From contig NC_037598.1 in the NCBI RefSeq assembly GCF_003073045.1, positions 15,104,486-15,168,485 of the forward strand: a stretch of 64,000 nucleotides of DNA, read 5' to 3'. This document shows positions 1 through 64,000 of the stretch, one piece after another. The notes under the pieces are model-generated. The model was given only the letters and a program-made list of their open reading frames with translations. It did not search any database and was not told where the DNA came from. The stretch's first letter is position 1; each line of letters begins with the position of its first letter. The DNA is from Pomacea canaliculata. Its lineage: Eukaryota; Mollusca; Gastropoda; Architaenioglossa; Ampullariidae. The translations under genes and the position numbers were made by a program.

Positions 1-2835
1 AGGGCCCAGCCAATCATTGCTCCAAAGGAGCATTTGACGTCTTAATATTTACAAAAAACCTTTCTTTGCCTCCTCCTCGCAACACTACAACAGTCGCTAC
101 AATGTCGCTGGTTACCTGTTAGTTGTATTTAGACAGCTCAAGTTTTGTTTGATGTAAATACTTCACTCAAGATATACACCTGTCTAGCTTCTCCAGTTTA
201 AAAAATACACATCGTCCACTTCTCGTGCACGTGCCTGTGAATGCCCCTTCGTGCAGTAGGCCATTTGACAACAGCGTGATTGTCAGAAACAATGTTTCTA
301 GACTCATCGATATCATCCCAAAGACCAATCTCGACAACTACTGGTTCGTAGCTGAGTCCGTCATCGCAGAATATAAACCACCAACCCATTTCCGCTGTCA
401 CGGGAAGTGTGTTCTGGTTGGTTCATTAGTGATAAATCAGCAAACTTCCGGTTCAGCTGTTCAGACTGTGACAGCTTAGGTCACAGACTTGCATAGATCA
501 TGGATGTGTAATACAAGTTCGTGCATAGATCATAGAGGTGTGTGACCTGGGTCAGTTATAGCAAGCGTGCTTGGGAGTGGAACGCACTTGCGGTATCACC
601 AGGACGGTTGATAAATACATTGACAACAATTTTTTAAAAAAAAAGGCTTTAAAATACAAACATATTTAATAAATTCAATTCAACTGTTACGTGACTCTGA
701 TTAAATCATTTTTCCCAGCCCTAACATTTACATTTTTTTCAGATTTTATGAAGTGAGCTAGGACCGACTTACACACATACATATATAGAGAGGCCACTGG
801 CACGTGTGAAAATTAATCCTGACCGGTTTAAGGCCAAAGGATTTAACAGTCGTCTCCAAACTAAATGGTCGTTTATTAACTAAACATTTTCGAAATTTCG
901 AAGGTCAAAGAAAGACAAGGTTGAACAAACCCTACAGGGTGTGTGAACTTTAGAGGGCGCGATAGTATCTCGGTTATGGGAGACGCGATTCTTGTTCTCG
1001 CGTGTTGGTGTTCCCACAGGCTATTTTAGTCGAAGTTCTAATCTTTATCTCATTCCCCAAGTGAGTTTGCCTGTAGTCAGCGGGAAAATCTGTGGCCTAA
1101 ATGAAGACTATTAGTAGACAAATGCTGTCACTGCCAACGCATGCAGCCTCTACAGCGAATGACAGATGGAGTGACGGTTGCTTGAGAGTGACTTGGTATC
1201 TGTATATATTAAGTATACTGTCATGCAACCACACGCACTTTGCGTCCTGTCAAGTCAAAGTCGAGGGTTTTGACAAGGCATCATATCTAGCTAAAGGAAA
1301 ATTAATTAACGCTGAATGATATTTATAAATGTGACATCAGTCTGGGTAACTGTGGTGGGACAAATGGGAATGAATACAAACTTTTTACTTAAAAATGAGA
1401 AAAAAGGATGAAATAAAGTCCCGTCTTGTTCCGTATATACAATATACCATTACTGTATTTTAGCAGCGTTCAGAGAGCTGGATGGAATTAAAACCAGGAA
1501 TCCTTACTGGATTTACATTAATTAACAGTTATTAGCAGAAGTTATAATTGATATCTGGATGAATAGGTGCAGAAGGCCTCAAGAACACTTTCGACCGTCG
1601 CACGACCTTTCGATTTGACACACTTCCCTGGAAATAATTGCTGGCCGCCAGCTGAGTTGGCCATATTCGCATCAGCAGACAAAAGTGGATTTTGAGACTG
1701 AGGAGACAGCGATTTCAGAGCAAGATAATGATCCATTTACTGATTTTACAGATACTGATTTTCCTGAGATGAAAATCTTTATTGTCTATGTTATATTTTC
1801 TTGTGTAGTAAATATAAGTATGTATTTCCTGTACTATTTGTGAGCTGTGTTCGGATTGGTGGAATTGGCCCTCAGGACATTTCTGGCAACCGGATTCGTA
1901 TGTGACTAGGTTACAAAAAATCATGCAGGAAACATTAACAGTAAGTGGCGATGGCACGTGGAAAAGTCACTGAAATCACATAGTGGGCACAGCTGTGACC
2001 ACGAGACTCATCAGCAAACTGAAACTGTCGGACTTATCAACAATGACAAATAATTGTTTCGCACTAACGTATTTATAATGCTAACAGGAAGCGGGAGTCG
2101 GTCATTTTCAAGTTGGTAGGTCCTGTTCGTTTCTTTAGAGGATACAGAGTTGGGCGATCGCCAAAGGAATTCGTTGACTAGATGATCGCCTTATTTGTGA
2201 AGATTAAAGCTCACATTTTAACAATTCGATGGCATCTTGATTCCACAATGATTCCTTTGTTGTGAACTAATCCGCTGTTTATGGACCGCTGCCAGAATGC
2301 AAAACTCTAATAGCGAGCAGTAATTAATATTACGACAACGATGTTAATAATTTTATGCTTGTATTCCTGATATCTCTTTGTTAAGATTAAATAAGCTAAA
2401 TAACAGATATTATAATGGCAGTTTGAATTATAGACTAAACCGGAAACTCAAAATATTGTAAATGTTTGAGAGATGGAGAAAAGGAATAAGAGAGGGGGAG
2501 AGAGAGGGACAGGGGGGACTGCTGATAACTGCGTATAAGATTTGGGGCGGTCGAGGAATTATTATATCGAATGTTGCCTGTCCTGTTGTTCTAGAATTGT
2601 AAACTCCCCTGATCGTTCTGATTGTCAAACTCTGGTCACCCGGGGCCGTTACAAAATAACATATATATAATATAATATTATACTGTCAACTCTACCTGTC
2701 GAACCGCCTGCTGACTATACATTCATTAACTGTACCGAGACGCAACCACGGCGAACCACGTGAGCGAGATGATGAAAGAGTTCGTCCGTGGAAAGTCTGT
2801 GATCACGAAATCGATCTCCTTCATCCCTGACTCGC
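1..2835. other. Spacer, no gene recognised
   Basis: AT-rich DNA without a recognisable domain. A stretch at 225-479 is open on both strands and has an ordinary amino-acid mix, but it starts with GTG and has no flanking splice signals that I trust. A reading frame on the minus strand at 2726-2870 looks protein-like but matches no family I know. No tRNA, rRNA or transposon ends were seen. Confidence 0.5.
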
Positions 2836-2979
2836 TCAGCTCATCCAGGGTGGCTCGCCACGGCGTAGGTGTGGTGACGGTGGTGGTGGTGAGTAGTTGC
2901 CGCCCGTGTGTTCTCCTCCCACCCACCCACCAACCAAACTTCCATCAGGCGAACTGCCCCCCGCGTGTGTGACGTCGGG

Positions 2980-3210
2980 CTCTCGCGTGCGCGCAGACGC
3001 GGACGAGACGGCGGCTGCACAAGGCCGTCGCCAGTGGAATCGAGAGATGCTGTGCGGAGCGACAAGACGCTGCTGCGACGAGCGGCCGGCGACAAGCGGA
3101 GAGAAAGAAGGTGGCCGGCTGTCCAAACGAGCCAAGCTCACGCGCCTGGCGGGAAGACTTCGAAAGAACCTGACTGGGAGGATGATGTGTGGGATGGACA
3201 GTCTTCTCCG
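2980..3210 (+). other. GC-rich exon candidate, possibly the 5' exon of the MAPKAPK gene
   Basis: This is a sharply GC- and CpG-rich island in an AT-rich neighbourhood. It ends in a strong splice donor (CCG followed by GTGAGT at 3211). A possible acceptor, GCGCGCAG, lies just before 2998. The next coding exon downstream on this strand begins after a good polypyrimidine acceptor at 11868 and needs an upstream exon. If 3210 were joined to 11869, the frame running through RMMCGMDSLLR would continue without a stop into the kinase start. It may therefore be a 5' UTR exon or encode an alternative N-terminus. No homology is recognised, and it could belong to another transcript. Confidence 0.35.
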
Positions 3211-17890
<14,680 letters not shown>

Positions 17891-20565
17891 TAACAAAGAT
17901 ATAGTAAAAATATAAAAAAATATGTTGCCAATAGTTTTACTTTAAATTTAATTAATTTCTTGATATGGTTGAGTTGTGTTATTGTACGCAACTTCAATTA
18001 GTAAGAATTAATAGCTGACCCAAGGTCAGTGCATGCACATTTATTTACATAAGTTAATTGGAGAACATACCCATGGAACTGTTGTTTATAACTCTCTTCT
18101 CATTACTGCTGCTGCTACTGCACACAGCTTGATGTTCACAGTGTTTTACCAGGTCAAGAGTTTTCATGTTTGCATTCCTTTGGAGAGAGTGGTGTGAACC
18201 TGTAAATCATGCTGAACATAGACAAATCTGTTAAAAAGCATTTGAAGAATCAGAATTTGGCAGTTCAATAGTGAGGACCAATTTAAACATTTTAAACCTG
18301 AAAAATTATTTCATTATTTGGCCTGCTTTCTGTTACTTTGCTGCAGCATACCAGATGCCTTGTAAAAACAGGGTAGGAAGGTCTATTATCACATCTTTGC
18401 ATTGTGCATTTAATTTTTCTTGAAAGTATTTCTGTAGCAGTGGCTTTTGAAGCAGCCATGTCTCCCCTTTTTTATGCACTTTCATACCAAAATTTATGAT
18501 GTAGTCTATTTACATTTTGATATGCAATTGAAACTTGATCTAGTGCAGATATCAAGTCGACTACTGTTTGCTTAATTGTTATATGTACAGAACTATTGCG
18601 GTCAAAAGAGCTTTGTGTCTGAGAGTGAGAGAAAGATACTGAAGATTGTTCATGTGTGCATGCAAGTAGAATTTGAGAACAGTAAAGTTTACTTTGATAG
18701 GATCAGGGAAATCAAAGACAATTTGTAAACAGTTTGTTTTTAAATTGTATTTTAAAATTGTTTGCTTCGTGAACATGCTGAAGTGTGTTAAGTATGTTTT
18801 GTACATGCAGTTACTGATTGGGTTGCAATAGTGTGCTATAATGTTAATTTTATAAATTTGTAATCAAATGTCAGATAATATAGTGTGTTGGTGTGTTTCT
18901 GAATGCAGTGCATGAATGTAGTTCTTAAGTCTAGTGCAACTGCAGCAATATTATGAAGTCAATTAAATTTAAACAGCGGTATAAAAAAAAATGGAAGGCT
19001 AATTTTCATATTTTATTATACCAGTTTAGTCAGTGTTATAAAGACTTAAAAACTGGTTAGAGCTTAACATCACATCTTACTTGTATATTGAACATATTTT
19101 TCGTATAATTCATGCTGATGTCCACAAAATTTTGCATTTGCATTGCTACTTGATTTTCTGAACTGTTTTTTTTTTTTTTTTTTTTTTTTTAAAGTTGCTA
19201 ACGTTAACAATATTCTGCATATAGCCATCCCTCTTATCTGTTGTTGAACTACTATACAAGATATAACCATTTTCAGTCTTTACCTAATAAAATAGTGCAA
19301 TTTCAATAACATTTTTGATTAAAAGTAATAACTGATCACAAGCAGTAAAGTCCTGGAAACATTTGCAACCGGAAATACAGCTAAGAATCGTGTATCCATT
19401 GTTTTTCATGCACAGCATTTATAATTTTTACAGTAATCTCATACTTTTTATCAGTGCTGAAATGTTTTTTATCCCATGCTTTTATCTTGTGAGTCAAAAT
19501 AATACGGATCCATTAAGGAAGCTCGAAAAATTAATTTGGTTTTTGACCAAAAAACATTTTAACATAAATGTATGGACCAAAAATAAGGGAAGTGCAAATA
19601 CAAGAGATTTATATAAAATTAATAACTTTGCATCATTAAAGACCCTTGAGTATAAGTAGCTCATCAAAGCAAATTTTTCTGAGGTAGATTTGATACTGAA
19701 GGTATTAGTATTAGAGAGCTTCATTGGAGAGCCTTTTTTTGTTGTTATCGGGGCACTTGTTTCACATCCTTATTTATCCATATTTTATATGTTAATACAA
19801 GATAACTAGCCTAACCCGAAGCTATTTCAGGGTTCTTTTAAGTTGAGTGGAATCCATTGATAGATTAACAAGGGTTTTTTTTTTTAATTTTTAGATCTTC
19901 AAAGGACTTTCAGTTGACTCAGATTTGTTTTAATCATTGTCACATCATTTTACAAAGCTTTAACACTGCATTTGACAAAAATCATTAATTTCACTGCATG
20001 TCTTTAGATTTTTAAACTTGGTTTTGCTGTAGGAAATGCACAAAGTGACAAATTTGTGCCTTAAAAATGATTTTTCCAGAAGGTCGAGTCCTTGGGCCCT
20101 CCAACCCCTTTCTGATGTAAAATGTTTATGTGAATCAGTGAATGATTTCCTTTTATGCTGTCTTGTTCAGTAAAGTGATTTTGTAGAAGTAAAATTACTG
20201 ATAGTTCCATGGGGAAAAAAAGCATTGTGGTCACATGGTAATATATTTAACAACTGGAAACCCACTGTCTCCTTGAAGCTTTCATGCTGCGTCAGCCTTT
20301 TAAAACAGCTGTGATAAAGTGTGCATGTTTCAAGTTCAAATTTGTAACGATTTCTCTCACACTAATTTACCAAATCAACATTACCAAATGACCACTACCA
20401 TCAGGAATTTATAGTTGTGTAATTTTTGTGTTTGCCTCGCTTGCTGAAACACAAGGAGAATGTTTGCCTACCTTTTAAGTGGTAGTTTTCTGTTGTAATT
20501 TCTGATCCTTGTTGGCCTTGAAAAAAAAAGGCATTGTTGTTGAATAAACAGACTTCATTTTTCTT
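17891..20565 (+). other. Probable long 3' UTR of the MAPKAPK gene
   Basis: AT-rich, without coding potential, following the kinase stop codon. Possible poly(A) signals AATAAA occur at 19286-19291 and 20543-20548; the second is followed by T-rich sequence. T-rich and ATTTA-containing stretches are common, as in regulated signalling mRNAs. The true end cannot be fixed from sequence alone. Confidence 0.5.
20543..20548 (+). terminator. Candidate distal poly(A) signal of the kinase gene
   Basis: AATAAA followed within about 20 bases by T/GT-rich sequence. It is the last such signal before the convergent neighbour's 3' end near 20775. Confidence 0.4.
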
Positions 20566-20774
20566 TGATCACCTTTCCCTCAAGCAGCATATTTCAATCA
20601 TGATGTAGCATGCATGTGTGAATGAGACAGACAGGTCTTACAAAACAACCGGATGCCCATTAAATTCCATTTCTAATGCATCTGTGAACCGTCAAGTGTT
20701 TTCTTTGGGTGAAAAAGTTTTGTTTTCCCAATCTTCCACAATAGACAAAGGTTAGGGTGAGTGTTTTTTTACAT

Positions 20775-21656
20775 TTTATTGCAAGTAAAGTTTTTCCATG
20801 CATTAACCACAACTCCAAGGAAAGTGAAAAAATTTACATGTATAAAACAAGATTGATTTCTTAATTTCCCTCTTTTGCATATATATTTGTATCTACCTGT
20901 ATGAAGCGCATCTCTCACTCACACATACTCATGTAAAAACAGCAATAGTAAATATTGATATAGCACTACATCCCCCAAATCAGGCTTAAGACTTCACATG
21001 CACTTGATTCTAGAATACACATATCCTGCATACATAAATATTTTACTTGGAAACCAGGGACGCTAGCTTTCCAATGTTTACAGATTCTGAAGGTTTTATT
21101 TCTTAAAAATCATTTTGTTTTGATAGTGTCTTTCACTACTTGGCTTAGTACACCACCTTTTGCCTCATTAAATGTCACAAAAACTGATTCCTTGCTTTTT
21201 TTTTTTCAAATAAAAATCCCTGAAAATTAGTGCACATCTCCAGTTCACCTTAATAGCACTTTCAAAGTATAAACTCCTTGCACTGAAGTTAACCATAACC
21301 CCCTTCAACTATGTCCCTGGTTTCCATAGAACACAAACATACCAAATTATGGTCCCCAGAAATTCCCCAATATAGCAGCTATTTCCAACTACTAATCACA
21401 TCATGAAAACAACAAATTTTAACAGTTCTTCATAAGCAGACTTCTTAAACTGCAAAAATAATACGCTTAAAAAGGAAACAAAAAAGGTTTCTACTGTCTC
21501 GGAGGACAGCATTATGTTGAGAAGTATGAGCCATTTAGATTAACAGAGCAGCCTCTTTATTAACACTTTTTTTCAAAGGATGTCCATGTGAACCACAAGA
21601 AATCACGTTGACAGTCTTTTGTTAGGAAGAATTCAACATTGCAGTCCACCTGTGTT
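20775..21656 (-). other. Probable 3' UTR of the TMEM167B gene
   Basis: Non-coding, downstream of the TMEM167B stop on the minus strand. A minus-strand AATAAA lies at 20775-20780, followed by a GT-rich element. This places the two convergent genes about 200 bases apart, tail to tail. Confidence 0.45.
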
Positions 21657-23372
21657 TCACTTTAGTAGTAGTATATACAGACCCATCAGAATACAAGAAA
21701 GAGCTACAGGAATATGCAGCCGAGTTCCAATCACAGAAGCTGGGAAAAAAAAAAAAAGAAAGGAAAAGGAATAAAACTTTTGTAACCATAAGACCAGATT
21801 TTGGAAAATAGTGTTTTACACTAAGATTTACTCAATAATTAGAAAAAAATTTACCTCAAAACTTAATATTATAATTATCTTCTGCATCATTTAGGAGGCT
21901 GCCTTTTAACCCAATGCACACAATTTACTATAATTTACTATTTCATTTATCATAAAGACATGGTGCAGTTTATACACAAAAACATAAAACAAAAGGAGGA
22001 CATGAGATTAGCAAAAGAAAATGTTTAAAATCCCAATTACAAGCTGTGCTTGACAGTAAATGTTCTAGGTGGTCTACTGTTAAGTATGACATTAACTAAC
22101 TGGCCTCAAGGTTAGCATCAACAGTCAGGGACTAGTATAATGATGCTTGTAAATAGTATAGTTGATAGAACCATGTTTTGTTAAAATCAATTTACAATTA
22201 ATAAGACGCTATGAGATCCATACAGATACAAAAACTGGTTTTGCTTACAATGTGGTTTTGAAAGGTTTTCAGAAAAGTACATATGCCTATGCATTTAAAA
22301 TGGTGTACATAAATGCATTGGCAACCATTAACTAAACAATAATGTGCTATGTAAGCATGATGAAGGTGTACAAAAGAGCATACTAAACTGAAACCATTTC
22401 AACATGATGGATGATCTCCAATTAAGTGTACCAGATACTGGACTTTGTAAATGGTATGCTCACCTTTGTAAAAAACTCCAAGAAATCCCTTCTTTTCTGA
22501 CAAAAACCATTGGCGCAAGCGAGGAACTCGCCGCATATAGGCACAAGTGCAGATGACTAACAATCCGAAGACCAACAGGCCTTCAAAGGAGTAAGCTGTG
22601 GAAAAAAAAGTTTCTTCTTTTTAAATAGAAGTCTTTAAGGCTTTTCAAGCATTTGAAAACACTGAACAAAGAGTAAAGCAATAAGTATATTGTGCATGTC
22701 AACAAAAATGATGGTTACAATTAACTTTGAACAAATAGATACTCAAGTTTCATATGGTTAAATAATATTAATAAATATGGGAGCTGGTCCTTTTGCTCCA
22801 CAGTGTAAGTCAGTTCATCCCTGGTAGGAACATTTTGTCCCACGACTGAAAAGTCAAACCGTCCCAAGCCCAAAAGACTTAATGATCAATGATGAAACTA
22901 GTTATCTGCATACTGCAAAAGTTTGAACACAAATTTACTTAATAAGTTATCTTCAAACTACTTTAAACATTGACATTTAATAGCACCACACTCACTGTGT
23001 GATGAACAGTGTACGTGCCATGCGTTTTTAGGGGGTTAGTTGTGGGTCACTCAGTAAACTAGCTTTTAGTAGTACGAATTTTCAATCAGTCTTGAGTCTG
23101 ACGAACCATTATATTTCATTTCCCATTATTTTTGTTAACTACGCATAAACATCCATTTGGTGGTCACAAGTGTTCTTAATACAGTCGACTGGTACTCAGG
23201 ATTTCTGCTGTGTTGATTGATCGCTCGATCTATAACTGCTTACGATCAACAGCTCAAGCCTCGAAAGGAGTCTACACAACTTTTCACAGTTGAAAATAAC
23301 ACGACACAAATGAATTAAAATGGAATATACAATGACGTCCCAATTTCAAACACAATACTTACCGTTAGTCAT
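21657..23372 (-). CDS. TMEM167B: TMEM167B / protein Kish-B (three exons, 74 aa)
   Basis: Small two-pass membrane protein of the Kish family, which in known animals acts in the early secretory pathway/Golgi. Exons on the minus strand: 23363-23372 (ATG plus three codons), 22464-22595, 21657-21739. Borders are GT-AG, phases fit, and the total is 225 nt. The protein begins [16 protein letters not shown], has the family's CTCAY motif at the end of the first membrane helix, then VPRLRQW and [12 protein letters not shown], and ends with a second hydrophobic helix and LLLK. Layout and length match human TMEM167B, which begins MTNVYSLDG, and differ from the paralogue TMEM167A. The first exon codes for only three full amino acids. 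The gene converges with the kinase gene. Confidence 0.95.
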
Positions 23373-24239
23373 GGTAATGAAATTCTCATTTGAAACAGAC
23401 CAAGAGACATTCGCTTGATTGTTGTATTCCGTGGGCACGTCCGACTCCACCGGAAGTGCAATGTGTGCTTTCGTTGAGTAGCTTCCCTTTGCGAGAAGAA
23501 AAAAAGGAGAAAAAATTCTTCATTCCCACAGATTTCTACGACCTCCGAAGTCTGTGTTCATTCCAGTCACGATATTCAGATATCGTCTCGGGACACTGCA
23601 TGTGAAACATGTGCACAAGTCTGGCCTTCTGGGGTTTTCTTCCCCTCTATCTCCCTCCCCTCATAGTACTAAAGCACAGCTAGGTGGAAGAACTTTCCCG
23701 CCAAAGCAACTACTGAATGTATGGATTGTGGTATTACCATAAGTTCTTTGTTATTACAGTATGACAGACATCCCTTCCCCCTAACACTCCCCAAGACAGG
23801 TAATCCGGATCAACAACAAGAAAAAGCCCCACTCCAAATACATGGGGAATGTATTTCTGACCGTTTCACACCCTGTGACCTATCTGAAACTCCAAGGCTT
23901 TATCTCTACACAAAAATCCGCATCTTCAAACCAAATATTGTTAAGGTTTTTTTTGTGCAAGGTATCGCAATTAAGTGATTTGTGTACCATGTTTCTATTG
24001 ATTTGGTTTGTTTTCAAGAATTTTAAGGACTCAATAAAATGGACAAAACGCAAAACAATAGTCCCCAGCATTTTGAATATAGAAAGTGCGAAAGAGCTGA
24101 ATGAGAGGGAAGCAAAGATGAAAGGAAAGAAGAGAAAGACGAAGAAGGGAGCTGCGAGGATGAAAAGAGACTAACGGGAGTATCACTTCCCACAAGGACA
24201 TGCACACAATTACATGTAAACAGAGATATTAATAATGCT
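23373..24239. other. TMEM167B upstream region and spacer
   Basis: Contains the 5' flank of TMEM167B on the minus strand. Short open frames on both strands (for example 23842-24174) are low in complexity and show no domain. Nothing else was recognised. Confidence 0.4.
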
Positions 24240-24640
24240 AATAATATTAATGATTTATTTAGCGCATTTATTTAGCACTGTACTGTAGATTCAATGCTCT
24301 TTACAAACATTTTCAGAACACAAAACATTGAAACCACACATTCAACCGACACAAAATGTACAAAACAAGCAAGCAGCCGGCTAGAGACAGAACACATAAA
24401 AGACGGAAAAATCTGCGCTTGAGGGATTGGGCAAAAGAAAGGACCGCGAGTGGGGAAAAATGAATCCGAAGAGGTAGCGCAGGTAGCTTATACTTCTGTA
24501 TACAATAAAAAAAAAAAAAAACTGAGACTTTTAAGTTGAATGCTCATTCTAACAATACTCTCTGGAAAAGTGAATGGTCCTGAAAAGGACCTAGAGAAAT
24601 AAATTTTTTTTTAAAGTAGTTTTTGGATTTTTTTTTCTTT
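24240..24640 (-). repeat. Duplicated 3' flank, copy 1 (pairs with 38520-38960)
   Basis: About 400 bases that align along their length with 38520-38960. Shared marks are the GATTTATTTAGCGCAT start, a block containing CACTGTACTGTAGATTCAAT, the AGCAGCCGGCTA segment, the GGATTGGGCAAAAGAA segment, and the histone-type stem-loop with flanking GGAAAAGTGA. Both copies lie directly 3' of a minus-strand winged-helix gene, so this is a paralogous gene flank. Its distal part also resembles the SINE-like family seen elsewhere in the window. Confidence 0.8.
24576..24591 (-). terminator. Histone-type mRNA 3' stem-loop of the 24.7 kb gene
   Basis: On the minus strand this reads GGTCCT-TTTC-AGGACC: a perfect 6-bp stem with a 4-base loop, matching the replication-dependent histone mRNA terminator. 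It lies 85 bases after the stop codon. A CCAGAGA motif follows 11 bases later, where a U7 snRNA-binding element would be. Confidence 0.85.
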
Positions 24641-24675
24641 TCAAGCTTGAGTTTTCGCAAGTGCTGGCCTTAATA

Positions 24676-25146
24676 TCACCTTCGTCGTCGCCGCCTTCGA
24701 CGTCGTCCTCGGCGTCTTCGGCGTCGTCCTCTTCGGCGTCTTCTTCGGCGCCTTCGTCGGCGACGGCGAGATCGTCGGCGTCTACGGCGCCTACCGCGGC
24801 TGTGAAATCGCCGTCGACAACGCCTAGGACCCGAATCGACAGAACGGCTGCGTCGTCTGCGGCGTTTGGTAGTAGCTTCGTTGGGCTCGCTGCTCACCAT
24901 GAACCGGCTCTCGGTAGCCTTGGTCAGCGCTCCTTCTCGAATGCCTCTGAGGACGATGGTCTTGAGCTGCAGGAAGGTGGGCTGCACACCCGTCTGCGAC
25001 GTGATCGCATTGCGAATGTCTGCGAGCTTGGAGCCCTTTCTGTCCGCCAGCTGCGAGATGGCCGAGGCCACCCGTGACAGGGAGATCTGCGGCTTGCCAC
25101 GGGTCATCCCGTCCTTGGAAGACTGGAACTTGATGGACCCCTGCAT
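24676..25146 (-). CDS. Winged-helix (H1-type) protamine-like protein with polyarginine tail, 156 aa
   Basis: Predicted sperm-type nuclear basic protein that would bind and compact DNA. Residues about 15-87 form an H15/linker-histone-like winged helix: SLSRVASAISQLADRKGSKL, a helix DIRNAITSQTGVQPTF, then LKTIVLRGIREGALTK and the wing ESRFMV. After residue about 92 the protein is nearly all arginine with a few Ser, Gly and Pro (start RRRRRRSRSVDSG), encoded by mixed CGN and AGR codons. The gene has no intron and a true ATG start. A CCAAT box lies on the minus strand near 25241 and an AATAAATGG, possibly a TATA variant, near 25181-25189. The mRNA would end in the histone stem-loop at 24576. Architecture matches molluscan protamine-like (PL-I) proteins, which derive from histone H1. 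Testis function is inferred. Confidence 0.8.
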   Translation of the reverse strand: MQGSIKFQSSKDGMTRGKPQISLSRVASAISQLADRKGSKLADIRNAITSQTGVQPTFLQLKTIVLRGIREGALTKATESRFMVSSEPNEATTKRRRRRSRSVDSGPRRCRRRFHSRGRRRRRRRSRRRRRRRRRRRRRGRRRRRRGRRRRRRRRR

Positions 25147-25253
25147 CTTGACAGATGGACGACCGAAGACTCTCGCTCACCATTTATTGCTAGCGGTTTC
25201 TATGGGGCGAGGTTTCCATGACGGTCGCTTCTTCTCTGCGATTGGGTGGAGAC

Positions 25254-25573
25254 TTTGGCAACGCCATTAGCAACACACGGGGTGAACGATAAGGGAGGGG
25301 GAGTTGTCATGGTGCATGGATCAGCACAGCAAAAGAACGTGGTTGCTATGGAAGACTAATTCTAGGTCTTTGTCTACGAAGATCAAATGACGTACACATC
25401 ATGACGCCAATTTCTTAATGTTGCTAAAGCTTACGTCAAGCTATTGAGGTTGGACTGAAGGGAGGAAAACTAATGGCTTTCAAATGGTCTAACTCTAACC
25501 AATTCATTTGCATCCTGTTTAGAGGAGGTTATGATTTGCATGCGTACAAAATCTGTCGTAGTGTACTTCAGCA
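25254..25573 (-). repeat. 5' flank of the 24.7 kb gene, copied at 40571-40873 and 42197-42509
   Basis: About 320 bases upstream of the polyarginine gene recur almost unchanged in both halves of the 1.6 kb tandem duplication. Shared marks include GTGGTTGCTATGG, ACTAATTCTAGGTCTTTG, ATGACGTACACATCATGACG (with a CRE-like TGACGTAC) and ATGATTTGCATGCG, which contains ATTTGCAT, an octamer-type element typical of histone promoters. Similarity stops at CAGCAC near 25575. Confidence 0.85.
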
Positions 25574-25802
25574 CGTAATAATTTGTTACAGCTGCAATAG
25601 AACACGAGGAAAATGAAAGCAATCGGAACGCAATAAAGTCACGTAACATAGAAACTAGAGAAATTATTTCGATTATTATTTACAAATCTATACTTAACAC
25701 TTCCAGAATTTCTGTACTTGATATTTTTATTATAAAATTGGTGTGGCGAATTTGCACGAAGCAACATCACGATACGGCATAGTATACAGTACAGTACGAA
25801 CA

Positions 25803-25870
25803 TGTGATGATGATGATAATGATCATTTATAACGCGCAGATGTCCATTCATAAGAATGCTCTTTGCGCAG
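25803..25870. repeat. SINE-like repeat, type 1
   Basis: A GATGATGATGATAATGAT tract runs into ATTTATAACGCGCAGATGTCCATTC and ends with CTTTGCGCAG. The same order (trinucleotide tract, TTATAACGCGC-like box, partly palindromic TGCGCAG end) recurs at 36023 and 39750. Confidence 0.6.
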
Positions 25871-25936
25871 TAAAAACAAAATAAATAATGTAAAACAAGT
25901 CATGTTGTATGAAATTGTGTGGCCAACATCACCTTG

Positions 25937-26416
25937 AATGTCGAAATTCGATTTGATCCTGTTTCTCTCTGTCGAGTTTGGTGTTTAATCTGATATTCCA
26001 CACACCGTTGGATCCTGTGACTAGCTCGACTGTAACGTATTGCTGGGAAGCAGATGTCATAGTAACATATCGACGATGGTCAGTATATCTGGCCGTGAAG
26101 TTAAAAAGGATCGTGCCATATGGGGTGTTCTCAGGTGCATTGTAGGAAAAAATGAAGGGTAAGATCCTCGTGTGCTTGGCCCTGCCGTGCCAGCACCACC
26201 AACATTAGTCGTGTCATGACCAAGTACAGCAGCGTCCGTTTGACCAGCATCTCCAAATTTCACAAAGAACGCTGATTTGTCAGTCTTCAGTCCTGTTGGC
26301 GAGTGCTGAGCTGCATGCGCTGTGGTTGTATCTTTGTGACCTGTATATTGCTGATCGACACAGACCACACTGTCAAACTTCACGATGACCACTTCTGATG
26401 ACGATAACACATTCAT
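25937..26416 (-). other. Possible cadherin-like exon or relic
   Basis: Minus-strand frame from about 26170 down to 25937 reads SYNAPENTPYGTILFNFTA, then YVTVELVTGSNGVWNIR and LNTKLDREKQDQ. The PENTPYGT start and the LDRE motif are hallmarks of an extracellular cadherin repeat. A GTGATG after TTCAAG could be a donor. Just upstream an ATG-started frame (26416 to 26057) continues in a different phase, with no clear acceptor between. It could be an exon of a gene outside the window, a decayed copy, or chance. No complete cadherin domain can be drawn. Confidence 0.3.
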
Positions 26417-26419
26417 GTC

Positions 26420-28088
26420 GACAGTGACCTCCGCCTTGTTTTATGCCAGTGGTGGTGAAGGGATGTCTTAAGGCTGACTTGCTGGTGGAGAATCAGACAT
26501 TTGATATTCGGAACAAACACAATGCTTTGTTACTGATTTGTCTGACATAACTTTTGTTTGTCTTTAACTTCTTATCACTCTGGAATCTATGAAATCGACC
26601 AACTACTTGTTTTACCAAGTCCTCTGCCCCAGGGCATATGCCGGCTTTCAACGGCCTTAAGTTCAGATAAGATGTTAATAAGTTTTAAGGCAACACAGTT
26701 TAGAGCAGAGCACAGTCCTGGCGTTGAAGAAACGAAGGAGACAGCAGTCAGTGACATGCCGGGAAGAAGATGCAGGATGACATACATACATACGCATCTC
26801 ATCTCCAGACGACATCGCTGAAGCGCATAGATCAAGAATCGAAACTACACATCATGCAGCAACGTACGTGGTTCGTAAATCAAAAATGGAAAAACGGCAT
26901 GGTCCACACTGGTCCATACTGCTAGAACATCTAAAAGTGTCAGTTAAAAAAAGGCTCAAAATCCACTACAGTCAAAAATCCAAAGCAAGATGAAAAAACA
27001 TGAGACGGAAGCCGTTAGTGGACGAAGATGTCTATTGTAAGTAATGACGCAGCACAAGCACAGAATAACAATCCACAACAGAGGCGAACGGTGCAACAAA
27101 CATTACAGATGAACGGGAGAAACCAAAACTTTTCCTAGATCCACAGAAGATACAAAAACGTCAGAGCTGATCCCCTCCAGCCAGTTAAGCGAAGGGACAT
27201 CACATGTGCATGATGTCCCTTTATATTTTTCTTTAGAGTTTACTATTTACTGTCTCAAACATGTACACATGCAGTTCTGAAGATGTTACATTCTCTTATC
27301 ATAGGCATCCACTGTCATTATATATATAGCTTATCATAAGTATACTTTATAATAAATCGAGAAAATAGTAAAATAACTTTCAAAAACAAATGCAGAAATG
27401 TATGTGTGGGTCATAACAATATTACAGAATAACTACTTTTGGCTTTGAAAATGAGTTAATAGTAATTAAGTGGTCAAAGGCTTGATCCGTCAGAGTGGGC
27501 TTGAGACTTTAAACATTGTGCATACATTCCGAGTCTAAAGATCACGTCATTAGAATGTTAACATTGACGTCATGCCACATGTTCTTCACATTCAGGGACG
27601 TCAACATAAGCGTAACAAGTAACCATGCTGACGATAATTATCTTGTTCAATAAAATGAACATTTTACATATTATTTTTCAGAATAATCATATTAGTTAAA
27701 TTAATTTACTTACAAGTATCACAGAAATTTATAAATTTAATATAATATTTTAATATAATATAAGTATAAACTTAGTTACATTCTCTCTCTCTTTGGATTG
27801 GTTGTACGCAGTTCTCGCGAAACTATGGCTACGGTAGTTGTAGCGACAACACACTCAAAGTACTGTGGCAACGCCACCTTAAAGCCAGTTCTAAATGGAT
27901 GTCTTCGACTTACCATCACGGGAGCATGGTTGAAAACAAATCGTCGCTGATTGGAGCAGTCAAATACTATTTTACTTTCTTTACAAAAGAAAGTCGTGTG
28001 ATGGCAACGTACAGCCATGGCAACCAGATCTGACGTTGCCTAGGGATGGTTGTCTGCACTTCCACCCTGTGGCTGGGCTTCTCCAGAT
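26420..28088. other. Spacer between the two polyarginine genes
   Basis: AT-rich, no gene recognised. Minus-strand CCAAT motifs (near 27953) and GATTGG near 27795 lie 5' of the next gene and may be promoter elements. The frame at 27776-28018 sits on this promoter and has no domain. Confidence 0.4.
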
Positions 28089-28096
28089 TATAAAAA
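28089..28096 (+). promoter_or_regulatory. TATA box of the 28.2 kb gene
   Basis: TATAAAAA, 76-83 bases before the likely start codon. A first ATG at 28124 opens an upstream frame of only 11 codons, so translation of the main protein would follow leaky scanning or reinitiation. Confidence 0.65.
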
Positions 28097-28171
28097 GGAA
28101 TCACTCACGCTAGTCGCAGCATATGGTGCCTCGTCCGAGTGGAGCTGGTCGTCTCTGAAACCACAAGCGGG

Positions 28172-28657
28172 ATGCGGATGCAGAACGGCAAGGCTACTCG
28201 GACCGTCTGCGCCCGAAGTCCGAAGCCCAAGGCCGGGGTATCAACCAAGCTGACGGTGAAGACGATCACTTCAGTCCTTGCACGGCTGCGGGACCGCGGT
28301 GGATCACGCTACACGGACATCAAGAATGCCATCGCCCAAGAGACGGGCGTGGAGCCCAGCTTCTTCGAGCTGAAGGCGCTCATATTGCGGGGCATGAAGG
28401 AAGGAGTCATCCGGCAAAATAGCGACGGTCGCTTTCTTCTGCGCCTGACCAAGATGTTAAATCGCAAATCGCGCATGAGCAGCAGCGCCATCACCAACGG
28501 CGGCGGTCGACAGGGCTGCGGAAGACGGCGGCGGAGTCGACGGAGAAGCGGGAGACGGCGGCGTCGTCGTCGTCGTCGACGAAGCAGAAGACGACGACGG
28601 CGAAGCCGACGCAGACGACGTAGCAGAAGGAGGAGGAGAAGAAGGAGAAGGCGATAA
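28172..28657 (+). CDS. Winged-helix (H1-type) protamine-like protein with polyarginine tail, 161 aa
   Basis: Paralogue of the 24.7 kb gene on the opposite strand, about 3 kb away. Residues about 24-97 form the winged helix: LTVKTITSVLARLRDRGGSR, DIKNAIAQETGVEPSF, LKALILRGMKEGVIRQ, then DGRFLLRL. The spacing matches its paralogue almost residue for residue. The C-terminal third is almost pure arginine broken by single serines. Two ATGs, at 28172 and 28178, could start it; the longer frame upstream opens only with GTG. There is a TATA box, no intron, and a histone stem-loop 67 bases after the stop. This is predicted to condense DNA in sperm, by analogy with molluscan PL-I proteins; expression is not shown by sequence. 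Confidence 0.8.
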   Translation: MRMQNGKATRTVCARSPKPKAGVSTKLTVKTITSVLARLRDRGGSRYTDIKNAIAQETGVEPSFFELKALILRGMKEGVIRQNSDGRFLLRLTKMLNRKSRMSSSAITNGGGRQGCGRRRRSRRRSGRRRRRRRRRRSRRRRRRSRRRRRSRRRRRRRRRR

Positions 28658-28723
28658 TAGATCAAAATTCTCACTCTTCTTAAAAACAGTTTTCTAAAAT
28701 AGCCCAAAAATAATTTTTGTCAC

Positions 28724-28739
28724 GGTCCTTTTCAGGACC
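28724..28739 (+). terminator. Histone-type mRNA 3' stem-loop of the 28.2 kb gene
   Basis: GGTCCT-TTTC-AGGACC, a perfect 6-bp stem and 4-base loop identical to that of the 24.7 kb gene although the surrounding 3' flanks differ. CCAGAGA follows 12 bases downstream as a likely U7 target. Confidence 0.87.
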
Positions 28740-29468
28740 AAAATTTTGCCAGAGAATTGGATCAGAATGTTTTACGGTATTAAGTGACTTATTAATAATA
28801 TTAATATTAATTATTATTATAGTTAATATTATAATAATAAGGTAAATTATGACGAGATGGATACGTATAGATCGTCGACATAGGACAATTTTAGAGAATG
28901 AGATTTAAATTTTTTTTTTTAATTTAACATTTTATTTCCGTGACATAACAGCTGATATTGGCTGTTGATATGCTTAGCGTTCTTTAACTATGTCGGTTCA
29001 AAAAATAACAAAAGAAAAAAAAAATCATCGACATTTCTGTGTAAATTAGTGTACAGTTCATGTGTCCAACTTTATGCTCTGATGGATTTCTAAAGCAAAT
29101 GAAAAGGCTGTATTGCATACGCTTTGGATGGGGCATTCCTCTGCTTCTATTAATTAATAAAAGTGGAAAAAATAAATGGGATGTCTGATGATAACGAATC
29201 GGGGGCGGGTGCCAGTAGGTAATCTCAAATTATGCTCAGACTCTCCCGGAGATTGCAAAAATAGATAGGTTAAAACTTAATCATCTTTACGAAAAACATA
29301 TAAATACTCTTTTGGAAACGGGCAGTTGAAATTAGTAAGTGGATTCTGTGATTCAGAAGTTGCACACTTTTGGTAGATCAACCTTTGGCAAGTTCTAGGA
29401 GGTTCCTGACTGAACACATGCTGACGAGTTATATGCAGTTGTGATTTAATGAAATAATTATTTTTAAT
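28740..29468. other. AT-rich spacer
   Basis: Contains TTATTAATAATATTAAT-type palindromic AT runs near 28790-28840 and no gene. Nothing marks a clear terminal repeat for the retroelement that follows. Confidence 0.4.
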
Positions 29469-31177
29469 TTGTCATTATATGGTAGTGTGTGGGGGAGGGA
29501 ACATTTACAACAGCTGCTGGACAGTGGGATTATTAGACCATCACATTCACCCTGGTCATCGAATGTTGTATGGGTTAAAAAGAATGACGGTAGCCTAAGG
29601 AAATGTGTGGACTATGGACAGCTCAATGCACGGACAATCAAAGACTCATACGCGCTGCCGAGGATAGAGGAATTGCTCGACGCCTTAGCGGGGTCAAAGT
29701 ATTTCACTGTCCTCGACTTAAAGAGTGGTTACCATCAGGTAGAGATAACCGAGGAGCACAAAGAGCGTACAGTATTCTCAGTTGCGCCCCTTGGATTCTA
29801 TGAATACAATCGCATGGCGATGGGGCTGGCGAATGCACCGGCCACATATTAACGCCTCATGGAAGAGTGTTTGGGGGACCTACATCTCTCTCAATGTATA
29901 TGCCTGGTGTTTCTCGATGACATCATTGTGTTTTCCAGTACGTTTGATGAGCATCTGGAAAGAGTGGAGAGAGTGCTAGACAGACTGCGGGATTGTGGCT
30001 TGAAATTGAACCCCAAGAAGTGCACATTCGCACAGGATCGGGTTAAATATGTGGGACATATCTTGTCAGCGGCTGGTGTCGAGACAGATCCTGAAAAATG
30101 TGAGAAAGTGAAAAACTGGCCAGTGCCCAGGACACCTGAGGATGTACGACAGTTTCTGAGATTCGCAGAGATAGAAACCTCAGTCTTATCAGAGATCTCT
30201 TCTTTTGGCCTGGCATGACAGCCGACGTGGAGGACTGGATCAAGAAATGTCCCCGCTGTGTGCGCTGGAAAACACTGGGCACCGATCAGGCACCGCTGGT
30301 CTCCATAGTTACCACGGAACCATTGGAGCTGGTGTGTATGGATTATCTGTCCCTCGAAACATCAAAAGGAGGATACCATCATATTCTAGTCATCACAAAC
30401 CATTTCACGCGCCTAGCTCAAGCCATCCCGACTCGGAACATGACGGCAAAAACAACAGCCGACGCCCTCGTTAATAATTTCATCGTTCATTACGGGGTGC
30501 CAAAGCGACTACATTCTGACCAGGGAGCCAACTTTGAGAGCCGCATCATAAGGGAGCTGTGCCAGATCATCGGGTGCAGTAAATCGCGCACCACCCCCTA
30601 CCACCCCATGGGGAATGGAATGTGCGAAAGATTCAATCGCACGTTGCTGGACATGCTTGGGACGCTGGAGCCGCGTCAGAAAGAAGACTGGAAAAGTCAC
30701 GTGGCCAGTCTTGTGCACGAATACAACTGCACTCGCCACGAGTCGACCGGCTTCTCCCCTTATTCCTTGATGTTTGGTCGTGACCCGCGTCTCCCTGTCC
30801 ATCTTTTATTTGGCGTCGATAGCAACGATCAAGGGCGACAACCCCTTACTAAGTATGTCGACAGTCTGAAGAAACGACTGACAGAGTCTTTCCATCTGGC
30901 AGCTGCACCCTCCAACAAGGCAAGCGAGCGACAGAAAAGTGGCTACGATTCCAAGGCAAGGGCAGCCACTATAGAAGTGGGAGACCGTGTGCTGGTGAAA
31001 GCCGTTGCCTTTGACGGCAAACACAAACTGGCGGACCGCTGGGAGAAAGAGGTGTACAGTGTGCTGAGCCACCCTAACAGCGCCATACCCTTGTACGTTG
31101 TACGCAGAGAGGACGGCGCAGGAAGAAAACGGACTCTTCACCGCAACATGTTACTACCAGTGGGCGGATTAGTATAA
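29469..31177 (+). mobile_element. Ty3/gypsy LTR-retrotransposon fossil (pol fragment)
   Basis: Old, incomplete copy of a gypsy-type retroelement. The first part is reverse transcriptase, recognised by [28 protein letters not shown] and the FLDD active-site motif. The second part is integrase, with a zinc-binding CPRC region, a DDE core (MDYL, SDQGANFE, ERFNRTL) and a GPY/F-like C-terminal segment. The element is broken, with at least two breaks, and no gag or flanking LTR was recognised. Much of the protein sequence is still well conserved, suggesting moderate rather than great age; with no LTR pair no date can be given. Confidence 0.92.
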
Positions 31178-31271
31178 GATGCGCATCAACAAGAAGGTGC
31201 GAGGGTTCACTCGGCTTATCGGGGGCAACGAAAGCTACGCCATCCGTTCAGAAAGGACGACACACCTAGTG

Positions 31272-31319
31272 CACTGTCGCTCTCATTTTCATCCGCCGGT
31301 GAAAATGAGAGCGACAGTG
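31272..31319. repeat. Perfect 20-bp inverted repeat with 8-base loop
   Basis: CACTGTCGCTCTCATTTTCA is followed by eight bases (TCCGCCGG) and then by its exact reverse complement. It lies about 95 bases after the end of the gypsy pol fragment. It would form a strong hairpin in RNA or single-stranded DNA. Confidence 0.9.
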
Positions 31320-31603
31320 ACACGTCTAGCTCTGTGGTCGTACATACACGGCCGCCAGCCACCAGATCAAGAGGGCAGCCGCCGTCGATTGATCTCTTAT
31401 TATTAGTTTCAATTTTTTTTTCTATCTCTTACAGTTATTTTTTATGATTTTTTGAAATTGGTCAATTCCCATGCGAGGGGAACAAGCGTGACCTAGTTAA
31501 AGCCTGACAGCGCGAAAGAAATGTATTGAAACTGACATGTGTATGTCGTCTTGGTGAAATTAAGTTTGCAGTTTTGGAAACTGCGCGGTCTCAATTTCGA
31601 AGT

Positions 31604-34425
31604 ATTGACTGCAGGGCTTCTGCTTACGCAAAAAATTGCGTACAATGCTCATTAAAAGTTCGGAGGACCCCTTCAAATTTGGGCGAAGAACAGATACAAA
31701 ATTGGGTAAGTGTAGTGTCTGACATCGTAGCCCAATCTATTGTTGTCGTCTGCTACAATGTGAGAATAACTTCCCTTGAAGTGAGGTTTTTTTTCCCCTT
31801 TCCGAAAAGAGTTCATTAACATGTTTCCAAGATGTCGTTGACAGCGTGGTTAACTCAGAAACGGAAAGAAAGTGACAAACAGCAAGATAATGAAGATGGT
31901 TAACCCACATCATCAAGCGCTGTTCCTAGTACCTGTGATGACAACCCACCCAAAAAGGAAAAAGTGAGAGCCTACAATACTGTGTGGGAGAAAGAGTTTT
32001 CGTGGCTCGAGTTTGATGAATCGTCCTAAGTCATGAAATGTTCCGTGTGTGTAAAGACTCAGCAGAGAAATGCTTTCGTCACTGGATGCACTAATTTTCA
32101 ACGAAACGCATTAACAAGACACGATCGAGTCGACTGCCGACCACAGAGCTGCCAATGCTACTGAAAGGAGGCAAGCTGACATGGTCCAATCAATGAAAAA
32201 ATCCTATGAGAAGACATCGCACGTGTTGTTTGCTCAGATGGGAGCAGATCTGATCCTGGCGACAGATGACCTGCCAGATACCAAGTTCAGCTCTCTACTC
32301 CATGCTCAGGTATGAAACAGCTTGAATTAAATTGCATCTCTCTCTCTGAGTCTTTCTAGTTTCTTACTTTTTTCCCTGTCATCAAATTACCCATTATCTT
32401 CCTTTCCCTCTCCCATTGTTTAGCCTCTAGCTTGTCAGCTTGGGTATGCCCATATGCCTTGCACTGACCTGTGTGAACTGGCACACTAAACCCAACCTCA
32501 TAAATACATAGTCTTGCATAGTTGTTTAGTGGTAATGAATCTTAAAAGTAAAAACCTAGTAGCTCTCCAACTGTACTAGAGCTTGGCAGTATATGGTCTT
32601 GATATTACAAGTCCTCTGCACGAGTTTACTTTTAACAGAATTTTTAGTGGTAAACTATTACTGACAGGAAATATCAGGACAGTAATAAAAACTTATCTAT
32701 TCCAGGCCTTGCTGGTGAGGACACAAGAGCAGCCGGACGACCACCAGCCAACCTACACAGACCACAACAAAGCAGCAGAACTTCAAGCCTCTCTGGGCAA
32801 TGTGTGCAGACAGCAGATCTTCGCGAGGATCAAAGAAAGCATAGGCATCATGTTGGACGAATCTCTGGATGTGGCAGTTCAGAAGAAGCTTGTGATCTTT
32901 TGTAGAGTCATTGATGAAGGGGTTGGGCAAACTGAATTCGCTGCAAACATTGAGGTGAAAGATGGAAAAGCCGACACAATCACGCAGGCCATCATGGACT
33001 TTCTGCATGATGTTGATGTTCCTCTAGAAAGGGTGTCAGGAATAGGCACAGATGGAGCTGCTGTCATGGTGGGCAGGTTGAATGGTGTGGTGGTCAAACT
33101 CCAGAAGCAGAACCCCAAGCTTGTTGGAACCTGGTGTGTGGCTCACAGGCTGGCCCTTGTGTGTCAGTGGGCTTCAAAGAGTGTCCCCTACCTGGAGACT
33201 GTGCAGACAACCCTGGCCAACATCTTTGACTTCTTCCATTACTCAGCCTGCAGGTACAACAAACTCAGAGAGCTCAAGGAGTTGATGAAAACACAGGTCA
33301 GAAAATTCAAGAAACCCACCAATGTCAGGTGGCTGTCACTGCATGAGAGTGTGAAAGCTGTCTACTCTGCTTGGGGGTGTCTGTGCTTGGCACTGGAACG
33401 TGAGGCTGCAAGCAAAAACACTGGAGGGGCAAAGGCTAGGGAGATACTGAAGGCTGTCAAAAGCTACAAATTCATCGGTGTCATCTGCCTCCTGTGTGAC
33501 ATTCTATCCACCTTGACCAGATGTAGCAAGGTGTTCCAGAAGGACAGCATTGACATTCGACAAGTTGAAGACATGCTGGCTGCAACATCTGCAACTCTGA
33601 AAGACCTGGCTGAGCACCCTGGGTCTGTTCTTCAGGACTTCTTCACCCAGGTGGCAGACAGTGGACATTTCCAGGGCATCACAGTGACTGGTAGTGAAGA
33701 CATTGTGAGGAGAATAAGGACAGACTTTGTGAGAGAGATCCATCAAGAAATGGACAAGCGATTTCCAGCAAATGACATGGCTGTTCTGAAAGACCTGGCA
33801 ACAGTCCTGGACCCCTCTCACCTGCCACACACCCAGGAAGAAATCAGGGAGCATGGAAAGGAGGCACTTGAGAGGCTGCTGACCAGATATGAGGAGATCG
33901 ATGGGGAAGCTGCTAGGGACTCCTTCAGACTGTTCAAAGCATTGCTGGGCAAACACAGAGAAAAAGGTTTGCAGGCCATGTATCAGCATATGTTGCTGCA
34001 GTGTACAGAGACATTCCCCGAGTTTGTTACTCTGGCTGAGATCTCAACAACCATCCCAGTCACCTCAGTACCATGTGAAAGGGGCTTCTCCTCACAGAAC
34101 CTCATCCACACATCCCTCAGGAGTTGCCTCAACATCAAGCCAGTGGAGAACAAAATGTTCATTAAGAATGCTGCCAAGCACCCCAAGTACAGTGAGCATA
34201 AGCTCATCACAGATGCCTATCACACTTCATGGAACAGAAATGTCACCGTTTCTGAGTGACTCAACCTTATAGTGCTTTGTGTGTTGAATAAAGTATGTTG
34301 ATTGTTGATTTTTTTCCACATTGTAAATGGACCCCTTAGAGTTGGCCTGGGACCCCTTAGAAATCTGAGGAAGGGGTCCCTGGGACCCCAAAAAATTTAG
34401 TCTTAGCAGAAGCCCTGATTGACGT
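31604..34425 (+). mobile_element. hAT-family DNA transposon, about 2.8 kb, with TIRs and 8-bp target duplication
   Basis: Terminal inverted repeats CAGGGCTTCTGCT begin at 31612 and end at 34417, where the right end reads AGCAGAAGCCCTG. They are flanked by ATTGACTG (31604-31611) and ATTGACGT (34418-34425), matching at six of eight positions, as expected for an 8-bp hAT target site. Inside is one transposase gene on the plus strand. The right subterminal region repeats GGGACCCC motifs. The slightly diverged target duplication and stops in the first exon indicate an aged, non-autonomous copy. Confidence 0.9.
31832..34259 (+). pseudogene. hAT transposase (ZNF862-like type), first exon decayed
   Basis: Cut-and-paste transposase. 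Exon 2 (32706-34259) is fully open and encodes about 517 residues with the RNase H-like fold. First catalytic Asp lies in GIMLDESLD, second in GIGTDGAAVM, then TWCVAHRLAL. The C-terminal hAT dimerisation region contains the third acidic residue in SVPCERGFSSQ. Exon 1 (ATG at 31832 to 32309) carries a TTF/BED-like zinc finger (MKCSVC, then FVTGCTNFQRNALTRH) but contains several in-frame stops. The intron at 32310-32705 has a CAG/GTATGA donor and a TATTCCAG acceptor in phase 0. Upstream open sequence at 32583-32705 is intron, not protein. Related sequences have been domesticated in vertebrates (ZNF862, SCAND3 type), but the broken first exon argues against that here. Confidence 0.88.
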
Positions 34426-36400
34426 ATTGTAGGTTTACGACTTATGTCTTATGATAAGAGATAACTTGTTGCTGTATGGTTTAAACGGATTTGTTTGGAA
34501 TGCGCAAGTCCGACTGCCGGTCGTGACAATAGTACCTGACTTAATAAATAATAAAGATAAAAAAACAGACCAATTTTCAAGTTTTTTTCCCCCAACATTT
34601 ACGCGAAAACACACAAGTATAAAAAGCAAAACAAAATCAGCTAACATATATGATTTTAATTCTGCTGAATTGACTATTTCACGATATTGACCGGTTGTGC
34701 AATGTCACTCAGCAATGTCACTGTCCGGGGCGTTGACGCTTTCATCTTGTTCATCAGCAACAGACATCGCCATCGCCTCACTGTGCGAGACGCGATCAGG
34801 CGTCGCGGGGCTTACTCTCTCTCTCAGACACACTCGCACACACACAGACAAACTTCCACGCGCCCGATGCGAGCAACGAAACCAATCACTTCTCAGTGGA
34901 CATAAAACACACACACGAAGTTGCAATACAAAACTGAAATGTATTGGCGGTCACAGAGCGCGACCTCAAAAGATATGAGAAAAAAAACCAGATTGCAGAG
35001 AAAAGAGAAGAACACTTTTCACGCAGTACAGATGATCTCCCCTCCCAGGCCACTGCCTGAGACAACTCGCTGTTCACTGTCACGCACACACAGTTCGTCC
35101 TCAGGATGACTCGTCTGATGCCAGGCGATGTTGACGTCGCCGCACCCAGTGACCCGTCACACTCTCGCCTGTTGCTCGGCGGCTTGGTGATTGCACAGTC
35201 AGTCCATACGACGACTTGTCTGATGGCCGCTGGTCGATGGTCCAAGCGTATATCTTTCTGAGCCTGTTTAGAGCGAGTCTCTCGTAACGTTTAATCATTA
35301 CACAAATAAAAATTCCCTAAGATATAAACTCAACACATAAAGTTTCCCCCGCCTCATATACAGCTATTCAGAGATCTCTCAGCCACAGTCACTCGCGCAT
35401 CCAGCAATTCTGCGTACTGATCAGCCAGCTAACGGCGACATTTTTGAACATTTTTTGAACATATTTTTATTTAATGGCTATAAGCCCGGGGGCATTTTTA
35501 GCCATAACATCACAGTTATAAAAAGCACAATGACAATTTTATCTCAGTAACAAGCTCACAACAGGTGGTGACAATATAGCAAATATATGTAAATAGATAC
35601 ATGGCACTATGTATGTATATAAATATATATAGATTATTTAAACAATGAAAATACTGTTTGAATAAATTTGCTTAAGTTAATAAGTATACGCCTGGATTTA
35701 ACATTCATTAGCTGCTGAAATTTAAATTCATTTAGATGATATACAAAATATACCGGAAGTAGCGCTTTCTGTGAAACAGTTAAAAAAATTAAGGGTGGAT
35801 ACACACAAACAAATAATGAAATTCATCGCCTACCTCATCTAGATTATACAATGGACATTTTCTTAAATATCTCGGTATACCGCTAGGAAAAGCTTTATTT
35901 ACTCACCCAATTCGGCCCGTGACGCGTTGATTCTGTCACACACAGAAAACGCAGGAGAAAACTGATCCGTTGCTCGCACCCGTCCCACGTGCACCACAGC
36001 AAATCCCGAGCACAACAGCTTTTGATGATGATGATGGCGATTTGTAATGCGCAGGTATCCATTCCGAGGAATGCTCATTGCGCAGAAAAAAACAAAAGAA
36101 GAAAAAATAAAGTGAAAAATATATAAAACGCCAGGAAAAGTAAAAAAATATAGACAGAAGTGTTCCTTGGTAGTTTAAGACGGGTTTGAAAGAAACAGAT
36201 GGGTTTTCAATTTTTTTGCGAAATGTGGTTGGTGAGGTGATGGTGGAGAGTGACTTTTCATTCTCTGCCGACCCGATCCCAAGCCTTCAATACCTCGTCC
36301 CTGTCTCTCTCTGGATTACCCTCTCTTCTTACGTAATAGCCATATTTTACGTCAGCACCAGTGACGACAAACCTTCCAAGGAGCAAGCGTTGCTAAACAC
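34426..36400. other. Spacer with one copy of the acidic-repeat unit
   Basis: At 34705-34790 the minus strand reads HSEAMAMSVADEQDESVNAP followed by DSDIAE and a stop, a diverged single copy of the 20-residue unit found in tandem at 36.4 and 37.8 kb. The rest (34800-36000) is unassigned. A SINE-like copy lies at 36023-36085. Confidence 0.5.
36023..36085. repeat. SINE-like repeat, type 1
   Basis: GATGATGATGATGGCGAT tract, then TTTGTAATGCGCAGGTATCCATTCC and TGCTCATTGCGCAG. Same layout as the copy at 25803. Confidence 0.6.
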
Positions 36401-36402
36401 GG

Positions 36403-36522
36403 GCCGTTGACACTTTCATCTTGTTCATCAGCACCAGACATCGCCATCGCCTCACTGTGCGGGCCGTTGACGCTTTCATCTTGTACATCAGCACCAGACA
36501 TCGCCATCGCCTCACTGTGCGG
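36403..36522 (-). repeat. 60-bp coding minisatellite, two units
   Basis: Two head-to-tail 60-base units which on the minus strand read HSEAMAMSGADEQDESVNGP or a close variant. They are followed (toward 36525-36580, upstream on the minus strand) by QPAENVIDVDEAN. They were part of one array with the units beyond 37459 before the solo LTR inserted. Confidence 0.85.
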
Positions 36523-36762
36523 TATGTTAGCTTCGTCTACATCGATGACGTTCTCGGCAGGCTGCTGATTGTCGCTGATTGTTGCCACCAGAAGGCTGGT
36601 TGGTAGGTAGCTCACTCGTCGGCAACAAGCGGGAACAAGAAGGACTGCTGGCACCAACACATCAGGTACCAACACTTTTCTCTATTATAGTTGCGTTCGT
36701 GTGTGTGTGTGTGTGGATTGGGGGCGGGGACTGCATGTGTGTGTGTGTTATACATCGCCTCA

Positions 36763-37452
36763 CTGTGTGTCACGGACCAGTCTGTCAGGGGCGGGAGGTT
36801 GTTGCCCCTGTCTTTTGTTTTCTTAGAGATTGTTGCCCTTGCCTTGCATTTAAGAGAGTGTTGATTGCGTCGTGGTTTCGCGTCACAACCCGACGTCATT
36901 TTATGACGCAAATTGTAGAGAGACGCAAGATGAAAAATATTTGGAAGAGAGCAGACGGCTGTGAGCAGGGAAGAAAGGCGGACGTAAAGTGTGTGTGGTG
37001 TTCGCTTGGGATATTGTGTGTGTGACGATCCCTGCAAGTTTATCTGTGGTGCCAGCCTTGGATCATGTGTTGATCCCCCGGAGTATATTTGTAGTGCCGG
37101 GAGTATATGTGTGGTGCCGGGAGTTTATGTGTGGTGCCGGGAGTATATTTGTGGTGCCGGGAGTATATTTGTGGTGCCAGCTTTGGTTCATTTGTTGAAC
37201 CCCTAAATTCGTGCAGTGGAGTGTCGAGAACACCATAAGACGGTACACGGACTGTGTGTATGTGTGTTTTGAACGTTAATGAGCACACGAACAGTGCAGA
37301 TTGAAACGGACTTTGTATATATTTCGTTAATATGCGTTAAAGTTTTTGTTGTCCTCGACAAATCTTTGTGTTATATGGTTGAAAGAACACGCAAGGGGAC
37401 GCGTGCGTGTTGTGAGAGAAAGAGATTTAAAACTAGCGTTCCTGACACTGTG
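36763..37452. mobile_element. Solo LTR of an LTR retrotransposon, with 5-bp target duplication
   Basis: A 680-base segment (36768-37447) starts TGTCACGG and ends CCTGACA, and is flanked on both sides by CTGTG (36763-36767 and 37448-37452). Removing it would restore the repeat unit it interrupts, which reads CACTGTGC elsewhere. Inside, 37080-37180 holds five copies of a roughly 20-base tandem repeat containing GTATATTTGTGGTGCCGG. Family is probably Ty3/gypsy by the TGTCACGG end; it is a lone LTR fossil. The identical target duplications point to a fairly recent insertion. Confidence 0.85.
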
Positions 37453-37458
37453 CTGGCT

Positions 37459-37988
37459 GTTGACGCTTTCATCTTGTTCATCAGCACCAGACATCGCCAT
37501 CGCCTCACTGTGCATATGTTGGCTTCGTCTACATCGATGACGTTCTCGGCAGGCTGCTGATTGTCGCTGATTGTTGCCACCAGAAGGCTGGTAACTCACT
37601 CGTCGGCAACAAGCGGGAACAAGAAGGACGGCTGGCACCAACACATCAGGTACCAACACTTTTCTCTATTATAGTTGCGTTCGTGTGTGTGTGTGGATTG
37701 GGGGCGGGGACTGCATGTGTGTGTGTGTTATACATCGCCTTACTGTGCGGGCCGTTGACGCTTTCATCTTGTTCATCAGCACCAGACATCGCCATCGCCT
37801 CACTGTGCGGGCCGTTGACGCTTTCATCTTGTTCATCAGCACCAGACATCGCCATCGCCTCACTGTGCTGGCCGTTGACGCTTTCATCTTGTTCATCAGC
37901 ACCAGACATCGCCATCGCCTCACTCTGCGGGCCGTTGACGCTTTCATCTTGTTCATCAGCACCAGACATCGCCATCGCCTCACTGTGC
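37459..37988 (-). repeat. 60-bp coding minisatellite, one unit plus four tandem units
   Basis: One unit at 37459-37511, then a copy of the neighbouring unique sequence, then four near-identical 60-base units at 37749-37988. On the minus strand the four units are open and read HSEAMAMSGADEQDESVNGP with changes at one or two residues. The unit contains no stop in several frames, so frame choice rests on the acidic neighbour QPAENVIDVDEAN and the adjoining winged-helix fragment. A (GT)n-rich segment shared with 36690-36770 lies between. Confidence 0.85.
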
Positions 37989-38003
37989 ATATGTTGGCTT
38001 CGT

Positions 38004-38411
38004 CTACATCGATGACGTTCTCGGCAGGCTGCTCCTCGCTTTTCCTCCGATTGCTGCCACCAGAAGGCTGGTTGGTAGGTAGCTCACTCGTCGGCAACAA
38101 GCGGGAACAAGAAGGACGGCTGTCATTCTCTCTACTCGATGATGCGAATAAATCTGGTAACTCCCAGGACTTGTACCAGAGGCCTCGTGCTCACTGGTCT
38201 GCAACGACCGGGAAGATGAAGGACGGCTGGTACTGTCGCTGCTGGATAATGCAATCATGGATTCGCTGTAAGAGGCCGCTTGATTTAAATGTGCCTTTAG
38301 GCGGTATCGCTTGTTTGCTTCTTCGACCGTTCCACGCTGGATGGCTCTAAACATTGTTTCCTGGATGGTCGGCAGAGAATATCGCTTCCCATCGAGGAGG
38401 AATCTCTTCCA
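38004..38411 (-). pseudogene. Broken winged-helix linker-histone-like gene with serine-rich tail
   Basis: The minus-strand frame open from 38411 reads KRFLLDGKRYSLPTIQETMF, then RAIQRGTVEEANKRYRLKAHL. This matches the second half of the winged helix in the 39.0 kb gene (TIISTAYSLVHQGRAEVDNSRFRLRNLAG). A serine-rich stretch follows (SESMIALSSSDSTSRPSSSR). The first half of the domain is not in this frame: an in-frame TAG lies at 38412-38414, and a nearby frame has RSYLAIVEEI, which could be its remains. The frame then shifts before QPAENVIDVDEAN and the acidic repeats. I infer a fifth member of the cluster, now broken, whose tail was the 20-residue repeat. Confidence 0.5.
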
Positions 38412-38519
38412 CTATAGCAAGATAGGACCTCTCCTCAAGAATCGAACTCCCATCAAGGTGTTGTAAGGACAGAACCGAGCTCTCAGCGAGAACCAATGGT
38501 CTGTGCATACTACAAAATT

Positions 38520-38960
38520 AAATTTAACAGATTTATTTAGCGCATACCTCCACTGTACTGTAGATTCAATGCGCTTTACAAGCATTTTCAGAACACAAAA
38601 CACTGAAACCACACATTCAAACCGACACAAACTGTATACAACACACATAAACATGTAAACCAGAACATATCATCAAGCAGCCGGCTAAAGACAGAACACA
38701 TAAAAGACGGGAAAATATGCGCATGAGACATGTCAGGGATTGGGCAAAAGAATGGACCAGTAGACCGCGAGTGGGAAAAGATGAATTTGAGAAGAGATCC
38801 GACGAGGCAGCTAAAAAAACCCGGCACATAGAATATACTTCCGTATACAATAACGTAAAAACGGAGAAAATTTGAATGCTCGTTCTGACCATAACATCTG
38901 GAAAAGTGAGTGGTCCTGTAAAGGACCTAGAGGAATAATTTTTTTTAAAGCTTTTTTTTA
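38520..38960 (-). repeat. Duplicated 3' flank, copy 2 (pairs with 24240-24640)
   Basis: Same series of blocks as copy 1, from GATTTATTTAGCGCAT through AGCAGCCGGCTA to the stem-loop with its GGAAAAGTGA neighbour. It lies 3' of the 39.0 kb winged-helix gene. The flanks agree better than the proteins they follow. Confidence 0.8.
38912..38927 (-). terminator. Histone-type mRNA 3' stem-loop of the 39.0 kb gene
   Basis: Minus strand GGTCCT-TTAC-AGGACC: perfect 6-bp stem and 4-base loop, differing from the other two only in the loop. It is 54 bases after the stop codon. Confidence 0.8.
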
Positions 38961-38980
38961 TGGTTTTCTTTGGCGACGTT

Positions 38981-39370
38981 TCAATCACGGCTAGTCGATG
39001 GTGTTGGCATATCGCCGCCTTTGGTGCTGTCGTCGTTGGCTGCAGCTTTTTCGGTGGTGTCATCTGCAGGGGGCCGATTGTTGGCTGCATGTGGCTGGCC
39101 AGGCGGTTGGCTGGTATCTACCGACGGCCGATTGTTGGCTGTAAGCTGCTGCTTATCCCCTGCCAAATTCCGTAGTCTGAAGCGACTATTGTCCACTTCA
39201 GCTCGCCCCTGGTGTACTAGACTGTATGCTGTTGATATTATCGTCGCCGCGATGTGTCTTCTTCCTTCTTGACGTAGCTGCCTCTGAATTGCGGTTACTG
39301 AAAAGTAACTTTCCTTTTTCATCCTTTTCAGGCAGCCCTCAAGGTAAGCTGGCGTCAGCTTTCGCTTCAT
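38981..39370 (-). CDS. Winged-helix linker-histone-like protein with polar tail, 129 aa
   Basis: Predicted small nuclear protein. Residues about 5-70 can be aligned with the winged helix of the polyarginine proteins: LTPAYLEGCLKRMKKESYFS, VTAIQRQLRQEG, IISTAYSLVHQGRAEV, then NSRFRLRNL. The tail is rich in Asn, Pro, Asp, Thr and Ala (ANNRPSVDTSQPPGQPHAAN) and has no arginine run, so it would not condense DNA like a protamine. It is intronless, with a TATA box at 39426-39433 and a histone stem-loop. Its 3' flank is shared with the 24.7 kb gene. The H15 assignment is by pattern and context and is weaker than for the polyarginine pair. Confidence 0.65.
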   Translation of the reverse strand: MKRKLTPAYLEGCLKRMKKESYFSVTAIQRQLRQEGRRHIAATIISTAYSLVHQGRAEVDNSRFRLRNLAGDKQQLTANNRPSVDTSQPPGQPHAANNRPPADDTTEKAAANDDSTKGGDMPTPSTSRD

Positions 39371-39425
39371 TCTGAATCTCAGCTGTCACCTCAGGACGAA
39401 GATGGTCCGGTATTCAACAGATCCC

Positions 39426-39433
39426 TTTATATA
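39426..39433 (-). promoter_or_regulatory. TATA box of the 39.0 kb gene
   Basis: Minus-strand TATATAAA followed by GG, 56 bases before the start codon. Confidence 0.65.
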
Positions 39434-39749
39434 GCAAAGATCTATGCAACATTTGCGTAAGCGTTGCCGAGTGTCACTTGCACTCTACAGCGCCTTTCAG
39501 ACGAGGAACATACGTAAAATCAAAACACAGACAACAATTTAAAATTAAAAAAATATAATATAATTTAAAAATCAAAATGAGAAACACAACACAAAACAAT
39601 TCCTAATTTCCCAACCCCACAATTCAAACACACGTTTCTTCCAACAATTTCAAAAGTATTCACTCTTCTTGCACAGTTCCTCTCAAAGTCTCACTTGAAC
39701 CAGCCCAATGTTTCCGCTTCTAAGATACACCATATATCCACATGAAAAG

Positions 39750-39815
39750 TACATGATGATGTAGTTTTATAGCGCGCCAGTATCCGCATCACAAAGATGC
39801 GCTCAATGCGCGGAG
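39750..39815. repeat. SINE-like repeat, type 1
   Basis: GATGATGTAGTTTTATAGCG, then GCCAGTATCCGCATC and GATGCGCTCAATGCGCGG. It abuts the start of the 1.6 kb tandem duplication. Confidence 0.55.
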
Positions 39816-39824
39816 TACACAAAG

Positions 39825-41433
39825 TTTCCACTTCTTCTTGAAGTTATATCCACAAGAAAATCCACAAGAAAATCTAAAAGTAAAATCCAAAAACAAATCC
39901 ACAAGAAAATCCAAAAGTAAAATCCAAAAGTAAATCCACAAGAAAACCTCACAAGAAAACCTGGAGAGCAAAAACAAAACCATTATTTAGATAAATGTAA
40001 ATTCACTCTCAACTATTTCAAACCATATTCATGAAGTATACACAAATAGATCACACTCATCCAATACAGAAATACACATTCACCGAAAAAATCAACAAAG
40101 ATTCACACTCACCTCAACAGGTTCAATGCTAACAAACATACAAACAAGTCTGGTACTTCAAGTCGGTTCAGGACTTGTACCACACAATACAAATCTGGTC
40201 AGGATTTGTACAACAACACATAGTCCGTCAAGACTGCTTACAAACAAAAACCGTCCGCTCCGGACGCACTGACAACACCAAAGAGACTGTCCCTTCTCCC
40301 CGCTCCCGTCAAGGAAAAACCCCAATCACACCACACACATCCAACACACTACCACACTCTTTCCTTTGTTCAAAGTAACCACCAAACAACCTATCAACAG
40401 AACTTAATTACACAAAGACCGGCCGGCCATCCCCGTATGGCGCGGCACGCCTCAGACTGTTGACACTAACAGCCCCAGTGATAGCTGTCTTTACCACTTC
40501 ACCCGAACAATTACTTTTACTAATTAAAAAAAAACATTAAAAAAAATACATCTCAGCAGGTTTGTGACAGTAGAGACTATGGCAACACCGTAAGCAATAC
40601 ACGGGGTTGTCATGGTGTGTGACACAGCAGGAGAACGTGGTTGCTATGGTACACTAATTCTAGGTCTTTGTCTACGTAGATCAAATGACGTACACATCAT
40701 GACGCCAAGTTCTTAATGTTGCTAAAGCTTACGTCAAGCTATTGAGGTTGGACTGAAGGGAGGAAAACTAATGGCTTTCAAATGGTCTAACTCTAACCAA
40801 TTCATTTGCATCCTATTTAGAGGAGGTTATGATTTGCATGCGTACAAAATCTGTCGTAGTGTACTTCAGCACTATTGTTTTCTGAATCTCTTGAGTAAAG
40901 GGACGCCCAACGTTTCCGCTTTCGATCGCATTATTCAAATTTGACCTCTTATAAGGCGAGATAATTCACCTCTCCCTGCAATTCAAATATTTTTTTTTTT
41001 AAAAGGGAGAAAGCGGCAGTCTCTAAGAGCATTTTCCACTCTGAATTAAGTTACTGCTGAAGGGAAAAGTAAATCATTTAAATAAAAAGTCTAGATGTAA
41101 TTTTGTTCACCATGTCAAGGAGCTCGACTCTCTCATTCTGATAAATCTTGTAGCCATATTCTGTAAAGCGATGATGATGATGATGATGATGATGATTGAT
41201 CTCATTCTGCTCAAATTTCTGAAGAACGGGTTAGCCCTGAAAAAGGCTTAGAAAAATTTCCGGGTCTTTTTGCAGCACGAGAGGTGCTGAACCTGCTAAA
41301 AAAAATCTTTAGTTGCTTCCACCATGTAAAATACTACAATACAAATGCAAAATAAATTAATTCACTGGATTGGGTAAGTTTAAGATATAATGCTGAACCC
41401 TACTCCACTGATGAGGGATCAATGGTTGCATGA
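39825..41433. repeat. 1.6 kb tandem duplication, unit A
   Basis: Starts TTTCCACTTCTTCTTGAAG and ends GGTTGCATGA; repeated directly at 41434. Contents in order: a minisatellite of CAAGAAAATCC / AAAAGTAAAATCC elements (39850-39965), a unique segment with AAGTCTGGTACTTCAAGTC, an orphan 5' flank of the polyarginine gene (40571-40873), a GAT microsatellite near 41170, and a histone-type stem-loop with one mismatch (41233-41248, minus). No gene body is present. Confidence 0.92.
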
Positions 41434-42808
41434 TTTCCACTTCTTTCTTGAAGTTATATCCACAAGAAAATCCAAAAGTAAAATCCAAAAACAAATCCAC
41501 AAGAAAATCCAAAAGTAAAATCCACAAGAAAATCCAAAAGTAAAATCCAAAAGTAAATCCACAAGAAAACCTCACAAGAAAACCTGGAGAGCAAAAACAA
41601 AACCATTATTTAGATAAATGTAAATTCACTCTCAACTATTTCAAACCATATTCATGAAGTATACACAAATAGATCACACTCATCCAATACAGAAATACAC
41701 ATTCACCGAAAAAATCAACAAAGATTCACACTCACCTCAACAGGTTCAATGCTAACAAACATACAAACAAGTCTGGTACTTCAAGTCGGTTCAGGACTTG
41801 TACCACACAATACAAATCTGGTCAGGATTTGTACAACAACACATAGTCCGTCAAGACTGCTTACAAACAAAAACCGTCCGCTCCGGACGCACTGACAACA
41901 CCAAAGAGACTGTCCCTTCTCCCCGCTCCCGTCAAGGAAAAACCCAATCACACCACACACATCCAACACACTACCACACTCTTTCCTTTGTTCAAAGTAA
42001 CCACCAAACAACCTATCAACAGAACTTAATTACACAAAGACCGGCCGGCCATCCCCGTATGGCGCGGCACGCCTCAGACTGTTGACACTAACAGCCCCAG
42101 TGATAGCTGTCTTTACCACCTCACCCGAACAATTACTTTTACTAATTAAAAAAAAACATAAAAAAAATACATCTCAGCAGGTTTGTGACAGTAGAGACTA
42201 TGGCAACACCGTAAGCAATACACGGGGTGAATGAGGGGGGGGGGGGTTGTCATGGTGTGTGACACAGCAGGAGAACGTGGTTGCTATGGTACACTAATTC
42301 TAGGTCTTTGTCTACGTAGATCAAATGACGTACACATCATGACGCCAAGTTCTTAATGTTGCTAAAGCTTACGTCAAGCTATTGAGGTTGGACTGAAGGG
42401 AGGAAAACTAATGGCTTTCAAATGGTCTAACTCTAACCAATTCATTTGCATCCTATTTAGAGGAGGTTATGATTTGCATGCGTACAAAATCTGTCGTAGT
42501 GTACTTCAGCACTATTGTTTTCTGAATCTCTTGAGTAAAGGGACGCCCAACGTTTCCGCTTTCGATCGCATTATTCAAATTTGACCTCTTATAAGGCGAG
42601 ATAATTCACCTCTCCCTGCAATTCAAATATTTTTTTTTTAAAAGGGAGAAAGCGGCAGTCTCTAAGAGCATTTTCCACTCTGAATTAAGTTACTGCTGAA
42701 GGGAAAAGTAAATCATTTAAATAAAAAGTCTAGATGTAATTTTGTTCACCATGTCAAGGAGCTCGACTCTCTCATTCTGATAAATCTTGTAGCCATATTC
42801 TGTAAAGC

Positions 42809-42839
<31 letters not shown>

Positions 42840-43076
42840 GATCTCATTCTGCTCAAATTTCTGAAGAACGGGTTAGCCCTGAAAAGGGCTTAGAAAAATT
42901 TCCGGGTCTTTTTGCAGCACGAGAGGTGCTGAACCTGCTAAAAAAAATCTTTAGTTGCTTCCACCATGTAAAATACTACAATACAAATGCAAAATAAATT
43001 AATTCACTGGATTGGGTAAGTTTAAGATATAATGCTGAACCCTACTCCACTGATGAGGGATCAATGGTTGCATGAT
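41434..43076. repeat. 1.6 kb tandem duplication, unit B
   Basis: Near-identical to unit A and directly adjoining it. Differences are mainly length changes: extra minisatellite elements at 41462-41586, a run of about 12 G near 42237, and one more GAT. The 5' flank copy is at 42197-42509. High identity indicates recent duplication or an assembly duplicate. Confidence 0.92.
42875..42890 (-). terminator. Orphan histone-type stem-loop in unit B
   Basis: Minus strand AGCCCT-TTTC-AGGGCT: perfect 6-bp stem, 4-base loop, preceded by A-rich sequence. No histone-like gene lies upstream of it within 300 bases. Unit A carries the same loop with one stem mismatch at 41233-41248. Confidence 0.6.
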
Positions 43077-44390
43077 GAATATAGCTACAAACCAGACCCA
43101 GTCTCTTAAATAAACCCTAGTGGGACTTCAGAGAAAATAATGGCATTAAGTGACTCAAATCACCGTTAATCAAAGAGTTTAATCAAAGCTATTCTTTATG
43201 AAAGTAAAACAATTTTAGCGGTCATAGTTAATAGACACACACAGACTGCTCATTTTGACACCATGAAAAGCAAGTGACAGAATTATTTTATAAATAAAAT
43301 CTATGCATATAAAATACATTATTTTGTACTTCATAAAATGTGTATTATTTGTTAATACAAATATTACACTGACCACACATTCTTGTCAGGAGAGTTAACC
43401 TGTAAGCCGATGCTATGCCTGCCTGTTTGTTAAATGGTTTATCAAGACTGTAAAGAATAACATACATATTAGCTGATATATTAGCTAAAGCTAAAGGTAA
43501 CATTTAAAAAAGGTGTCTAGTACTTAAACATTATACTTAAATGACATACCACTTTTGTTCTAATTCCTTTCTTCATCAGCTCCTCTTTCCCCATATTTTG
43601 AAGAAGCAGGGTGACCTGATTCAGTTTGTGAATTACATTCTGTAGTGCTTTGCTCTGCTCATCAACTTTGCTGAGAACTCTGTTCAAAAATGTATTTGAA
43701 ATCAAAATATTACTTTTAGTCTTTAAAGTAATGACAAAACAAAACTATGGATGTAAGTCTATTGACAATTTTTTTAATTAACAGAAAATGTTTAGATGGA
43801 TATAATAAGGATGTGCATGTAGACCATTAAAAACACAAAACCTGTGCTTGTATAGTGATCCTCATGAAATCATAGAGGGAGACAAAATAAACTTACTGGT
43901 AAAATTCACTGAGCCAGACCTACAGTCAGTGTGATCTGCAATTAAAGATTGTTATAATTAGTTCTTTTTGTAAATCATGTAAAATAAAATGAAAAAAATG
44001 GCATGCAGCATTTTAAGAGAATAGAAAATATGTGATCAGATAAGTGATTGTTAGAAAAATGACAGACTTTGACAAAGTTCATTGCATAGCTTTGGATTTC
44101 ATACATTTTGTTTTAATTTCAAAGTGTATAAGTATAAAAATAAAATTCTTTCTTTTGCTTTGCATTAATTTTCCAAAATTTTAGTTGTTCAGAAAGCAAT
44201 GTGATTGTCTTGTTGCTTTCCCCTAGAATGCACCAAGACGGAGACAAACGTTTGGTAATCGCAGCACCGCTGTTATTGAGAAAGCAGACGACGAATTTCA
44301 AGCATGACTCAATGAGTTCATGTCATAGATTTCAACTTCGAAGTTAATCATCAATAATACGAGAGATTGTGTGTGCAGTGTGCTTTACCT
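43077..44390 (-). other. Possible exons of an unidentified small coiled-coil gene
   Basis: Minus strand 43545-43680, after the acceptor-like TTTTTGAACAG, reads VLSKVDEQSKALQNVIHKLN and QVTLLLQNMGKEELMKKG, an amphipathic coiled coil, and then reaches a GTATGT donor. A 39-base block at 43897-43935 has good splice sites (TTAATTGCAG and GTAAGT), but its frame does not join the coiled coil without a stop. I do not recognise the family; the shape resembles small vesicle-trafficking coiled-coil subunits, but that is only a resemblance. Confidence 0.35.
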
Positions 44391-44392
44391 CT

Positions 44393-44463
44393 TGACTAGT
44401 TGATTTGAACCCATCATGCACTGTCATCTTGCTTCCGCCAATCGTATTCGCGCTCAACATTTC
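44393..44463 (-). other. Possible first coding exon of the same small gene
   Basis: Minus strand: after TAATTACAG comes an ATG opening MLSANTIGGSKMTVHDGFKS, ending TSQE at a GTAAAG donor. It would be the upstream exon of the coiled-coil gene. A further 5' exon may lie near 45140, in a GC-richer stretch. Confidence 0.3.
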
Positions 44464-44607
44464 ATTTCTGTAATTAGTAAATACGTGCAATTAGTAGGCA
44501 AGAGATACGATTAAGGAATTTGATTATTTACAACAAGAAGGATATGGTTAAACCATTTAAATTATCTACAGCACATATAGAAGACAGCATCATGTAAAAG
44601 CGAGTTG

Positions 44608-44980
44608 CTATAAGCCAGTGGTTCTCAAAGTTTTTCTGACCGCGGACCACTTTACTTAAGTAAAAGCTATGGCGGACCACCAAGGCCTAAGTAAAAAAAA
44701 TATGGCGGACCACCAAGGCCTTAAAATCAGTCTCTACTATGAATTTCAAATTTAAATTGCCGCATTTGTTTCATTTTAATTCAAAACTAAATGTCCTTTT
44801 GTAAAAGTAATATAGTAATAAGTTGACATAAAACTACGTATACCTCGTTCTTTGTAATTAAAATGTTAATGCGAGGAATACATCACCTTAAACATCACTT
44901 TGCTGACATATGACGACTGTCAGCCGCGGACCACCTGACATATGCCCGCGGACCACACTTTGAGAACCACTGCTATAAGC
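44608..44980. mobile_element. hAT-type MITE with perfect 8-bp target duplication
   Basis: A 357-base non-coding element (44616-44972) bounded by inverted repeats CAGTGGTTCTCAAAGT and ACTTTGAGAACCACTG. Both sides carry CTATAAGC. Internal GCGGACCAC motifs repeat several times. The CAGTGGTTCTCAAA end is a known style of hAT non-autonomous elements. The terminal repeats differ from those of the 2.8 kb hAT copy, so that copy is not its parent. Confidence 0.93.
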
Positions 44981-45439
44981 GATGTATATGTGTGAGACCT
45001 GCCGGGTACAACACGTGAGACATTTCACAAAAAGCACTACAATACTTATATATGATCATAAATTATTCATGACTGTCCACTGTTATAAAGTACAGTTGTT
45101 TTAATGGCATCTTTCACTTAACTTTATTAAGACTTACTTCAGAAATCGGCGGTGTTTCACTTGAAGATGGACGTACAGTTCAAAATGTCCGCGCGCAGGT
45201 CAAAGCGAGGCCGGCCGGTGTGACGTCGCACTACACGCGGCCGGGAAGGGGAACAGAGGGGGGATGGAAACAGCGGGTGGAGTGATGCGACACGATCACG
45301 TGGCTACCAAATCGAGCGCGGCTGAAGAAAAAAAGCGCGATGGACGCGTCAGTTTAGGATCGAATTACACGCTTCCCTCCCCAAAGTCTCACTTCCCTAT
45401 AGGGGCCGTTCAAACACCCAACGCCCTTGCAGGCTGGGT

Positions 45440-45600
45440 ATCTGGTAATATAGACAGCGTTGTTTTAATTAATGTATATGTTTAATACGATGAATTAGAT
45501 TTTAATTAATTTTGACTGCGGGTAGTCAAAAAATTCGGACCAATTTCAAAAGCGGATAATACAGACAGCGTTGTTTTAATTAATATATCAAGGATCCAAC
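45440..45600. repeat. Short imperfect tandem duplication
   Basis: TAATATAGACAGCGTTGTTTTAATTAAT at 45447 recurs with one change about 110 bases later at 45557. No coding function. Confidence 0.55.
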
Positions 45601-45898
45601 GACAAAACATACGATTTTTAATTGTTTTTAAAAATGCAGCAGACGTTTTACAAAAGCAGAATTAATCAGCAAAAGATTAAACACATCGGCAAACACAAAA
45701 TTGACAGAATTCCTATACATGCTTGCATGGTTTAACAAAGGATCAACAACACAGGCTATATATAGCCTATAGCACTGGGAAAAGTGTTTATATTTATAAT
45801 AAAAAGAAAAATAATTGTCTAAAGAGCTTTGTGGAGTTTTTTAATATGTGAAACTCTGTGTTGTTATCGTTTTGATGAGGAGTAGGGGTGGGGGGACG

Positions 45899-46333
45899 TC
45901 AGTCAGTGTCATTTGTTTTCCCTTTCCAAAGAGTTCCACCCATCTTAGCCTGTCTGCCCTTTGGAGTGCTGCTGTTTCGTTGCTTGCGGTTGTCGTCCAT
46001 GTTTTCTGCGCACCCGTCGCCGCTGCGCCGCTTCTGACCTCCCGACGACTTTCTACCTTTGCTTGTACTGCCCAGCAAACATTCGTGGATCAGCTTGAAG
46101 TAGGCTTCACACTTCTTATCTCGTGGCGACGAGTCAGACGCTTTGATGTATCCCGATTTGCACGCCTTGTCGATCACCTTGCGAAGCTGTGAGCGCATCT
46201 GCCTCGAGTCCTTGTCTTGGGACAGGAAGCGGTCGACGATCGAGGAGACGATGGAGCCATTTAGCTCGCCCAAAGATGCTATGGCCGACATCAAAAGGGC
46301 TAGCAGCAGCTGGCGTCGCTTCTTGGAGTTCAT
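45899..46333 (-). CDS. Lysine/arginine-rich linker-histone-like protein, 144 aa
   Basis: Fourth intact small basic protein of the cluster. The likely start is the ATG at 46333 (MNSKKRRQLLLALLMSAIAS); the frame extends upstream only to a GTG. Residues about 8-80 fit a winged helix: LLMSAIASLGELNGSIVSSI, then QMRSQLRKVIDKACKSGYIK and EAYFKL, the last resembling the FKL wing of H1. The tail is Lys, Arg, Ser and Gly rich (GRKSSGGQKRRSGDG), more like a somatic H1 than a protamine. It has a TATA box at 46416-46422 and no intron. I found no perfect stem-loop after the stop, so its mRNA may be polyadenylated. Confidence 0.65.
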   Translation of the reverse strand: MNSKKRRQLLLALLMSAIASLGELNGSIVSSIVDRFLSQDKDSRQMRSQLRKVIDKACKSGYIKASDSSPRDKKCEAYFKLIHECLLGSTSKGRKSSGGQKRRSGDGCAENMDDNRKQRNSSTPKGRQAKMGGTLWKGKTNDTD

Positions 46334-46415
46334 GGTGCCACGGGCTGACTGGCAGCTTTGCTCGGGTTGTTGGCTTTCTCGGGCAGGTAAGACCAGTTCC
46401 ACAGCAGGCCGTCTG

Positions 46416-46422
46416 TTTTATA
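46416..46422 (-). promoter_or_regulatory. TATA box of the 46 kb gene
   Basis: Minus-strand TATAAAA 83-89 bases before the start codon, with a CCAAT-like sequence further upstream near 46440. Confidence 0.6.
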
Positions 46423-46429
46423 CTGTCAC

Positions 46430-47272
46430 AATTTACCAGCCAATCAATTCTACGACTTTTGTAAATACGCAATTTCCAGGGTAACGGGATCTGTCTAAAG
46501 ATGCTGTAGTGTGTTGTCTGGGACACGAAACAACCATGGTGACAGAGAGAATTCTCGAACTTTCTTTAATTGTTATTGTATTATATCGCGAGTCAGCTTT
46601 TAACTTTGTCATATTGGGGGAAAAAAAAACTGTTTCTAGTGAAAAACTCATGTGGAATGACTTGGAAACAGTGACCGTGACTACGTTGCTAGGCGCCCAG
46701 ACCAGGTCACGGGAATATGTGTGACGACAGTGTAACTAAGACGTGCGCACACGCCAGAACTACGTCACGTGTGACGACAGTGTAACTATGACGTTCACAC
46801 GCCACAAGATTGGGGAGGGGAGGGAACTGCACATCAAGTACATGTATATGAGTCGTACGTTTATTTCCTCATAATTATGGGGGAGCATTTAAAGGGATAT
46901 CCCAGCCATAGCCAGGCTCTCTGCGCATTACAGACACAAGCACAAGACAAACAAAATTCCTGTGGCTCTGTAAAGTTAATGGGAATGTCGGGTCGTTCTT
47001 CTACCAGATGACATTCAGAGATCAAGACGTCAATGAGACACATCGACAGTCAATGGGCTGGAGCAGAAAAGAGCAATAATAATAATAATAATAATCATCA
47101 TAATCATCATAATAATCATCATCATGAATCTTGTTCCTTGATCTTCTGTCTTAGTAATTCTTGGTGTTGTCATTCTTGTTGTTAATGCTAATTCTCACGG
47201 GATCCAGCGTTGCTCAAACTTAGTGGTAGTCACAATAAAGTCGGTTGAAGGGAACAGAAAACAAAATAAGCT
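46430..47272. other. Spacer with microsatellite
   Basis: A 26-base motif containing GACGACAGTGTAACTA occurs twice (46720 and 46766) beside CRE-like ACGTCACGTG. An AAT/ATC microsatellite runs from 47074 to 47127. A minus-strand AATAAA at 47273-47278 probably ends the transporter mRNA. Confidence 0.45.
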
Positions 47273-47884
47273 TTTATTTACAGTTCAGTGTTGCTGAACA
47301 CACACACGCGCGTAACAAGGCAGCCATCACAATATCAGGCACACATTACGATAAAAGAACAAGAAAGCATATTATATATTATATGGGAGATACATTCAAA
47401 GCTTGATATTCTCTGCAGAAACTTGCAAAGACTGAAGTTCAAAGCTCAACTAGTCATCAAAGGTTTCGAATAAAGATGCGTCCTCCATTCTGGCACCATT
47501 GCTGTCAACAAAAAACGGCAATGACAGATCGGGTAATTAAATACTTTTTATCATTTGCCAACCTCCGGGTCCATGTCTATTTGTCAACACTTCGCTTTCA
47601 GATTATAGCGAGGGTTTGTTTATTATGGCATATCGGACGAACCTTAAACCTGTTGACCGAACTGTCACAGATTTCTTCCCGAAGGTGCTGCGGACTTTGT
47701 GTGGTGACTGATGCACCTTGGAAAGCGCGACTAGAGTGCTGCGGACTGCCATTGTCCGGATTGAGCTGCTGTGGATAACCGAGGAAGAACAAACACGTCG
47801 TGAATCGAAGCAGCGGCCCTCCATGGACCTCAAATATGAATGCGACGAAGGTTCTGAAGTTCTCTCGCTTGGTGAGGGTGTTCA

Positions 47885-50402
47885 TCAGAGCTTGGTGCCT
47901 CGTTGCCTCAACTCCTTGGCAGACATGAACAGTTCCTCCACCTGTTCTAAACTCTTCTCTTTTGTCTCGGGCAGGCACACGATAAAAAACACCAGCCCCA
48001 GAACAGAGAAGCCAGTGAACATCCAGAAGGTTCCTTTAAAGGACAGAACAACATCACAACTTGAGGTTATTGACTTCGATCTCCCAGAATCTTATATGGC
48101 GATGATTAAAATAAAATTTGCACAAAATAATTCGTGAGAAAAAGAGAGAAATTACTCTGTTTCTACTCGTTATTTCCCTTGCAGCTATAATTTTGTTACT
48201 GCTATCATTTCCTGTTTACTGAATTGCAATCTCGGCTGTAAAGGTTCCTTGTCTAGAATGTCAACAAGATTTAACACAATAGTTCAACGTGCAACATAAT
48301 TAATTGCACAATAGTTCAACATGTAACAAAACTTACAACTACTTACAGTATATGCAACAGCCAACGGCCTCCCCTCCCCCCACAAACATTATCTGGGTAA
48401 TACAGAAGAACAGTAAGCTCACCGTAGGTAGTAATGGTCTCAGTGAGGCTGAGGAAGGCGGAGGAGATAATAAGGTTGCTGACCCAGGCGGTGGCGGCTG
48501 CCAAGGAGGAGCAGGTGCCACGGGCCCACAATGGGTAGATCTCGGCGTTGATGGTCCAGGGCATGGGGGCCATACCTAGGGGGTTTCATTACCATGGCAA
48601 CAGAAAAAAGGAGATACTTGAACATGTCTTGTTAATGAAATTAGTGGTGTTGATGACGGCGTGAGAAGAAGGGTGCGGTCATTTATTCAAGAACACACAC
48701 ACACACTATTATCGTTAGTAATTTGTTTCTATCCCTACCCACACCCACATGCAAACTCACATACAACACACACACGAATGCACGCACCAGGTGAGAACAA
48801 GAAAACGAAGAGTGCCATGCCGACGACAGTGATCCAGTTATACTGGCTGGGACAGTAGCCATAGGCGAAGCTCAGGCCAGCCTCCCCCATGGTGGAGCTG
48901 TTACATCTCCCATATAGGGACAGCTCTTCCCGGCCGTGGGCAGGCAGTTGCCGGATGACGTCATGCTGCTGTAGCAAAAGCCGCAGCCGCTGTCTTTGAT
49001 GCAGCTGTCGCACGTGCTGACATAAGAAAACAGTCTCATATAACAGAGCCTCTGTACGCCTGCTGTACGTTTTGACATTATTTGACATATGTCGACAGTA
49101 TTTTACTGACCTGTTCAATTACTGATGAGGAAACCCGGGTGGACGGATATTTGCGGTGGGTAGTGTGGAGAGAGAGAGACATTAAGCAATGCCAAGGCGC
49201 TGAGATGATGTCTGTGGAGGTGAGAGCATTGTTTTTTTTTCCCTGAAACATCCACAACTTACCTGTATTCCAGCTGGCAACGATGTATTTCCGTTCCGTT
49301 GGCCATCGTCTCCACGAGTGTGGTGTTGACAGCGGGGCTGTTCAAGGCCGACAGCTGGAATCCAATAGCGATGATGACTATGCCGATGATCGTCCCTTAA
49401 CACATGGCATGATAATGACGACGACGTTAGTCACTTTATCTGACAGTGATGGCAACATTCCCAATGACGACGTCCCTTAGAAAGACATTTTCCCAACATG
49501 GCGATAAATCTTCTTGCTCAAGAGATCAAAGCCACCTCCTCATTAACCCTGCTGCTGACGACATGCGACATCTCATTACTAGCCTTGCTGTTGCTGCTAA
49601 GCATCTGACATTACATCCTTACCAATCATGCTGCCGATGAGGAGCGGGCGGCGGCCCATCCTGTCCACGACGAAGACAGCGATGAAGCCGGCGATGAAGA
49701 GCAGGGCGTTGGGGAGAACAACGAGCCAGACGGCCGACTTGGCCGGAAATCCCGCCATCTTGAGCACCGTGCCGCTGTAGTATCTGTCGGTACCAAACAG
49801 AAAGGTAGGAGTCACGTGGTTTTTTTTCCTTATGACGTTAATGACCGACAAGGAATGCATTAAAAAAACAACAACATGGAATTCATCCCAAACCTACTCT
49901 AATTTGCACGGGAATAGTGTAGACATTTGTGTGCAGAACAGTTCGGGTTTTCCCCTGGCACTACAACAACAACTGTAACTTTAGAACGCCTTATATAGTG
50001 TCCTCTTCTCTGGTCTGGTCCAAACACATTCCATTCGTACAAGTGACCACTGTGACGTAACGAAATCGTACCCAAATCAAATATTAGGTGTGGAAAGAAA
50101 GCAACCAAATCCTGTCATACATGAATTAACTGTTGACCATGCAACTCTCCTTCGCCTAAACGTTTCACTGGGTATTAGTTTTGATTTAATCGTCACATAT
50201 ACAGTGTTGGTTAGGACTAAAGAACTAACAACTAAGTAGTCTCAATAAATAAATAAACCAAAGATGCTGACATGACTGTGTTGATGCCACACCACTGCTG
50301 GAAGAATAGCAGCCCCATTCCGACCAGAACAGCGCGCCGAACGTGTTTCGTTCTCCAGATGCGAACCAGCTGCTGACATCCTCCTGATCACGACAAAGGT
50401 CC

Positions 50403-50476
<74 letters not shown>

Positions 50477-52820
50477 GCCTTTTTGACATTAGTCAAGGCA
50501 AAGAATAAAGTCACCAACCGAGGTCCAGTTTCCTGGCCTCCTCCACGCTCTTCTGGATGTCGCTGATCTCCTCTGTGACGTCATCGTAGCCCCGGATGCG
50601 CGCGAGGACCTCACGTGCCTGGTCGAGTCGTCCTTTGTCCACCAGCCACCGCGGACTTTCAGGCATGAAGAGGAAGCCGATAAATTGTACGACCCCTGGC
50701 ACAGCTGACAGGCCCAGCATGTATCTGCAGGTTTCACAATAAATGAACAAATACACAGTAAATAAAAAGAATTATGTTATTACGATAGAGAACCCCACCT
50801 TTGGGTCAGGACAGAGGTTAACGTGCAGTGATGCCATTGCGAGGTAAATATCCCAGAATGAATAGTTTGTGATTCGTAGACAAGGAATAAAAACACAAAT
50901 AAAGGAACCCTCCATGTTTTATTTAATCCTGCGGGCGCGGGAATTAATATCAATCTCTTAAGTGAGGTAATCGAACCATGTTATTTCACGATCCTTGCCC
51001 TGTAAGGTTACGTACCTCCATCCGTTTTCATGCACATAACTGAAGCTTCCGGCGATGATGCTGGACACCATGACACCGAAGTTGATGAGGATCTGCCACA
51101 TGAGAGTCAGGCGACCCCGCTGGTGCGCCGGTGAGGCCTCCGCCACATAGATGGGCACCACGACCGAGGCAATGCCTGCAGTAGACATGGATAACCTATC
51201 ATACAATTCGCGTCATTATATAAAATCTTTATTCATAGTTAAATACAAAATGGAGGAAGTCTGTTTCCTGTGACAGATAAAAAATGAAAGAGGATCCGAA
51301 AATGTGAGTAAACTGCGTTGGCATGCTGATATTTTGTCAAAGAAGACAGGACAACTAGTGCATGACAACAAAGATCACACAAGCACAAGTAAGGCGTTTA
51401 CATTCTAATAGGTACAACAAATAACAAGTTGTTGTTGTCGTCATTGTTGTTGTTGTTTGAAGTCTGAGAGGAATCTGTTTGTAAGGGTAGCTGATTTTGT
51501 CGCCACCTCCTCATCATTTACCGATTCCCATCCCGCACACCATGCGTCCCACCAGCAACACTTCCTTCATGTCAGCAACCCCCATCACTATTCCTCCCAC
51601 ACTAAAGACGATGCTGCCTCCCAGGAGACAGTAGCGCCTCCCAATCACATCTGCCAGCCAGCCGCCGAGAAGGGCTGTAACCTGACGAAAAAAAAAAAGA
51701 AGCAGGTCTTCAGACAATAATGGGAATCACGCCCAGGAAAACAACTTGAACACAAAATACGAAAACTACATCACCATCTACATCGCCCACATATTTTCTG
51801 CCGCTTCGAGGTGAAGTGACATGGAAGGCTGTTCTACGATGTAAAATTGAGGTTAGTACCCTAAAATTTGTAAAAAAAATTATTACCAGAAAGCGCCAAA
51901 ATATATGAAAAATGACCAATATCAAAATAGCTTAATGTTTGTATGTGCGCACCTGTGAGAGAGAGAGAGAAAGAGGGAGTGAGGAAAACGACTACAAAGA
52001 CGAAAGGAATGGTGTTGACAGATTGTTTGGATGGCAGAAGATTTACCGCAGCTGCCCCCAGAGCCCCGCTGACAATGGCCTCAGTCCACGCCGTGTCGAG
52101 GTCAAAGTGCGGCTGCACGTACAGCATGGAGCCCGACACGATGCCGATGTCGTAGCCCAGCAGGAAGCCGCCCAGCGCTGCGAACAACGTCAGCACGAAG
52201 ACAAACACCGGGGTCTTGGGGGGCGCGACTGGAACACAGACCCCACCGGAGGGCGATAACATCGAGTGATGAATAACTCTACAGCAAGGTAACAACGATC
52301 ACGTGACTGTCAAGGTGCTAGTAAGGATGAGGCTTTATTGCGTCAGCATCATGGATGTAAAGGAAAATAGATATAACCGCCAGGTATAAACAGACCAGAA
52401 TTCATGTCCAACTCACATGAAGACACATGCGTGTGCTCTCTCTCTCTCACGCACGCCCAAACATGATTCCTTGTGAAGTTTTTGTGATTGTGTGACGTTT
52501 TATAATGTCATTTTTAAAAGATATCTTATCTTTTCTGTGTTGGTTGAATCTGCGAAACATTCAAGATACGAAATATATTACCTGACAAAGAGAGATGTTA
52601 CCTTTACAAAGCGAATGATTGAAGAGGAGGATGGGCTCTCACCTGCCTTCTTAGAGACCTTGAAACCAGTTCCCTTCTGCTGCATCTCGATGACTTCCGG
52701 GGTTGCGTCATCAGGACGTGTGACGACTTGAGCGTGCTCCTTGACCTTTGCCCTCTCATCGTTGTGACAGTCCTTGTCGGCTGCTGCAGCGTCCTGCACA
52801 TCCAGGCTCGACGTTTCCAT
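47885..52820 (-). CDS. SLC2A13: SLC2A13-type proton/myo-inositol symporter (eleven exons, about 606 aa), frame break in exon 9
   Basis: Major-facilitator sugar transporter of the plasma membrane. Exons (minus): 52643-52820, 52047-52228, 51522-51681, 51016-51175, 50519-50724, 50272-50383, 49623-49783, 49263-49395, 48788-49016, 48423-48575, 47885-48033; all GT-AG and in phase except exon 9. Motifs in order: GGFLLGYDIGIVSG (TM1), ADVIGRR, PIYVAEASPAHQRG, PESPRWLV, QQWCGINTVIYYSG, DRMGRRPLL, a cysteine-rich extracellular loop (CDSCIKDSGCGFCY), GRCNSS, WTINAEIYPLWARG and PETKEKSLEQVEELF. The large loop between TM9 and TM10 is diagnostic for SLC2A13. The start is the ATG at 52820; upstream frame opens only with TTG. 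Exon 9 is 2 bases out of frame, at a TATAT where TAT would restore phase (48911-48916). This may be an assembly error, a polymorphism or a true loss of function. Confidence 0.93.
50403..50476. repeat. (ATCA)n microsatellite in intron 5 of the transporter
   Basis: About 18 uninterrupted four-base repeats, only about 20 bases from exon 6. A shorter AATC tract follows TGCTCCCC...TGGGGCGATG at 62215-62265, suggesting that both are tails of the same retroposon family. Confidence 0.95.
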
Positions 52821-54090
52821 GGTTACTGAGGGGCCGGGAAGTCTCACGCATATAGTCGTCACTCCAGAAACCAAGGGAGCGAGAAGCAGACGATCGGGGA
52901 ACTACTGGATGACACGATGCTGTCTCACGTTAGGTAGACCTCCATTACTGACCTTTTTCTTTGACGTAACTGACCTCCTCGATAACCTTTGACAGGCCTG
53001 AATACAAAATCTTCTACAGCTGACAAGAACTGCGCACAAACATGGCACCTGTTATCTATAAAAATAGTGTTCTCCTTCCTCCGTATCTTTGTTTCTAAGT
53101 GTTTCCTTGTGATAATAGTTACCCCTGGTGTTCAGGCCTTGAACGAGCGTTCATGAGGCACATCGTTGTTTTTGCTGTTTAAGGGCCGTGGCTACAGTCT
53201 TTTTTTTTTTGGAGGTAACGCTGTTCCCGGATATAAATGTAGGGTTTATTAATACAGATACATACTTCGGAAGTCAACAGAAAACTTAAACAGCCACTTC
53301 TTGTGTTTGTTCCCTGACTTTGCTCCTTAAGGATGTAAGTCATGGATCAGTGATAAAGAACCTCGAGAGGAGAGGAGGGGTAATATCATGCTTATTTTTG
53401 GTTCACTGGAGTTGAGGACGATCTGAGGTGATTAGGTTGTCCGACCGTTCGCGAATAAGCACTAAAAAAATAATGTAATTAATGAATATGAAGTGAGTAT
53501 TGTAATTTGCAGTGGTGAAGAAAAGCAACGGTTGTCAGCGCACAAAGATGAGAGGAAAGAAGAAGACATTTATAAAGGAGATTTTAGGCTGGTCACGTGG
53601 TTGACAGTAAAGTATGTATGCTGGCAGAATAAAAACATATTCTCTATAAACTAGCGCTGGAGCACGCAGTCACCGCCCTCATCATACCTGTTTGTTGTGT
53701 GCGAGATGTTTTGGTGCTCGCTTACAGGTGGCAGTTCCGGTTCGGGCTTTGCAAGGTCAGGACGCGTCACTCAGGGTGTGTCTGATTTTGCATTTTCCAT
53801 GCAAGATAAAATGGGGAAGGGGTGTCAAGACTGAAGGTCAGAGGCGATTCAGAAACCACACATAGAAAGTGGCATACATGAAAGTAATTACAACAGGTCA
53901 AATTACGAACAAAACACGCACAGACCCTCCCACACCCCACTAACACACTCTCTCTCTAGGGGTACGAACCCCAATACGAAACCTGAAGTCTGGTAAAGCA
54001 TGTGACACGGATAATGTGCTAGCAGAAATCAGCTAAGGAACAGATAGTTGACTTTTGAACTAAATATTTTAATTCAATTTTTGCTAGCGG
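52821..54090. other. Transporter 5' flank and spacer
   Basis: Holds the 5' UTR and promoter region of the transporter on the minus strand. No gene or repeat with clear borders was seen. A T run is at 53201-53210. Confidence 0.4.
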
Positions 54091-54093
54091 GCA

Positions 54094-54715
54094 ATGTCCA
54101 GGAACGAAGGTAGACTTGCGCCCGTTTATACGGAAGGCGATCGCGACTGCCTCAATAACTACATAGGTATCTTCCTTCTAACGTGGTGGGGAAAATGCTA
54201 CCCATCAATATTAAATACAAGATTATATCATAGGCTTGAAGAAAACAAACTTTTACCAGAAATCCTAGCAGGCTTTGGAAAGGACTGCTCAATAACAGAC
54301 CTTATATATTTACTGTCTGCTGTTAATAGAAATATGTATTCGGACAAATAGCGAACTCGATGATTTTTTTTTTTCCAGTACCCTTGAAGCCCTCCGACAA
54401 GGGTGTCTAGCTAGTCCAACATTATTTTCACACTTATCACGAAGGAAATATCTGAGAAAATATCTGTCGATGGTAAACACGGTGTTCAGCTGTGTCTGAA
54501 CCTGGTTTATCCTCATGTTTGCTGATGATCTAGTTCTATTTTCAAATACACCAACCGGCCTCCAAAACCAGATAAACTGCCTTGTGAAGTTAAGTCAACA
54601 GCTTGGACTACAAATTAGCTGTGATAAAACTAAAGTGATGGTGTTTAGAAAGGGTGTTTTTTTTAGGGCGAAGGGGAATATAGTCTCTTGTGGAGAAACT
54701 GCTGGAGGTGGTTAA
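54094..54715 (+). mobile_element. Decayed LINE reverse transcriptase fragment
   Basis: Two pieces of a non-LTR reverse transcriptase in one orientation. 54094-54351 reads NNYIGIFLLTWWGKCYPSIL and LLPEILAGFGKDCSITDLIY, matching the fingers region (N-Y-R-G-I ... G-K ... S-I-L-N ... Q-A-G-F-R-K) of Jockey/RTE-like LINEs. 54515-54715 reads MFADDLVLFSNTPTGLQNQI and KTKVMVFRKG, the FADD active site and following motif. The stretch between them is degraded and the usual palm segment is shortened. There is no endonuclease and no intact end. Old and dead. Confidence 0.85.
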
Positions 54716-54719
54716 TAGT

Positions 54720-57050
54720 TATGTTCACTTGGGATTCACCTTCACTACAAGGACAAAGGTTATCATCACAAATACGAAAGCTAGTGAAGAAATTTAAGAA
54801 ACAAGTAAGTCTTTGTTTAATTTTTGTATAGAAGCTGATTAAATGGGAATGGACTTCTTTGTTTTGTTGCAGCATAAAAAAGGCAAAGCATTTAGAACTT
54901 ATTACAAGTTGACCTCCATCTTCTCTGGCCGGCTCCCTCTCTCTTGGCCATTTTGTTTGGCAGATTTCGTGATTCAAACATATATCCCGCGTACCTTCCT
55001 TCTAAGAGTTTTTTTAAAAGACATTATAGTTTTTCTTGGCACTAACGACCCTCTAATTGTCGAACTGTTTGTTATGTTTTCCAGGGTGTCCGCCAACAGT
55101 TTTTATTTTGGCATTACTATTCAAAACTACACCACCCGCTGAAATTTTATCATATTTATGAGTTGTGGGTGTGCATGCCAGAGTTTAAGTTTATACAAAG
55201 TCTTCAAGTACAGTGTTAAAAAGCTGTCTTTCACCTGGAATGCTTTCTACCGCGCCTTTCTCAAACACACGCTATTCATTTCCATATTTTAAAAATTTGT
55301 TTGCAATTTTCTTGGTTCCTTAATAACTTTTCTTATTTCTTAACAGAGCCTTCGATTTTCATTTTATAATCTCTCAATTATGTCAGCAGTTTGACCATTT
55401 TTCGCCATGCACGGTTTTTTCGTCTGACTGATCCAAAAATCACTGCTTCACTTTGCGATTTTAAGCTCAAGCCCTTCCCCTCTCCTTTTGTGAGTGCTAT
55501 GAATGAGACTTTAGAGTGTGATATGCCCTGCCCGACATTTGTAGAATCCGTCCTGCAGCATCTGTGTGGCATCTGATGCGATTGCTGCAAGTGATTTCGC
55601 CTTTTTACACCGAATTCCACAGGAGTCCACGACCCTGAGTTCGTAATACCGGGGAATGCCTCTTTGCGTGCACTTTGTAATAACAGATTTTATCCTTAAT
55701 ATTCTGTGCAAAATATAACTGATCTGTCTTTGTGCAAAATACACCGGTTCTGTATTTTCTATACCAAAATCCGACAGTTATATATATATACAAGTATGTG
55801 CAAAATGTGGCTGTTCTGTACTTTCCTATGAGAAACGCGGCTGTTCTCTGTTTGTCAGTATTTAGTGTGAAAAACAGAAAGGAAAAATAGTGCCAGTACT
55901 CACCACAAGCTGATGTGCCTCAAGCCCGAATGTTTGTTATCATTGTTAAGTGCTGGGCTTGAGGTGGTCCCCTTCCGTCGTGTAACTGTTAACACACTTC
56001 CAAGAGGAGAAACAGCAGTGTGTATGGGTAGAGGGGTGGGGAGATAAGATGTTGGGGGGTGCTGAGACACACATTATCACAAAGCCGCATACTGTACCAA
56101 GCAGGGGGTAACACGCAGGTCAGAGAGAAGAACACTACTCTACAACGTGCTTAAGAATAAATTATACAAAATTCATTCCAGAACAGGCATGGCTGAAACT
56201 AGGTCAAAAGTTCTGAGAGGATTTTGGTGCGGTTTTTTTTTTTTAATTTCTTGTATGGCCCCGGTTGTGCTTGTTTCTGTGAGTGGAGGCTGTCGCTGTC
56301 GCTGCGAAGTCAGGGTTAGCACAAATGCTGTGGGACTCAGCGTACGATAGCAGAAACAAAAATTGGTTTGTAGGCTCCGACAGATGTTGAACAACGGTTG
56401 CATCACGTGGAACATGCGTCGCAGGGCGTCATGTTGCAGAACACTTGCACAGCATAATGTCATTATCAAACACTCACACGCAAGGCTTAGCACACGTCAC
56501 TTGTACTTTATGTATCAAAACATACATGAAAAGTAGTAGTAGTAATCATAATAATAAAAACAGGATTTATAAAGCGCATTGCCCCCATACAAGGAGGCGA
56601 GCTTAATATGCTTTACAAGCTGTAAAGGGCAGTAGACAGTGATGCCATGTGACAGAAGAGCATCACAATCAGACAATCATACAAACACACATGCGCAGTG
56701 AGCATTGCCAGGAACATGAACAAAGAGAGAAGAAGGCGAAAAAAAGGAACAGACAGGGTAAACATAAACTTAAACCTGATGCGTCATCTACACATAACAT
56801 AAACATAAACCTGATGAGTCATCTGCACATAACATAAACCCCATGAGTCATCTACACATAACAAGTGGAGTAAGCATACACACAAGTTGTGGCATGTTCT
56901 TGTTTTCCATTGAGCCTCAGCTCCACCGACTCAGACAGGAGACGGGGGCAAAACCGCTTGGTTCCTGTTCGGAAGAAAGCATTACTTATTAAAAGTACTG
57001 AAATAAAAATGTAATTGAAAGACACAAGGCGCAGAGAGAGAGAGAGACAA
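54720..57050. other. Spacer with degenerate repeats
   Basis: 55705-55855 is a loose tandem repeat around GTGCAAAATA...CTGTTCTGTA. At 55919-55965 CCTCAAGCCC and GGGCTTGAGG form a 10-bp inverted repeat. 56541-56645 is a SINE-like copy. No gene recognised. Confidence 0.45.
56541..56645. repeat. SINE-like repeat, type 2
   Basis: An ATAATAATAAAAACAGGATT start followed by TATAAAGCGCATTGCCCCCA, AGGAGGCGAGC and TATGCTTTACAAG. It shares the AGCGCA...GCTTTACAA frame with the copies at 62836 and in the duplicated 3' flanks. Confidence 0.6.
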
Positions 57051-57474
57051 ATGACAAATCTTTATTTAAGAGGGTAACAGATAAGCAAAAGTTATGCTTT
57101 ATTTTTTACATCAAATACTTATTTTAAGTAAAAGAAACTGAAACACTGCTTTATTACAAAACAAAAGCATTAAAATCATAAAAGAGAAAAATAAGGATAA
57201 GTACAAAGATGGGGGTCGATGTCTGACTGAGAAGAATTTTTTTTACTAATACATAAATAACATGTGTTACATGTTCATTTGGTCAGTATTATGTGTTAAC
57301 AATAGGTGTATAAGTTGGGTGGGAATTAAGCCTCTCTAAGCAATCAAAGGTGAGAGAGAGAATAAAGACCAGTCAGGCAGGAATACATGCAGATAGTTAA
57401 TCATAAAGAGACACAGAAAGACTGAAGGACAAAGTTGGCAGGAAATGTTGAATCACATGCCAAACGTGGAGGGA

Positions 57475-60400
57475 TTAGGGACGCAACATCCACTTTACCG
57501 ATAGTCCGCTGTGTGACATTCGTCCTGATGTCCTGACGAAGGAGACCACCTTGAAGTTAGCGAAGATGAAGCTGACGGCGACGAAGACTGGCTTGACGAA
57601 ATTCTCGATGAAGATGAGGTGACAGTCGCCACAATAACCACAAACAATCTGGGCCCAGCGCATGAATGGACGACAACACCACACGGTGCAGAAGGCAAGG
57701 AGGGCAAAGTGCACTCCCCATACACAGGCAGCGGGCACAGCCAGGATGAGTGAGAGAACTCGGTAACACCACAGCCTGGTGATATTGAATACCTGTCGAG
57801 GCCAATACAAGTGCTATACATTTCAGTTGAGGCTATTTACATGGATGTATGCATCTCTGGTAGGAACTTTGTATGTACACTTGGAGACAGACCCAGACAG
57901 TCCTCTAGACTCTCTAGAGACAAGCACGTCCTCTTAAACACAACTAAGATAAGAATAACAAGCCTCATACGGGTGCGCCACATATAAACATATAAACACA
58001 CACACATGCACACAAATGCACGCACACATATGTAGAAAGAGGAACGTTCAAAGCATGCGCACGCGCGCGCACACACACACACACTCACACACACATAGAA
58101 TACCTTGAAAGTCGTCTGCCAGATATCATCAAACGAAAATGCTGCTGGGTTGGGCTCCGCAAAAATGTCTTCGAACCTCACCTGCAACAAAGTATGAGAC
58201 CGGAACCCAGTGTCGTGGCAAGTGTCATCAGGGTGTGTAGCGAGCAGACAATCTACCCTTACTGCTTTCCTTGCTCGCTACTGTTGTTTACTTTTTTCCG
58301 AATTGCATGCACACAACACGTACTCGCCTATTTCCACTGTTGATATGTTCAGTTTCTAGTCAAAGGTACACAACACAGGAATCTTCCATACTTTGTTGTT
58401 GGTGTTGCGGACCTACAGGTCTGAGATGCTGTCACGGATCAGTCCGTGCCTCCTTGTTTTAAAGTCAGTTTAAACTGCTTGTAAATATCATGTAAATAAA
58501 CTGCTTGTAAATAGCATGTACTGATGAGTGAGTGTCAGGGAGGAAAGGGAGATCACTCTAGCGACATATAGAAAAGAAGCAGACGACATTGGCGGACATG
58601 AAAGAGGACGTTGTGTGTGCGTGTTTCAAGATAGAAAGGTTAGTAATAGTAAAGTAAAGACCAGTAATAATACCTTGCCTAGCTAAGGTTTTTTGTTCTG
58701 TGTGTACGGGCAATTGTGTTAGAGCCCTGCTGATCGAGGATTAGATCTAGACAAATCTTCGATCGCTTTATGTAAGTCACCCAGCTGTGTGTGGGCGGGT
58801 GTACCGTTGACTTCATCTCGCCAAGAAACTGTAAGTGTAGCACTCAACGTTTGCTGGTGCGATTATAATTGAGGTAATATAATTGGAACTTTGTGTTGAA
58901 CAGAACTGCGAGAGCCGTGTGTTTCCTATACATAGACGACGAGAGTTGAGATTAAGATTAAGAGCTAAGTGTGATTGATCGGAGAAGTGCCCCAAAGATA
59001 AACATTGTATGTATCATTAGCTGTGTGTCGCCAATAGTCAATAGAGTATTGTGTAGAAGGGAGCTATTATTTTTGCATATGTGTTTTGTAATCTGTAAGT
59101 CCTGAGCCATTCAAGTATTTTAATAACATTACATGGACAGCCTCAAGCAATCGTTATTTTGTGTATTGAAAGAACATGTACGGACGTCGTGTATGTGTGT
59201 TGCCTGTGAGTGACAGCTGCTCTTAGAGAAAATCATTCAAATTTTTTCTTACGTTTTTGTGTTGAGTTTCTATCTATAGACGGCTTTGATTTGTTTAATA
59301 TGAGTGCTTGGAATTACCGAGTGCAAGTAGAAATGATTGTTAACAGTTATATGTAGATAGAAAGTGAGGATGAAGTTGATTTTGTTCGTAGAAGATTTTC
59401 ATCTAGAAATCAGTGTGTGACATGTAGCTTAGCAAGCATCGTACATGCGGATGTAAGAATAAATGATAACAGAAGAAAGTGACGGCATAAGAGAGGCAAT
59501 GTGATGGATTAAATGTGATGTTTTCAGTGCAATTTCCAGCTGGTTGTTTCCAGATTAAATAAAGTAATCCTGAAAATATCAAACCCGACATTGCAGTATT
59601 TGACTGCGTCGGCCTTGACAAACTTCACAAAATGTAGTCTTTTCACTTTCAGACTGTAAAACATATCATGCGAGCAGTTAAAGGGGGGCCTTATTACTAG
59701 AAATATATTGCCTATTCTGCGATTAAACTTCAAAGATTTCCCAAGACAGTTATATTTAAAAAATAAATTGCCAAACATCGTCCCTAATGACATCATGCGT
59801 GCATCCAAGAAGTGACAAAGACCTCGAGGCTTTAGTTTCTGTATTTCGATTCAGACAGACAAGCGCTGTATCTGAACTCACTCTCGTTTCCAGATTTTGG
59901 CCAAAGACGACAGGCCCGGCGGTGTCTGGTAACACTGTGATGCCGGTTGATGAGATAAAGACTCAATGACAGCCGTTGTTTGCGCCTAATTAGCTCGGGA
60001 TGTTGGCGAGGGACCGTGAGGAAAAAAATAACAGACTGATGTGAGCATGTTGCGCCCTCGTACAACCCAAGATGATTATCGACGGCATCGTCATGTCCAC
60101 AAGCTATCATTAATTAGTGTTTGAATGCATGTGTAGGTGGTGTAGGTATGGTTCCGCGAGACAAAGGCCGAGCTGTGCTAAAAATTTCTGCAGGTCTCCT
60201 GACAGAAGATTCTATCCTGACATGAGTCCCTGAAATCGTCATTCGCCATTACCAGAATATTGTCCACACAAATTTCCACACAAGCGGGTCCGGGTTACAA
60301 TCAGAAAGGGTACTCTAGGAATTTAACGATATTTTCGTTCAAACAGACTTCCATCCCTTTCAAAGGGAAGTAACTGTGTTCAGAAATGCCCAAGCTATCG

Positions 60401-60710
60401 TAACTAATCATGTTAATCTTTTTTTTACTAAAATAAGAGCTGTAAACGTCCAAAAAAAATTTTAAATGCAACGGTAATTAGGTACGCCCATTACAAGAAA
60501 GTTGCCTGTGCGCGGGAACGATCCACCGCGACCGCCACGTCCACCTAGAGTTATGAACATACAATAATCTTTATAAAAAAAATGGCAGACATGAACTACA
60601 GCGGATGGAGGTGGTGATGAGAATAAGGTTGTTACCTTAATGCTGTCATTCAAACGTTTGGGGTCCCTGTCTTTCAGGTCCAGGCCCATGGCGGTTGATG
60701 TTTCTTCCAT
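57475..60710 (-). CDS. Caveolin (three exons, 156 aa)
   Basis: Membrane scaffold protein of the caveolin family. Exons (minus): 60636-60710, 58104-58181, 57475-57792; all borders are GT-AG at phase 0. The start ATG at 60710 follows an in-frame TGA. The protein begins MEETSTAMGLDLKDRDPKRL, like the RDPKHLND segment of vertebrate caveolins, but lacks most of their longer N-terminus. FEDIFAEP (28-35) is the caveolin signature (FEDVIAEP). The scaffolding domain DDIWQTTFKVFNITRLWCYR aligns with the vertebrate DGIWKASF region. A hydrophobic hairpin (LILAVPAACVWGVHFALLAF) is followed by six cysteines within 24 residues, likely palmitoylation sites. Invertebrate caveolins do not map one-to-one to CAV1-3, so no symbol is given. 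A minus-strand AATAAA at 57061-57066 or 57096-57101 may end the mRNA. Confidence 0.93.
58430..59300. other. Possible LTR-like sequence in caveolin intron 1
   Basis: Starts TGTCACGGATCAGTCCGTG, close to the start of the solo LTR at 36768 (TGTCACGGACCAGTC), and is GT-rich like it. I could not find a matching right end or target duplication. If real, it is an old, related LTR fossil. Confidence 0.25.
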
Positions 60711-63700
60711 TTTCTTCCCAAATGCTGCACCTGATGGCTGTGGCGACGAATCTCCGTTTCACTTCCAGTGAGCTCGAGATCTGTGATGCGTGAAAGTTTT
60801 CGACACAAATAGTTTGATCCAATCAAGGTTCGATTTCCCGGACAGCGATCAGCCAACTGTCTCCGCCAGTGCTACGGTTGATCTCTTGATGACTGTTACC
60901 CTGTGGTGCTTTTTCCCCCCCTGCTGGAGTTTGGACAGTTTGATGCAGGACAGACGGACGACCTTCTGCTCCTGCACGCGGCACCGCGTCTCCCCGCTTT
61001 GTGTGATAAGGATGTTGTTACAAGACCACGCATCACTCTCACACAACCACCCACACGCCAGGACCAATCCGTGTAGGGCGAGTTAGGACGTCATCATACC
61101 ACACCATCCACTTTGTGGGAATGAGCGCTGTTTATGTCAACCCCTGTATATATGAGCCACCTGTGAAACGTCGTTGTCCATTCCATCCACACCAAGCGTG
61201 GTCAGTACAGCAGCCTCTACCTTTGTTTTCACCACCTGGAAAAATTATTTCTCTTTCCCATTACCAGACGACCTCAAAATGTTTATGCGTGAACCTTAAC
61301 GATGTCACATGCTTCGGTGCTAGTTGAGCTCTGTGAAGTGACATCGGCGATGAATTAAATACAATGAAACAATCTGGAGATGATCAGAAAATGTCCTGTC
61401 CACGTCTTCGCTTAATGTGTGTGCTTGTGCTGCAGGTAATGACCATTCTTGGTTCGACACCGGACTAGGGTAAAAGTTTTACAGAACTCCATATTTGAAC
61501 TCTCATATTTATACTTATTACAAAACTTTAAAAAAAAAACCCGAAAACAAGATAACATATCTGGAATGAAGTTTTACAGAGCTACAATAAACAGTTTTAC
61601 ATAACTCTAAATACAGTAGTACATAGCTAGAATAAGCATATTTGCAGAGCTCGAAAAAAAAAAGATTTTGTAGAGCTAACAGAGCCTTGTAGAACTTGAA
61701 TAAGCAGATTTACGAAGAACTTTTTTTAAAAACAGGGTTAGGATAAGCAGTTTACGACCTCGTCCATTTGGATTGGTATGTCATACATTGAATCGTTTTA
61801 TGCGTTATCGTCCAGTCTGTGTGATTTAAGGTCTGCAAACGATTAATGAAATAGTTTGAAAACATTTGTCAGTTCTCTGGCGAGAGAGATTCTTCCCCTT
61901 GTTACTCAAAGAAGATTAAGGTGAGAGCGGGAAGTTTTTGTTATCGTCTTTTGCACTTTTCCTCGTCTAAGTCGACACAGTTAAGCATTTGAGATGATCA
62001 GGTCATGTTATCAAACCTTCATTTCTTGACGAAGAATTAAGATTTTGAACATTTATTATGGCAAACGGTAAGGGTACGGAGGAATTTTGTTATCTTAATT
62101 TATAAGAAATTTATGTATCTAAGATAATTGTTTTGAAGGAATTGTTGGGATTTCTAGCTTTTATGTCTATGTACTATTGAATGTAATATTGTATGATTAT
62201 TATTATTATTTGCTCCCCTTCTATGGGGCGATGACACTTTAATAATCAATCAATCTCTTAATTAAATGACTATTGTAATAAGTCATACAAACACTTGCTC
62301 CCTCATGCGTACGACGAATTGGCAAACACCTTCATGAGTCCTCTCAGACGAAGGGAATGGAAAGACAACCTTCAGTTGTAGTCAGACAGACAATGGAGAC
62401 GATGTCACGGGGATGGAAAGTGAAGGTGGTTGATGTTCGACAGCGATCGGAAAGACAGAAGTCAGGAGAAAGTAAACCGTTTGAGAACCTGCAGGAAGAT
62501 GACAGCGATAATGATAAACACGTGATTTATATATTACATATTCTCTGTCATAAGGAGCGAGCTCTTAGTGCTTGAGACACAACATACGAAGGAACGGAAG
62601 GATAAAGAACAGTACTGATGACTAATAAAAAGACAAATTTAGAAAACGCAAAGAGGAATCAGGTTACAAGAACTAAGCGTGTCATGATTCAGCAGAGGAA
62701 GACGAGTAGGAAAGAAGCAATAAGCGGAAAGGGGGAGGGTGTGACGAATGACTGGCATTGTGTGGACCGGTGTTGGGAGTGATGCTCAAGGAAGATCTTT
62801 TTTTAGCGCTCATTTGTCGGGTATGGAAGGGGAGAGAATTAATAATAATAGGATTTGTGTAGCACATTTCCACACACGGAGGCGAGCTAGATGCGCTTCA
62901 CAAGAGACCTGGGCAGCGGGGAAAGAGGCCTTGTGATGTAGTCGTCACAATGGGGTACAAACACACACAACATATACAAACATGTTCTATTGTAATTTAA
63001 ACTCCTGTGACCGTATGTTTTTGTTCTGGTGACAGGAATAGTAAGGAAAAAAACTTTAATTTCTTTTAAATGTCGTCCGAACGACGCAAACACTCAAAGC
63101 CGTGAGACAAAAGACACCATTCACACACGAAACATCAGACCTACAGCTCATCACAACTATTGTTTCGTTTATTTTGCTCCGGATAATCTCTTAATGTTGT
63201 TACCCATTGTAAAATGTTGCTCCAACAAAACAAATTTTGTCAAAGATCTCCCTGACAATATTATAGTCATTTCATAATGAACCTTAAGTGTGTGTGTGCG
63301 TGCGTATTTATAAGGGGGCAAAGAGCGAGGTACATTCACCCTGGTCTACACGTCGTCATCTGTTGAATACTGTGTTGTATAAAACAGTTATTTCATTTCC
63401 TTTGAGGATATAAAACGCTGTTTCTCCTCCCATTCGTTCCATGATGCAAAATTCTGAACTTGCCAATGTTTGGAAGTTAGCGCCAATGTGACAGGTAAGG
63501 GCGAATGCACACACACACAGAGAGACACGGAGACGCGCGCGTGCACACACACACACACACACGCACAGTGAGTTGTCTTTTAAGAAATGGAAAAGTTTAA
63601 TGACTATTTTTTTTTAAAGAACACTATAAAGGTGAAAGTAAAACTTGTCTTCAGGCACAATTTCATTCAAATCCTTTAGGATAAATAGAGTAAGGAGCTA

Positions 63701-64000
63701 AAACTGGAGTTATGATTAAAGAATTATAAATATCAAATATTGACCTAAGAAGTGTAAACTCACCTGACTAGATGAGGTGAAAGCATTATACATTTAAGAA
63801 GGTCACATATGGTTTTGTAGCAATGTTTCCACAGCGCAATTTATTTTATTTTGTTGAATGTTCTCATGTTCTCTAGAGGTAAATGTAAATACCTCTTATT
63901 TCCACATAGTCTCTCACTCATTCTCTCTCGCACACTCTCTCTCACCACTAATTTCTTCAGTAATGGATTTTCAAGGATAACAGATGTGTTTTGCCAAAGA
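60711..64000. other. Caveolin 5' flank and spacer to the window end
   Basis: Contains the caveolin promoter side, a degenerate repeat around ACAGAGCT(A)GAATAAGCA at about 61470-61755, a retroposon-tail-like segment near 62190-62265 (GCTCCCCTTCTATGGGGCGA followed by AATC repeats), a SINE-like copy at 62836-62905, and (CA)n and (CT)n tracts near 63510-63560 and 63915-63945. No gene recognised. Confidence 0.45.
62836..62905. repeat. SINE-like repeat, type 2
   Basis: AATTAATAATAATAGGATTT, then GTGTAGCACATTTCC, GGAGGCGAGCTAGATGCGCT and TCACAAG. Closest to the copy at 56541. Confidence 0.6.

Follow-up and report, generated by a model that had tools for sequence, protein, structure and literature searches.

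Genes and Repeats at the Locus

The stretch of DNA considered in this study (64,000 nucleotides, called the window below) carries four small genes and the remains of a fifth. They are listed in Table 1 with the stem-loops and repeated segments that accompany them. An earlier note on this DNA described four open genes and one broken one, and so they appear: the four reading frames are uninterrupted, and a fifth, with a disrupted frame, lies on the minus strand at about 38.0–38.4 kb. A six-frame scan with a mixed profile ranks this broken copy next below the four genes (E = 0.099) and leaves stretches at 40.8 and 42.5 kb at the level of noise (E of 4 to 9), with no further clear member of the family in the window.

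Table 1. Features of the locus. Positions count from the first nucleotide of the window.
Feature	Position	Strand	Remarks
Gene 24.7	24676..25146	-	156 aa; linker-histone-like domain, then arginine tail
Gene 28.2	28172..28657	+	161 aa; linker-histone-like domain, then arginine tail; TATA-like box at -84
Gene 39.0	38981..39370	-	129 aa; winged helix (predicted), then neutral N/P/D-rich tail; TATA-like box at about -62
Gene 46	45899..46333	-	144 aa; linker-histone-like; TATA-like box at -89
Broken 38.0 kb copy	open stretch 38411-38007; aligning part 38295..38393	-	33 residues alignable with gene 39.0
Stem-loop GGTCCTTTTCAGGACC after gene 24.7	24576..24591	-	Rfam Histone3 28.7 bits, E 4.5e-4
Stem-loop GGTCCTTTTCAGGACC after gene 28.2	28724..28739	+	Rfam Histone3 20.1 bits, E 0.77
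Stem-loop GGTCCTTTACAGGACC after gene 39.0	38912..38927	-	one loop base different
Stem-loop AGCCCTTTTCAGGGCT, presumed lost copy	42875..42890	-	
Tandem duplicate of AGCCCTTTTCAGGGCT stem-loop	41233..41248	-	one G-U pair
3' end and flank of gene 24.7	24243..24616	-	homologous to 38521-38950
3' end and flank of gene 39.0	38521..38950	-	homologous to 24243-24616
Upstream stretch of gene 24.7	25246..25574		recurs at 40603-40872 and 42191-42512; 92-95% identity
1.6-kb tandem duplication	39825..43076		97.2% over 1646 columns
60-bp repeat region	36400..37988		seven of eight copies; eighth at 34726

The blocks shared by the 3' flanks of 24.7 and 39.0 are 86–93% identical. Both extra stem-loops, and both additional copies of the stretch upstream of 24.7, fall within the 1.6-kb tandem duplication. 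The acidic repeats that had been assigned to the 38.0 kb protein as its tail are set aside here: they represent a 60-bp DNA unit, present in eight copies at 34.7–38.0 kb and open in four of six frames, and they are acidic only in a frame other than that of the 38.0 open stretch.

Sites for RFX (X-box) in front of the genes, which had seemed plentiful on inspection, were considered as a sign of spermatid expression and rejected. The scan covered four 500-bp upstream stretches with a motif picked after looking, and it found 59 weak sites where chance predicts 46.4 (p = 0.12). With stricter cut-offs the same stretches hold 16 of 243 sites and 3 of 20, their proportional share being 7.6 and 0.6. 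Part of the stretch scanned upstream of 24.7 is a local repeat.

A Linker-Histone-Like Family

The best match in Pfam is Linker_histone (PF00538) for 24.7 (E = 9e-4, 19.8 bits) and 28.2 (E = 0.005, 17.5 bits), both short of the curated cut-off of 22.4 bits, and also for 46 (E = 0.054), again below the cut-off. Pomacea canaliculata C0Q70_09615 (P0003), annotated at its source as "H15 domain-containing", is 70% identical to 24.7 over 108 amino acids that span the domain and the start of the tail. Gene 46 is 67–69% identical to P. canaliculata LOC112574391 (P0002), and 28.2 finds a hypothetical protein of Nucella lapillus, P0001 (E = 1.2e-15, 53% identity), which has the same domain followed by a protamine-like tail. 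These three relatives likewise match PF00538 best within Pfam, in each case below the cut-off (21.9 bits against 22.4 for P0003; E = 0.016 for P0002). The second half of the P0001 domain and its tail recur nearly unaltered in another hypothetical protein of N. lapillus, P0004, for which Pfam gave no match; P0004 begins with unrelated sequence, which may reflect a faulty gene model. No solved linker-histone structure was found by sequence search.

Against a profile built from 28.2, 24.7 and their two relatives, 46 reaches 17.6 bits, where 2000 shuffles reach at most 10.9, and the Pomacea relative of 46 reaches 33.7 bits (best of 2000 shuffles, 9.9). By sequence, 24.7, 28.2 and 46 belong to a single linker-histone-like family, whose relatives occur in Pomacea and Nucella. 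In Pomacea the relatives of 24.7 and 46 are assigned to contigs that differ in length (34.5 and 26.5 Mb), and conserved linkage of the two was not seen. AlphaFold structure prediction was applied to 46 and 39.0; the model of 46 has a mean pLDDT of 47.7 and consists of four helices, with strands absent.

A Separate Winged-Helix Pair

The prediction made from the single sequence of 39.0 runs helix-strand-helix-helix-strand-strand, which is the winged-helix fold. The earlier note had named predicted structures other than winged helices, in 39.0 and 46, as grounds for refuting its reading; for 39.0 the reading survives. Neither 39.0 nor 38.0 has any match in Pfam, linker histone included. Profiles of the other members are at shuffle level against 39.0 (matched by 635, 435 and 547 of 2000 shuffles), the profile from 28.2, 24.7 and two relatives giving it -0.3 bits, with 635 shuffles as high. 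In pairwise comparison the best partner is 28.2, whose score is equalled by 114 of 2000 shuffles; that of 24.7 is equalled by 1407. By sequence the protein matches neither linker histones nor the family of 24.7, 28.2 and 46, and its C-terminal tail is not basic. Its detected relative is the 38.0 fragment, with an alignment score reached by none of 5000 shuffles. A common H1-type pattern had been seen in all five genes. It stands for 24.7, 28.2 and 46, in their PF00538 matches and in the comparison of profile with shuffles, and does not stand, by sequence, for 39.0 and 38.0, which are a winged-helix pair apart.

It might be supposed instead that all five form one family, in which 39.0 and 38.0 are far-diverged H1 paralogues, 39.0 owes its neutral tail to the reading of an arginine tail in another frame, and basic compactors and neutral winged-helix counterparts compete for common sites. 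The predicted fold of 39.0 would fit, as would the 3' UTR, stem-loop and flank that it has in common with 24.7. Furthermore, a shift of frame brings the tail DNA of 39.0 into alignment with that of 24.7 (score 33, reached by 1.8% of 500 codon shuffles), but the alignment is weak and of low complexity, and with 28.2 it is weaker still (6.2%), so a frameshifted arginine tail is only suggested. The shuffle-level profile scores and the Pfam result count against a single family, and flanks 86–93% identical are hard to square with coding regions that lack detectable similarity. That combination points rather to a later transfer of the 3' end. I regard descent of all five from one H1 ancestor as doubtful, and treat 39.0 and 38.0 below as a separate pair.

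Histone-Type 3' Ends

Replication-dependent histones have the stem-loop consensus GGYYCTHHTHARRRCC. The elements that follow 24.7 and 28.2 agree with it without mismatch, and the one that follows 39.0 departs at one loop base. Each is 16 nt long, with a stem of 6 bp and a loop of 4 nt, and begins shortly after the stop codon (85, 67 and 54 nt for 24.7, 28.2 and 39.0, respectively). The pattern has four matches, compared to 0.25 expected, and four were reached in none of 100 shuffles. Both Rfam Histone3 scores in Table 1 fall under the gathering score of 34. The six stem pairs are intact in all five copies, two of these pairs being altered on both sides, a covariation that stems from the two extra copies, which are related to each other. 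Behind the hairpin, where replication-dependent histone mRNAs have a purine-rich element that pairs with U7 snRNA, a CAGA is invariant in all five aligned copies.

Signals for poly(A) addition are distant or missing behind 24.7 and 28.2: the first AATAAA of 24.7 is 404 nt past the stop, and 28.2 has neither AATAAA nor ATTAAA within 500 nt. Gene 46 has no stem-loop and has ATTAAA 54 nt past its stop. From the published H1/H5 origin a replication-independent, poly(A)-type gene end would be anticipated, though it does not define the class, and 24.7 and 28.2 depart from this. A replication-type hairpin is also unexpected in a gene thought to be active in non-dividing spermatids.

Tails and Their Charge

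Arginine accounts for 47 of the 63 tail residues of 24.7 and 42 of 71 in 28.2. Tandem DNA repeats are found within both tails. The tail of 39.0 has 6 K+R and 9 D+E among 61 residues, and that of 46 is mixed (14 K+R and 6 D+E among 53). The tails had been described beforehand as polyarginine in 24.7 and 28.2 and Asn/Pro/Asp-rich in 39.0, which is accurate; the tail of 46, called Lys/Ser-rich there, is mixed, and acidic repeats in 38.0 are not confirmed. Molluscan PL tails are a mixture of K, R and S, unlike the almost pure arginine of 24.7 and 28.2. The tail of Nucella P0001 also differs from these, being made of Arg, Lys and Gly (27 R and 21 K among 68 residues). The tail of Pomacea P0003 has 12 R in 38 residues, no long arginine run, and a C-terminal stretch without arginine, either through a gene-model error or as a genuine difference. 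The layout of 24.7 and 28.2 is best explained if they are H1-derived protamine-like precursors, in keeping with the H1-derivative reading proposed earlier.

The tail of P0002 has 27 K+R and no D+E, as compared to 14 and 6 in 46. About 11 residues of the 46 tail are out of frame with respect to Pomacea, and the C-terminus is divergent as well, so that the weakly basic tail looks like a basic one after a frameshift; which species' tail was shifted is a matter of inference. For this stretch alone, an assembly error might be to blame, the true protein having a basic tail like that of Pomacea. Two close, frame-restoring indels are a pattern that base-calling or polishing could leave, and the remainder of the gene keeps its 67–69% identity to the relative, but two errors in about 40 bases would be required, and the C-terminus differs too. 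I consider such an error unlikely. The out-of-frame stretch of 46 and, less surely, the tail of 39.0 suggest a way for such tails to switch charge fast.

Proposed Explanation

The most probable account, in my judgment, though some way from certain, is that 24.7 and 28.2 encode H1-derived precursors of sperm nuclear basic proteins and have mRNA ends of the histone type, that 46 is a sister member, and that 39.0 and 38.0 are a separate pair. For these genes I infer sperm expression, DNA condensation, cleavage and use of the hairpin, as follows. The linker-histone-like domain of 24.7 and 28.2 would bring the protein to linker DNA; neutralising and condensing the DNA would fall to the arginine tail, perhaps once cleaved off, as in other animals. 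The mRNAs probably mature at the histone-type stem-loop (through SLBP and U7 snRNP) and not via poly(A) addition, and their supply would therefore be coupled to the pathway that handles histone mRNA in germ cells. The sister member, 46, would have a poly(A)-type end and a tail that lost charge via a local frameshift, and 39.0 would owe the 3' end that it shares with 24.7 to a local duplication of that end.

The same genes could be linker histones in decay or the remnants of an ancient histone array, with tails grown by simple repetition of arginine codons and with no role in sperm. The histone-type 3' ends would suit relics, as would the broken copy and the two presumed lost ones close by, and the tandem repeats within the arginine tails. 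Against decay count the identity that 24.7 retains to Pomacea across the domain and tail start, the domain and strongly basic tail that 28.2 and Nucella P0001 each keep (K+R 44/71 and 48/68), and the frames, which remain open. I think this quite improbable, and prefer sperm protein precursors.

The co-evolving set of basic, neutral and acidic members suggested by the earlier note is not supported, since 39.0 and 38.0 are separate by sequence, no acidic member reads through in a single frame, and conserved linkage of the Pomacea relatives of 24.7 and 46 was not seen. New with respect to that note are the histone-type stem-loops, the 3' flank common to 24.7 and 39.0, and the out-of-frame stretch in the tail of 46.

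One may go further, into speculation to which I give rather little credence: that in this snail lineage arginine protamine precursors still depend on the mRNA pathway of replication-dependent histones, their supply coinciding with premeiotic S phase or relying on SLBP that persists later; that the 3' end passed to a second, neutral-tailed winged-helix gene; and that tail charge changes when repeats of arginine codons shift frame (a CGN codon displaced by one base yields Asp, Glu, Ala or Gly), so that one DNA could give rise to basic proteins as well as to partners or antagonists that are uncharged or acidic.

Comparison with Known Systems

The H1-derived PLs of molluscs (Spisula PL-I and those of Mytilus) combine an H1/H5-type winged helix with a strongly basic disordered tail (PMC11607694, PMC5550673, PMC13148410); 24.7 and 28.2, with a linker-histone-like domain ahead of the tail, resemble them. 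A winged-helix precursor with a C-terminal protamine has precedent in two of these papers (PMC11607694, PMC13148410), and the precursors of spider protamines (Steatoda, and the H1-H5-like protein of Araneus) likewise have a winged helix and then a C-terminal protamine (PMC11607694). Among the matches listed in the open-access literature, none dealt with gastropod protamine genes of the linker-histone kind that carry a histone stem-loop; Eirin-Lopez 2006 may describe the ends of bivalve PL genes.

The gene ends set 24.7 and 28.2 apart from the PLs: molluscan PLs are said to derive from replication-independent H1/H5 (PMC11607694, PMC13148410), whereas 24.7 and 28.2 end in a hairpin of the replication-dependent type. 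Arginine-tailed members with such a hairpin would point to another route of origin or to a recruited 3' end. With replication-dependent histone genes they have in common a short 3' UTR, a 16-nt hairpin, a conserved downstream element and an uninterrupted reading frame (PMC5011920). They differ in that the protein is protamine-like and in that the Histone3 scores (28.7 and 20.1) are below 34. Genes that join an arginine tail to a hairpin end would render the timing of protamine supply testable.

Genes and Relatives

The earlier note had pointed to four short open genes and a fifth, broken member. All four ORFs are uninterrupted at those places, and the broken frame is present as well. I will refer to the intronless genes by their positions in kb: 24.7, 28.2, 39.0 and 46. 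TATA-like boxes lie 61-89 bases upstream of the start codons of 28.2, 39.0 and 46; none was found upstream of 24.7. Two octamer words, ATGCAAAT, lie 395 and 367 bases upstream of the 24.7 start, within 25246-25574, like those of some histone promoters.

Features of the locus, in window positions.
Feature	Position	Strand	Description
Gene 24.7	25146-24676	-	short uninterrupted ORF
Gene 28.2	28172-28657	+	short uninterrupted ORF
Gene 39.0	39370-38981	-	short uninterrupted ORF
Gene 46	46333-45899	-	short uninterrupted ORF
38.0	near 38.0-38.4 kb	-	fifth frame, broken
Hairpin, GGNCCTTTTCAGGNCC	after 24.7		
Hairpin, GGNCCTTTTCAGGNCC	after 28.2		
Hairpin, GGNCCTTTTCAGGNCC	after 39.0		
Hairpin, GGNCCTTTTCAGGNCC	42890-42875		
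Fifth hairpin	41248-41233		from tandem duplicate
24.7 3' end and flank	24616-24243		
39.0 3' end and flank	38950-38521		
24.7 upstream piece	25246-25574		
Upstream piece, copy	42191-42512		
Upstream piece, copy	40603-40872		
Retroelement pieces	29859-31177	+	between 28.2 and 39.0; reverse transcriptase, integrase core
469-aa ORF	32850-34259	+	hAT dimerisation region, E 1e-4; sub-threshold DUF4371
20-bp unit GGAGTATATTTGTGGTGCCG	37080-37178		five copies
Open stretch bearing RVLSKVDEQSKALQNVIHKLNQVTLLLQNMGKEELMKKGIRTKV	43500-43760	-	looks like single exon of some gene
Repeat-bearing stretch	44618-44972		flanked by CAGTGGTTCTCAAAG and its inverse complement; 33-bp tandem repeat within
Interval with Sugar_tr stretch	49597-52298	-	Pfam, E 1.7e-7
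Two Caveolin stretches	57478-58277	-	Pfam, E 1.2e-18 and 6.4e-5 (second below cut-off)

The best Pfam match is Linker_histone for genes 24.7, 28.2 and 46 (E 9e-4, 0.005 and 0.054, respectively) and likewise for their relatives P0001, a hypothetical protein of Nucella lapillus (E 0.005), and P0002 (LOC112574391; E 0.016) and P0003 (C0Q70_09615; E 2e-4) of Pomacea canaliculata, all below the curated cut-off. P0004, also hypothetical and from Nucella, whose model is without the first half of the domain, gave no Pfam match. With protein relatives in these two snails, the source is likely to be a caenogastropod. Gene 24.7 is 70% identical across 108 aa to P0003 (annotated as H15 domain-containing by one source), 28.2 is 53% identical to P0001, and 46 is 67-69% identical to P0002. 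A profile of 28.2, P0001, 24.7 and P0003 gave gene 46 17.6 bits and P0002 33.7 bits (best of 2000 shuffles, 10.9 and 9.9), and with the reverse profile, of 46 and P0002, 24.7 beat 2000 of 2000 shuffles and 28.2 beat 1999. The AlphaFold model of gene 46 is poor (mean pLDDT 47.7), with four helices and no strands, and comparing its fold with others was not informative. By these sequence comparisons, genes 24.7, 28.2 and 46 are one linker-histone-like group.

The tails of 24.7 (63 residues: 47 R, 1 K, 1 acidic), 28.2 (71 residues: 42 R, 2 K, 0 acidic) and P0001 (68 residues: 27 R, 21 K) are protamine-like. That of P0003 (38 residues: 12 R, 1 K, 3 acidic) has no arginine run before its end, which may be a gene-model error or a real difference.

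Histone-Type 3' Ends

The Rfam Histone3 model, whose gathering score is 34, gives sub-threshold matches directly after gene 24.7 (28.7 bits, E 4.5e-4) and directly after gene 28.2 (20.1 bits, E 0.77). With at most two mismatches, GGNCCTTTTCAGGNCC has four sites in the 64 kb, where 0.25 are expected and 0 of 100 shuffles reach four. The hairpin follows the stop codon by 85 nt (24.7), 67 nt (28.2) or 54 nt (39.0); gene 46 has no hairpin after its stop and has ATTAAA 54 nt past it. The first AATAAA lies 404 nt past the stop of 24.7 and 444 nt past that of 39.0, and neither AATAAA nor ATTAAA occurs in the 500 nt past that of 28.2.

Among the five hairpin copies, 30 of 30 cells are paired, two of six pairs are altered on both sides, and the CAGA downstream is invariant (5/5). 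Their covariation score is matched by 11 of 500 shuffles and the number of both-side-changed pairs by 245 of 500. Drawn from five related copies, this covariation is supporting and not decisive.

Probable Local Copying and Possible Tail Frameshifts

Gene 24.7 is homologous to 39.0 across the 3' end and flank (71% over 443 columns, gaps included), in collinear blocks of 86-93% identity, but no coding similarity between the two was detected (score 21; 1407 of 2000 shuffles score as high). The shared flank therefore seems to have arisen after the two coding sequences diverged, as if the 3' end had been moved or duplicated, although the flank may be a dispersed repeat. Alignments of 39.0 with 28.2 give 15-17% identity.

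The upstream piece of 24.7 is repeated twice at 92-95% identity, both extra copies sitting in a 1.6-kb tandem duplication. I infer that these and the extra hairpins would be remains of lost gene copies; between 39.4 and 45.8 kb, no family member was seen by eye among the eight listed ORFs of at least 45 aa, and a profile scan gave noise only.

A frameshift-aware alignment of the gene 46 tail with P0002 sets QRRRVRRKHGR, in another frame, opposite QRRRVCRKHGR of P0002; in its own frame, this stretch of gene 46 reads SGDGCAENMDD. The gain, 32, exceeds all 60 of 60 tail-codon shuffles (maximum 22). K+R and D+E number 14 and 6 in this tail, 27 and 0 in that of P0002. The changed copy would be gene 46 rather than P0002, unless the frameshift is an assembly error, as it may be. 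The tail DNA of 39.0 aligns weakly, in a shifted frame, to the arginine tail of 24.7 (score 33; 1.8% of 500 shuffles as high) and to that of 28.2 (6.2% as high).

Neighboring Features

The 469-aa ORF reads as a hAT-type transposase-like gene whose long frame is open, and the ends of the stretch at 44618-44972 resemble those of a non-autonomous hAT element. The Caveolin stretches are probably two exons. A second stretch in the Sugar_tr interval, at 51.9-52.3 kb, gave no Pfam match; I take it to resemble a proton myo-inositol transporter (SLC2A13-like).

Discussion

The proposal that basic, neutral and acidic members form a co-evolving set did not hold up as a conserved one: in Pomacea, the relatives of genes 24.7 and 46 are listed on contigs of 34.5 and 26.5 Mb respectively, and are unlinked there if both come from one assembly; therefore such a set is not supported. 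What is supported is a locus where histone-type gene ends have been copied locally more than once.

Genes 24.7 and 28.2, with a linker-histone domain and an arginine tail, most likely encode H1-derived sperm nuclear basic proteins. They resemble the winged-helix protamine precursors of spiders described in PMC11607694, as well as protamine-like proteins that bivalves and wasps have (PMC11607694, PMC5550673 and PMC13148410). Protamine-like genes descend, according to PMC11607694 and PMC13148410, from replication-independent H1/H5. Unlike that published origin, 24.7 and 28.2 look as if they use a replication-dependent 3' end (hallmarks in PMC5011920), and this histone-type end, with use of the hairpin predicted, would be an unexpected feature of these protamine-like genes.
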